Below are positions 1-64,000 of a stretch of 64,000 bases of DNA, in pieces. Location: the NCBI GenBank assembly GCA_016946835.1, contig JACVTC010000048.1:391001-455000 (forward strand), read 5' to 3'. This stretch comes from Neocallimastix lanati (nom. inval.) (Eukaryota > Neocallimastigomycota > Neocallimastigomycetes > Neocallimastigales > Neocallimastigaceae). Position numbers and translations under genes: made by a program. The first letter of the stretch is position 1, and every line of letters starts with the position of its first letter. The notes under the pieces were generated by a model. The model did not search any database. It was given only the letters and a program-made list of their open reading frames with translations, and was not told the DNA's origin.

Positions 1-2
1 AT

Positions 3-899
3 GACAAAAATAAAGATAGTAACAATATTAATAATATTAATGAAAATGTAATTAATAATAATTCAATCAATAATATTGTCAATAATAGTATATCTAATTT
101 GGTTACAAATAATAATATTAACAATAATAAAAATGACGCGTTGGATAAAACAGTAAATGTAGAACAAAATAAATTAAACGCGTTAAAAATGGATAATTTC
201 AGAGGAAATAATAAAATAGGAAATGCTAATAACGGAAAATGTGAAACAAATAATAATAGTATAATTACTAAAGAAGAAAATAAAAATAGTTCCAATGGTA
301 ATGATGATATTAAGAAAAATCAAAATAATAATATAGAAATTAATAATATTATAACAATAAAAATTAAAACTATTGATAATAATGAAGATAATAATTTAAA
401 TAGTAAAAAGAATAAAGATAATAATGATATTATTGAGAATTCTAAAAATATAATTTATAAGAAAAATTGTAATAAAAATGTAAATGAAGAAATAAATATT
501 AAAGAATCTGTACAAGTTGATAATATTAACAGTAGTTTGACTAAAGAATCAAAAATTATTGATAATAAAAATTCAAAAATAAACAATATTCAAATTATTC
601 CAAATAATAATAATAACGAGCAATGTATAAATAAAAGGTATTCAGTTAATAATAAAAATTCCTAGATTGATTTTAGTAAAATTATAAATATAGATAGTGA
701 TAAGGAAATAAAAATTAAAATTAAAAAGAATATTAAAATTCCACCTATTGGTATTCAAAATATTGGTAAAAATAAAATAAATATTAATAAATTAATGATG
801 CCCAAACCTGAGATCGTGTTAAAGGATATTATTATTTATAGTAACAATCGCGTTGATACCAAACGAACAATTAGGAATTATAGATACAAAAGAAAATAA
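3..899 (+). pseudogene. Asn-rich reading frame, 5' partial, one internal stop
   Basis: One frame is open from the window edge to a TAG at 663-665 and then continues in the same frame to a TAA at 897-899. The first 220 codons are mostly Asn, Lys and Ile with no domain I recognise. The last 77 codons are more protein-like, with PPIGIQNIGKN and a basic end RTIRNYRYKRK. No convincing ATG opens the frame inside the window, so the start lies upstream. It could be the 3' end of a host gene carrying a nonsense mutation, or the Asn-rich part of a retroelement protein. The single stop favours a recently broken gene, but an exon boundary near 660 is not excluded. Function unknown. Confidence 0.35.
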
Positions 900-1432
900 A
901 ATTTTAAAAATTATTATTTATATTAATTAAACCTTATATTTTCTTTTAAAAAAAAAATATATAGTTTAATTTTTAGCAAGGGCATTTCTGATATAAAACA
1001 AATATGTGTAGTAACATATTTGTATATTTAATAATAATTATTAAATATTAAATTTATATCTTTTTGATAATAATTATTTTATTTTATTTTATTTCAATAT
1101 GTATTATTATATTATTATAATTATAATAATTATAATACTTTATTTCATATAAAATTTATATAGTTCTATATATTAGAATATATAATTAATATATTACCTA
1201 TTTCTTATAAATTAAATTATTTATATTAGAAATAGAGAACTCTCTTGTAAATTTTTAGGAATTAGAATTATTATTTTAATTATACGAATATTATAATATT
1301 ATTAATAAAATTTACTAAACTACCATTATTTAAAACCCACTGCTTATAAATTATTGCACATAAAAGTCCCGTATATCACATTTGACGTCACGTGTATTTT
1401 ATTTATATTATGTTTTTATATATGTTTACAAC
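900..1432 (+). repeat. Family-I LTR, left part (split by J)
   Basis: From about 1240 to 1432 this matches, by eye, the two solo LTRs at 17924-18663 (opposite strand) and 27468-28131. Shared marks are TTTAGGAATTAG, a GACGTCACGTGTA-like stretch and TTATGTTTTTATATATGTTTACA. The match resumes after J at 5875. The outer start of this LTR is not resolved. I see no gene here. Confidence 0.5.
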
Positions 1433-1649
1433 TGTTACAATATGTGAATTTATATATTAAATGAATCTAGAATAATAATAATATAAATTTTAATATAAAC
1501 ATAATATAATGTAATTAATTAAAAGTAATCTAGAACAAGCCACATTTTTAGTATAAATAGATGTAAATTTCATTATGTAGAACATAGCTAATAACCTATT
1601 CATATTTATCATAAATAACCTCATTAATAAAACTTCATATAAAATAACA
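1433..1649 (+). repeat. 5' LTR of element J
   Basis: A 217-bp LTR with TG/CA ends. TATAAATA at about 1554 is a plausible TATA box. The copy at 5656-5874 is nearly identical, so the insertion is fairly recent. Confidence 0.75.
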
Positions 1650-1664
1650 GATTAAGAGTCTCAT
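1650..1664 (+). promoter_or_regulatory. Primer-binding site of J, anticodon arm of tRNA-Lys(CUU)
   Basis: GATTAAGAGTCTCAT follows the LTR directly. Its complement, ATGAGACTCTTAATC, equals the anticodon stem-loop of animal-type tRNA-Lys(CUU) as I remember it. Copia is known to prime with a 5' half of initiator tRNA-Met whose 3' end lies in the anticodon region, and this layout is the same with a different tRNA. The site can also fold on GACTCTAATC at 1666-1675. The host tRNA-Lys sequence is not in this window. Confidence 0.55.
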
Positions 1665-1680
1665 TGACTCTAATCAAGAA

Positions 1681-1708
1681 AACAAAATAATGTTTTCATT
1701 ATTTTGTT
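1681..1708. other. Perfect 12-bp hairpin in J leader
   Basis: AACAAAATAATG and CATTATTTTGTT are exact inverted repeats around a four-T loop, just downstream of the primer-binding site. Role unknown; a dimerisation or packaging hairpin is conceivable. Confidence 0.6.
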
Positions 1709-1981
1709 AACTACCGAATTATGCTACTCAGCCGGACACGATCCAACTTCTCTCTATCAGACAGATATAAAAAATGTCAAGAAAATTTTTTTTTAAGATC
1801 TCGAAAATCAAAATTTGAAATTTTGTATTTCTGAAATACCGAAATTGAAATGATTTGAGATTGAAGAAAATAAAAAAGAAGAAAATAAAGAAGAAGAAAA
1901 TAAAAAAGAAGAAAATAAAAAAGAAGAAAATGAAGAAGAAGAAAATAATAATTCATCAAAAGATAATAATAATAATAATAA

Positions 1982-2322
1982 ACGTTTATAGTAAAATATT
2001 ATGAATTTAATGATAGAGAGAAAAGCGATAAAAAATACTTTATGTTTATTTTCGATGGTTTTACCGGAAATGAAAATGAAGAAACTATTAAACCAAAATA
2101 TACTGCAGAATTACCAATAATAATTTCAAAATTTTGTGGTGTAAGAATTTTGTACTACCAGAATCAATAAAAGGAAATAAAACTTCTTGTCCAGTAGGTT
2201 ATGTTATTAAAATACATAATGTCTTTTTTGGAAGAAGAGTCGGTAATAAAGAAACTTGTTCAATAAGTGAATATGGTAATAAATTTTCTGATAGACTTTT
2301 TAATATAACGAAAGAAAATTAG
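1982..2322 (+). pseudogene. Frameshifted fragment with SUEL-type lectin signature
   Basis: The first part is open as KYYEFNDREKSDKKYFMFIF and onward to about 2130. The reading then has to change frame to continue to the stop at 2320-2322. The second part contains SCPVGYVIKIHNVFFGR followed by a Cys eleven residues after the SC. This resembles the core of the galactose/rhamnose-binding SUEL lectin domain (C-P-x-G-x-V-I-x-I, then a YGR-like triplet, then Cys). There is no ATG upstream and a Glu/Lys/Asn-coding 15-bp repeat precedes it at 1863-1950. It looks like a decayed host gene piece carried inside J. The lectin assignment rests on motif resemblance only. Confidence 0.4.
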
Positions 2323-3151
2323 TGTAATAGTCAACACACGAAAAGTGAAGCCGTGAACCTCCAACCAAAACTTAAAAACCACTCAAGGACTCTACTCGTG
2401 AAAACCAAATAGCGATATTTACTATTTTGAAAATTGAGCTACCTAGCAGAATACAAAATATTGCCGGACAATACATAATACTAAAAGAGAAATCTACTAA
2501 AATCCCAATCCTCGCTGAATAAAATTTTTGAAATCTAGATTTCGAAATGGTGAAATTGAAATTTCAAAATTGAAATGTTAAATAAAACATAAATGAAAAA
2601 TTAAATATCCTAATTCTTTAAGATATAATTAAATAACCAATATATAAAATGTAAAAACCTACATTACGAATTAAAACTCAGATAATATCATAAATTATAA
2701 TTTCTAAAAATAAAAATGAATTTAAATTTAAATTCAAATTTTGAAATTTAATTTTAAAATTTTAAATTTAGAAAATGTAAACAAACATTTTTTTTAATAC
2801 TTTATACAATCATAACTAAATTATACTGAAATTTAGTTTATATCTAAATTACTAATTTAAATTCAATAAATAAAACCTTTATACCACAATATTATAATCC
2901 GGAGTATGAAATAGAAATAAAGTGCAATTAATAGTAATTATATGAAAATGAATTACGCGTAATATCAACAAATTCAAATATAAAATTTAAAGTTTAATTC
3001 AAATTATTAATATAAATTTGTCAAATAACTAAAAAATATTACTCCATTATACGAATAAATACAATTAACATTTCTTTATAAATATTCTATTAACTTATAT
3101 AAATATCATTTATCACAAATTTTTAACTGAAATTATATTTGTTATATCAAT
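2323..3151. other. Non-coding interior of J
   Basis: No gene is seen. 2381-2600 is an imperfect second copy of the J leader at 1650-1860: both have ACTCTA, a TTACTATTTTG/TCATTATTTTG tract, GCCGGACA, and later GAAATTGAAAT. TTATATAAATA at about 3092-3104 is a TATA-like element 50 bp before the gene at 3152. Confidence 0.4.
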
Positions 3152-3679
3152 ATGAAATGTTCAAAAATTTTGATATTTACTGGAATTATTGGAATATCAT
3201 TTTCAGAACCAGGATGTCCGGATGGTGAATTTTTATGTGGTTATTCATGTTATAATTCAAAAACGCATACTTGCCGTGAAGGTTATCATGTATGTCCATT
3301 CGGCTGGCGCTTTTGTAAAAGAGGTTTATACGACAATAACGGAACTTGTTACGACCCCTCAGAATACCACTGTTCTCATGGAGATGTATTAAGCGGTCCT
3401 AAGGAAAAACCAGTATGCGAATACGGCTCGGGTATTTGTGATTACGAATGTTATAATCCAGCTTATTATAGTTGTAGTAATAAACATTTGTGTTCCGCAG
3501 GTTTTAAGTATTGTCCTGGTACCAGTGAATCTTCATGTTACAACCCTAAATATTCACGTTGTGATGACGGAAATTTAGTAAAAATTAGCGGTGCTAATAA
3601 ATTCAAACATTTTTCTTTTTTAAGTATGCTTATTATGCTAACATCAATAATGTTTTTCCAAAAATATATTATATTTTAG
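3152..3679 (+). CDS. Secreted Cys-rich wall protein, CBM52-like repeats, GPI-type tail
   Basis: This 175-residue protein begins with a signal peptide (MKCSKILIFTGIIGISFSEP). Four Cys-rich units follow, each built on C-Y-[ND]-x4-[YH]-x-C: CYNSKTHTC, CYDPSEYHC, CYNPAYYSC and CYNPKYSRC, at about residues 33, 67, 100 and 129. This pattern resembles the fungal carbohydrate-binding domain of the CBM52/Carb_bind type found in septum glucanases. The C-terminus (FKHFSFLSMLIMLTSIMFF, then a short tail) is hydrophobic and follows a Gly/Ala/Asn stretch, as in GPI-attachment signals. A wall-bound polysaccharide-binding role is likely. The gene is intact, in sense, and lies between the two LTRs of J, with its own TATA-like element. 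There is no catalytic domain. The family call is from motif memory. Confidence 0.7.
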   Translation: MKCSKILIFTGIIGISFSEPGCPDGEFLCGYSCYNSKTHTCREGYHVCPFGWRFCKRGLYDNNGTCYDPSEYHCSHGDVLSGPKEKPVCEYGSGICDYECYNPAYYSCSNKHLCSAGFKYCPGTSESSCYNPKYSRCDDGNLVKISGANKFKHFSFLSMLIMLTSIMFFQKYIIF

Positions 3680-5646
3680 AATTTTCAATACTTTGCCAAC
3701 TTATCAAAGAATTACTCCTTATGTCACTTTATAAATTATCCACTTAAATTACCACACATTTTCACATATATACAAATATTACAAATTTAATTGAAGAGTA
3801 AGAAAATTAACAAAAATATGATGAAATTATAAAATATAGAAATATTACTTCATTTAAGAAAATTACACTTAAGTTTTAATCAACTATTCTATACACTAAT
3901 AATATATATACGAAATAAGCTATTCTTCCCCATTAATATATCTAATACAATTCTACAATATATGTTATTTTTTAACATAAGCTATTACAAATTAAACAAT
4001 GTTTTCCGTTAACTACAAAGCATATTATTTAAAGTATAGTCATTTTAACGAGTATTTATACATATCAAACGCATATATATATATAAATTAACAACAATAA
4101 TGGAGGAGACTATATGTCAGTGACCCCATATAATATATTTTACAATAATATAATATCCCAAATATTTAAGGGAAATATAATAGAATGATAATTCCTAGTG
4201 TGAAATGAGTGCATTCTAACAATAATAGTATTATCAAACCTAGCGTGAAATGGATTTAGATAATAAATAATTTTATATTAATTTAATACAAACCTTCATA
4301 ATGATAGGTATAATATAATAAATATATTTAATATAATAAATATAACCATGAGTTATATACAAACTGATGAGGTTTATCCATCTACAAGCTATACTTATTG
4401 ATTGCAAAATATTCATGAAGTTATAATTATTAAACTTATATCATTAAGATTTTAATGATGAGAAAATCCAAATATATAAAATTCTTTTAAAAATTCGGAT
4501 TTTAGGGGGAATAGTAACGTAAATTATTAATGAAAGCTAAAATGAAATAATAATGTAAAATATTAATGAAAGCTAAAATGAAAGCTAACTAAACTGAATA
4601 AAAATTAGCTCAATAAGAGAAATTTTACGAAAATTAGCCTACAAAGAGAAATAAACTAAAACTATGAACCTTAGCAAAATATTATATAATTTACATTATT
4701 TACTAAAGGTCTAAATGGCTAGAATAACATAATTAATTATAAATGAAATCAATTTTAATACCCCAAGATTATAATTAATCAAATACACCAATATATAATA
4801 ATCAACAATTTATGTAAAACAAACAAATAGTTTCATAAGAGATTTCATAATAAATATTTAAAAACAATCGCAAGGTTAATACTAAACCCACAAAAGAGTG
4901 ATAAATAAAAATAATAAATTGGTTACCTCTTACCAACAAAAGTATACCCTGTTGCAAGGTTAATTACTTATCCCACAAAAAGAGATTATAATAAATGGTT
5001 TCTATCTCTTTATCCAACAAAAGTAAGGTTGAAGACTATAGGTCGAAGATACCACTTTAATAAATTTATTTTTAACAGGTTAATAATAATTTATATAATG
5101 ATTTCAAGTTACTTTAATGTAACAAAACTTAATTCGATGAAGTTTATACAAAACTCATCTAATATAAATCTCGAAACTACAAAACGAAAATAATATAAAA
5201 ATTAGAGCTAATCTATAAAACGGATTATAATTGAAAGTGATGTAAAACCCAATATATAAGAGGTATTCACACAAATTTAGATGGTATAATATTACCCTTC
5301 AAGAGAAAGGTTTCCATCATACAAATGGTAATATATAAACCATATATTGTAAGAGATGTTTTAGAAACATCTAATATTAATGGTGTAATAATATTAAATA
5401 CTTAGTTTTAGGGGGAAATTATTTGATTACAAATATAATTAAAGAAATTATTTTAACAACATTTAAATCGAATTAAAGAAATTAATAAAATGTAAAAGTA
5501 TTTTATTCATGTAAAATTAAAGGATTATTTTAGAATAGAAATAATTAATAGCTTAATGATATCAAGTTAATATTATATACTAGAAAAACTTTATAATAAC
5601 ATATTTACCAGTAAACCAATTTATTCATTATAGAATAACTAGGTTT
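3680..5646. other. Non-coding 3' interior of J
   Basis: No gene is seen. TTTTAGGGGGAA occurs twice (about 4500 and 5403). These are polypurine tracts like the one before the 3' LTR and may be remains of other element ends. Two short similar stretches, CCTAGTGTGAAATG and CCTAGCGTGAAATG, lie near 4200-4250. Confidence 0.4.
4870..5030. repeat. Two-copy degenerate tandem repeat
   Basis: Units of about 84 and 77 bp. Each starts GCAAGGTTAAT, contains CCCACAAAA then GGTT, and ends CCAACAAAAGTA. Confidence 0.5.
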
Positions 5647-5655
5647 AAGGGGGAA
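5647..5655 (+). promoter_or_regulatory. Polypurine tract of J
   Basis: AAGGGGGAA lies immediately before the TG of the right LTR, the expected place for plus-strand priming. It fixes the element's orientation. Confidence 0.7.
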
Positions 5656-5874
5656 TGTTACAATATGTGAATTTATATATTAAATGAATCTAGAATAATA
5701 ATAATATAAATTTTAATATAAACATAATATAATGTAATTAATTAAAAGTAATCTAGAACAAGTCACATTTTTAGTATAAATAGATGTAAATTTCATTATG
5801 TAGAACATAGCAAAAATAACCTATTCATATTTATCATAAATAACCTCATTAATAAAACTTCATATAAAATAACA
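5656..5874 (+). repeat. 3' LTR of element J
   Basis: A 219-bp LTR. It differs from the left copy by CAAGTCAC for CAAGCCAC and AGCAAAAATAACC for AGCTAATAACC. Confidence 0.75.
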
Positions 5875-6302
5875 ACATATCTATATTAAATTCAATTATT
5901 CAAATTAATTATATAATTATTTTTATCCTTATATTTTATTATTATTTATATTACTATATTATTACTATCTTATAATTAAATATCATTATTATGTAACTTA
6001 CAAAGTATAAAAGAAAGATGTAAAAATCTATCTTTTATGTTCTTTGTAAGGTTATTGTAAAATTACCTTAATAGTAATATATTATAGATATTTTATTATT
6101 AAATAAAATAAATAAATTTAAAATCAAATTAATTTGATAATTCTAATTATCAAAGTTTATTATAAATAAATTTTTATTAAACTAAACATTTAAATATTTA
6201 TTATTATTATTATATATCTATATAGTATATTACTATATAGACATATCGACTTAGTGAATATTTTTTAATAGAACATATTATTTTATTTAAATTTAAACTA
6301 AA
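5875..6302 (+). repeat. Family-I LTR, right part, and unassigned AT-rich DNA
   Basis: 5880-6070 matches the solo LTR at 17924-18663 read on its minus strand. It includes ATGTAACTTACAAAG, AAGAAAGATGTAAAAATC and TTCTTTGTAAGGTTATTG, the last two being near-inverted partners that would form a hairpin. Past about 6100 the match fades, and the boundary with the E LTR remnant is a deletion joint. Confidence 0.5.
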
Positions 6303-6672
6303 TTACAAATTTTATAATAAAATGTTATTAAAGATCTTATTAATTATTTATTTCTAACTAACTTATTACTATTAAAATTTTTGATAAATAAATATATTCC
6401 CCAAATATATTTATTTTAACCAATTTTATCTCTATTTTTTTCCAAATAAAAAAACCTCCTTTTCTTTAAAGAATTATAATAATTTTTCTTTTATATTTCT
6501 AATTTCTAATTTACTATAAATTAAATCCTATTGGCTATTAACTAATTAAATAAATTTAATAATTTTTATATTACTATTTATTATTATAATTACATATATA
6601 ATTTAACTAATTATTTATTATATTTAATTTTATTTCTTGATAATATTCTCTTTTTATTTAAATACTGCATCA
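6303..6672 (-). repeat. Truncated 3' LTR of E
   Basis: Matches 14668-15039 nearly base for base and ends TACTGCATCA like the 5' copy. The first 175 bp of the LTR are absent. Confidence 0.85.
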
Positions 6673-6711
6673 AGACGCCCCCGCTTAGCCTAGACTTCGT
6701 CCCTTGAAGTC
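6673..6711 (-). promoter_or_regulatory. PPT region and conserved hairpin of E
   Basis: On the minus strand a G-rich tract (CGGGGGCGTCT) abuts the LTR. The adjacent plus-strand 19-mer at 6693-6711, GACTTCGTCCCTTGAAGTC, forms a 6-bp stem with a 7-nt loop. It is identical in D (20157-20175) and F (52488-52506). Confidence 0.65.
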
Positions 6712-6773
6712 CTAAAAAATATATATATATATATATATATAAATCCATTTAAATTTGCTAGTTTGTTGTTGTA

Positions 6774-7205
6774 AAACAAAACATAGACTGCACATACTGG
6801 GTACCCATCTCCCAATATGGCCATACAGTTATTAATTAACTGTAAGGTGATGAGTTATTGGCATACTGTATCAGCTTCGCCGCTCTCAATCGTCGTTACA
6901 TACTGCCCGGAGATGCATTCCTAACGTTCCTACATATATCTCTAATGACCACGAGCATCAGAACGGAATCATTAACTCCTCCCTAGTGGGTGTAATCATT
7001 GGCGATTGGAAATATTACAACCATCAAGGTCTATGCTTAAATTCAAAGCGTAGTATCAGGGTTGGGTGAAATAATCATTTGAGGGAAAGCCTTATGAATA
7101 TCACGTGTGGTCTCATGATATCCCAGGATAGAAACCTCATCCGATTATTTGGTGCCATGCCGAGGATTCGAACCCCGCCCTCTACAGTAACCTGTATCGT
7201 CCTAA
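6774..7205 (-). mobile_element. SINE-like 432-bp insertion with 14-bp target duplication
   Basis: The unit is flanked by AGTTTGTTGTTGTA at 6760-6773 and 7206-7219, a perfect 14-bp duplication of the kind made by LINE-type retrotransposition. It is far richer in G and C than its surroundings. Read on the minus strand, its first 45 bases contain a perfect Pol III B box, GGTTCGAATCC (7164-7174), in a T-arm-like stem-loop. This is followed by GCATGGCACCA, which looks like a tRNA 3' acceptor end. I found no convincing A box or 5' acceptor half. No coding capacity. A tRNA-derived SINE, 5' truncated or diverged, is the best reading. Confidence 0.6.
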
Positions 7206-7219
7206 AGTTTGTTGTTGTA

Positions 7220-7355
7220 TTTTTTTTTTTTTTTTTTTAATTAAAATTAATCTTTGTTCAAAAAAAAAATTTTATATGAATTATTATTATTTTATTGGTC
7301 AATTATTAATTCATTGAACATGTGAAGTTTATCAATGTAAATGTCTTATTCATGG

Positions 7356-7388
<33 letters not shown>

Positions 7389-8198
7389 TTAGGTATGTAT
7401 ATTATGTTATTATTATTATTATTATTATAATATTTAAATTGATGATTACATATTTAAATTGATAATTACATTCAATTATTATTTTTATTAATTGATTTAA
7501 TTTCATTGTTACCATTTGTTATATAAATATATATATATATATTTGGAAATATCGTATAATTTAGAATTTATAACGTCAAATTTCTTTGTCAAATCTCATT
7601 ATGTTCACATTATTTTCTTTTCGCCATGTATTTTTTTAATTATCATTAATCTGTATTATAATCATTATTATCCAAATAAAATTATAATTAAAAAAAAATA
7701 AAATAATCTTTTGAATCAATGTCTTAATTTAGTGTTGAACCTATGGTTTTAAAATATATACTATTATTATTTTTGTATATTATTATATAATTATATTTAT
7801 CTATAACATTCATATTATTTTATATTATAATACTATCTATTTTGTTATTTTAGTTAATAATATATATTATTATACTATCTTTTTGTTATTTCATCTATAT
7901 TTTATTATTTTACTCAATATATAATATTTATATTATTATACTATCTATTTGTTATATTATCAATATTTTATTATTTTACTCAATATATAATATTTATATT
8001 ATTATACTATCTATTTGTTATATTATCAATATTTTATTATTTTACTCAATATATAATATTTATATTATTATACTATCTATTACGTTATATTGTCTATATT
8101 ATAGTTAATTATACTATCTATACTATCTATGTTTATATATTTTATTATTATATCTAATATAATCAGTTCTTATATATAATTATTATTATTATTATTAT

Positions 8199-8231
<33 letters not shown>

Positions 8232-8350
8232 AGATAAAATTTATCAAATGTTAAGTAATGAATAAAATAAATTTCAAAATTATAAGTTTTAAATTCAGAT
8301 TTTGAAATTTCAATTTTGAGGTTTTGAAGTTTAAATATAATTTAATTATT

Positions 8351-8384
<34 letters not shown>

Positions 8385-8422
8385 CTGTTAATTTTTTTTT
8401 TTTTGTATATATATATGTATCC
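7220..8422. other. 3' non-coding region of E
   Basis: No gene. Poly-T tracts lie near 7219, 7360 and 8203. An array of roughly 66-bp units at about 7855-8100 has three clear copies of TACTATCTATTTGTTATATT followed by TCAATATTTTATTATTTTAC. The pol stop is at 8423. Confidence 0.6.
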
Positions 8423-11400
8423 TTATTCTTCTAAATTCAATTCTGTGAAATATGGAATAACATTTTTTAAATGAATGTTCCTATCAGCAACTTCCCCAGT
8501 TACTGGATCGCAAACTGTTACTGTATTGAACTCTTGTTTTACGATCTTTAGTGGGCCTGTGAAAAACGGATCCAGCTTCTTTCTGTTGAACAATTTGACC
8601 AAAACAAGATCACCTGGCTTATACTTTGCTCTCATTCTTTTTATTTGTTTTCTACGATCTTCCCACAACTTGTTTGCTGTTTCAATGTTCTTTATTGCTT
8701 CACGGATCCAACGGTCATGGTTAATAAATTTCCTCAGCCAAAATTCTTCTTCGTCTTCCCAGTCATTTTTGGATTCGACATTAACAGCGAGTTCGAATGG
8801 TTGTAAGTCTCTCCGACCATACAACAATTCAAAGCTGCTGTGCTTCGTAACTTCATTCTTGCACGTTCTTAAAGCCCAAAGAGCACTATAAAGTGTTTCG
8901 CCCCACTGCGAATCCTCTTCTCCGAGTAACCTGAGATACTTACCTATTTCCCTATTTCTGTTTTCTACTTCTCCATTAGACGAGGGGTGATAGGTTGCTA
9001 CATAATTTACATAAATGTCGTTAAGGTCCAAAAATGCTTTTGTCTTATCGGAAGTAAACTGTGGACCATTGTCAGTAACTAAAATTTCAGGAACACCATG
9101 TCGTGCAAATATTTTCTTGAGAAAATTTATTACATCTTGAGATTCGGCAGATTGTAAGGGTTCTGCTTCCACCCATTTGGTAAGATAATCTACTAATACA
9201 ATTATATATCTATTACCTTTATTTGTTATAGGTAACGGTCCTATTAGATCCAACCCAACTCTTGAGAAAGGATATTCAGGTACAGTTGCAATATTTTCGG
9301 TATATTTATTTAATTTTTGTGGTCGACAAGTTTGACACTTGTGACAACATTTTATTAGTATTTGTATATCTTTTTTCATATTTCCCCAGTAGTAATCCCT
9401 CTTCAGTCTGCTATAAGTTTTATAAGCTCCTTCATGGCCTAGACCATGGGCTTCTTCGATTAATTTTTGCTTCTCTTCTTTGTTGTGAACTATTCTTCTC
9501 AGTTGTTCTCCTTGTTTAAGATATTCCACACCATCAATATTTATAATTCTCTTATTTATAAATTCATTCATAAATTTATTTATACTATCATTGCTATTAT
9601 TGGATAAAACATCATTGTTTACTAATGCATTTAATATTTCTTTATTTTCATGTATTTCTTTTGTAGGTAACCTAGATAAAGCGTCAGCAATAACGTTCTT
9701 CTTCCCCTCTTGAAATTGGACTTGAACATTTAATATTGATAGTTCAGTAACCCATTTAAGGTGGCGATTATTTGAAGGCTCTCTATTAGCAAATATACTA
9801 ACCAAGGGTTTATGGTCTGTATAAACGATAGTGGTAAAAGGGCTTCCACTAAAATAGGGTTTAAATTTTTTAACACAATGAAATATTGCTTTGCCTTCTA
9901 AATCAGTAACACTATAATTAGATTCAGCAGCGGAAAGAGTTCTACTTTCAAAATATATGGGGATTTCAATTGAATTTTCATTTGTTTGGAGAAGTACTCC
10001 ACCAAGTCCATCTCTGGAAGCATCTGTTCGGATAATAAATGGTTTAGAATAATCAGGAGGAGTTAAAATAGGGGCAACCGTTAGTGACATTTTTAATTTT
10101 TCAAAGGCTATGTTGCACTTTTCGGACCATTCATACGGTACATCTTTCTTTAAGAGGTTAAACAGAGGATTTGCAATCTGAGCAAAATTTTTAATAAATT
10201 TCCGATTATAACCAACAGCTCCCAAAAATGATTTAAGTTGAGTGATATTTTTAGGGGGTAGCCAGTTAATTATAATTTTAATCTTATCAGGAATCGGGGC
10301 AATACCTTTTGTGGATAATACATGACCAAGAAGGACTACTTCTTCTTTGAAAAAAGAACATTTTTCTAAGTTTATTTTCAAACCATTGTCTGCTAGGATT
10401 TGGAATACTTTAGTAAGATGAGTAATGTGTGATTCAATTGAGTCAGAAAATATTACTAAATCGTCAATGTAAACAAATAAGCATACTCCAATCAAGTCAA
10501 AAAAAATCCGGTTCATTTCACGTTGAAATGTAGCCGGTGCATTACATAGCCCAAACGGCATCACACAAAATTTATAGTTTCCAAACATCGTTGTGAATGT
10601 TGTTTTATCTTTATCATCAGGATTCATTGGAACCTGATGATAACCAGAAAAAAGATCAATAGTAGAGAGTATTTTAGCGTTCTTTCCAATAAACATTAAT
10701 ATGTCATCAATTAAGGGCAAAGCATAGGAATCCTTAATAGTTATATTGTTTAAAGCCCTAAAGTCGACACACATTCTCCAGTCGCCGTTTTTCTTTGGAA
10801 CTAGTACTACTGGAAATGCCCATGAAGAGTAGGATGGCTCTATTAGTTTGTTTTCTATTAGCTTAATCAAAATTTCCTTTAGAGCTTTTGTTTGCGCTTT
10901 GGATAAACGGTAAGCTTTTAACTTTATGGGTGAAGATTTTGGAATTAATTCAATCCTGTGAGGTAATAATTTTGACCTTCCTAAATCATCTGTTTTAATT
11001 GCAACTACATTTTTAAATTTAAAAAATAATTTACTAATTTTATTTTTAAATTTATTAGGAACAGAAGATATTATTTCGTTAATTAAATGTTCTTTCGTGT
11101 TAGGTAATTCATTAGTGTTCGTAATTTCTTTATCATTGGTAACTGTAATTGTTAATAAAAAAGGTTCAGATTTTGTATTTTGATGTTTTTCTATATCCTC
11201 ATCATCCTTGTAAGTATTATTAAGATTGATATCATAAAATAGATCTGCTAGTTTAATGTAATTATTATTTTCATCAATATAATATAAAGTATCATCTACT
11301 AAGTTAATATCAAATCTATTATTCTTTAGAGAATCAACACCAATTAAGATATCGAAAATATCATCCTTTTCTATTACTCTGAAATATTCATTAAAAGTTT

Positions 11401-12828
11401 TACTACCAATAGAAATCTGTAAGTCATAGATATCACTCTCTGTTGAAGAATTAGAGTACGCTTGAAATATTGTTTCAGAAATTCTACCAATAGAAGGTTT
11501 GTTGATTTTTAATTTATTTAAAGCAGAACGTGTGATAAAGTTGACACTAGCACACGTATCTAAAAATATTTCACAGTCATTATTTTCTACTTTACGGCAA
11601 ACTTTAATTATTTTATGTTTTGTGATAACCGTCATCACATTTGTTATTGTTTGTTTAGGCGCTAATTTTAAAGCTTTTAAAAATTCTGTACGGAATTTTG
11701 GAAAAAGATCTAAAAGGTAAACTAATTTTGTTATTACATCAGTTGATGCAATTTCTTTTATTAAATCTTGAATATAATAATCACCAAATTTTTCCATAAG
11801 TTTGATGTGTTTTTCAGGTTTCTTAAAAGAAGTTTCACTTTGCTCAATGTCGGTATTTATTTTCTTAGCTTTATTTTTTATTTCTTTAATTTTTTCTTCC
11901 CTATTTTTACCTTTAACATTTCGAATATTTTTCTCTGTTATAAAGGAAGGATCAAGATATTCTAGTTTTTCTGTTTTACGATTTTCACTATTAGAGACCA
12001 TATCCGGGTTTTCCTTAATTATATTATTAAAATTCTTAGATCTACTAGGTAAAATATTATTATAATTTTTAGAGTTATAATTTTCTTTATCAGCATCATT
12101 ATCTTCATCATCTTCAGATTCTTCTATCATAATTACATCTTCATTAGGTTCTATATCTTCTCGTTCAACCCTTTGGGTATTGCTTGAATTGTTATGAGTA
12201 TTATCATCATTATTGGTGACAGTATTTTCTTTAAAATAGTCGTAAGTATTATTTTCCTTATTTTCATTAAAATCATTATTACTATTATAATTATCTATAG
12301 TATTATTATTTTTATTATCATTATTCGCATTATCGTTATAATTGTCTATATTATGATTAATTTTATTATTATTATTCTTATTATTGTTTTCATATTCATT
12401 ATTCTTATTATTCTTATGATTATTAATATTATTATAATTATTATTAGCATTTGTATTACTATAATCGATATTATTTTTATTATTAATATTATTATTATAA
12501 TTATTATTAATACTATTATTAGTACTAATTTTATTATCACTAGTATTATTATTAATATTATTATGACTCATAGCTGCCGTTTGTATTGGTTTTGGATTGT
12601 CCTTTAAATTAAATCTCACTTCCTTTCTATTGTATGGCTTTTCATTATGTTTGTTTAATTTATTTCTTGAATTTCGAGTAGCGGCTGCTATAATTTCAAT
12701 TGGTCTATTTAATGTATTTTGTGTAGTGTTACTATTATTGTTTATATTAAGGTCATTACATTTTTGTTTTTCTTTAATATTATTATTAATTATAGGTAAT
12801 ATTGTTTGATCGTCTACCATTGTCATTA

Positions 12829-12863
<35 letters not shown>

Positions 12864-13024
12864 GAGTCGTTATTTTTGAACATTATTTTATTATTATTAT
12901 TATTATATGAGTCATTATTTTTGAACATTGTTTTATTATTATTATTATATGAGTCATTATTTTTGAATATTATTTTATTGGTTTGGTTAATGGAAGTTGT
13001 CCTTCTCCCATCTATTGGTTTAAA
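8423..13024 (-). CDS. pol: E pol: protease, reverse transcriptase, RNase H, integrase
   Basis: This polyprotein is reached by -1 frameshifting from gag at 13018-13024 and then runs without a stop to 8423, about 1533 codons. The first 380 residues are Asn-rich linker with KDNPKPIQTAAM. The protease core is IFLDTCASVNF (about 490). Reverse transcriptase carries WRMCVDFRALN and VYIDDLVIFS (about 853). RNase H has FIIRTDASRDGLGG (about 1000) and YTDHKPL. Integrase has the H-H-C-C zinc region (HGLGHEG, CCHKCQTC; about 1195-1230) and a D-D-E core (LDLIG, VTDNGPQF, NGEVENRN). A GPF-type C-terminal module (FTGPLKIVKQ) follows. There is no chromodomain. Domain order makes it Ty3/gypsy. The frame is intact, so the protein may be functional although the 3' LTR is damaged. 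Confidence 0.92.
12991..13024 (-). promoter_or_regulatory. -1 ribosomal frameshift signal of E
   Basis: Minus strand: slippery heptamer U_UUA_AAC (13018-13024), a 7-nt spacer holding the gag stop, then a hairpin in TGGGAGAAGGACAACTTCCA (12991-13010). The heptamer is in gag phase and the -1 frame is pol. Confidence 0.8.
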
Positions 13025-14328
13025 TGTTTATTGAGCAATCCTTTTTCTTCCAATTCAGCCAATTGCTTAAATGTATAAGGACATTCTGAAGCTCTATGTC
13101 CATTCATTGTGCAATGGTAACAATTCACATGGTTGTTATTATTGTTGTTAATTGAGTTTTTATTAGTTACTAATGTATTACTGGCATTATTATTTTCTAT
13201 CTCATTGTTGTGATTATTTCCATTTTGATAATTAAAGGATTGAATCATATTATTTGTATTAAATTTATTATTGTTAAACATTTGGTTGTCATGTTCTTTA
13301 TCATTATTTGTTATAGTAATATTGTTGTTCAAATTGTTTAAATAATGATTCATCTTATTGTCTCTTATTTCATTGGATGGCTGATTATTATTCATATTGT
13401 TCATATTATATTTGTTATTATTATTCATATATTGATTAATATTATTACTGTGCCAAAATTTATTATAATTAAATCTACTATTATAACGATTTGTAAAATT
13501 TCCATTGTTCATTTTATTAATATCATTTTTATTATTCAAGTAATAATTTAGATTATTATATGGATTACTCATGTGATATACATAATTTGAATTTCTGAAA
13601 TTATTATTATTGTTCCATAATCTAGATTTAGAATTCCAATTATTTCTTTCCTGGAATATATTATTATTATGGTTCATAGGTAATTGATTTAACTGTAAGT
13701 TTTCGTAGAATGGATGTCGCATTAGTAAGCTATTATCCGGCTGATTCTGAGTAAACATAATATGATTCCTCATATTATTAATTTCATTTCTTTGATTTAT
13801 ATTTGCTATTTCTTTTTCAGTCTCCTCAGCTACTTCTGCAATTTTGCACGCCTCATTTATTGTATCACATTCTGCAACCATAACTCTTGAGCATGGAAAT
13901 ACACAGGAGCTAATAGCATTCGTGTAGTCCTTTACAGATATAAGTCTTCTATATTCTAAACTGAGTTTATTATATAATTTTTTATATCTGTAATTAAACT
14001 TTTTAATTGATTCTTCTTGATTTATTTGTATTGTTTTGAGAACTGCACATTTATCATTTTCTGTAATGTGCAAATGTTCTTCAATTGTATTTTGAATTTC
14101 TTTAAATGTGGGATATCTCATTTCATCCCCTCGTCTGACTACCAATGATTGTAACGCTCCTTGAATATCTTCTTCCACAGCTTCCTTTACCCAAATAAAA
14201 ATTCGCCTTGGTTCCATTATATCATAAAGCTCCATTATCTTAACAAAGTCGGTCATCCAGCTGTCTACATCTTTTCCATAATCAGCCAGATGTGGTAGCT
14301 TCCTTTGCAGTTTAGTAGCGTCAAACAT
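13012..14328 (-). CDS. gag: E gag with zinc knuckle
   Basis: A 438-residue structural protein that would form virus-like particles. It begins MFDATKLQRKLPHL, close to D gag (MIDAAKLQKALPNL). The first 180 residues are a helical capsid-like domain. About 200 Asn-rich residues follow, then a nucleocapsid zinc knuckle CYHCTMNGHRASEC (C-x2-C-x4-H-x4-C) 30 residues before the end. The frame closes with TAG at 13012-13014, three codons after TTA within the slippery site, so pol is made by frameshifting. Intact. Confidence 0.88.
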   Translation of the reverse strand: MFDATKLQRKLPHLADYGKDVDSWMTDFVKIMELYDIMEPRRIFIWVKEAVEEDIQGALQSLVVRRGDEMRYPTFKEIQNTIEEHLHITENDKCAVLKTIQINQEESIKKFNYRYKKLYNKLSLEYRRLISVKDYTNAISSCVFPCSRVMVAECDTINEACKIAEVAEETEKEIANINQRNEINNMRNHIMFTQNQPDNSLLMRHPFYENLQLNQLPMNHNNNIFQERNNWNSKSRLWNNNNNFRNSNYVYHMSNPYNNLNYYLNNKNDINKMNNGNFTNRYNSRFNYNKFWHSNNINQYMNNNNKYNMNNMNNNQPSNEIRDNKMNHYLNNLNNNITITNNDKEHDNQMFNNNKFNTNNMIQSFNYQNGNNHNNEIENNNASNTLVTNKNSINNNNNNHVNCYHCTMNGHRASECPYTFKQLAELEEKGLLNKHLNQ

Positions 14329-14494
14329 TGTAAAAAAAATAATTACTTGATAAAAAAAAAGAAAAATAAATGAAAGATTATATATAAAAAAAAAAGTATT
14401 CTATTATGATAATTATATTGTAATTATAATTTTCTTATTATTTTCATATTAATTTATTTGATCTTGCTTTCCCCCCACGTTGGGCGCCAAATTT
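14329..14494 (-). promoter_or_regulatory. Leader and tRNA-Lys primer-binding site of E
   Basis: Minus-strand TGGCGCCCAACGTGGGG (plus 14473-14489) begins 5 nt after the LTR. It is the classic complement of the 3' end of tRNA-Lys(CUU) (tRNA-Lys1,2). The rest is a short AT-rich leader to the gag ATG. Confidence 0.8.
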
Positions 14495-15039
14495 TGATAC
14501 GTTATTTTTATAAGTATCAATGTTTTTGTGGTTAGCAAGATTGTATTAAATAAAAATATATTCTAATATAAAAATATATAATTACAATACACGTTAATAT
14601 TAAAACAAAATATAAAAAAAATTATAGTTTTGTCGTTTTATTTATTTATTTAAATTATTTATGTCGTAATACAAATTTTATAATAAAATGTTATTAAAGA
14701 TCTTATTAATTATTTATTTCTAACTAACTTATTACTATTAAAATTTTTGATAAATAAATATATTCCCCAAATATATTTATTTTAACCAATTTTATCTCTA
14801 TTTTTTTCCAAATAAAAAAACCTCCTTTTCTTTAAAGAATTATAATAATTTTTCTTTTATATTTCTAATTTCTAATTTACTATAAATTAAATCCTATTGG
14901 CTATTAACTAATTAAATAAATTTAATAATTTTTATATTACTATTTATTATTATAATATACATATATAATTTAACTAATTATTTATTATATTTAATTTTAT
15001 TTCTTGATAATATTCTCTCTTTATTTAAATACTGCATCA
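14495..15039 (-). repeat. 5' LTR of E
   Basis: A 545-bp LTR, TGATACGTTATTTTT at one end and ACTGCATCA at the other. Confidence 0.88.
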
Positions 15040-15863
15040 AACTTTTTAAGGTTTTAGAGAATTAAATAAAAATAAAGTAAGAAACACAAATTTTATTTAT
15101 TTATTTATTTATTTTATTTATTTATTTTATTAAATTTATTTGATGATTTTTAAAAATTGGTAGCAAATTTTACAACTATTTATACTTTTTTTCAAGGCAT
15201 AAAAGTTGTTCTTGCCACTAAATTACATTTTATTTATTTATTTTTTTTTTTTTATAAAAAACTATTAAATTTAAATTGAATTTTATAATCAATTATATAA
15301 GATTTAATTATAACAATATAAATAAAATACATTTATAATATTAATAAAACATTTTTTTTTTTTTTTTTTTTAAAAATATCTAAAATATTACTAATAAGAA
15401 TTTATTTAATTGGCTATAATTTTTATTACAATCTGTTAAAATATTCAAATAGAAATAAAAATACTATTCTAATATAAAGGTTTTTAATAAAATAAAATAT
15501 TTTTCAATATAAAATAAAACATTTCGATATAAAATTTTATAATAAAAGTTAAAATATAATATATAAATTTTTAATTATCAATATATAAAAATATTATTAA
15601 TACAAATTTTCATTATTAATATAAAAATAAAAAAAAATAAGATTTATTATTAATATTGCTAATATAAGTTTTAAATATATAAAAATATTACTATTAATAT
15701 AAGATTTAATATAAAAATATAAAGTTTAATATAATTTTTGATTTAATTTTTGATCTTTGGATTTAAAAATTTATTAAAGTACAAAAATAATAATGTACAC
15801 ATAATGTATTAGAAATAAATCGTAGATTTAATTAAGAATGCATTATTTAGTACATTCTTATCA
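15040..15863 (-). repeat. 3' LTR of H
   Basis: AT-rich, with weak similarity to the LTRs of A and G (TTTATACTTTTTT followed by AAAAGTTGTTCTTGCC; end ATTCTTATCA). The outer boundary is lost. No gene in this stretch. Confidence 0.55.
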
Positions 15864-15881
15864 AGATGCCCCGACGAAGAC

Positions 15882-17700
15882 TCAAGCTTCTCTGTAAGCG
15901 GAGTTAAACTTTACTAAATTTTTAAAGTGAACATTCCTATCGAGTTGCTTTCCAGTCTTCTGATCGATTAGGGTTGCCGTGTTGAATTGAATTTTTAAAA
16001 TTTTAAATGGTCCATTGTAATATGGTTCTAGCTTAGTGCGGCTAAAGTTTCTAACAAGAACAAGATCACCAGCCTTTAATTCTTTTCCTTTTTTCATACT
16101 TATTTGTTCTTCTCGTCTTGTTGCCCAATACTTGTTAGCATTCTTCACATTTTCGCATGCTTCTCTAGTCCATTGATAATGACGAACAAATTTTTCCATT
16201 AAAATTTCATCATATGATTTACCTGCATTTTCAATTGTTCTTATGGCTATATCATAAGGCTGTTGGTCTTCTCTTCCATATACTAATTCAAAACTAGAAT
16301 GTCCAGTAGCTGTATTTTTGGTAGTTCGAAGTGCCCATAAAGCAGAAGGTAAAACTTCATCCCAATCTTGATTTTTCCTTCCTAATAAACGAAGTAATTT
16401 TCCAATTTCTTTGTTTCGATTTTCAGTAAGACCATTTGATTCAGGGTGGTAAGTAGCTACAAATTTAACATATACATCATAAAGATCAAGAAAGATTTTA
16501 GTCATATCAAAAGTGAATTGGACTCCATTATCAGTAGTAATAACTTGAGGCACACCATGTCTTGCAAAAACGTTTATTAAAAATTTAATTATATCAGAGG
16601 AAGTTATGTTTTCAGTGGGTTCGGCTTCAACCCATTTGGTAAAGTAATCAACAGTTACTATAATATATTGATTATTATTTCTTGTTTTTGGTAACGGTCC
16701 TATAATATCTAATCCTAAATGCACAAAGGGACCCTCTACTTTAGTCGGATGGTTTTCGGTTGGTTCTGGATATGGTTGAGGACGATTTAACTGGCATTTT
16801 TCACAATTACTAACAATTCTTTTGATATCTTTAATCATATGATTCCAATAAAAGTTTTTCTTAAGTCTTTGATATGTTTTGTAATATCCTTCGTGGCCAA
16901 TATTATGAGCTTCTAAAATTAATTTAAACCTTTTATTTTCTTCCGTTATTAATTTTCTATAATTTCCATTGTCGATAAAGTAATCTTCACCATCAATAAC
17001 AGTAAACTTTTCATTAATAAATTCCTTTATAACTTTAGATAATAATTCTTCATTATTTCCATTAGTAATTTTTGTTAATAATATCTTTCTCTCTTCCTTA
17101 CTTTTCATTCTTGAAAGAGCATCAGCTAACACATTCTTTTTGCCTGATTCATATTTTATATTAATTCCAAGCATACTAGCGGTTAGACACCATCTTGTTT
17201 GCCTTGCATTCAAAGGTTCTTTATTCTTAAATAAACCAACTAATGGTTTATGATCTGTGTAAATAGTTGTAGGTAATAGATTTCCTTCAATATAAGATTT
17301 AAATTTAGTCATACAGTAGAATAAAGCTGTTCCTTCCAAATCTGTGTTACCATAATTCTTTTTAGCTTTCTTCAAACTTCTACTTATAAAGTGTATTGGA
17401 TGCTCCTTACCGGTTTCTTCTTCTTTTTGTAAAAGAACTCCACCAATTCCATTATACGAAGCATCAGTTCTAATGATAAAAGGTTTGTCAAATAACGGAA
17501 ATTTTAGAATAGGTGCATTGATTAATTTTTCTCTTAGGAGTTCAAAGCTTTCTTGTTGTTCTTTATTCCATTCATATTTAGTATTCTTTTTTAATAATTT
17601 ACATAAAGGTGAGGTAATTTGAGCATATTTAGGAATAAAGTCACGATAATATCCTACTGCTCCTAGAAATGATCTTAATTCATGCATTGATGAAGGGGCT
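15882..17700 (-). pseudogene. pol: H pol, RNase H and integrase part only
   Basis: About 600 codons remain. They start near the reverse transcriptase thumb (HELRSFLGAVGYYRDF) and run through RNase H (IIRTDASYNGIGGVLLQ, YTDHKPLVGLF) to integrase. Integrase has H-H-C-C (HNIGHEG, CEKCQ), the D-D-E core (LDIIGPLPK, ITTDNGVQF, NGLTENRN) and a GPF module (YNGPFKILK). The protease and the catalytic YxDD of reverse transcriptase are missing because the element is cut at about 17700. It is most similar to the pol of A (same DIIGPL and NGLTENRNKEIGK wording). The surviving frame has no internal stop, so the truncation rather than decay killed it. Confidence 0.88.
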
Positions 17701-18712
17701 ATAAAATAGTTATTTTAAAATTTGTCAAAAAAAATAATAAAATATTTAATAATAAAATAGATTAATAAAGTTCTTTTGATAAAAACATATTTTATTTCTC
17801 TTTCATTTAAGGTCTATTATATTTTCTTATAATAAGCTCTAATTTTAAAGATAAGTATTAAATTCTTATTTTTATTTTAATTTTTATTTTAATTTTTATT
17901 TAATCTTAATAGTTTAGTTAATATGTTAAAATTAAGATATAAAATAGTTTTATGATTAATAACGTTACTAGGTTAATATGTTGAATTATATATTAATAAT
18001 CCAACAATAATTAATTAATAATAATATAATTAAAATAATATAAGATAAATAGTTAAGTTATTTGAACACTTAATATCTAAGAATATTTTAAATAATAATT
18101 TCTTTGAAGGATTTAATGAAAATATTTATTTATTGAATTATTAGTATATAATTATTATAAATACAATAACCTTACAAAGAACATAAAAGATAGATTTTTA
18201 CATCTTTCTTTTATACTTTGTAAGTTACATAATAATAATATTTAATTATAAGATATTAATAATATAGTAATATGAATATTAATAAAATATTAAGATAATA
18301 ACAATATCGATATATTTAAAATATTTAATATAACTAAATAAATTTAATTTATAATTATATAATTAATTTGAATAATTAAAAATAGTAGTTAATATATATG
18401 ATGTAAACATATATATAAACATAATATAAATAATTACATGTGACGTCATATGTAGATAATTGAAATTATTAATATAAATCTTATTTACTAATATTCTCAG
18501 AATTATTAGGCCTAAGATAATTCTTTAAATATTAAATAAGAATTTATATTAATTATTAATTATTTAAATATATATATTATTTATAATTAAATAAATAATA
18601 TTTTTTAACTATTGAAATATAAATAACTGAAATTGAGATTTCAATTCAGTTATAATTTCAACATAATATTAATTATAAATAATAATTCCTATAATTTATA
18701 GAAATTATTACA
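17701..18712 (+). repeat. C' : C-type LTR fragment split by a solo LTR
   Basis: 17701-17923 and 18664-18712 match the last 275 bp of the C LTR (45989-46265), ending GAAATTATTACA. The break is a family-I solo LTR with TAATA duplications. The right end of C' would lie 18 nt upstream of the tRNA-Leu if all later insertions are removed. Confidence 0.75.
17924..18663 (-). mobile_element. Solo LTR, family I
   Basis: A 740-bp unit with ends TGTTAAAATTAAG and ATTTCAACA, flanked by TAATA at 17919-17923 and 18664-18668. It contains TGACGTCA at about 18446 and the hairpin-forming CTTTGTAAG/CCTTACAAAG segments shared with 5875-6070. No internal coding region, so it is the product of LTR-LTR recombination. 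Confidence 0.78.
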
Positions 18713-18720
18713 CAAATTAA

Positions 18721-19572
18721 TGATACGGGCTGGGGTTGAAACACTAAGATATTCAAAACAAAAAAAAATAAATATTAACACATAACTATAAAAATAAGTT
18801 TGGAAACAAAAAAAAAAATTAAATTTTAAAATATTCTTTATTTAAATTTAAAATTAAAATTATTTGTTCCCAGTATTAAAAAGAAAGAAATTTATTCTTC
18901 TTTTTATACTTTTATTTTAATACATTTTATTTATTATTAATATTTTCTTTATAAAAAAAAAACTATTATAACTATTTTATTTTAATTTTTAACTATTATT
19001 TTAAATTATTTTTTTAAAAAAAAAAAATAACATTTATTAAATTAAAATATAAAAAATTAATTTAGAGCTTGTATCACGAAGGGCATTCCGGGCGGTAGCT
19101 TCTTCTTGATATTGTTATTCAGAGAGAGAATTATACAGAATTGATATTTTCTGTATTTTAGATCATTTTTATTATTGGAATTCTTCTGTATTTTAGTTCA
19201 TTTTTATTTTAATAAAGATTTAATTTATTTTTAATTTTTGTTTTATTTTTAGTTTATTTCAAAGGTTTTAGAAAATATTATACAGAAACTTATAATTCTG
19301 TATTTTACATCAAATATTTATTGAAATAGGTTTTTATTATTCTTAATATAAAAATAAGAATTAGTAATGATTTAAATATTATATAATTTTTAATAAGAAT
19401 ATTTAGTAATAATTTTTATTATATTTAATATTAATAAAATATTTAATAATTATTTTTATTAGATTTGATATTAATAAAAGATTTTAATAAGAATATTTAA
19501 TAATAATTTTATTTTATTATTATTAAGAGTATTTGATAAGAAATACAAGGTATTTAGTGACACCCCGCATCA
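18721..19572 (-). mobile_element. K: LTR remnant flanked by TTAA
   Basis: Starts TGATACGGGCTGGGG and ends ACACCCCGCATCA. TTAA lies on both sides (18717-18720 and 19573-19576, the latter shared with D). Inside, GCTTGTATCA at about 19067-19076 followed by CGAAGGGCATTCCGGGCGG looks like an LTR end next to a PPT region. K may therefore be an internally deleted minus-strand element rather than a plain solo LTR. No coding frame. Confidence 0.5.
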
Positions 19573-19576
19573 TTAA

Positions 19577-20136
19577 TGGTATGTTATTTTTATATATTGT
19601 ACCTTTTATATGATTTGGGGAAAGCAAGTTGTAAAATTATAAAATAATATATTCTAATAAAAGAAATAAATAAAAAAATTATAACACAAAATTAATAATA
19701 AATTTTTTAATAAATAATAATGTGTTACTTTTAAATCTTTATTTTATTTATAAGTTTTGTTCTTTAAATAAGTACATTTAATTTTATTATAACTTTATTA
19801 TATCTTTAAATTTATATTTTAATAATAATATTAACCAAAATATCCTAAATATTTATTCACCCGAATAAATATTTTATAATTCCTATTCTAACTATTATAT
19901 TCTTTAAAGATATTAAATTATTAAGTTCCTCCTTTGTTAATATTTATCTTTCACTTATTTTTATACTATAATTTATCTTAATTCTTATTGGTTATCTATT
20001 AATTAAAATTATTTTAATTAATATTATATTTTTATATACTAATTAAACCTTATACCTATTATAATAAAATAACTAAAGAATTATTTATTTTCTTATATTT
20101 TTAATAATTTATTCTATTTTAGTGAGTAACGTACCA
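19577..20136 (-). repeat. 3' LTR of D
   Basis: A 560-bp LTR. It starts TGGTATGTTA where the 5' copy has TGGTACGTTA, and ends TAACGTACCA where the 5' copy has TAACGTATCA. Confidence 0.88.
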
Positions 20137-20175
20137 AGACGCCCCCACTTTGTCTAGACTTCGTCCCTTGAAGTC
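20137..20175 (-). promoter_or_regulatory. PPT region and conserved hairpin of D
   Basis: Minus-strand GTGGGGGCGTCT abuts the LTR. 20157-20175 is the 19-mer hairpin identical to those of E and F. Confidence 0.65.
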
Positions 20176-20395
20176 GTGGTTTATGGATATAATGAATAAA
20201 AATTTTTATAAAAATTAAAAAAAAATGTTATTATATTCTTTAAATTTTTTTTTTTTTTTTTTTTTATACTTGAACTATATAACTATATAAATTTTTTTTT
20301 TTTTTTTTTTTTTATATTATATATATACAATTTCATACAATAATGTACATGTATACATTACATATATGTAATTTATACTATATTGTATATGCATA

Positions 20396-20426
<31 letters not shown>

Positions 20427-20970
20427 AGGTAAGTAAATTGTAAAATTATGTTATATTGTTTATAAAATTTTATAAAATTATATACTTGTTTACTAATTTA
20501 ATTTATATATATTCTGTCTATATATCTTTGTATATTTTAATATTATATTTTACTATTATATTTTACTATTCTATTTTACTATTATATTTTACTATTATAT
20601 TTTACTATTCTATTTTACTATTCTATTTTACTATTCTATTTTACTATTCTATTTTACTATTATATTTTACTATTCTATTTTACTATTATATTTTACTATT
20701 ATATTTTACTATTCTATTTTACTATTCTATTTTACTATTCTATTTTACTATTCTATTTTACTATTATATTTTACTATTCTATTTTACTATTATTTTTTTA
20801 CTATTATATTTTACTATTATATTTTACCATTATAATCTATTATTATATTTTTATTATATTTTATTATTTATATCTAATAAAAGAAATTACTGGATTAGAA
20901 ATGTGAATTAATTTATTAAACTTTTCAACAATAGCTAAATGTTTATTTTTGTAAGTTGAAATTCAAACGC

Positions 20971-21017
<47 letters not shown>

Positions 21018-21114
21018 TCGTTATCTATATTTTGAAGATTATATAATTGTATTATTTATCTATCTCAATAAATTTTTTTTACAGCGTGTTATTGTCAGGA
21101 AGTTATAGGTTGTA

Positions 21115-21158
<44 letters not shown>

Positions 21159-21253
21159 TAAAAACCATATTTATTTTATATATATTATTTTTTAATTTAT
21201 AATTGATAATAAATATTAATAAATAAAAAAAACTCATATGTAAATATTATTAT

Positions 21254-21301
<48 letters not shown>

Positions 21302-21403
21302 GTATTCTTTGATTATCTACTTATTAAAAAAAAACTTGCTATAAATATTGTTTTAATTATTTAATAATTATTGTAAATATATTTATATTATCTGATAAGT
21401 ATC
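20176..21403. other. 3' non-coding region of D with simple arrays
   Basis: No gene. 20545-20830 is a 13-bp tandem array (TTCTATTTTACTA and variant TTATATTTTACTA, about 20 units). Poly-T tracts of 20-45 bp lie near 20240, 20285, 20970, 21120 and 21260. Confidence 0.7.
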
Positions 21404-24400
21404 TTAGTCTTCATTTGTGAGGTTTAGTTCCGTAAAGTATGGAATAATATTCTTCAGGTGGATATTACGTTCTGCTAGTTCACCAGTCGTTGGGTCGCAT
21501 ACTGTCACTGTGTTTAATTCTCTTTTAACAATTTGTAATGGTCCTGTGAAGAATGGGTCTAGCTTCCTTCGATTAAATACTTTCACTAATACTAAGTCCC
21601 CTGGTTTATAGTCACTTCTCATTCTTTTGATTTGTTTCCTTCTATCGGACCAAAGTTTGTTTGCGGTTTCAATATTTCTTATGGCTTCCTTTATCCACTT
21701 ATCATGTATCAAAAATTTTCTGAGCCAGTACTCTTCATCACTTTCCCATTCATTTTTCTTTTCAATATTAATGGATAATTCGAAAGGTTGTATATCCCTC
21801 CTTCCATACAATAATTCGAAGCTACTGTGTTTTGTAACTTCACTTTTACAAGTACGTAGTGCCCATAAAGCACTATATAAAGTCTCATCCCAATGCTTAT
21901 CTTTTTTTCCCAGGATTCGTAGATACTTCCCAATTTCTTTGTTTCTGTTTTCAACTTCTCCATTCGAGGCTGGATGGTAAGTTGAAATATAGTGAACATA
22001 AACATCGTGTAGATCTAAGAATGCTTTTGTTTTATCTGCGGTGAACTGTGGACCATTGTCTGTTACCAGTATCTCAGGGATACCATGTCTTGAGAATACT
22101 TTCTTTAAAAAGTTTATCACGTCATCTGCTTCCGATGTTACTAGTGGTTCAGCCTCTACCCATTTTGGTTAAATAGTCAACTAGAACAATTATAAATCTA
22201 TTACCTCTTGGAGTTTCTGGTAGGGGTCCAATTAAATCGAGTCCAACTCTTGAGAAAGGGTATCCTGGAGGAGTGGCATTATCTTCTGGAAATTGATTTA
22301 ATGTTTGTGGCTTACATGTTTGGCATTTGTAACAACATCGAATATAATTATTAATATCCTTTTTCATATTTTTCCAATAATAATCTCTTTTTAGTCTGTT
22401 GTATGTTTTATATACTCCCTCATGGCCAATTTGATGAGCTTGATCAATTAATGTTAATTTTTCTTCTATGCTTTTCACTATGTACCTTAATTTATCGCCT
22501 TGTTTATAATATTCTTTGCCATCAATAATTATTATTCTTTTTTTGATATAATCTTCTATAAATTTATTAATATTATTACTATTATTGTTATTATTATCAC
22601 TTATACCATTATCACTATTATCAACTTCATTATTATTGTTATATATAATATTTATTGTTTCTTTAGGTTTATCAGAAGTTTCCAATCTAGACAGGGCATC
22701 AGCTATGACATTCTTCCTCCCCTCTTGATATTCGACTTTAACATTCAAGATGGATAATTCCGTAACCCATTTGAGATGTCTACTATTGGTAGGTTCACGA
22801 TTATTAAATATACCAACAAGCGGTTTATGGTCAGTATAAACTATAGTTATAAAAGAATTACCAGTGATAAATTGTTTAAATTTCTGAACACAATGGAAGA
22901 CAGCTTTACCTTCCAGGTCAGTAATACTATAATTTTCTTCCGATTTACTTAATGATCTACTTTCATAAAAAATAGGAACCTCAAGATTATTTTTATCTCG
23001 TTGTAGAAGAACACCTCCTAGTCCATCTCTAGAAGCATCGGTACGTATAATAAATGGTTTAGAAAAATCTGGGGGAGTTAATATAGGTGCTTGTATTAAT
23101 TTATTTTTTAATTCTTCAAATGCTTTAATACACTCTTCGGAAAAGTTAAATATCGAGTTCTTCTTTAAAAGGTAAAACAATGGTTTTGCTATTTGAGCAA
23201 AATTTTTAATAAATTTGCGATAATATCCTATAGCACCAAGAAAAGATTTAAGTTGTGTAGTATTTTTAGGTGGTAACCAATTAACAATTGTTTTTACTTT
23301 TTCAGGAATAGGAGAAATACCATCTGTCGAGAGCTTGTGACCAAGTAGTGAAACTTCTTTTTTAAAGAATGAACATTTTTCCAAATTAATTTTTAATCCA
23401 TTGTCTTTTAGTATCTTAAAAACACGACGTAAGTGTAAAATATGTTCATTTATATCTTTAGAAAATATAACTATATCATCAATATAAATAAATACACATT
23501 CACCAATTAATTCAAAAAATATTTTGTTCATTTCTCTCTGAAAGGTTGCTGGGACGTTACATAAACCAAATGGCATTACTCTGAAGTTGTAATTGCCATA
23601 CATTGTGGTAAATGCAGTCTTTTCTTTATCTTCGGGAGCCATTGGGATTTGGTGGTATCCTGAAAAAAGGTCAATCGTAGACAGGATTTGTGAATTATTT
23701 CCGATTTGCAAAAGAATTTCATCGATTAAAGGTAATGAATATGAATCTTTAATTGTTATATTATTTAATTTACGATAATCAACGCACATTCTCCAATCTT
23801 TATTATTCTTTTTAGGTACTAAGACAACAGGAAAGGACCAGGCAGAGAAAGACGGTTCAATCAACCGATTATTGATTAAAAATGTAAGTATTTCTTTGAG
23901 AGCCATAAATTGAGCTTTAGAAAGTTTATATGCTTTCAGTTTTATTGGTTTAGCATTTGGAATTAAATTAATTCTATGTGGTAATAATTTAGAAGTTCCA
24001 AGGTCATCAGTCTTCACAGCTAATATGTCTTTAAAAATTTCGAATAGCTCCTTTATAGAGTTCTTATATTCACTAGGTACGGCATTAATAATATCATTTA
24101 TTAGATTTTCTTTAACATTAATAGTTTGTTCTAATTGTTTATCTTTATTCTGAATAACTATAATAAGTAGTAAGGGTGTAGATGCATTTGTGTTTTCTTT
24201 ATTAATTTCTTCTCCTGAGTCAATTGGATTTTTCAGATTAATATCGTAGTAAAGGTCAGCTAATTTCTTGTAAGTATTATCTTCATTAATATAATATAAT
24301 GAGTCATTAACTAGGTTAATATCAAACCTATTTTTCTTTAATGAATCAACTCCAATTAGAATGTCGAAAAGGTCATCTTTTTCAATTACTCTAAAATAAT

Positions 24401-25538
24401 CTTGGAAAGTCTTGTCTCCTATAGTTATTTCTAGCTCATATATTTCGGATTCAATTGTCGAGTTTGAACAAGCTTGAAAAATAGTTTCTGAGATTCTTCC
24501 TATGGCAGGTTTGTTTATATTATATTTTTCTAAAGCAGATCTTGTAATAGCATTAACACTAGCGCAAGTATCTAAAAATATCTCACAATTGGTATTTTCA
24601 ACTTTTCCTTTTACTTTAATTATTTTAAATTTATTAACTATTGTCATCACATTATTAATAGCATTACTTTTAGGAGTAAGCTTCAAAGCTTTACTAAATG
24701 CTGTTCTGAATTTTGGGAATAGATCAAGTAAGTATCCTAATTTAGTAATAACTTCAGTAGATGCAACTTCTTTTAATAGATCTTGTATTAAATAATCATC
24801 AAATTGTTCTATTAATTTAATATGTTTTTCTTTAGATTCTTTGTTGTTACTTAATGAAGATGGAGATTTCTTTGAATTTTCAATAATATCTTTAATTCTT
24901 TCTTCATAATTGTTTCTTTTACTCGTTCTAATATTCTTCTCGGCTATAATTGAAGGATCTAAGTACTCCAATTTTTCGGTTTGATTACTATTAGAGGTAG
25001 TTTTATTATTTTTATCTAAAGTAGTATTCTTATCTACTGTATTTGTAGACTTATTTTTATTAATTTCATTATTTGGTATACCATCTTCAATATCATCTTT
25101 AATCATAATTACATCTTCAATTGGTAAAGTATTAGTTTCCATATTTTGATCCTTTTGGTTATGCACCTTTTTTTCTTCATCAAGACAAGCATCATATTTG
25201 TTGTTATGTCTCATAGCTGCTGTTTGAATCGGCGTCGGATTATTCTTTAATGTATCATTGGATTTCTCTTTATTATAAGGAATGGAACTTACGTTTTTTT
25301 CTTTTTGTTTTCTGACAGCTGGTGCAAGAACTTCAATTGGTTTATTAATATGTAAAGGTTGATAATTTGATATTGATTTATTATGGTTATTCATATTATT
25401 ATTATTAATATATTTATTATTAATATTGTTACTATTATTATTAATATTTCTATTATGATGATAACAATTATTAGCATTGTCTTCCATGTGGTTGGTTTGT
25501 TTACTGGAAGTTATCCTTCTCCCATTTAGTGGTTTAAA
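21404..25538 (-). pseudogene. pol: D pol, one-base frameshift in integrase
   Basis: Pol follows gag by -1 frameshifting at 25532-25538. It contains the linker motif KNNPTPIQTAAM, protease IFLDTCASVNA, reverse transcriptase WRMCVDYRKLN and IYIDDIVIFS, RNase H FIIRTDASRDGLGG, and the integrase zinc region (HQIGHEG, CYKCQTC). At 22163-22166 (plus strand T4) an extra base turns LTKWVEAEP into LTKMGRG and a stop at 22149. The original frame resumes and runs to 21404 through VTDNGPQF, NGEVENRNKEIGK and FTGPLQIVKR. This homopolymer slip is the only lesion I see, so inactivation is recent, or a sequencing error. The integrase core is lost from the encoded protein. Confidence 0.88.
25505..25538 (-). 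promoter_or_regulatory. -1 ribosomal frameshift signal of D
   Basis: UUUAAAC (25532-25538), a 7-nt spacer with the gag stop at 25526-25528, then the hairpin TGGGAGAAGGATAACTTCCA (25505-25524). Confidence 0.8.
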
Positions 25539-26707
25539 GATTTGTTGATCATTCCCCTTTCTTCCATTTCCGCTAATTGTTTGAACGAATAGGGGCAGTT
25601 TGAAGCCTTGTGCCCATTTTGGAAACAACGGAAACAAGTGGTTTTCCTATTTTGGTAGTCTTTATTAAAACTTTTATTATATTCCTTATTTGGAATAACC
25701 CCTGGATTTCTATTTATGGTAGTTGTAAGTATATTAGCATCAATACTGTTATTATTGTCATATACGTTACTATTTTGAGAAACTGCGGTAGCTATATTGT
25801 TGGTATTGTTATCGTTACTAATATTATTGTTTTTATAATTGTAATTAGAGTTATTACTATTTTGTATTCTATTAGGTAAATAATTATAATTATAGTTGTT
25901 GTTATCCATGATATTATTCATACTTTGATTGACGTTAGTATTATAATTATTATTGAGGTTCATAAATCTTGAACCATTACTAAAGTTTCGGTTGTTCCTT
26001 CTAAAAGGTGGACGAAAATTATTATTGTAAACATTTCTATTAGTACTTTGATTTATATTATGTTGATAAGAAGGTTCTCCATAAAAATTCTGATAAAATG
26101 GGTGATTCATTATAGGACTATCCAAATTTTGCACAAACATTAAATTAGATCTATTCTTATTATTATCTTGCCCAATATTACTGATTATTTCTTTTTCAGC
26201 TTCTTCGGATACTTCAGCTACCTTAAAAGCTTCAGATAAAGTTTCGCATTCGGATGTCATAACTCTTGAACAAGGAAAGACCCGTGTACTTATAGCAGTA
26301 GTATAGTCCTTTATTGAAATTAGTTTTTGATATTCTCTTGGTAGGCCTTTATATAATATTTTGTATCTATGATTAAATTTTTTTATAGTTTCTTTATTAT
26401 TAATTTTTAATGATTTTAATACTGCACATTTATCATTAGGTGTAATGTGCAAGTACTCCTCAACGGCAGCTTGGATTTCTTTGAAGCTGGGATATCTAAC
26501 TTCGTTTCCATTCTTACTTTTTAAAGAGTTTAAGGCCCCATGCATGTCTTCTTCGACTGCTTCTTTGGCCCAAACAAAAATTCTTCTTGGTTCCACAACA
26601 TCGTAGAGCTCCATCACTCTGACTAATTCATGCATCCATCCATCAACATCTTTTCCATAGTCGATGAGATTTGGTAATGCTTTCTGTAATTTGGCAGCGT
26701 CAATCAT
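25526..26707 (-). CDS. gag: D gag with zinc knuckle
   Basis: A 393-residue gag starting MIDAAKLQKALPNLIDYGKD. The capsid-like first half shares MELYD, EPRRIF and KEAVEED with E gag, and an Asn/Tyr-rich middle follows. The nucleocapsid knuckle is CFRCFQNGHKASNC. It ends NKSLNH-stop right after the slippery TTA-AAC codons. Intact. Its close match to E gag, with clear divergence from F gag (MDSLKIYKVLPMLEDY), puts D and E nearer to each other. Confidence 0.88.
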   Translation of the reverse strand: MIDAAKLQKALPNLIDYGKDVDGWMHELVRVMELYDVVEPRRIFVWAKEAVEEDMHGALNSLKSKNGNEVRYPSFKEIQAAVEEYLHITPNDKCAVLKSLKINNKETIKKFNHRYKILYKGLPREYQKLISIKDYTTAISTRVFPCSRVMTSECETLSEAFKVAEVSEEAEKEIISNIGQDNNKNRSNLMFVQNLDSPIMNHPFYQNFYGEPSYQHNINQSTNRNVYNNNFRPPFRRNNRNFSNGSRFMNLNNNYNTNVNQSMNNIMDNNNYNYNYLPNRIQNSNNSNYNYKNNNISNDNNTNNIATAVSQNSNVYDNNNSIDANILTTTINRNPGVIPNKEYNKSFNKDYQNRKTTCFRCFQNGHKASNCPYSFKQLAEMEERGMINKSLNH

Positions 26708-26952
26708 GATAAATAGAATTTATTAAAAAAAAGTAATATAAAATAGTTATATTTATTTATAATATAATAATTGTTTTGTAAAAAAAAAAAATGAAGAAAC
26801 AAAAAAAATAAAAATTGTTTTATAATAATACAATAAATGCTTTTGTACTATAAATATATAAAATAAAAAAATGAATGAATTAAAGTAAAGTAATTTCTCT
26901 TATTATTTTCATATTATTTTATCTTGCTTCCGCCCGGATTCTCCACCAATTT
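26708..26952 (-). promoter_or_regulatory. Leader and primer-binding site of D
   Basis: Minus-strand TGGTGGAGAATCCGGGCG (plus 26931-26948) begins 4 nt from the LTR and has the TGG start expected for a tRNA CCA end. The same 18-mer occurs in F. I could not name the primer tRNA. Confidence 0.7.
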
Positions 26953-28182
26953 TGGTACGTTATTTTTATATATTGTACCTTTTATATGATTTGGGGAAAG
27001 CAAGTTGTAAAATTATAAAATAATATATTCTAATAAAAGAAATAAATAAAAAAATTATAACACAAAATTAATAATAAATTTTTTAATAAATAATAATGTG
27101 TTACTTTTAAATCTTTATTTTATTTATAAGTTTTGTTCTTTAAATAAGTACATTTAATTTTATTATAACTTTATTATATCTTTAAATTTATATTTTAATA
27201 ATAATATTAACCAAAATATCCTAAATATTTATTCACCCGAATAAATATTTTATAATTCCTATTCTAACTATTATATTCTTTAAAGATATTAAATTATTAA
27301 GTTCCTCCTTTGTTAATATTTTATCTTTCACTTATTTTTATACTATAATTTATCTTAATTCTTATTGGTTATCTATTAATTAAAATTATTTTTATTAATA
27401 TTATATTTTTATATACTAATTAAACCTTATACCTATTATAATAAAATAACTAAAGAATTATTTATTTTGTTAAGATAATAATTGAATTTCCATTTAATTC
27501 AATTTCAATTTCAATTTCAATAATTCAGTTATTTGAATTTCAATATTAAAAAATAATAATATAATAATTATTATTAAATTAACTTTATTAAAATATTTAG
27601 GAATTAGTCTAGGCCAACTAATTACTAAATATTATTAACATATTGAATTTAATATATATTAAATAATGTAAACACGTGATTGTCATTAAATTAATTTCTA
27701 CATATTATATTTTAATTATAAATTATAATATTTAGCAATATTTAATTCTTATATTTTATTTATATTAAATATTTATATTATTATCTTATTTTATATTATC
27801 AATATCAAACTTATATTAATATTATTTACATATTCATATTAATAATTAATATTTTAATAATTAATTATTTTATATAAATACATGTTTAAATTCTTTGATT
27901 AATCCTTTGTAGGATTATTGTAATTTAAATTATAGTAATAATTATATAAAATAATAATGTAATAAAATATTATTAAAATTAAATAAAATTTATATTTTAA
28001 ATAAAAACTTAATTATAAAATTTTCTAATAACAATATGTTTAAATAAGAGTAAAATTAAATTATTAATTAATTACTATAATTTGGCATCTTGACCTAATC
28101 GTTAAGACCAAATTATCTTAAAACTTTGACATATTTTCTTATATTTTTAATAATTTATTCTATTTTAGTGAGTAACGTATCA
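26953..28182 (-). repeat. 5' LTR of D, split by a solo LTR
   Basis: The parts are 26953-27467 and 28137-28182, plus a duplicated TATTT. Without the insert the LTR is 561 bp, against 560 bp for the 3' copy. Confidence 0.85.
27468..28131 (+). mobile_element. Solo LTR, family I, inside the D LTR
   Basis: A 664-bp unit from TGTTAAGATAATAATTG to AAACTTTGACA, flanked by TATTT at 27463-27467 and 28132-28136. It shares TTTAGGAATTAG, TAGGCC and CTTTGTAGGATTATTG with the other family-I LTRs. No coding sequence. Confidence 0.82.
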
Positions 28183-28187
28183 TTAAT

Positions 28188-29804
28188 TGTTATAGCTCGA
28201 GGAATTCAAAAAAAAAAAAAAAATTATATAATATTAAAACACAAAAAAAAATTTTATTCTTTCACAATAATTTTTATTTATTTATTATATTTTTATTTTA
28301 ATTTTTATTTTATTTTTATTATTATTTTTATTTATTTATTTTATTTTTATTTTATTTTTATTATTATTTTTATTTATTTATTTTATTTTTATTTTATTTT
28401 TATTATTATTTTTATTTATTTTTATTTATTTTTTTTTTTATTTATTTATTTTTATTATTTCTATTTTTTTTTTTCTTTTTTTTTTTTTATTTTAATTTTT
28501 ATTTTATTTTTATTATTATTTTTATTTATTTATTTTATTTTTATTTTATTTTTATTATTATTTTTATTTATTTATTTTATTTTTATTTTATTTTTATTAT
28601 TATTTTTATTTATTTTTATTTATTTTTTTTTTATTTATTTATTTTTATTATTTCTATTTTTTTTTTTCTTTTTTTTTTTTTATTTTAATTTTTATTTTAT
28701 TTTTATTATTATTTTTATTTATTTATTTTATTTTTATTTTATTTTTATTATTATTTTTATTTATTTATTTTATTTTTATTTTATTTTTATTATTATTTTT
28801 ATTTATTTTTATTTATTTTTTTTTTTATTTATTTATTTTTATTATTTCTATTTTTTTTTTTCTTTTTTTTTTTTTTATTTTAATTTTTATTTTATTTTTA
28901 TTATTATTTTTATTTATTTATTTTATTTTTATTTTATTTTTATTATTATTTTTATTTATTTATTTTATTTTTATTTTATTTTTATTATTATTTTTATTTA
29001 TTTTTATTTATTTTTTTTTTTTTATTTATTTATTTTTATTATTTCTATTTTTTTTTTCTTTTTTTTCTCTCCCCCCTAAAAAGGGGTTCCAAGGTAGTCA
29101 ATTTATATCTTTTTGAAGATATAAAAGTAGCAAAGCCTCTGGAAGTAGTTGAAGAGATGGAAAAACAATAGATTTTTAAATCTTATTGATTATTTCCTTA
29201 TTGTAATAAATAGAAATTTTATTATTTCCTAATATTCAAATTATCCAAAATAAATCTATAATATAAAAGATGCATTATAGATAAGAATTAAACAAAAAAA
29301 AGAGAAGCAGTATTACAATAAAATTGAATACTTTAACTTAATTTTGATACTAATTTAATATGTAATCTTATATATTAATTTGAATGACATAATAGAAAAT
29401 AAAATACATTTATTAATATATGAAAAATCTTTTACAATTTTAAATACAGAAAATTTTATTTTATTTATTTCTTTCATTTCAATTATTTATTAATTCGAAA
29501 GACAGAAATATTGATAAAGTTATTTAAGTTGTTTATATACAGGAATTATTCCTTATTTAGAAAAATAATACTAAAAGTAATTAGTACTATGTTATTGCTA
29601 AACTCTCATAAATTTAATTTACCTTTATAAGGAATGAACATAAATTTAAATTAAATTTTATGTATAAACTTAAATTTTCAGATCAAATAATATAGTAAAA
29701 TTATTAATGTAAAGAATACATAAATTTATTAATATTTTAAAAATCACCTTGACTATATTAAAAGGTTTTTAATAAGAATCAATTTATTACTTCATTCTTT
29801 ATCA
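28188..29804 (-). repeat. 3' LTR of A with amplified T/A block
   Basis: 1617 bp against 1047 bp for the 5' LTR. The excess is a block of about 194 bp (TATTTTAATTTTTATTTTAT and so on, ending in CTATTTTTT-T/C tracts). It is present about four times here (starts near 28295, 28489, 28682 and 28877) and once in the other copy. Confidence 0.82.
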
Positions 29805-29827
29805 CGATGCCCCCGCTAAGACTCAAG

Positions 29828-32800
29828 CTATATTGTAGCTGAGTTATATTTTACTATATTTTTGAGGTGTACATTCCGATTTAATAATATTCCTGAATTT
29901 GGATCAGCTAACGTAACTGTATTAAACTTTTTCTTGATTACTTTTAAAGGTCCATTAAAATAAGGTTCTAGTTTAGTTCTACTAAAGTTTCTAACTAGGA
30001 CTAAATCTCCCTCCTTGATTTCCTTAGCCTGATTCATACTTTGTTTTTCTTCTCGTCTAACAGCCCAATATTTATTTGCATTTTTCACATTTTCTGATGC
30101 TTCTATGGTCCATCTATAATGAGATATAAACTTTTCCAATAGAATTTCATCAGAAGATTTATTTATACCTTTAGTCGGTCTTGCAGCTATATCAAAAGGT
30201 TGTTGGTCTTCACGACCATAAACTAATTCAAAACTAGAATGGTTAGTGGTACTATTTTTAACAGTTCTTAAAGCCCAGAGAGCAGAGGGTAATACCTCAT
30301 CCCAATCTTTATTTTTCGTCCCAAGCAATCTAAGGAGTTTACCAATTTCTTTATTACGATTTTCCGTAAGTCCATTAGATTCGGGATGATATGTTGTAAC
30401 AAATTTTATATATACATCATATAGATCTAAAAATATTTTAGTCATATCTGATGTAAATTGGGCACCATTATCGGTGGTAATTACTTGGGGAACTCCATGA
30501 CGAGAAAATACGTTAATAAGGAACTTAATTACGTCTTTAGAAGTAATATTTCAGTCGGTTCTGCTTCTACCCACTTAGTGAAATAATCAACAGCTACTAT
30601 TATATATTGATTATTACTTCTAGTTTTAATCAGTGGACCGATAATGTCCAAACCAAGATGCACAAAAGGTCCTTCCACTTTAGTAGGTAGATTTTCTGTA
30701 GGCTCTGGATAAGGTTGTGGTCGATTTAATTGACATTTTTCACACTTACTGACAACACGTTTAACATCATTCACCATGTCGTTCCAATAATAACTCTTAC
30801 GTAAACGTTGATAAGTCTTATAATAACCATCGTGTCCAATATTATGAGCCTCTAATATTAATTTTATTCTTTCGTTAAGATCGGTTACTAATTTTCTATA
30901 ATTGTTACCATCAATAAAGTAGTCAATACCATCAATAGTGGTGAATTTTTCATTGATAAAATCATGTATTACTTTGGATAATAAGGCTTCATTTTCATCA
31001 TTCGTAATATCATGGTTAATTATTTTCGTAGCTAAAACTACATTTTCTTTATTATTTTTCATTCGGGATAGGGCATCAGCAAGCACATTCTTTTTACCGG
31101 TTTCATATCTAATGTCTACACCAAGCATACTAGCTGTCAAACACCATCTAGTTTGCCTTGCATTATGTGGTTCCTTATTTTTGAACAACCCTAGTAACGG
31201 TTTATGGTCCGTATATACAATAGTTGGTATTGGATTTCCATCTATATACGGTTTTAATTTAGTTATACAATAATATAGGGCAGCACCTTCTAGGTCTGTT
31301 ATACCATAATGCTTTTCTGCTCTGGTCAAACTTCTACTAATAAAGTGAATAGGGTGTTCTTTTCCAGTTTCATTATCTTTTTGTAATAACACACCTCCTA
31401 TTCCATCATAAGAAGCATCGGTACGTATAATAAATTCTTTATCAAACTGAGGGAAACTTAATATGGGTGCATTTATTAGTTTTTCTTTCAGTACTTCAAA
31501 CGATTTTTGGTGTTCACTAGTCCAAACATACTTCACACCTTTCCTTAATAATTTACACGAACACGCAGTAATTTGTGAATATTTATCGATGAAATTTCTA
31601 TAGTATCCAACAGCTCCTAAAAATGAACGTAATTCATGGATGTCCTGAGGGGGTTTCCAATCTCTGATAACCTCGATTTTACTATCAAGAGGTTTTAAGC
31701 CTTTAGTGGTTAATCTATGCCCCAAAACATTCACTTCTGTTTTCATGAAGTGACACTTTTCAATATTAAGTTTTAATCTATTTTCTTTGAGTATGGATAA
31801 AACTTGTTGAATATGTTGGAGGTGTTCTTCAACTGTTTTAGAGTATATAAGTATATCATCGATAAAATTATAAACACACTTTCCTATTAAAGGAAATAGG
31901 ATTCTATTCATTTCTCTTTGAAAGGTTGCAGGAGCGTTGGTTAAACCAAATGGCATAACTTTAAATTGGTAGTTACCAAACTTAGTGGTGAAAGTTGTTA
32001 TACCAATATTTTCTTCCTCCATTAAAATTTGGTGATATCCAGAGTATAAGTCAATGGTAGTGAAGATAGTTGCACCATTGAGACTATCAAAAATTTCATC
32101 AATGTATGGTATAGAATAAGAATCCTTTATAGTAGAATCATTAACCTTCCTATAATCTACACACATACGCCACTTCCCATTAGGCTTTGGTACTAGAACA
32201 ATAGGCGAAGATCATTCAGAATTTGAAGGCTCAATTAACTTTTTATTAATTAACTTAGTTAATTCTTCCTTTAAAATATCTGTCTTTAATTTTGTTAGCC
32301 GATAAGCTCTTTGTTTTATAGGTTTGGTACCAGCTTTTAGATTTATTTTGTGTGGTGAAAGCAATGATGGTGTTAATTCCTCAGACGACGTAGCAACAAT
32401 TTCTATATTGTCCTCTAATAGGTGTATTATATCAGTTCTATATTTTTCATTTAGAGTATTCATAAATATTGTATTATGTATATATTCCATAGGTGGTAAT
32501 CCTTCTAATTTCTTTAATTCCCCACCAGCATATTTTTCCTTACTATTATCCTCAAGTAATTTGTTAACACTACAAATATATTTTTCGTCAATTGCAGAAT
32601 TATTTATTGGTGTAATAGAACTGATAGTACCATCCATGTTATATTTACATAAGCAATTATTTAAGGGATTAATAAATAATCTATTATCAACTATAGTTTT
32701 TAAATTAATTAGCATGTCATAAAATGGTTCCTCTTTTTCTACAATTCGGAAATCAATTAACAATGAAAGCTCATTAATTTTCACAGGTATCCTAACGACT

Positions 32801-34035
32801 ATTCCTTCAGAGTATTCATCGTCTCTAGTGGCAAGCATTATTCTACCACAACTATGACCAACAACGGTATATTGGTATGGTAGAGAATTATAATATTTTT
32901 GTGACATAATATTTAAATTACTACACGTATCAATAAGTAATTTTCCAGATACACCATCAACAGAGGCATCTACCATTGCAATATCCTCCTCTGTTATTTC
33001 TGTACTTTTACTTTTATAGTTATGATCAACATTATTAACTAATGTTGTAGTAGCAACTACATTATTAATAGCGCCAACAACATTAGTGGTGGCTTTTACT
33101 AGTTTTAAACCTTGGGAAACTTGACTTCTTATTTTAGGCGCAGCATTCCAAAGCTGTCCAAAGGTAATATTACACTTGGTATTGCTTAAATCATCCCATA
33201 CATCATATTCCTTATAATTAGAAAGCATTTTAATAATTCGATTTACCCGAGGTATTTTCATACTATTATTATTATCATTATTATTATTATTATTAATACC
33301 ATCTGTATTAATTTATTTATTTAATATATTTTTATTATTCGTTACATGATTATTATCGATAATAGTTTCATTATTATTAATATTAATAGTATTATTATTA
33401 TTAATATCATTTACGACTGGGGTTTTTCTAATAGTTCCGTTGTTACTATTATTAGGATTACTAGTATTATTATTATTATTTTTGTCTTTTTTTCTTTCTC
33501 TAGTTTGGTTAATTTCCCTTGGAGCTTCTACATTATCAACTTTTGAAGTTATTTCCTCTTTATTAGTAATTAAGTTTACATTAGACTGACTGGATGATGC
33601 AGTTTCGAATTCTTTAGAATTAGTACTAGATTTCAAAAATCTTTCTTTATCACGTATTGCTTTTTCAATTTTCTTTTCTTTATTGATATTTGGTTGCATA
33701 ATTATTGATGTTTGCAACTGTTTCTTATGAGGTATCACCTCTTCAGTTTCTAATTCTCTTTCTTTTCTTTTTCTTAATGCAGGAGTGTTTATAGGTCGTG
33801 GATTATCACGTAGGCTTTTATGAATTTTCCTTCCTTTTCCATTATCTAACTCAACATCACTTTCATCAAGTTTTCTTTTTGCCGCACCGACAAAATATTC
33901 TCCTACCTGATCATGACTTTTGATAGTATAATCCACTCTGTAGTCTTTACTTTCTACATCAGAAGAATTGGAAGTATATTTTAATGAAGCTATTTTTTTG
34001 ATGGGAGTGCTTCCTCTCCCTTCTACTGGTTTAAA
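29828..34035 (-). pseudogene. pol: A pol, three inactivating lesions
   Basis: Pol enters from gag at 34029-34035. It starts with the basic linker (RDNPRPINTPALRKRKER), then stop TAA at 33313-33315. Protease LLIDTCSNLNIM lies in the next open stretch. TGA at 32212-32214 stands where the family has Trp (SEW-S-S-P). Reverse transcriptase follows with MCVDYRKVND and [10 protein letters not shown], RNase H with IIRTDASYDGIGG and YTDHKPLLGLF, and the integrase zinc region with HNIGHDG and CEKCQ. A one-base loss at about 30548 shifts the frame after WVEAEPTE. The remaining integrase core and GPL module run to 29828. Both nonsense codons lie in one continuous frame. The sequence is otherwise well conserved with H, so decay is recent. 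Confidence 0.88.
34003..34035 (-). promoter_or_regulatory. -1 ribosomal frameshift signal of A
   Basis: UUUAAAC (34029-34035), an 8-nt spacer with the gag TAG at 34023-34025, then GGGAG-loop-CTCCC (34003-34020). It has the same plan as D, E and F with a different hairpin sequence. Confidence 0.75.
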
Positions 34036-34651
34036 GGTCCTTTGGAAAAAATCTGTTTCTTATTTTCTTCTATAATGGCTTGTAGTTTGGGACATTGTTG
34101 TTGATAATGTCCAGGTTCCTTACAGAAGAAATAGGTTTTGACGGTAGAGTTTCTTGGTCCACGTGTAAGGTTCTCCCTTTCACTTTCATCAGAAACTTTC
34201 CTATTGTCCCTGTTTTCATAAGTATTTCTTGGTGGTGAACTACGACTCTTATTATAATTATTATTATTATTGTTGGAAACATTTCTATTAGGACTTGGTA
34301 CACGATGTAACCTCACAGCAAGTCTATCCACTTTTTCTGCAATTTCATAAGCCTTTGAAAGTGGTATATCATCAATTAAAGTTACTCTTTTCCAGGCCTC
34401 AATATTATTCTCAAGTGCATCAGCATAGTCCAAGATACTGATTTGTTTTTTGTGAGTTTTATCTAATTTTAAATATAATGTCCGATATCTTTTATTAAAA
34501 TCCCTTACTTTTTCATTTCTACCAATTTTAAGAGCACGCAATTCCCTTAATAAGGTATTCTGATCTTCCTTTGCCCCATAGAATACTTCAAGAGCGTTGA
34601 CGATCTCGACAAAAGAAGGATAACGGTTAGTTCTAACACTATCATTACTAG
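34023..34651 (-). pseudogene. gag: A gag, 3' part (disrupted by B)
   Basis: This is the C-terminal two thirds of gag, ending KGPLNQ before the stop. The zinc knuckle reads YFFCKEPGHYQQQC: the first Cys of the C-x2-C-x4-H-x4-C motif is Tyr, so zinc binding is probably lost. The 5' part is at 41671-42006. Counting the duplicated ACTAG once, the two parts total 960 nt, a multiple of three, so gag was in frame when B entered. Confidence 0.8.
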
Positions 34652-35461
34652 TGTAAAATGTTCCTTATGGAGCAGATTACAATTACGAAAAAAAAAAAAA
34701 AAAAAAAAACAACACTATCAATAACAATACTCAAATGAAATTTATTTTTTAAAAAAAATTCTTTTATTAATCACTTTATTATAAAAATTCTTTTTATTAG
34801 TTATTAACTGCAAAATAGTTAATAACAACTACATTTTCTTTAATAGAATAATTTTATATGTATTTATATTTTTTCTTAATTATATTATAATATACTATTT
34901 CTATTTATTTAAATATATATTCAATATAAAATAAACAAAAACTAATCTAAAATTAAATAAAGTTATAAAAAACTAAAACTAATTCAATAAGCTTTTTATT
35001 CAATTTGTTTTGACTCAAATTGAATAAGTTCTTATTTATTATTTATTTATTATTCTTTTATTATTAATACTATTAATTATATATTACTATTTAATTTTTA
35101 TGATTATTAAACTAAACTAAAATTAAACTAAACTAAAATTAAACTAAACTAAAATTAAACTAAACTAAAATTAAACTAAACTAAAATTAAACTAAACTAA
35201 AATTAAACTAAACTAAAATTATTAATATATTTTATTACTAAATTTTAGGTTATTTAAAAATTAATTTTATATTTTTAAATTTATATATTATATGAAATAT
35301 AAATTTATTATTAATTTTCATAAATCAATTAATTTCATAAATTAATATATTTTACATAATTTAATGCATTAGCATTATTTTGTAAACGTGAATTACATTA
35401 AATAATTTAATGTACAAAATAAATTAATTAATGTACTAAAGATATTGATCATATCTTTACA
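34652..35461 (-). repeat. 3' LTR of B
   Basis: An 810-bp LTR (plus-strand TGTAAAATGTTCC to ATATCTTTACA). It contains a 16-bp tandem array of AAACTAAACTAAAATT at about 35107-35220, seven or eight units. Confidence 0.88.
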
Positions 35462-35471
35462 ATCTCGCCCT

Positions 35472-38400
35472 TTAAGTCGAGCTCCTGCGAGAATCATTTC
35501 TTGAGGGAAGTTCTATAACAAAGGGTTGATATTTATGTCTTACAATGAAATCATTGGCATGATCATCATTCTTAATAGATTCTTGATCCTTTGTTCTTGT
35601 TTTATTTTTCTTATTTTTTCTAAAGTATTCCTGAATTAATTGTTTATCTAAAATTTGATCTTCATCTATCCAAGAGTCTTCATTTGATCCTTTCCAAGAG
35701 ATAAGAAAACGATTCTTTCCTTTATAAGTTCTCATATTAATTATTTTATCTGGAATCATATCGGAATTATTTGTAGTTAAATTTATACTCTTTCGTTTAT
35801 TAACATTTCTATCTTCAAATTCATTCTCATAATAAGGTTCAAGTAAAGAAACATGAAAAATTGGATGACAATGCATATTATTAGGTAGTTTAAGTTTGTA
35901 CGCTAAGGGACTAACTTTTTCAATTATTTCAAAAGGACCTATCAATTGATCGGCTAGTTTTCTTTTAACATTCTTAGTAGTAGATCCTTTAAGTAACCAA
36001 ACTTTTTTACCGACTTCGAAATTAGGGGAAGGAAGTCTTTTCAAATCGGCGTATTTTTTATAAGTTTTCTTAGCTTCTTCTAAGTTTCTTTTTAAAAATT
36101 CAATATTTTTATTAATATCTAATATTCTTTTTTCTGCTCTACTTGGTCTTTCTGAGGATGGAATCTCAGGACTAAATTTAGGATTAAAACCATAGTTTGC
36201 GAAGAATGGTGATTGATTTATAGATTGATGTAAAGTATTATTGTAAGCGAATTCAGCGAAAGGTAGTAAATCGACCCAATTATTTTGCCTTTCATTTATG
36301 AAACAACGAAGATATTGTTCCAATATTCCGTTCACCCTCTCCGTTTGACCATCAGTCTCCGGATGGTTGGAGGTAGAAAGAGAATGAGTAATATCAAGAA
36401 GTTTACATAAGCGATTCCAAAATTCAGATGTAAATTGCGATCCTCTATCAGAAATAATAGAATCAGGGAAACCATGTAATTTAAAAATATTCGAGATAAA
36501 AGCATCAGCAGCAATTGAAGCAGTAGGAAGACAACGAAAAGGAATAAAATGAGCCATTTTAGTCAAACGATCAACAACAACCATAATTGTAGTCATATCT
36601 TTAGACTTAGGTAATTCAACGATAAAATCCATAGAAATATCAGACCAAGCTCTATTAGGAGTGGACAAGGGTGAAAGAAGTCCATATGGCTTGTGTCTAG
36701 GAATTTTTGATTTACAGCAAACTTCACAAGACTTAATAAACTTTTTAACATCAAGAGAAAAATTAGGCCACCAAAAATTGCGGCTAAGTAATTCTTGAGT
36801 CTTAGAAACACCAAAATGACCAGCAGTAGGAGAGTCATGATGGAGTTCAAGAACTCTTGTTCGAATCGATTTAGGAACATAAATCAGATTATTAAAGAGT
36901 AAAAATCCTTCTTTATCAATCATAAATTTATTAATATTTTGAATTTTAGGGTTAACAGCATTATTAATAGATAAGGATGATTTAACAGAATTATAGAATT
37001 CATCATTCTCAAGAGCATTCAAAATAGAATTAGCAAGGGTATCATTATTAATAGTAAAACAGTTAATAACACGACAAGAAGAATTAAATTCAAAATTAAA
37101 TAAATGATCACTTCTCCTAGATAGTAAATCAGGTTTACCCGATTTTTTCCCAGATCTATAGACAATATTAAAATCAAAACGAGATAAAAATTCATACCAT
37201 CTAATTTGACGTTGCGAAAGCATTTCCGGTTTTCTAGGAAATGTTAAATTTTTATGATCAGTGTAAATAGTAAAGGGATGACGAGCACCCTCTAAAAAGT
37301 GACGCCATTGCTCTAAAGCAACTTTAATAGCGAAAAGTTCCTTATCATAAATGGGGTAGTTTCTTTGAGACTTAGTCAAACTCGAAGAAATAAAGGCAAC
37401 TGGATGGAGATTGCCATCAACTTCTTGAGAAAGTACAGCTCCAACTGCAAAGTTACTAGCATCAGTTTCAACGATAAACGGTTTATTACTATCAGGATTA
37501 ATTAAAATTGGAGCAGATGTGAAAAGTTCTTTCAATTTAACAAAAGCATTCTGTTGCTCAGGTCCCCAAATAAAAGGTACATTTTTACGAGTGAGTTTAT
37601 GTATTGGTAAAGCTATTTTGGCAAAGTCTTTAATGAAAACTCTATAATAATTACAAAGTCCAATAAATGACTGAACTTCTTTGACATTAGTAGGTACAGG
37701 CCAATCTAAAATAGCTTTAATTTTTTCAGGATCAGGTTTAAGACCATCTTTAGATATGATGTAGCCCAGGAAGGAGGTTTCCGTTACATCGAATTCACAT
37801 TTTTCTAGTTTAACATATAAATTATTATCTAAAAGTTTTTTCAACACTTTTCTAACATGTTCATGATGTTCCTCTAAGTTATTTGAATAAATAAGAATAT
37901 CGTCGATATATGAGATAACAAAATCATCTAAGTAGTCACTAAGAACATCATTTATAAAATGTTGAAATGTAGCAGGTGCATTCTTTAACCCAAAAGGCAT
38001 AACAAGATATTCATAATGTCCATAACGAGTTCTAAAAGCAGTCTTATACTCGTCACCTTCTTTTATTCTTACTAAGTTATATGCAGATTTAAGATCTAAC
38101 TTAGTAAAATATTTAGCACCTTTAACTCTGTCAATTAATTCACTTATTAATGGTAAAGGATATGAATTTCTAATAGTCATTTCATTTAATTTTCTGTAAT
38201 CAATACATAATCTCAAAGTGCCATCTTTCTTTTTAACAAATAAGACAGGGGCACCAGCTGGTGATTTGGATTTTCTAATAAATCCTTTTGCTAAGTTTTC
38301 TTTAATATACTTTTTCAATTCATCCCTTTCTGCTTCTGTTAAAGGATAAATAGGACCATAGAATAGAATTGAATTATCCTTTAAATTTATTTCACAATCA

Positions 38401-40355
38401 TATTCTCTATGGGGAGGTAATTTATCACAATTCTTTTCATCAAAAACTTCAATATAATCGAGATAACAAGGAGGAATAGAAATTTTATTATCACTATCGT
38501 TAACAATATTATTATTATCTAAATTCTGAATAATCAGACAGTTACACAAATTGTCTAACACACAATTTTGATAAGAAAAAAAATAGTTTGTTGGTTCGGC
38601 GACCAATTTACTTTCTTTATTTAAAATTTCATTTTTACATGATTTAATAAAATTACATGATTTTTTGATTTTATCTATTGTACTAAGTTCTCTAAAATTA
38701 CAAAAGTTAATTTTTTCTTTACTACAATCATTATCTTTAACACTAATATTAATACTATCACTATCACTATCACTATCACTATCATTAATGGTTCTAACTT
38801 TTCTTCCACGGACGTATTCAGCTTCGCTTTCTGATTCGGAATCCCAGAGGGGTTTATACTTATATGGAGTACTTGGTTCATAGGAATTTTCTTCTTCAGG
38901 TTCGATATCGATCTTACACTTCTTTGAACCTTTCTTGCTTCTATTTTTGTTTTTTCTTTTTCTTTTACCATTATTACAGTTCCTAGCGCAATAACCAGAA
39001 GGAAAGGATATTTTTCTTGAATCATGATAATTCATTGGACAATGCTTTTCAATCCAAGGAATACCTAGAATGATATCTACATCAGGAATATAAAGTGCAT
39101 AGAGTTGAATAACTTCAAAATGGTTCTTGAATCGTAAGATACACTTTTCAGTTTGTTCGTAGATGGTAGAGATACCATATCCTAGTCCAGTAACATTGAA
39201 AGATCTTTTAACTTCATTCAATTTAATTTTGTTTTTATTAACGAACGAAGGATGAATAAAATTCAAATCCGAGCCAGAGTCGATAAGAACCCTAACTGGA
39301 ACTTCTTCAATATCATTTGTTTTTATATAGAAAGTAATTATATTGTTCTTTCTTTTATTCATAGCATTTTCTTCATCAGTAATAGCTCTAATTTTTTGAG
39401 CATCATCGGATTCCTTGATCATTCTAATTCTTCTTAATTTTGCCGATGGAAGATTTTCATCTGTTTCTCTAATTTTATTCTTGTGTTTAACTCCAGAAGG
39501 TCTTTTTCTGTTAGGACAATTAAACTGTAAGTGTCCTGGTTGTTTACATAAAAAACAAAGACCTTTTTTCTTTTCTTCAGAAAAGTCTCTTTTATTTTCA
39601 ACATATAAATTTTGATTATAGTTCTGGTTGTATCTTCTATATCTATCATTTTTGATCCTAAATAAATCAACATCCATAGGATCATCACGACGACTACTAT
39701 TTCTCTGGTTGTGGTTACTGTTTTGTTGCGAATTTCTAACTCGTTGCTGATTATAATAGAATTCAACAAGATTAGTTCGCTTTGACAAATTTTCAATTTG
39801 AATTACATCGGTATACAACTTGTTAAGGGAATCTGGATTTGGGTTAACAACGGCTAATTGTTCCCTCATTTTGTAATGTAATCCTTTAAGAAACATATAA
39901 ATTTTGGCTGATTCGTTGAAGTCCGAATTTTGGCAAGTTGTTTTGAACTGGTTAATATATTCTAACACTTGCCCATATTTTTTCTGACGAATGGTATCTA
40001 ATTTACCATTAGCCACAATTGTCTCCACTTCTGGATCCCCATAATTAATTTTAAGTTCCCTCTTAAAATTATTTAAATTATCGATCAAGGGATCTTCATT
40101 ATCCCATAGATTTGAGGCCCAATTTAAAGGATCACCTCTTAAGAATGAGGTTATAAATCTAACCTTTGATCTATCGTCTGGAAAGTCATCTGGGGTATCC
40201 TCAAAGTTCATATTTACAATTGTGAGGAACCCTTTAAGTTCTTTTCTTTCACCGTTAAAAATCGGTGGCTTACTGACCTTCCGTTTTTCTTCTCGTCCAC
40301 GTTCCGCCATATCTTCAATGTGGAGGTTTCTTAGCCTAATATTAAGTTCTTCCAC
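35472..40355 (-). CDS. gag-pol: B gag-pol fusion with chromodomain
   Basis: A 1627-residue single-frame polyprotein. The gag part (1-290) carries a zinc knuckle [14 protein letters not shown] at about 270. Protease is [12 protein letters not shown] (about 358). Reverse transcriptase has [20 protein letters not shown] and [10 protein letters not shown] (about 818). RNase H has [15 protein letters not shown] (about 960) and YTDHKNLTF. Integrase has an H-H-C-C region ([19 protein letters not shown]; about 1172-1215) and a D-D-E core ([15 protein letters not shown]). The GPY/F module is [12 protein letters not shown] chromodomain follows at about 1535-1575 ([21 protein letters not shown]), which in other chromoviruses guides integration to modified histones. 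No frameshift is needed. Intact and probably translatable. A short PPT-like AAAGGGCGAGAT separates it from the 3' LTR. Confidence 0.94.
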
Positions 40356-40856
40356 TTTGAAAAAATAAAATTAAAAGAATTCTTATATACGATTATTATT
40401 TTTATTTAAATTTACTATTATAATATTATGTAAAGTCGACTTGGCTCTAACCGCTTGAAATGGTGCCCGTCGAGTAAACAAAATTATTATAATAATAATA
40501 AGTTTAAATAAAAATAATCTCAAATATTCCAATATAATTAGTAATCACAGCGGCGACTTAATGGGTGCAATTATAATTAGTACTTCTTCAAATAGTACTT
40601 CTTCTATTATTACTTCTTGTTTCTTCTCTTAGTAATTCTTCAAATGGTAGTTTTCTAATAGGTAGTTCTCTAATTGGTAATTCTCTAACTGGTAGTTTTC
40701 TAACTGGTAGTTTTCTAACTGGTAGTTCTCTAATTGGTAGTTCTTTAACTGGTAGTTCTCTAACTGGTAGTTCTTTAACTGGTAGTTCTTTAACTGGTAG
40801 TTCTCTAATCTCGTGATCGTAACGTGCTCCACTTTTTATAACAAGGTAGTTGTTAT
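40356..40856 (-). promoter_or_regulatory. Leader of B with 15-bp repeats and self-primer site
   Basis: 40640-40806 is a tandem array of 15-mers (CTAACTGGTAGTTCT and close variants, about 11 units). The plus-strand 11-mer GTAGTTGTTAT at 40846-40856 touches the LTR. It is the reverse complement of ATAACAACTAC at 41031-41041 inside the 5' LTR, the inferred RNA start. Confidence 0.8.
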
Positions 40857-41670
40857 TGTAAAATGTTCCTTATGGAGCAGATTACAATTACGAAAAAAAA
40901 AAAAAAAAAAAAAAAAAACAACACTATCAATAACAATACTCAAATGAAATTTATTTTTTAAAAAAAATTCTTTTATTAATCACTTTATTATAAAAATTCT
41001 TTTTATTAGTTATTAACTGCAAAATAGTTAATAACAACTACATTTTCTTTAATAGAATAATTTTATATGTATTTATATTTATTCTTAATTATATTATAAT
41101 ATACTATTTCTATTTATTTAAATATATATTCAATATAAAATAAACAAAAACTAATCTAAAATTAAATAAAGTTATAAAAAACTAAAACTAATTCAATAAG
41201 CTTTTTATTCAATTTGTTTTGACTCAAATTGAATAAGTTCTTATTTATTATTTATTTATTATTCTTTTATTATTAATACTATTAATTATATATTACTATT
41301 TAATTTTTATGATTATTAAACTAAACTAAAATTAAACTAAACTAAAATTAAACTAAACTAAAATTAAACTAAACTAAAATTAAACTAAACTAAAATTAAA
41401 CTAAACTAAAATTAAACTAAACTAAAATTATTAATATATTTTATTACTAAATTTTAGGTTATTTAAAAATTAATTTTATATTTTTAAATTTATATATTAT
41501 ATGAAATATAAATTTATTATTAATTTTCATAAATCAATTAATTTCATAAATTAATATATTTTACATAATTTAATGCATTAGCATTATTTTGTAAACGTGA
41601 ATTACATTAAATAATTTAATGTACAAAATAAATTAATTAATGTACTAAAGATATTGATCATATCTTTACA
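40857..41670 (-). repeat. 5' LTR of B with promoter
   Basis: An 814-bp LTR. On the minus strand a TATAAAT (41071-41077) lies 30-36 bp upstream of the self-primer sequence at 41031-41041, so transcription should start at or near 41041. Confidence 0.85.
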
Positions 41671-42006
41671 ACTAGAACTACTTGAACTAGTAGAGCTACT
41701 GGTGCTAGATCCTGACATCTCACCAGTATCAGTGGAACCATTCAATTCTACATCTTCTTCTGCTGTAGTAGCAGGTAGTTCTAATTCTTGGATAATTTGT
41801 CTTGGTTCACCAGTAGATGTTAATAGGCAAGCAACAAAAATAGTTTTTGGATCAGTGATATTTTGTAATTGGATCCATAACTCAATTTCAGAAGCCCAAG
41901 ATTTTATATCCAAATGGTCCTTGTTTAATTTATCAACATATTTTAGTTCCTTTTTAAGATCTTTAAATGAAGGAACATTAGTAGTATCATTAGTAACTGA
42001 AGCCAT
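41671..42006 (-). pseudogene. gag: A gag, 5' part
   Basis: Starts MASVTNDTTNVPSFKDLKK at 42006 and is open to the B insertion point. KSWASEIELWIQLQNITDPK corresponds to the capsid start of the D and E gags. It is followed by a Ser/Thr-rich stretch (SGSSTSSSTSSSSS). Confidence 0.78.
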
Positions 42007-42063
42007 ATTTCTTGAGTAGAAATTATACAGTAATATAGGTAAAATATTCAAAATAAAATAATA

Positions 42064-42103
<40 letters not shown>

Positions 42104-42631
42104 GTGTGTGAGTATGTTATAGATATATATAATATAGTATTAGAATTTATAAGTTTACAAACACTTCAGAGATTAGAAAAAAAAAATTGGTAAGTTTACA
42201 AACACTTCAGAGATTAAAAAAAATAAGTAAAAATTTTTTTTTTTTTTTTTTTTTTTTTGTTTTGTTTTATTTTGATATCCAAGATTAAAATATTTTATAA
42301 TTATTGTTTATTAAATTATATCTTTATAGTTATTTATATGAGGTTCGAAATACACTTCGACCACCTACAAGAAATATATTTTTAGGTTCGAATAACACTC
42401 GACCACCTAAGGAAATTTTATATTATTGGTTCGAATACCTTTCGATCACCAATAGAAGATATAATTATATTAAGGTTATAAGCTCGAATGACACTTCGAC
42501 CACTTATAATGATAATTATTTGGTTCAAGATACACCTCGACAACCAAATCAAACAGGTAGTAAAAAAAAAATATAGTAGTCTTTCTTCTTTGGCTCAATT
42601 TCACTTAACCACAGAGTAAGAACAGTAAACA

Positions 42632-42678
<47 letters not shown>

Positions 42679-43552
42679 GAATTCAGTACACTAGAATTTC
42701 TTATATGTAGCACGGAATAAATTAATTGCTAAATTAAAAAAAATTAATATGGAAAATTTATAAATATTTCTTATATATATATTATTAGCTTTATATTATT
42801 TTCGGATCCGCAGATTCTTTACAGGGCCGTTCGACCTCCACTATTGAACCGTCAGAATAGTGAATATAACAGAGTAGTGTGTGCCTGTACGAGCACGGGA
42901 CCTTACCACTTTTTCTATTCTGTTATCACTTGTATCACTAAACCTTATTCAATAATGCTCTACTACCTCCCTATGTGTAAAGCAATCCTTCTCCTATTCT
43001 CTAATATAAACGTCTAATTTTTATATCTATATATATCAACAGTCTTGGTATCAATATATAGATACTATATATATGTATATATTTATAAATTTGAATTTAT
43101 AATTTCAATTATAATATAATTTAGTCGATAATATAAATACGAATTACTATATACACTTAATTGTAACAAAGCCTTAAGCTAAGGAGTTTTTCATCCAACA
43201 GCCGCCGATTACAATAAGTTATAAATTGTATAAAAGTATTCTTATATTAATGAATAAATGTATAATATAATTAAATTATTATTCTTACTAATTAATACTT
43301 GACAGGAATAAATATTTCAAAGTTTTATATCACACTGTTTCTCTTGCACAAACAGAAATATAACAACTTTGTTGAATGAAATTATTTATCCAACTAATAT
43401 AGTAAGGACGTAGGTGCTGCTTTAAATTATTAATATTTATTTATGTATATATTATATTTCTATATTATTGTAAAAAATTTTTTTTTTTTTTTTTTTTTTT
43501 AATTAAATAAAATTATTGTGTATGTTTTAATATTAGTTTTTAATTTTGAAAT
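42007..43552 (-). other. Long leader of element A
   Basis: About 1.5 kb between the 5' LTR and gag with no convincing coding sequence. It holds poly-T tracts (42070, 42235, 42635 and 43480), an array of five hairpins at 42341-42560 and a GC-richer structured block at 42810-42930. GTGC-CTGTACGA-GCAC and a longer ATAACAGA/TCTGTTAT pairing are visible in that block. Confidence 0.6.
42341..42560. repeat. Array of five hairpins with covarying outer stems
   Basis: Each unit has a core TCGAA-loop-TTCGA, a two-base 3' bulge (usually CC), and an outer stem of different sequence that still pairs: AGGT/ACCT, TTAGGT/ACCTAA, ATTGGT/ACCAAT, TTATAAG/CTTATAA and ATTTGGT/ACCAAAT. The pairing is kept while the sequence changes, which points to selection on structure. 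The fifth unit has one mismatch in the core stem (TCAAG/CTCGA). Confidence 0.75.
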
Positions 43553-43576
43553 CCCCGATATCTCCACCAAACTTTA
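43553..43576 (-). promoter_or_regulatory. Primer-binding site of A
   Basis: Minus-strand TGGTGGAGATATCGGGG (plus 43553-43569), 7 nt from the LTR. It shares TGGTGGAGA with D and F but then differs. Primer tRNA not identified. Confidence 0.65.
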
Positions 43577-44623
43577 TGTTATGGTTCGAGGAATTCAAAA
43601 AAAAATTATATAATATTAAAACACAAAAAAAAATTTTATTCTTTCACAATAATTTTTATTTATTTATTATATTTTTATTTTAATTTTTATTTTATTTTTA
43701 TTATTATTTTTATTTATTTATTTTATTTTTATTTTATTTTTATTATTATTTTTATTTATTTATTTTATTTTTATTTTATTTTTATTATTATTTTTATTAT
43801 TATTTTTATTTATTTTTATTTATTATATTTTTTTTTTTTTATTTTTTTTTATTATTTCTATTTTTTTTTTTTTTTCTTTTTTTTTTTCCCTCCCCTAAAA
43901 AGGGGTTCCAAGGTAGTCAATTTATATCTTTTTGAAGATATAAAAGTAGCAAAGCCTCTGGAAGTAGTTGAAGAGATGGAAAAACAATAGATTTTTAAAT
44001 CTTATTGATTATTTCCTTATTGTAATAAATAGAAATTTTATTATTTCCTAATATTCAAATTAACCAAAATAAATCTATAATATAAAAGATGCATTATAGA
44101 TAAGAATTAAACAAAAAAAAGAGAAGCAGTATTACAATAAAATTGAATACTTTAACTTAATTTTGATACTAATTTAATATGTAATCTTATATATTAATTT
44201 GAATGACATAATAGAAAATAAAATACATTTATTAATATATGAAAAATCTTTTACAATTTTAAATACAGAAAATTTTATTTTATTTATTTCTTTCATTTCA
44301 ATTATTTCTTAATTCGAAAGACAGAAATATTGATAAAGTTATTTAAGTTGTTTATATACAGGAATTATTCCTTATTTAGAAAAATAATACTAAAAGTAAT
44401 TAGTACTATGTTATTGCTAAACTCTCATAAATTTAATTTACCTTTATAAGGAATGAACATAAATTTAAATTAAATTTTATGTATAAACTTAAATTTTCAG
44501 ATCAAATAATATAGTAAAATTATTAATGTAAAGAATACATAAATTTATTAATATTTTAAAAATCACCTTGACTATATTAAAAGGTTTTTAATAAGAATCA
44601 ATTTATTACTTCATTCTTTATCA
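43577..44623 (-). repeat. 5' LTR of A
   Basis: A 1047-bp LTR, TGTTATGGTTCGAGG to CTTTATCA. After the T/A block it matches the 3' copy closely (GGGGTTCCAAGGTAGTCAAT onward). Confidence 0.85.
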
Positions 44624-44625
44624 TA

Positions 44626-45464
44626 TGTTATGGTTCGGGTTTTATTAGAATTTTATTTAATTATTTATTTTTAATATTTTTTCTGTCTACATTTTAATTA
44701 TTGAAAAACTTCACTTATTTATACTTTTTGAAAAAAAATAAATATGTAAAGCCTTTCTACATTTTATTATCATATTTAAAAAAAATATTTACTATTACTA
44801 ATTACTTAAAATTTTATATTAATTTAAATTAACTAATTCATAAGTATTTTTATTTTAATAAATTTTGTTTACATAATTTTATATTATTTTTCATATACTA
44901 AAACTAAATTATTTAATATATACGAAAAGTAACAAACAAAATTTAAAAAGATTTTACAGAAAAATAAAGTTATTTTAATCAAGAATGTTAATATAATATT
45001 CTTATATTTTATATAAAATAAATTTAAAAACTATAATATATTTAATATTTATTATTAATCAATTAAGATTTGATTTTATTTGTGGGGAATAAAAATATAA
45101 AATAATCAATTTAAAAATAAAATAAAATACTAAAAAGAATACAAGTTTAATATTGATACAATATAATAATAATATAATAATATATTTGAAAATAAAAATA
45201 AAATATTAATATTGATAATAAACACTTTAATAAAATAATAAAATTTAAGGTTAAATTATAGATATTGATATTAATAATAAAAATATAAAATTATTGATAA
45301 TATTTTAGAAACTTTTAATAAAAATATAAAAGAAATAAATATATTTAGAAAATATTTTAGTATAGAAAATATAGTAAAGTAATATTAAGTAAAGAATAAT
45401 ATAATGGATTCTAAAGTAAGTTGAAATTCTAATTAATAATTCATTATATGTTCGTTCTTTACCA
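44626..45464 (-). mobile_element. Solo LTR G (A family)
   Basis: An 839-bp unit, TGTTATGGTTCGGG to TTCTTTACCA. The left flank CATA (44622-44625) uses the last CA of A. The right CATA begins at 45465 and is completed after element C. The ends resemble A and H, so the LTR is oriented as minus strand. No coding frame. Confidence 0.7.
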
Positions 45465-45467
45465 CAT

Positions 45468-46265
45468 TGTAAGAAATTGATATAAATTTTTATAATTTAT
45501 TTCTATTTCTTATTAATTAATAATTATTTCATAATTATTATTCATTAAAAATTTATTTCATTTAAAAACAATTATACCAATTAATGTATTAATTGTTATA
45601 TGAAAAAATGTATTTAATATAACTTCTGTATTATTTCATAGAAAAAATGTATTCAATAAAATTTCTGCATTATTTTATCCTTCTCTTTTTTATCCTTTTT
45701 TCTTTTTAATTCTTTTAGTTATTAAAATCGGTTATTAAAGTTTTCCCGATTAATTATAATTGGTTTTATTTAATAACACGATGATCAATAAGTATAGATT
45801 ATTGATCAAAAATCTTTCCAGTTTTTTCTTCTAATCTTTTTCTGGAAAGAATCATTGTTAAGATTAGAAAAATCCATTTACTTTTGTAAAAAATATAAAT
45901 AGCTGTTGATTTTCGTCTTTAGAAAATCAAGAGTTATTATTTTAAGAAAAATATAATAACAATAAAAGACATTAATATTTCCATTAATATAAAATAGTTA
46001 TTTTAAAATTTGTCAAAAAAAAATAATAATAAAATATTTAATAATAAAATAAATTAATAAAGTTCTTTTAATAAAAACATATTTTATTTTATTTCTCTTT
46101 TCATTTAAGGTCTATTATATTTTCTTATAATAAACTCTAATTTTAAAGATAAGTATTAAATTCTTATTTTTATTTTAATTTTTATTTTATTTTTTAATTA
46201 ATCTTAATAGTTTAGTTAATATTAATTATAAATAATAATTTCTATAATTTATAGAAATTATTACA
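45468..46265 (+). repeat. 5' LTR of C with promoter
   Basis: TATAAATA at 45894-45901 lies about 30 bp before AAGAGTTATTAT (45929-45940), the predicted transcript start. The LTR ends GAAATTATTACA. Confidence 0.88.
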
Positions 46266-46277
46266 ATAATAACTCTT
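46266..46277 (+). promoter_or_regulatory. Self-priming primer-binding site of C
   Basis: ATAATAACTCTT, directly after the LTR, is the exact reverse complement of 45929-45940. No TGG start is present, so a tRNA CCA end would not pair. Confidence 0.8.
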
Positions 46278-46426
46278 CTAGATAATTAGTTAATTGTATT
46301 ATGATATTGTAGTACAAAAGTAAAAAAAAAAAAAAAAAAAATTTATTTTATCCGATCAAATAAATAAATAGATAATATTAGAGAAAAAAAAAAATTATTT
46401 TTCCAATCAGATAAATAAATAATATA

Positions 46427-46471
<45 letters not shown>

Positions 46472-47112
46472 TAGTAAATTATAATTATATAAATTAAATT
46501 GTATATATTAATAGATAGTAAAATTATATTATTAAATAAAATAATTATAACAATAACAATAATAATAAATACGTAAATTATATACTATAAATTATACTAA
46601 CAATTAAATTTTTTATATTTAATAATATTAATTTATAATAAAGGATTCTAGAAGTTATTTCCAAAAATAAACAATATAATGAGAATTAGTACGAACTTTA
46701 GAAGCAGGAGTAGCCTGAGTCTTGTAACTGAGTGATTTCCGGATTAAGTTTACCCTTCACGACAAGCTGTGCGGGAGGCTCTGAACTGGTCTGTTTTAAT
46801 GGTAAACAGATTGCAATCGTGGTGCGCGCGGCAACAAGACACCATTAATAGGTAAGCTGGTCGTATAGCGCATACTATCACTCAAACTCAGGGGCTTCTG
46901 GAAAATTGGTCGGAAATGCTCATTTTTGTTAAAATATTGGAAGTGTTCTTCTAGACTCCGAAGTTATAAATTTCTATTATTAATATAAATAATTTATATT
47001 TTATAATTATATACATATATTAAAGATATATTAAAGATATTTTAAAGATATTTTAAAGATATATTAAAGATATTTTAAAGATCTATATTAAAAAAGTCTA
47101 TTTAGTATTTTA
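46278..47112 (+). other. Structured leader of C
   Basis: Poly-A and AT-rich to 46640, then a GC-richer block at 46690-46970. Within it CTGAGT (46715-46720) pairs with ACTCAG (46886-46891) and TGAGTGAT (46729-46736) with ATCACTCA (46877-46884). This closes a domain with further stems such as GTTTACC/GGTAAAC. A 13-codon upstream ATG frame starts near 46916. Repeated AAAGATAT follows near 47025-47080. Confidence 0.65.
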
Positions 47113-50100
47113 ATGAATTCAATCAGTATGGAAGCTACTAAGGAAGCTGAAGCGTCAAAATTAATTTCTGCAATTACCGAATTTATTCCCACATTTTTTT
47201 CACCTAACGGTGTGTTGGCCCGCAATGAAGACAACACAAAGCTTAATCTAAACGAACTAACGGAACAGTGTGAATTGTTCTTTGATGAACATGCCAATTC
47301 GTTCCCAAATGACAACTTTAGAAACGCTTTCGTTATCAGCAAACTTTATGGACCAGCTAAAAAATGGGGATTATCTCTCAAGGCTGATGGAACACTTAAT
47401 TCTCTCACCTATGAGGAATTTAAGAGGTTATTGTTAGAAAATTTTGGAGATACAAAGGAACAAAGGTTTGTTTTAATTGAAGAACTTTTGAATCTTAAAC
47501 AGCTTCACCTCGGAAAGGCAGCTTTCTTTACTATTGAATTCAGAAGATTAGCGTCAAGAATTGGTTGGAACGACGATGTTTTTATTGACCTTATCCGGAG
47601 AGGCCTTCTTGAGGAGGTTCGTCTGGAGTTCGATAAAATCGAAAGACCAAAGACCCTTTTTGAAGCAACAAATTCAATCATCAGCATCGATAAAAAATGT
47701 TTCATTAACAACCTAGCCAAAACAAATAAGTCAACCAACAAGTCGCAAAAAAGAAAAAGAGATGAGCATCCAAAACAGGAATTCAAGAACAACAAAGTAC
47801 ACAAGAAATTCAGAAAAAATCAAAACAAAGAAAGCATCCTTTCGGCTAACTATACACCAAACACCTCAAATTCAATGACCACTACATTTATATTAAATAA
47901 TAATGGAAAGAAAATGAAAATAAACGTCCTTATTGATTCTGGTTCTGCAAGAAGTTACATCTGTAGAGACTTTGTAAACGCCAACAGAATTCAATTATCT
48001 ACCTTGTCTTCACCATTGAACATTCAGTTACCGAACAACAAAAGTATGAATATAAGACAAGTAACGAAGAAATTAGGCCTTGCCTTCATGGACCACAAGG
48101 AAAGCTATGAATTCTACGTAGCTACCTTACAACTTCAGGGAATATCAGCCATCCTTGGAAGAGATTGGTTGAGTATTCATATGCCATACGTAGATTTCAA
48201 AAATAATAAGATTTACTTTTTAGAGAACCACTGCGGAAATCACTGCCCTTCAGCAAAAGGGAATAAATTCATTTTTCACTCTAAAGATGTTACTGCCGCA
48301 ATTTTGTCAAACAACGAAAACAACAATGTATCAAAAGATAAAACAGAAACATACTCAATATCTGGTGACGAACTTTTTGATATAGATATTTGCGCCGCTT
48401 TAGTAAATGAAACTGATAAAGATGAAATTATCAACATATACTATCAAGATTTGAAAATTGTATTTGAAAAGAAAGAGGCAGACAAATTGCCTCCACATCG
48501 TGAATATGATATATCAATTGACCTAGTCCCTGGTGGTCAATTATATTATGGACCTGTGTACTCTCTTACGATTGTCGAAATGGAAGCTCTTAAAAATTAT
48601 TTAAAAGAAAATTTAGATAAGGGGTTTATAAGGAAGTCAAAATCACCTGCTGGTGCCCCTGTCCTGTTTGTAAAAAAACAAGATGGAAGCTTACGACTCT
48701 GCGTTGATTATAGGAAATTAAATTCTATTACTATTAGGAATAGCTACCCTATCCCAAGATTGGTTGACTTGATTGAATCGTTTAAGGGGGCAGTAATATT
48801 CACTCGTTTGGACCTTCGATCTGCGTATAACCTTGTCCGCGTTAAAGAAGGTCATAAATATTTAACTGCTTTTAGAACACCTTTAGGCCAATTTGAATAT
48901 CTAGTAATGCCCTTTGGCCTAAGAAATGCCCCCTCGGTGTTTCAAAGATTCATCCAGGATGTTTTATCTGATGCAATTGGCATATTTGTTCAAGTATACT
49001 TGGATGATATAATAATTTATTCAAAAAGTTTGGACGAACATATTCAGCATGTTCGTAAAATATTGTCGCTTCTAATTAAAAATGGTCTTTACGTGAAATT
49101 GGAAAAATGTGATTTTCACGTTAAAGAAACTATTTTTTTAGGGTTTGTGGTGTCTGTAAATGGTCTTTCATTGGACAGGAATAAGGTTAAAGCTGTTATC
49201 GACTGGCCTATCCCAAAAAATATTAAAGAACTCCAAGGGTTTCTAGGACTTTGTAACTTCTATAGGAAGTTTATAAATAATTTTGCCGAGATCATTGAAC
49301 CTCTCCGTCGGCTTTTGAAGAAGAACTCTTCCTTCATTTGGGATGTTAGGGCAGACAATGCTTTCAACAAACTCAAAGAAGCTTTTACGACGGAAGAAAT
49401 CCTAGTTTATCCAGATCCAGAGAAAGAATTCTTTGTAGAAACTGACGCTAGCAATTTCGCTGTTGGTTGTGTTTTATCTCAAATTAGTAACAAAGACAAT
49501 AAACTCCATCCGGTTGCTTTCTACTCTAGGTCCTTGTCTTCTGCTGAAATCAATTATACTATTTATGACAAGGAATTACTTGCAATAATCGTAGCTTTTG
49601 AAACCTGGCGCCATCACCTAGAAGGTGCTAAATTTCCAGTACAAGTAGTCACAGATCACAGAAATCTGTTATATTTTAAGCAACCTCAAAAATTAAACCA
49701 AAGACAAATTAGACGGAGTCTCTTTCTCTCAAAGTTCACTTATAGGATTTCATTTCGCTCCGGTATTAAGAGTGGTAAACCTGACTCTTTGTCAAGACGC
49801 CCCGATTACGTCAACAAGGATTCGACCAATGAAGGTTATCCTCTGTTAGATGAAGAGATATTTTGTTGTGCACCTTCTGACAACTTAAAAGCCTTAATTG
49901 AAGCTCAGAAGTCTGACACATACTGTAAGGATACACTCAATAAAATTAAAACAAGGTCAAATGAAGTAAAAAGTTCGCTTTTTACCATCGTCGAAGGGGT
50001 TCTGCATTTTCAGAACCGAATAATTGTCCCTTCTTCACTCAAGGCCAAGGTATTGAAAATATATCATGATGGTCCAACTAATGGTCACCAAGGAGTAGAT

Positions 50101-51108
50101 AAAACTTTTGAAAAATTAAGAAGAAATTATTGGTGGCCAAATATGAAAAAAGATATCAAGAATTACATATCCTCATGCGATGTTTGTGGAAGAAATAAGC
50201 TCCGAAGACACAAGCCATATGGTAAAATACAACCTTTACTGGTTCCCAGTAGACCTTGGGAAATAATTAGCGTTGACTTTATCACTTCACTTCCCAGCTC
50301 GCAAGATTGTACATGTTTAATGGTTGTAGCTGACCATCTGACCAAAATGATTCACCTTGTTCCTTGTTCTGATGTTCCCTCCGCTGATCTGACGGCCAAA
50401 ATGCTTCTATTCAATGTTTTTCGCTACCATGGATTCCCTAAAATAATTGTTTCGGACCATGGTTCTCAATTTTCATCAGAATTTTGGACTTCGTTGTGCT
50501 CTGCTATTAACGCTAATCCAAGACTTGCCACAGCTCACCATCAACAATCCAATGGACAAATTGAGCGTGCAAATTCAGTAATTGAGCAGTATCTCCGATG
50601 TTATTGTTCAACGTCCCAAAATGAATGGTGTTATTATGTTCCTTTATGTGAAATGGCCTATAACAACTCCCTGCATAAGTCCATAGGTAAATTACCATTC
50701 TTTGTTAATTATGGCTTTAATCCTTCCTGTACTATAGAGTCGCCTCCTGTTCTTCTAAAGAATAATGCTTCCGCTTTAACCAGGGATTGGTCCTCACATT
50801 TCGAAGCATTGAAGAGACACTTACAAAAAGCTAAAGAAAATTTTAAGAAGTTTGGAGATTCGAAGAAAGCTACAGGACCTTCATTCAAAGTAAATGATTT
50901 TGTATGGCTAAAAAGATATTATTTTACAAATGAGCCATCCAAAAAACTTTCTTCACAATATCTTGGGCCGTTTAGAGTTTTGGAAGTGAGGGAGAGAATG
51001 AATTACCGTTTAGATTTTCCAGAAAATCTACATTTACATCCGGTATTTCATGTTTCCCAGTTGGAGCCTTATACAAAAAGAAATCCGGAACTAGTGGATG
51101 CATCATAA
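47113..51108 (+). CDS. gag-pol: C gag-pol fusion, no zinc knuckle, no chromodomain
   Basis: A 1331-residue polyprotein in one frame. The gag part (1-240) starts MNSISMEATKEAEASK, ends in a Lys/Arg-rich tail (KSQKRKRDEHPK) and has no C-x2-C-x4-H-x4-C knuckle, as in Tf1. Protease is VLIDSGSARSYI (about 275). Reverse transcriptase has LRLCVDYRKLNSITIRNSYP and VYLDDIIIYS (about 628). RNase H has [15 protein letters not shown] (about 776) and TDHRNLLYF. Integrase has an H-H-C-C region (YHDGPTNGHQG, CDVCGRNK; about 985-1027) and a D-D-E core (SDHGSQF about 1115, NGQIERAN about 1151). The GPF module is YLGPFRVLEVRER, and the end HPVFHVSQLEPY is not followed by a chromodomain. Intact. The ATG at 47113 is the first in frame. 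Confidence 0.94.
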   Translation: MNSISMEATKEAEASKLISAITEFIPTFFSPNGVLARNEDNTKLNLNELTEQCELFFDEHANSFPNDNFRNAFVISKLYGPAKKWGLSLKADGTLNSLTYEEFKRLLLENFGDTKEQRFVLIEELLNLKQLHLGKAAFFTIEFRRLASRIGWNDDVFIDLIRRGLLEEVRLEFDKIERPKTLFEATNSIISIDKKCFINNLAKTNKSTNKSQKRKRDEHPKQEFKNNKVHKKFRKNQNKESILSANYTPNTSNSMTTTFILNNNGKKMKINVLIDSGSARSYICRDFVNANRIQLSTLSSPLNIQLPNNKSMNIRQVTKKLGLAFMDHKESYEFYVATLQLQGISAILGRDWLSIHMPYVDFKNNKIYFLENHCGNHCPSAKGNKFIFHSKDVTAAILSNNENNNVSKDKTETYSISGDELFDIDICAALVNETDKDEIINIYYQDLKIVFEKKEADKLPPHREYDISIDLVPGGQLYYGPVYSLTIVEMEALKNYLKENLDKGFIRKSKSPAGAPVLFVKKQDGSLRLCVDYRKLNSITIRNSYPIPRLVDLIESFKGAVIFTRLDLRSAYNLVRVKEGHKYLTAFRTPLGQFEYLVMPFGLRNAPSVFQRFIQDVLSDAIGIFVQVYLDDIIIYSKSLDEHIQHVRKILSLLIKNGLYVKLEKCDFHVKETIFLGFVVSVNGLSLDRNKVKAVIDWPIPKNIKELQGFLGLCNFYRKFINNFAEIIEPLRRLLKKNSSFIWDVRADNAFNKLKEAFTTEEILVYPDPEKEFFVETDASNFAVGCVLSQISNKDNKLHPVAFYSRSLSSAEINYTIYDKELLAIIVAFETWRHHLEGAKFPVQVVTDHRNLLYFKQPQKLNQRQIRRSLFLSKFTYRISFRSGIKSGKPDSLSRRPDYVNKDSTNEGYPLLDEEIFCCAPSDNLKALIEAQKSDTYCKDTLNKIKTRSNEVKSSLFTIVEGVLHFQNRIIVPSSLKAKVLKIYHDGPTNGHQGVDKTFEKLRRNYWWPNMKKDIKNYISSCDVCGRNKLRRHKPYGKIQPLLVPSRPWEIISVDFITSLPSSQDCTCLMVVADHLTKMIHLVPCSDVPSADLTAKMLLFNVFRYHGFPKIIVSDHGSQFSSEFWTSLCSAINANPRLATAHHQQSNGQIERANSVIEQYLRCYCSTSQNEWCYYVPLCEMAYNNSLHKSIGKLPFFVNYGFNPSCTIESPPVLLKNNASALTRDWSSHFEALKRHLQKAKENFKKFGDSKKATGPSFKVNDFVWLKRYYFTNEPSKKLSSQYLGPFRVLEVRERMNYRLDFPENLHLHPVFHVSQLEPYTKRNPELVDAS

Positions 51109-51118
51109 GGAGGTGCAA
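51109..51118 (+). promoter_or_regulatory. Polypurine tract of C
   Basis: AAGGAGGTGCAA just overlaps the stop codon and abuts the 3' LTR; it is the likely plus-strand primer. Confidence 0.55.
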
Positions 51119-51916
51119 TGTAAGAAATTGATATAAATTTTTATAATTTATTTCTATTTCTTATTAATTAATAATTATTTCATAATTATTATTCATTAAA
51201 AATTTATTTCATTTAAAAACAATTATACCAATTAATGTATTAATTGTTATATGAAAAAATGTATTTAATATAACTTCTGTATTATTTCATAGAAAAAATG
51301 TATTCAATAAAATTTCTGCATTATTTTATCCTTCTCTTTTTTATCCTTTTTTCTTTTTAATTCTTTTAGTTATTAAAATCGGTTATTAAAGTTTTCCCGA
51401 TTAATTATAATTGGTTTTATTTAATAACACGATGATCAATAAGTATAGATTATTGATCAAAAATCTTTCCAGTTTTTTCTTCTAATCTTTTTCTGGAAAG
51501 AATCATTGTTAAGATTAGAAAAATCCATTTACTTTTGTAAAAAATATAAATAGCTGTTGATTTTCGTCTTTAGAAAATCAAGAGTTATTATTTTAAGAAA
51601 AATATAATAACAATAAAAGACATTAATATTTCCATTAATATAAAATAGTTATTTTAAAATTTGTCAAAAAAAAATAATAATAAAATATTTAATAATAAAA
51701 TAAATTAATAAAGTTCTTTTAATAAAAACATATTTTATTTTATTTCTCTTTTCATTTAAGGTCTATTATATTTTCTTATAATAAACTCTAATTTTAAAGA
51801 TAAGTATTAAATTCTTATTTTTATTTTAATTTTTATTTTATTTTTTAATTAATCTTAATAGTTTAGTTAATATTAATTATAAATAATAATTTCTATAATT
51901 TATAGAAATTATTACA
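51119..51916 (+). repeat. 3' LTR of C
   Basis: 798 bp with the same sequence as 45468-46265 on reading. CACAT follows. Confidence 0.9.
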
Positions 51917-51922
51917 CACATA

Positions 51923-52456
51923 TGATACAATTAATTTAAAAAGTATCATAAAATATGGGAAAAGCAAGAGGGAATTAATCAAGAAATATCGTATTTATGA
52001 AATAGTATAATAATTATTATATATTTATATAATACACTCAAATTATTATTTTAGAATATAATGTTCATTTTATTATGTTTATTTATTAAAATTATTCACT
52101 TTATTATATTTATTTATTAAAATAATTATTCACTATTATTCATTCTCAATTAATACATTTCAATAAAAATAAAAACACAACATTTTTTTTTTATAATTAA
52201 AACTTCCTAATTTTTATCTTATTATTCTCTATATTATTATTATTTAAAATTTGTACTTTTACATAATTAATTATATTATATATATTTTTATAATAAACTT
52301 ATATTAATAATAAAATAATAAAATAATTTTATAATATTATATCTTATTAAATATTAATTTTAACTTATTTAGAAAATATTAATAAAAAAATTATTTACAA
52401 TAATATTTAAAATAATAATTATATCACTTTACATTCTTATTAAATATCTCGTATCA
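51923..52456 (-). repeat. 3' LTR of F
   Basis: 534 bp, TGATACAATTAATTT to ATCTCGTATCA. Ends are short inverted repeats TGATAC/GTATCA. Confidence 0.9.
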
Positions 52457-52610
52457 GAACGCCCCTTCTTTAGACATGACTTCGTCCCTTGAAGTCAAAA
52501 TGGAACAAAGTTAATATATATATTATTAAATATTTATAATAAAATTTTTTTTATAAATTTTTTTATAATATTTTTTTTTTTTTTTTTTTTTTTTTATAAA
52601 ATTTTTTATA

Positions 52611-52650
<40 letters not shown>

Positions 52651-52661
52651 AATTTTTTATA

Positions 52662-52708
<47 letters not shown>

Positions 52709-52722
52709 TTAATTTTGTTTCT
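52457..52722 (-). promoter_or_regulatory. PPT region, conserved hairpin and poly-T units of F
   Basis: 52488-52506 is the 19-mer hairpin shared with D and E. 52545-52705 repeats TATAAAATTTTTTATAATAT plus a long T run three times. No gene. Confidence 0.65.
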
Positions 52723-55700
52723 TTAATCTTTAAATTCAATAAAGTTAGTAATATAAGGAATAACATTTTTTAAATGAATGTTTCTTTCTGCTATTTCGTT
52801 AGTTATTGGATCACAAACAGTGACTGTGTTAAATTGTTGTTTCACAATTTTTAAAGGTCCTAAAAAGTATGGATCCAATTTTCTTCTATTAAAATTTCTG
52901 ATTAATACTAAATCTCCAGGTCTAAAAGAACTTCGGAGTCGTTTTATTTGTTTCCTTCTATCACTCCACAATTTATTTGCTGTTTCTATATTTTCTATTG
53001 CTTCCTTTATCCATTGATTATGATTTATGAATTTCCTGATATAATATTCTTCTTCAGTTTCCTCAGGAAGTCTTTCATCCATATTAATAGTAAGTCCAAA
53101 TGGTTGTAAGTCTCTTCTACCGTATAGTAATTCGAAACTACTATACTTAGTCACTTCATTTCTACACGTCCTAAGTGCCCATAATGCACTTGGTAGAAGA
53201 TCATCCCATTCCTTGTCATTACTTCCTAGAATCCTTAAGTATTTAGAGATTTCCCGGTTACGATTTTCTACCTCACCATTTGACGCAGGATGATATGTAC
53301 TAATATAATGTACATAAACATCATTCAAATCTAAAAAAGCCTTGGTTTTATCCGCTACAAATTGTGGTCCATTATCTGTTATTAATAATTCAGGAATTCC
53401 ATGTCTTGCAAAAACATTAGTGAGAAATCTTATAACATCTTCTGATTCTGTTTTTTTTAATGGTTCCGCTTCTACCCATTTGGTTAGGTAATCTACTAAA
53501 ACTATTATATATCGGTTTCCACGCTTTGTTCTGTATAATGGTCCAATTAAATCTAATCCAACTCTAGAAAATGGTAGACCAGGTGGAGTAGCCAAATCTT
53601 CAGGATAGCTATTCGTTGGCTGAGGTTTGCAAGTTTGGCAATTATGACAACATTTAATAAATAATTTGATATCTTTGATCATACCCTTCCAGTAAAAATC
53701 TCTTCTCAGCCTATGATAGGTTTTATAAATGCCCTCATGTCCTATAGTATGAGCTGCATTTATTAATTTCCATTTTTCTTCTTGATTGTTGATAACTTTC
53801 CTTAATATATTATTTTGTTTATAATATAGTATATTATCTATTTTAACAAATTTTTGATTAATATAATTTTCTAAAAAATTATTTAAACAATTTCCACTAT
53901 CCACAACATTATTGTTATTATTGTCATCAACTTTATTATTGTTATTATTAATATTATTATTACTATTATAAGGATCATTAATATTAATAAATATATTATT
54001 AATTTCTTCTTTTTTATCTTTATTATTATTTTCTAAAATTTTATATTCTTCAATTTTTTCATTTAGTATTCTTGTATTATTAACGCTATTAATAATATTA
54101 TTATTTTTATCTTCATTATTTAGATTTTTATTGACATCCTTATTTTCATTATTTAAATTTTTATTTTTATTTTTATTTTCATTATCCTCAATATTAATTT
54201 TATTTTTGACTTTATTGTTATTTTCCTTAATAGTAAATTTATTTTTATTATTTTTGAAAGTGAATTTATTAATGTTTTCATTAATAATATTTTTATTATT
54301 ATTTTCATTTGTAATATTTGTAATTTTGCTTTTATCTTTAATATTATCTCCATTATTTATTAACTTTTCCTTTAAATCATTTTTATATTTTCCAACGTTA
54401 TTAGTTTCTTTGTTTTGGTTATTAAATAACCCCTCCCCCTCCTTAAAATTGTTATTAATATTTAAAGAATTTTTATTGTCATTGATGTTAATTTTATAAT
54501 CTTTTTTAACAGACATTCTAGATAAAGCATCAGCAACTACGTTTTTCTTACCTTCTTCATATTTAACATTAATTTTTAAAGTACTAAATTCTGTTATCCA
54601 TCTTACATGGCGACTGGAAGTAGGTTCCTTATTATTAAAAATATAAACTAATGGTTTGTGGTCAGTAAAAAGAATAGTTTCAAAACTATTGCCTGTAAGA
54701 AAAGGTTTAAATTTTTTTACACAATAGAAAGCAGCTAGACCTTCAAGTTCTGTTATACTATAGTTGTTTTCAGCGTTAGATAGAGTTCTACTTTCATAAT
54801 ATAAGGGTTTTTCAATGTTATTATCATCAAGTTGTAAAAGTACTCCTCCAATACCCGCTTTTGATGCATCAGTACGAATTATAAATGGCTTATTAAAATT
54901 AGGAGGTGATAAAATTGGAGCTTTAACTAGTTGAGTTTTTAAATATTCAAAGGCTATATTACATTTAGTAGACCAAATAAAAGGAGTATCTTTCTTAGTT
55001 AGTTCATATAAGGGTTTAGCAATTTGAGCAAAATTACTAATAAATTTCCGGTAGTACCCAATTGCTCCAAGGAATGAACGTAATTGTTTAATATTAGTAG
55101 GAGGTAACCAATTAGTAATTATTTCAATTTTAGAAATCATAGGTTTAATACCTTTAGTTGATAGAGTGTGACCTAATAAATCGACTTCTTCTTGAAAGAA
55201 GTGGCATTTTTCGAAATTGACTTTGAGTCCATTATTATTAAGAATTTGGAATACTTTTTCAATGTCTTTTACGTGTTGTTCCAACGAACTAGAATAAATA
55301 ACTAAATCATCAATATAGATAAAAACACATACACCAATTAGATCAAAGAAAATTCTATTCATCTCCCTTTGGAAGGTTGCGGGAGCATTACAAAGACCAA
55401 ACGGCATGACTTCAAAATTAAAATTGCCATACAAAGTAGTAAAACAAGTAATATCTTTATCATCAGGATGCATCGGAATTTGATGATATCCTGAAAATAA
55501 GTCAATCGTAGATAATATTGTGGTATCACCACTGATATAATAAAGTATGTCATCAATAAGAGGAAGAGCATATGCATCCTTTAAAGTACAGTTATTAATC
55601 TTCCTATAATCAACACACATTCTAACTTGTCCATTTTTCTTCGGAACAAGTACAACGGGGGAAGACCACGGAGAACTAGAAGGTACTATTAATTTATTAT

Positions 55701-58479
55701 TAATTAATTTAATTAATTCTCTTTTTAATGCGTCAGCTTGTACTTTTGAAACACGATATGCGCGTTGTTTTATGGGTTCTGTTCCAGGAATTAAATTTAT
55801 TCTGTGAGGATATAATTTTGAGAATCCCAAATCATCAGTTTTTAACGCTAGTACACTAATGTATTCTAAAAATAAATTTTCAACACTTGATTTTAGATGT
55901 TCTGGTAGTTTATTAATAATAGAATAAATCATCTCAAATTTTGTCTTAGTATCGTTAATGGGTACGTTATCTTTATTGTCTATTACTTCATTTGTTATGA
56001 CTAAAAGTGCTGGTATTAAATAAGTATTAATATTGTGTAATTTATTTTTATATTCTTTATCATTTATTTTAGCTTTAAGTAATTTAGAAGGATCATTTAT
56101 TTCATCATTAAAATTTCTTTCTGAAACATTTTTAAGTGAATTATGAGAATTTAATTTTGACATATCATTATTAATATTTTCAGTATTTATTTTAGAATTA
56201 TTTATTTTTTTATAAATGATTTCGTTATTTTTATTTTCAATCTTATTTATTTGTTCAGTAATTATTTTAGGATTATTTATTTTATTACTAGAGATATCAT
56301 TATTATTTTTTTCAATATTATTTAAATTTGAATTAATATTATTATCAATTATAACATCAAGAAAACATAATGGATCATCTTTAAAATTATTAATATGAAT
56401 ATTTGGAATATCAGATTCCACATAAATAAAGAAGGTATTATTATCATTATTATTTATATCCAACTCATCATTTAATTTATTTTCATTAATGTCAGAACAT
56501 TCATCACTTAAACTATCATCATTATTATTTTCATCTAATTCTTGATCACCTTCATTTGTTTCATCAGTAGGTTTAAGATTAACATCATAAAATAATGAGG
56601 CTAGTTTAACAAAATTATTATCATCATCAATATGATACAGAGTATCATTTACTAAGTTTATATCAAAACGATTTCTTTTTAAAGTATCAACACCAATTAA
56701 TATATCAAATATATCATCTTTCTCTATTTTTCTAAAATAATCTACAAATGTGTAATTTCCAATAGTTATTGATAATTCATAAATATCAGAGTCAATAGAA
56801 TTATTTGAATAAACTTGAAAAATCTTCTCTGATATTCTTCCAATAGGATTTTTATTAATATTATATTTTTTCAGAGCTGAGGATGTAATTAAATTTACAC
56901 TAGCACAAGAGTCAAGGAATATTTCTACTGGTTTTTTATCAACTGTTCCTTTGACTTTAATCACCTTGTGCTGACTTATAATATTCATAACATTAATTAG
57001 TGAAGTATTTGCTTTTGTTGTATTATTCCCTTTTCCTTCTGTTAAACGTAAAGCTTTAGTAAATTCTGATCTAAACTTTGGGAATAAGTCTAATAAGTAA
57101 ACTAGTTTTGTTATTACTTCAGTTGAAGCTACCTCCTTAATTAAATCATTTATTTTATATTCTTTAAAAGTTTCCATCATTTTAATGTGTTTTTCCTGTT
57201 TATTAAATTCTTGAGTGATGGCTATTTTATTATTATTATTTTCTTCACTTAATATTTCTTTTATTTTTTTCTTTTTATTAATTTTTTTAGCATTCCTTAT
57301 ATTTGGTTGATTAATTACCGAAAGGTCAAGGTAATTTAATTTATTTGTATCTATATTATTATTATCCTTATCTTGTAATATATTATTTTTCGGAGAATTA
57401 TTATTATGTATTTCTTTTTTCTTAGTTATTAAATTTTCATTATTTTTAGAGTTAGTAATATTACTGTGTTTTTTATTATTTATTTCTGTATCTGTTAGAG
57501 AAATATTATCATGAATTTCAATTATATCATTAAAAGAAACATTTTTATTATTAGTTTTTGGAATATTTTTTTCATTAATTATATCAAATTTTCTAATAGT
57601 GTTATTTATTTCTTCATTATTTGGGAAATCATTAGTTGTCACATTAATTTCTTCCGTTTCCATATTTGAGTTTGTTGATTTATTAATTTTATTATTTAAT
57701 TTACTTTGAATCTTTTTTTTTATTGCAGGTGTGATAATTGGGACAGGATTATCTGTTAACTTTTTCTTAACTTCTTTTAGAAAAGGAGTTGATTTTGAAT
57801 TATTTTTATTTCCTTTTTTCTGAACCACTGCCGCAATTTCCTCCACTTCATCATTATCATTGAAATCATTATTATATTCATTTATTTCATCATTTTCAAT
57901 ATTATTTTCTTCTTTGTTTAAATAATAAATATTACTATTTTTTTCCATGTAATTTTGATTATTAGAATAATCAGGATAATTATTATATTTATTAACTTCA
58001 TCTTCATAATAATCATTATGCATTAAATGTTCATTATTATCATAATTACTCTCATTTAATTTTATATTATTAGAAAAGTTATTATTTTCAACATTATTAT
58101 TATATTTATTGTTGTTTATAATTTCGCCCTCCATTTTAAAATTGTTTTTATTATTAATATTGTTAATATTATTTATATTATCATTATCACTTGTATAATT
58201 ATTAATATTTTTAAAATTATTATATATAACATTGTTAGGAGAATTATCATAATTCATGTTGCTATTAATTTTTTTTATTTTGTCACTATCATTATTATAA
58301 TTATATTTTCCATTATCATTATAAAGAATTTTATTAGTTTCCATTATATGATTATTATTATTTAAATCTAATGAATATGTTAAATTCACATATTCGTTAT
58401 TATTGTTTTTATTATAGTTAATATTTTGTTGATTGGTTTGTTTAGTGGAAGTTATCCTTCTCCCAATATTTAGTTTAAA
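52723..58479 (-). CDS. pol: F pol, enlarged by Asn-rich inserts
   Basis: Open from the slippery site to 52723, about 1918 codons and roughly 390 longer than E pol. Motifs: TDNPVPIITPAI linker, protease IFLDSCASVNLI (about 521), reverse transcriptase VRMCVDYRKIN and IYIDDLVIYS (about 1056), RNase H FIIRTDASKAGIGG (about 1203). A linker of about 210 Asn/Lys-rich residues (54510-53870) follows, then the integrase zinc region (HTIGHEG, CHNCQTC; about 1576-1616), D-D-E core (LDLIGPLYR, ITDNGPQF, NGEVENRNREI) and LGPLKIVKQ. A second Asn-rich expansion separates protease and reverse transcriptase. The corresponding spacers in E and D are much shorter. All catalytic residues I can check are present, so the element may be competent. 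No chromodomain. Confidence 0.93.
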   Translation of the reverse strand, partial: FKLNIGRRITSTKQTNQQNINYNKNNNNEYVNLTYSLDLNNNNHIMETNKILYNDNGKYNYNNDSDKIKKINSNMNYDNSPNNVIYNNFKNINNYTSDNDNINNINNINNKNNFKMEGEIINNNKYNNNVENNNFSNNIKLNESNYDNNEHLMHNDYYEDEVNKYNNYPDYSNNQNYMEKNSNIYYLNKEENNIENDEINEYNNDFNDNDEVEEIAAVVQKKGNKNNSKSTPFLKEVKKKLTDNPVPIITPAIKKKIQSKLNNKINKSTNSNMETEEINVTTNDFPNNEEINNTIRKFDIINEKNIPKTNNKNVSFNDIIEIHDNISLTDTEINNKKHSNITNSKNNENLITKKKEIHNNNSPKNNILQDKDNNNIDTNKLNYLDLSVINQPNIRNAKKINKKKKIKEILSEENNNNKIAITQEFNKQEKHIKMMETFKEYKINDLIKEVASTEVITKLVYLLDLFPKFRSEFTKALRLTEGKGNNTTKANTSLINVMNIISQHKVIKVKGTVDKKPVEIFLDSCASVNLITSSALKKYNINKNPIGRISEKIFQVYSNNSIDSDIYELSITIGNYTFVDYFRKIEKDDIFDILIGVDTLKRNRFDINLVNDTLYHIDDDNNFVKLASLFYDVNLKPTDETNEGDQELDENNNDDSLSDECSDINENKLNDELDINNNDNNTFFIYVESDIPNIHINNFKDDPLCFLDVIIDNNINSNLNNIEKNNNDISSNKINNPKIITEQINKIENKNNEIIYKKINNSKINTENINNDMSKLNSHNSLKNVSERNFNDEINDPSKLLKAKINDKEYKNKLHNINTYLIPALLVITNEVIDNKDNVPINDTKTKFEMIYSIINKLPEHLKSSVENLFLEYISVLALKTDDLGFSKLYPHRINLIPGTEPIKQRAYRVSKVQADALKRELIKLINNKLIVPSSSPWSSPVVLVPKKNGQVRMCVDYRKINNCTLKDAYALPLIDDILYYISGDTTILSTIDLFSGYHQIPMHPDDKDITCFTTLYGNFNFEVMPFGLCNAPATFQREMNRIFFDLIGVCVFIYIDDLVIYSSSLEQHVKDIEKVFQILNNNGLKVNFEKCHFFQEEVDLLGHTLSTKGIKPMISKIEIITNWLPPTNIKQLRSFLGAIGYYRKFISNFAQIAKPLYELTKKDTPFIWSTKCNIAFEYLKTQLVKAPILSPPNFNKPFIIRTDASKAGIGGVLLQLDDNNIEKPLYYESRTLSNAENNYSITELEGLAAFYCVKKFKPFLTGNSFETILFTDHKPLVYIFNNKEPTSSRHVRWITEFSTLKINVKYEEGKKNVVADALSRMSVKKDYKININDNKNSLNINNNFKEGEGLFNNQNKETNNVGKYKNDLKEKLINNGDNIKDKSKITNITNENNNKNIINENINKFTFKNNKNKFTIKENNNKVKNKINIEDNENKNKNKNLNNENKDVNKNLNNEDKNNNIINSVNNTRILNEKIEEYKILENNNKDKKEEINNIFININDPYNSNNNINNNNNKVDDNNNNNVVDSGNCLNNFLENYINQKFVKIDNILYYKQNNILRKVINNQEEKWKLINAAHTIGHEGIYKTYHRLRRDFYWKGMIKDIKLFIKCCHNCQTCKPQPTNSYPEDLATPPGLPFSRVGLDLIGPLYRTKRGNRYIIVLVDYLTKWVEAEPLKKTESEDVIRFLTNVFARHGIPELLITDNGPQFVADKTKAFLDLNDVYVHYISTYHPASNGEVENRNREISKYLRILGSNDKEWDDLLPSALWALRTCRNEVTKYSSFELLYGRRDLQPFGLTINMDERLPEETEEEYYIRKFINHNQWIKEAIENIETANKLWSDRRKQIKRLRSSFRPGDLVLIRNFNRRKLDPYFLGPLKIVKQQFNTVTVCDPITNEIAERNIHLKNVIPYITNFIEFKD
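58446..58479 (-). promoter_or_regulatory. -1 ribosomal frameshift signal of F
   Basis: UUUAAAC (58473-58479) followed at once by the gag TAA (58470-58472), within a 7-nt spacer, then the hairpin TGGGAGAAGGATAACTTCCA (58446-58465), identical to that of D. Confidence 0.82.
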
Positions 58480-59659
58480 TGATTATTATTAAGAAGTCCT
58501 TTTTCCTCCATTTCTGCTAATTGCTTAAATGTATAAGGGCATTTATTACTCTTGTGTCCTTCTTGGTAACAACGATGGCAATATAATGTAGAATTTGGGC
58601 TGTTTAAATCAAACCCTTGCTGAATTCTATTTTGAATATCGGAGTTATTAATAAATTGTTCTTTTCTATTTTTTATATACGGATTTTTGATTTGATTATT
58701 TTGATCATGATAATTATTATATCCTTGAATATTATTATAATTATTTTGTGGAACTCCAGCATTATAATTATTAGTTCCATTGTTTATATAATTAAAATTA
58801 TTATTTCTTCTATTACTGCTATTATTAAAATTATTTATATTTCCATTTGTACGGTATTTACCATAAGGATTATTGAGTGTAGCTCTATTTGGATTATATA
58901 AATTAAAATTATTACTATTATTAAAAGAATATTCATTATTATTAGTATTCCAGTTATTGTTAATCATATTATTATTTTGTTGATAATTATTTCTTGGATC
59001 TGCATTAAAATAATTAAATGTAGGATTTCTATTTCTTCTTGGGAAACTAGTATTTTGAGTCAACATAGATAAATTTCTAATATTTCTTTTATTGTTAGTT
59101 GTTCTAATTTGATATTCTTCATTACTATTATTATTATCTGGTTTGTTCCATTCCTTCTCTGCTTCTTCAGCCGTTTCAGCAATTTCATAAGCTTCATTCA
59201 AGGAATCACATTTAGACATAAATACTTGAGAATAAGCAAAATTCCTTGACTTTATAGCGTTCCTATAAGTTTTTACTGAAACAATTTTTTGGTAGTCTCT
59301 TGACAGATCGTGATATAATCTTCTATATCTATCATTAAAAGTTTTTATTGTTTCATTTTCTTTAATTTTTAATCCTTGAAGGTAGGTCAACTTATCTCCT
59401 TCGGTAATTCCAAGATGTTCTTCTACTGCCTTTTGAATTTCCTTAAGAGAAGGGTACACACCTGTTCTTTTATTTATTAGTCTTCTTAAAACGGCTTTAG
59501 TATTTGAATCCACAGCTTCAGAAGCCCAAGTAAAAATTCTTTCCGGGTCTTTTATATTGCAAACTCTCATTAAGTTGCTAAGGTCTTCAATCCAATCCAC
59601 TACATTATTTTCATAGTCTTCTAACATAGGGAGGACTTTATAAATTTTCAAAGAATCCA

Positions 59660-59660
<1 letters not shown>
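58470..59660 (-). CDS. gag: F gag with zinc knuckle
   Basis: A 396-residue gag, start MDSLKIYKVLPMLEDYENNV. The capsid-like half (to about 180) keeps DPERIF and a late EIAETAEEAEKE helix seen in D and E. Residues 180-360 are Asn/Tyr/Arg-rich. The zinc knuckle CHRCYQEGHKSNKC is near 365. It ends NNNHLN-stop on the slippery codons. Intact. The sequence around the ATG sits after a TTA-repeat leader. Confidence 0.88.
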
Positions 59661-59704
<44 letters not shown>

Positions 59705-59974
59705 ATTTATTATTTTTTTTTTTTTTTTTTATAATGTATATTATATATTATTATTTATTTTTATTATAAATATATAATTCTCTGATTTTCTTGGCTATTT
59801 GTTTTAAATTTTCAAGGCTGTGAATTATATCTACTCTCTTGACTTACTCAATTTTCGATTCTATTCACCCTTTATTCTCTTTAAAACAAATCCAGTACTC
59901 TCTCAGTATTAATATATTTTTATAAATGAATTTATATTTTTTAAAATATTTATAAAATAACCACAATTTATTAT

Positions 59975-60010
<36 letters not shown>

Positions 60011-60141
60011 AAATTTTTTTTTTTTTTATAATTTTTTTTTTTTATAAATTTTTTTTTATAATTATTATTTATTTAATTTTTATACTATATTTTCACGATA
60101 TTTTCCTGCTTGCTTCGCCCGGATTCTCCACCAAAAATGGT
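59661..60141 (-). promoter_or_regulatory. Leader and primer-binding site of F
   Basis: An AT-rich leader with TTA and poly-T runs. The primer site TGGTGGAGAATCCGGGCG on the minus strand (plus 60116-60133) begins 8 nt from the LTR and is identical to that of D. Confidence 0.7.
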
Positions 60142-60675
60142 TGATACAATTAATTTAAAAAGTATCATAAAATATGGGAAAAGCAAGAGGGAATTAATCA
60201 AGAAATATCGTATTTATGAAATAGTATAATAATTATTATATATTTATATAATACACTCAAATTATTATTTTAGAATATAATGTTCATTTTATTATGTTTA
60301 TTTATTAAAATTATTCACTTTATTATATTTATTTATTAAAATAATTATTCACTATTATTCATTCTCAATTAATACATTTCAATAAAAATAAAAACACAAC
60401 ATTTTTTTTTTATAATTAAAACTTCCTAATTTTTATCTTATTATTCTCTATATTATTATTATTTAAAATTTGTACTTTTACATAATTAATTATATTATAT
60501 ATATTTTTATAATAAACTTATATTAATAATAAAATAATAAAATAATTTTATAATATTATATCTTATTAAATATTAATTTTAACTTATTTAGAAAATATTA
60601 ATAAAAAAATTATTTACAATAATATTTAAAATAATAATTATATCACTTTACATTCTTATTAAATATCTCGTATCA
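60142..60675 (-). repeat. 5' LTR of F
   Basis: 534 bp, same sequence as the 3' LTR on reading. CATA follows. Confidence 0.9.
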
Positions 60676-60690
60676 CATAATAATCAAATT
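60676..60690. other. tRNA 5' flank used repeatedly as integration site
   Basis: CATAATAATCAAATT, the 15 nt between F and tRNA-Leu. TSD arithmetic places the entry points of C', K, D, A, G, C and F within or just beyond this segment (18, 14, 14, 13, 15, 17 and 15 nt from the tRNA, counting the duplicated bases). Confidence 0.8.
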
Positions 60691-60771
60691 GGCTAAGTGG
60701 CGGAGAGGTTAACGCGTCAGGTTTAGGCCCTGGTCACACTTGTGGCGTGGGTTCGAATCCCACCTTAGTCA
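60691..60771 (+). tRNA. tRNA-Leu(UAG)
   Basis: An 81-nt class II tRNA. The acceptor GGCTAAG pairs with CTTAGTC (one G-U) and the discriminator is A. D-arm region TGGCGGAGAGGTTAACGCG, anticodon arm TCAGG-TTTAGGC-CCTGG with anticodon TAG, long variable arm CACACTTGTGG, and T arm GTGGG-TTCGAAT-CCCAC. A and B boxes are intact and no intron is present. The gene looks functional despite the transposon load on its 5' side. Confidence 0.96.
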
Positions 60772-60775
60772 GTTC

Positions 60776-60781
60776 TTTTTT
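60776..60781 (+). terminator. Pol III T-run terminator
   Basis: Six T residues start 4 nt after the discriminator base. Confidence 0.8.
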
Positions 60782-61215
60782 ATTTATTTTTTAAATATAA
60801 TTATTTCATTCATTATTATTATTATTATTATTTATTTCATTCTTTATTATTACTATTATTTATTTATTACTATTATTATTATTATTTAAAATATATTTTA
60901 AAACATATATATTTAAATAAATTTTTAATTTTATTTTTAATTTTTTGGATTAATATTTTTAATAATATTTTTTATTTCTTTTTATCATGCAATATTGAAA
61001 TAATTTGAAAAATATTTTAACTATGTATAGTAAAGATAATGATTGATAATTGATTATTTTTAATATTCAGTGACATTTTAATACAATAAATTTCAATATA
61101 ATGATTATTATATATATTTATAATTTTAAAAAGTTTTTTGTTTTATATCTATTTAATTGGTATTAAAATATTAAAATGAATGATTATATCATGAAAATTT
61201 ATAAATTTAACAATC

Positions 61216-61255
<40 letters not shown>

Positions 61256-62031
61256 GTTCTTATGTTTTTTGTTATGGAAATTATATTAAATGGGTTAAGT
61301 AATTTCAAGAATTTTTTTATCTTAAAGTTTAGTATAAAATATATATTAATGGTTAATGGTTTTAACTAAAAATATAATCCTTTACATGAAATATATGAAA
61401 TTAATAATAATTAAATAGTTTTTTAATTAAATTTTAAAAATTATATAAAAAATTTTTTTTAAAAAAAAAAAAAAAAATAAAATATAGATTATAATTATTA
61501 AAAGTTGTTATTATTTAATATCATTAATTTTTTTTTTTTTTTAAACTAGTTTTACAAATTTATATAATTATAATATATTATAATATTTAATAATTTAATA
61601 ATAAATTTATTAATCATGATTACTTTATTATTTATTACTAAATAATTAAATAAATATATTTTAATATTTTAATATTTATATATATATATATATTTTTTAT
61701 ATTATTAAAATTTTTTATTTTATTTTATAAAAACTTTTTTATATTATTAAAATTTTTTATTTTATTTTATAAAAACTAAAGTAAATATTATTTGATCTTT
61801 ATTACCTTTTTTTTTTTTTTTTACTTTATTTTATAGCAAAATATAGTATTTACAATAAAGCGTATAAATATAATAACAAATAAAATTAAGTATAAAAAAA
61901 AAGAAGAAAACAAAAATAAAATAGTAATTGAATTAAGTAAAACAATAAAAAAAGAAAGTTAAAAAAAAAAAAAAAAAAAAAAAAGCAACAAACTAGTAAA
62001 ATATTAAATATATAATTATTAATAATTAATA
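60782..62031. other. Intergenic region and RPT3 upstream DNA
   Basis: AT-rich with TTA repeats (60815-60890), an AT dinucleotide run (61230-61255), a 55-bp imperfect duplication of TTTTTATATTATTAAAATTT (near 61690 and 61735) and A-runs before the ATG. No gene and no clear TATA box that I would defend. Confidence 0.6.
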
Positions 62032-62620
62032 ATGGAGGAAATTGGAATTAAAGTTCAACCAGCAAAATCGGTAATATATATAATTTATACTATACATAAA
62101 TACATTCATTTTTATTTTATTTGGTATTATAATCTCGAAATTTTAAATTATTTAAATAATAATAATAAAATTAAATTGGAAATATAATAAAGTATAAATA
62201 AGGGAAATGAAATTGAATACATAAAAATCAATGTAAATAAAAAATTGAAATGTGTACCCCATATCAATTAAATAAATACTAAATGATAGTAACAAAGTAT
62301 AATATGACACACATATATATGAAAAAAAATTATAATAAATAAACTATAATAAAAAAAAAAAGAGAAATGAAATTTAATTATATAATTTTAAAAAATGAAT
62401 CATACATTTATAAATTTTTATAGATATATTATTTATTGTTTGTTATAATTATTATTATTTTCATAAAAAAGGAAAAGAAAAAAGATAATAAATCAAAATA
62501 TAATATCTTTATAAAGAAAACATTAGTTTATTATTTTATTATAATAACTTTGAAATTTAAAATTTTTAATATATATAATAGTAATTCAAATATTAATGAA
62601 ATTTAATAATGTTTTAATGT

Positions 62621-62661
<41 letters not shown>

Positions 62662-64000
62662 AAATTAAAATTAGTAGATATTAAAATAATGAATTATTAA
62701 TTCATAGGACATAAACTAATCTTTATCATAATTTTATGAAAAAAAATGCTTAATAATTTTTTTATTTATTTTATTAATTTTTTATATTTGATTTATTATA
62801 TATTTTATGTTGAAAGTACTTTAAAAAAAATTATATTAGATCAAATACTTAATTAAATTATATATATTATTAATGAATAATACTAATTACTAATATTCCT
62901 TTATGAAAAATAATTAAAATAGTTCTATTTATATTTATACTAATAAATTAATTATTTCTTTTTATTTTTTATATAAATAATTTTAATTATATAATATATA
63001 TACTTATAAATAATAATTCTATATAAATAATAATTAAATTTATTACTAATAAAAATTATTTGAAAATTCCATAAAATGAAAATTTTATTCATTTATTTTT
63101 TTTTTCTTTTATTTTAAATAAATATATATTATATCAATTTAAATAAAAAAAAATTATTAAATTTATAAATAAATAAATAAAATAAAATAAAATAAAAAAT
63201 AATAATAATTAAAATAAAAAAAATAATAATAAAAGAACGAAAAATTAAATAGAAATGAAATATTAGACGAACTTGAAGATGAAGACCCATATACTCAATA
63301 CAAAAAACTTCAACGTCATTTAGAATTTTTAAAACTTCAAGAAGAATATATCAAGGATGAACAAAAGAATCTTAAAACTGAATTAATAAGAGCTCAAGAA
63401 GAAGTTAAAAGAATTCAATCTGTACCTTTAGTTATTGGTCAATTCTTAGAACCAATTGATCAAAATACAGGTATTGCTGGTTCAACAACAGGTTCAAACC
63501 ACGTTGTTCGTATTCTTAGTACTATTGATCGTGAATTATTAAAACCAGGAGCTTCAGTTGCTTTACATAGACATTCCAATGCATTAGTTGATGTTTTACC
63601 ACCAGAAGCTGATAGTAGTATTGCTATGTTAGGTGAAAATGAAAAACCAGATGTAACCTATTCTGATATTGGTGGTCTTGATATCCAAAAACAAGAAATT
63701 CGTGAAGCTGTTGAACTTCCATTAACACACTTTGATTTATATAAACAAATTGGTATTGACCCACCAAGAGGTGTTTTACTATACGGTCCACCAGGTACTG
63801 GTAAGACTATGTTAGTCAAGGCTGTTGCTCACCATACTACTGCTTCTTTCATTCGTGTTGTTGGTTCAGAATTTGTACAGAAGTACTTAGGTGAAGGTCC
63901 AAGAATGGTAAGAGATGTTTTCAGAATGGCTAAAGAAAATTCTCCATCAATTATTTTCATTGATGAAATTGATGCTATTGCAACTAAACGTTTTGATGCC
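62032..64000 (+). CDS. RPT3: 26S proteasome ATPase subunit Rpt3 (PSMC4), 3' cut by window
   Basis: Exon 1 (62032-62070) encodes [13 protein letters not shown], with the MEEIGI start typical of Rpt3. Exon 2 opens at 63236 and runs to the window end. It gives the coiled-coil segment ([20 protein letters not shown]), the OB-fold region ([20 protein letters not shown]), the Rpt3-type PPEADSSI and [19 protein letters not shown], Walker A GPPGTGKT, pore loop [12 protein letters not shown] and Walker [17 protein letters not shown]. Rpt3 is one of six AAA+ ATPases of the 19S base ring that unfold substrates into the 20S core. About 268 residues of a protein usually near 400-420 are present; the rest lies beyond 64000. 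Confidence 0.96.
62071..63235 (+). other. RPT3 intron 1
   Basis: GT at 62071 and AG at 63234-63235, 1165 bp, very AT-rich with a poly-T tract at about 62624-62660. The chosen acceptor keeps phase 0 (AAC GAA AAA). The next AG (63251-63252) would give a stop at the second codon. No embedded gene seen. Confidence 0.82.

Follow-up and report, generated by a model that had tools for sequence, protein, structure and literature searches.

Among the retrotransposons known to target tRNA genes, Ty3 of Saccharomyces cerevisiae is described as docking on Brf1 and TBP via a vestigial chromodomain and its CTD (PMC8632968). DGLT-A, a Ty3/Gypsy element lacking a chromodomain but carrying a 32-residue extension in D. 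discoideum, inserts upstream of tRNA genes, at 13-33 bp in that species and at about 15 bp in most of the species studied, and a table note in the same source records several insertions at one tRNA gene (PMC5006619). The Ty3/Gypsy elements Tj1, Tca8/beta, Ylt1, Tyl3 and Tyl6, all from ascomycete hosts, are placed 1-30 bp upstream, measured from the tRNA start site or from the mature sequence, and the available text of PMC5911963 describes no ordered multi-family stacks for them.

Here we examined a window of 64,000 nucleotides from an anaerobic gut fungus, related to Neocallimastix by the match of a host transporter gene, in which several Ty3/Gypsy families lie one behind the other upstream of a single tRNA-Leu gene. 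Like DGLT-A, the elements stacked here are Ty3/Gypsy, with no chromodomain found, and lie about 15 bp upstream, a likeness in behaviour and layout. With Ty3 they share the order protease, reverse transcriptase (RT), RNase H, integrase, and the integrase of element C matches the Ty3 chain of 7q5b over 360 residues (E 3e-50), whereas that of element F gives a far weaker match to Ty3 (E 2e-11). Ty3 makes a target-site duplication (TSD) of 5 bp; that of C is 5 bp long and those of F, G, A, D and K are 4 bp.

A stack of elements upstream of a tRNA-Leu gene

The components of the locus are listed from the tRNA gene outward, followed by the three elements nested outside the stack (distances to the tRNA are after excision of the inner layers).

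60691..60771, plus strand: tRNA-Leu gene, anticodon TAG, the fixed reference of the stack
51923..60675, minus strand: F, full-length Ty3/Gypsy; identical LTRs 51923-52456 and 60142-60675; gag-like ORF 58470-59747, pol ORF 52723-58482; TSD CATA (51919-51922 / 60676-60679); 15 nt from the tRNA
45468..51916, plus strand: C, full-length Ty3/Gypsy; identical LTRs 45468-46265 and 51119-51916; ORF 47092-51108; TSD CACAT (45463-45467 / 51917-51921); 17 nt from the tRNA once F is excised
44626..45464, no strand assigned: G, solo LTR; TSD CATA; 15 nt from the tRNA
28188..44623, minus strand: A, broken Ty3/Gypsy with E inserted within; LTRs 28188-29804 (expanded T-rich array) and 43576-44623; TSD TAAT; 13 nt from the tRNA
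19577..28182, minus strand: D, Ty3/Gypsy with pol in two frames; LTRs 19577-20136 and 26953-28182 (the second split by Y); TSD TTAA; 14 nt from the tRNA
18721..19572, no strand assigned: K, solo LTR; TSD TTAA; 14 nt from the tRNA
17705..18712, plus strand: C', C-family LTR remnant, first 521 nt missing; 18 nt from the tRNA after the other excisions
15044..17704, minus strand: L2, truncated element of the F/D/A clade, LTR 15044-15863; older layer
14495..15039, minus strand: right LTR of L1, separated from L2 by the 4-nt spacer AACT; older layer
L1 beyond its right LTR: ORFs 8423-14400 and part of the left LTR, 6304-6673
34652..41670, minus strand: E, chromodomain-bearing element nested in A; TSD ACTAG (34647-34651 / 41671-41675); outside the tRNA stack
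27468..28131, no strand assigned: Y, solo LTR (TG..CA) of 664 nt inside the 3' LTR of D; TSD TATTT; found by eye; not at the tRNA site
17924..18663: X, solo LTR splitting C'; TSD TAATA; found by eye; outside the stack

ARAGORN calls the tRNA gene at 60690-60772; we replaced its start by G60691, a reading that puts T at position 8 and A at the discriminator. A sequence-only reading of the window had proposed that elements inserted repeatedly at this site, the youngest innermost, with distances of 15, 17, 15, 13, 14, 14 and 18 nt for F, C, G, A, D, K and C'; these distances are consistent with G60691 as first base and were reproduced on exact re-reading. The six TSDs (F, C, G, A, D, K) proved exact, the left CATA of G taking its CA from the terminal CA of A as had been claimed, and serial excision recovered one ancestral flank, CAAATTAATAATCAAATT, directly 5' of the tRNA-Leu gene. 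TSD logic thus supports the proposed insertion series. The chain itself stood, but the count of about seven events was too low: to the left of C', beyond a deletion junction at 17704/17705, the stack continues with the LTR of L2, the 4-nt spacer and the right LTR of L1, so that at least nine elements make up the pile. The L2 LTR ends in CATTCTTATCA, and the identical end occurs at six sampled tRNA genes.

Alignment of the LTR pairs showed no differences in F (0/534) or C (0/798), one in E within A (1/810), 3/519 plus 1/41 in D, and 4/735 in the non-repetitive part of A (15/1028 over the whole alignment, many of them in the T-rich array). K and G, as solo LTRs, and C', as a truncated copy, offer no LTR pair to compare. 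LTR divergence is consistent with D and A being older than C and F and does not contradict the proposed order, although it resolves neither C from F nor A from D. The expectation that decay tracks this order held for the matching LTRs of C and F but not for the reading frames, since A is younger than D by position and yet has its frames in more pieces; reading-frame decay is not a clean clock.

Short integrase tails at the tRNA site

Pfam domains follow the order protease, RT, RNase H and integrase between the LTRs of C, E and F, and occur in pieces in D and A. These five elements are Ty3/Gypsy (Metaviridae), and G and K are known from solo LTRs alone. Counted from the first GP-motif residue, the integrases of C, F, D, A, L1 and L2 have tails of 41-47 residues and stop before a domain such as the docking chromodomain of Ty3, whereas the tail of E has 155 residues and matches Pfam Chromo PF00385 (E 5.6e-8), making E the only chromovirus by domain content. 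No Chromo match was found in the integrase tails of C, F, D and A at a limit of E 10, including that of C, although C is 52% identical to E; a vestigial chromodomain fold may lie elsewhere in these integrases. Compared with Tf1/sushi-type chromoviruses, E has the chromodomain and was unseen at tRNA genes, while C, in which none was found, lies at them. In addition, 12 nt (C) and 11 nt (E) after the 5' LTR are complementary to a site within the element's own LTR, a mark of self-priming that parallels Tf1.

LTR ends upstream of other tRNA genes

Enrichment of LTR ends at other tRNA genes was then assessed in an automated maximal-segment scan of 64 distinct primary tRNA 5' flanks, a non-random sample biased to Arg(TCT), Asn and Thr. 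An LTR-like end lies 11-20 nt upstream in 42 of the 64 flanks (Asn 12, Arg 11, Thr 5, Ser 5, Gly 3, Leu 2, Glu 2, Cys 2), and in 40/59 when five flanks fetched by the window's own junction are left out. Both the reversed and the block-shuffled flanks gave 0/64 in the same scan, controls that address composition, not position. Of the 22 remaining flanks, eight lacked any match and 14 had their boundary outside this range, four of these (L001, L006, L076 and L234) also having a match that ends at 13-15 nt. The maximal-segment scan replaced a cruder one, in which a shared repeat was found in 58/64 flanks but only 15 fell within 11-19 nt, because its 22-of-26 match overran the LTR end.

As a further control we used copies of a dispersed tRNA-derived SINE, found by a B-box pattern. 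An LTR end lies 11-20 nt upstream in one of the 14 SINE-like copies (of 20) with an intact 5' end; in the first scan 3/11 had any match and none had one at 11-19 nt. In the sole positive copy (L096, missed by ARAGORN and so not in the first scan) the LTR end lies 15 nt upstream, as if an occasional SINE promoter could be used too. A second B-box pattern yielded mostly tRNA-less sites plus tRNA-Ser genes, and 6/14 fetched places gave no tRNA. For other Pol III genes, no LTR was seen by eye in four U6 copies from six matches listed, which suggests that either not all Pol III genes are targeted or U6 insertions are selected against; an LTR-like end lies 8 nt upstream in one of four 5S copies, and the other three retain a common flank. 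Within the sample, the predicted enrichment in a narrow window upstream of tRNA genes was thus found.

Neighbours of the LTR families

Viewed from the elements, F, C, G, D and K gave 72 distinct flanks on the outer right side, and in 51 of them the start of a tRNA or tRNA-like gene or of another repeat follows after a spacer of 0-7 nt, in contrast to 0/15 for the chromodomain element E beside a tRNA or LTR (Fisher p 2e-7, with flanks treated as independent). Only 8/72 are directly tRNA or tRNA-like by automated call, and the 21/72 left as 'other' include many that start like LTRs by eye. Left-side flanks were called less often (F 8/15, C 3/7, G 2/6). Two G rows called LTR (L136, L144) and a left-side C row (L215) resemble tRNA genes by eye, which leaves the total of 51 unaffected. 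To be called an LTR, a flank had to share a repeat with other flanks; the presence of TG within a few nucleotides was dropped as a criterion too weak on its own in AT-rich DNA. Each of the four LTR searches gave at least 37 near-full-length matches, a number that includes both LTRs of one element and near-duplicates, in a genome of 199 Mb, compared with twenty DGLT-A insertions in a compact genome (PMC5006619).

Same-family tandems a few nucleotides apart were found for D-D, G-G and K-K. F elsewhere adjoins G, A, K, C, L1 and L2, and this mixture, with K adjoining K and G adjoining G, suggests that the families overlapped in their times of activity. A global family order was sought among the sampled junctions and none was found; a junction alone leaves the older neighbour undecided unless the tRNA is in view. 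The idea of a stratigraphic record therefore applies to the tRNA-Leu locus but does not extend to the families as such.

Discussion

With exact TSDs, spacing and order at the locus, recurrence in the genome-wide sample, rarity at SINE-like copies, no instance among the U6 copies, and integrases that end just behind the CTD with no chromodomain found all observed, we put a probability of about 87% on the reading that in this gut fungus several Ty3/Gypsy lineages target the Pol III start region of tRNA genes for integration, in the manner of Ty3 and DGLT-A. Judging from the insertion positions, the integrase probably docks on the TFIIIB/DNA complex at the tRNA gene, and the CTD or another part of the integrase may replace the chromodomain contact of Ty3. 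New copies would land about 11-20 nt upstream, between the latest arrival and the tRNA, because the complex would set a constant spacing from the gene. With each duplication of 4 or 5 bp a usable slot would be re-created, and older copies would be displaced outward, so that position in the pile would give relative age.

The same distance bears on two other explanations. If the integrases recognised a short AT-rich sequence instead of the Pol III complex, the AT-rich TSDs, several of which share TAAT, TTAA or CATA, would be expected; but AT-rich DNA prevails throughout the genome, the sequence between LTR and tRNA varies among tRNA genes while the distance stays constant, and F copies elsewhere bear other 4-bp TSDs (CAGT, TGAT, AAAT and others) in 7/14 cases examined, the other seven having no 3-6 bp match. 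We regard this as very unlikely. Less probable again is a graveyard without targeting, in which insertion is random and selection spares only the copies upstream of tRNA genes. The intergenic DNA flanking tRNA genes could plausibly be safe, and LTR copies are very abundant (searches with the LTRs of F, C and G each gave 1,771 to 2,016 first-look candidates). However, selection can hardly confine LTR ends to so few positions at different tRNA genes, or produce the 0-7 nt spacers between adjacent LTRs, and E is also common (2,138 first-look candidates) yet absent from such sites in its 15 distinct flanks.

The structure of the pile speaks to the remaining possibilities. LTR recombination or segmental duplication could have built part of it, as the deletion joining L2 to C' and the near-identical duplicate loci L055/L056/L057, L047/L048 and L067/L068 (perhaps haplotype copies) might suggest; six consecutive layers, each with its own exact TSD, are not expected from recombination, and this origin seems scarcely more credible than the graveyard. 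Least probable of all is that the assembly mis-chained repeats beside the tRNA. Long identical LTRs such as those of F and C may confuse assemblers, but similar junctions recur at other loci with different tRNA genes and spacers, and excision yields one coherent flank.

Targeting by serial insertion at the Pol III start region also carries a broader claim, towards which we lean only slightly: that at least two distant Ty3/Gypsy lineages (F/D/A/L1/L2 and C) independently reached the Pol III slot without a chromodomain, nearly saturating the tRNA genes, and that ordered, TSD-verifiable piles form a relative clock genome-wide. tRNA targeting itself is known and has been attributed mainly to the scarcity of safe insertion sites where genomes are compact (PMC5006619); near-saturation in a genome of 199 Mb is unusual. 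If true, the claim would counter the view of tRNA targeting as chiefly a compact-genome strategy, the host here being a transposable element-rich anaerobic gut fungus. C and E, the one at tRNA genes with no chromodomain found and the other bearing one and lying elsewhere in the sample, form a natural experiment on integrase steering. For annotation, formerly close tRNA genes may now sit tens of kilobases apart. Finally, because the piles order events without a molecular clock, with TSDs verifying each step, LTR divergence rates and the periods of family activity can be tested against that order.

Stacked insertions upstream of tRNA-Leu

The genome comprises 199 Mb in 762 contigs, and the window (C423:391001-455000) has a G+C content of 23% and contains one tRNA gene. 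The sequence-only reading held that LTR retrotransposons had been inserted one after another just upstream of this tRNA-Leu gene. When the stack was excised serially, element by element, all target duplications (TSDs) proved exact on re-reading (F, CATA; C, CACAT; G, CATA; A, TAAT; D, TTAA; K, TTAA), and the LTR end of the C-family remnant C' then lay 18 nt, and those of the remaining layers 13-17 nt, 5' of tRNA-Leu. By our arithmetic, which assumes a match of ~0.34 per base and is uncorrected for boundary choice, the chance of six exact TSDs (4, 5, 4, 4, 4 and 4 bp) is in the order of 1e-12. Three nested elements lie away from the tRNA site:

E, chromodomain-bearing element inside A: TSD ACTAG, 5 bp
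X, solo LTR inside C': TSD TAATA, 5 bp
Y, solo LTR inside the 3' LTR of D: TSD TATTT, 5 bp

To the left of C', the right LTR of the outer element L1 (14495-15039) is followed, after a gap of 4 nt, by an LTR of the second outer element, L2 (15044-15863). At the L2/C' junction (17704/17705) there is no LTR end; the two are joined by a deletion. Elsewhere, L1-type LTRs adjoin F and G and L2-type LTRs adjoin F and K, and the L2 end, CATTCTTATCA, recurs in front of six tRNA genes of the sample (L024, L029, L079, L081, L083 and L233). The stack therefore comprises L1, L2, C', K, D, A, G, C and F, at least nine layers in all, with TSDs offering no check on the two outermost, L1 and L2; the proposed chain of insertions at one gene was borne out, while the count of about seven events was too low. 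Another tRNA-Leu(TAG) gene in the same orientation (L003, C423:382506-382647), with an LTR-like end upstream, is located 69 kb leftward, and the two genes may be former neighbours separated by growth of the pile.

Alignment of the LTR pairs gave 0/534 differences for F, 0/798 for C, 1/810 for E, 3/519 and 1/41 for D, and 4/735 for A outside a T-rich array, with two of these four at the array edge. Nothing in these ages contradicts D having been followed by A and then by C and F, although they do not separate adjacent layers; E is younger than its host element A by the same measure. Reading frames did not serve as a clock for the proposed order, A being more fragmented than the older D. The T-rich minisatellite is present in both A LTRs (28254-29070 versus 43640-43880), whose lengths differ by 569 nt, and the internal region of A carries repeated B-box-like GGTTCGAA..CGACCACC units (42340-42530).

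LTR ends upstream of tRNA genes genome-wide

From the fetched loci, 107 tRNA calls were obtained, with 92 distinct upstream flanks (64 primary, 17 second-of-pair and 11 SINE-like). Genes standing second in a close pair were excluded because their upstream neighbour is a tRNA. Each of the 64 primary flanks (Arg 19, Asn 14, Thr 10, Ser 7, Leu 4, Gly 4, Cys 3, Glu 2, Val 1) was matched against the other flanks and the LTR ends, and the position at which the best matches most often ended was scored. This position fell 11-20 nt upstream in 42/64 flanks and elsewhere in 14/64, with no match in 8/64. Reversed flanks matched in 4/64 cases, none at 11-20 nt (0/64), and block-shuffled flanks in 0/64. 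Without the five loci fetched by the window's own junction (L001, L002, L003, L004 and L006), the proportion was 40/59.

Close pairs, in which the second member has a tRNA and no LTR directly upstream, were seen at L009-L012, L014-L016, L023, L026, L027 and L248-L251; they include Asn-Arg (~14-16 nt apart), Cys-Gly and Ser-Cys. On another contig, C555:170732-399007 holds more than 30 tRNA matches with near-identical scores in ~230 kb, some in tandem at ~540-bp spacing, and all six places fetched there (L033-L038) contain tRNA-Arg(TCT). Near a tRNA-Arg of this contig lies a Na+/melibiose-symporter-like gene (~234.3-236.4 kb; L252/L035, two overlapping stretches joined), 84-86% identical to two Neocallimastix californiae proteins and 99% to one JGI protein. 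Its other relatives, among the 120 listed of 4394 matches, show 54-60% identity, three being labelled Prevotella. On these identities the host is regarded as related to Neocallimastix. The gene was likely acquired by horizontal transfer, since among the matches listed its relatives outside Neocallimastix are this distant and, where named, bacterial.

Flanks of the LTR families

We sampled 30 loci for F and 20 right ends each for C, G, D and K, taking the best-scoring, non-random copies per search, with K sampled via partial matches of related LTRs. After removal of internal ends (C 5, G 6, D 5, K 4, F 8) and duplicates (C 1, G 1, D 1, K 2, F 5), the 72 distinct right flanks comprised 6 tRNA, 2 tRNA-like, 43 repeat starts and 21 unclassified. 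The spacer to the next repeat start was 0-7 nt in those 43/72, most frequently 3 and 4 (both sides counted). For E, neither a tRNA nor a nearby repeat start was found in any flank (0/15, both sides; 20 ends fetched, 5 internal dropped), a difference from the five families with a Fisher p of 2e-7 when flanks are treated as independent.

Left flanks were called LTR for F in 8/15, C in 3/7 and G in 2/6 cases. Tandems of two same-family copies a few bases apart were found for D (C1:3576811-3577937), G (C89:297858-299544) and K. C occurs in both orientations; at L215 and L209, tRNAs are visible by eye on the reverse side, one a tRNA-Val and the other presumably an initiator tRNA.

Other Pol III genes

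SINE-like tRNA copies were treated in the same way as the primary flanks. Twenty were recognised, 14 with an intact 5' end, and an LTR end was present in 1/14 (L096, 15 nt upstream), which fits a rule in which the Pol III promoter, and not the function of the tRNA, is what counts. This tRNA-derived SINE is dispersed (L070, L080, L082, L092-L108); GGCATGGCACCAAATAATCGGATG or a similar sequence terminates most copies, and the 5' end is missing or altered in 6/20. For U6, no LTR was seen by eye at the gene start in the four copies fetched of six matches listed. For 5S, four copies were fetched of nine matches listed; three (L254-L256) share an upstream flank, and L253 diverges 8 nt upstream at ..CCGTATCA, an LTR-like end, hinting that 5S is possibly also hit.

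Two lineages and their integrases

Reverse transcriptase-integrase identity was 46-77% among F, D, A, L1 and L2, 52% between C and E, and 27-39% across the two groups. The C integrase matched Ty3 (7q5b; E 3e-50), the match reaching residue 1447 in a chain of 1547 residues. The best match of the F integrase was a foamy virus integrase, with Ty3 at E 2e-11. A Chromo domain is present in the tail of E (E 5.6e-8); for the tails of C, F, D and A, none was listed up to E 10. Measured from the start of the GP motif to the end, the tails have lengths of 47 (C), 45 (F), 46 (D), 41 (A), 44 (L1), 43 (L2) and 155 (E) residues.

In C, 12 nt after the 5' LTR (46266-46277) are complementary to its own LTR (45929-45940), and in E, 11 nt (40846-40856) are complementary to a site in its own LTR, which suggests self-priming, as in Tf1. 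In F, D and A, the 5' LTR is followed by TGGTGGAG-type sequence resembling a tRNA primer site.

Proposed mechanism and relation to known systems

Judging from position, the slot would be set by a measured distance from the gene and not by sequence. Every new insertion would duplicate 4-5 bp of the slot and so preserve it, and the next copy could land inside. TFIIIB is a putative partner. The Ty3 chromodomain (integrase residues 446-511) and C-terminal domain (CTD) are described as contacting Brf1 and TBP, and one Ty3 copy as inactivated by a frameshift disrupting the chromodomain (PMC8632968). With TFIIIB as partner and no chromodomain, the CTD or another part of the integrase would have to do the holding. 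DGLT-A of D. discoideum is likewise reported to have just a 32-residue extension (PMC5006619).

Targeting of tRNA genes by Ty3/Gypsy elements is well known (PMC5006619, PMC5911963), and for dictyostelids, multiple insertions at a single tRNA gene have been noted (PMC5006619). A literature search at the level of titles and abstract starts, with most subscription papers outside it, found no comparable description for retrotransposons, LTRs or tRNA in Neocallimastigomycota, Neocallimastix or gut fungi, nor for stacks, nesting or tRNA-upstream insertion. As far as this search shows, the lineage of the host, near-saturation within a genome of large size and the many-layer pile with intact TSDs are new, as is the sharing of one slot by two chromodomain-less lineages.
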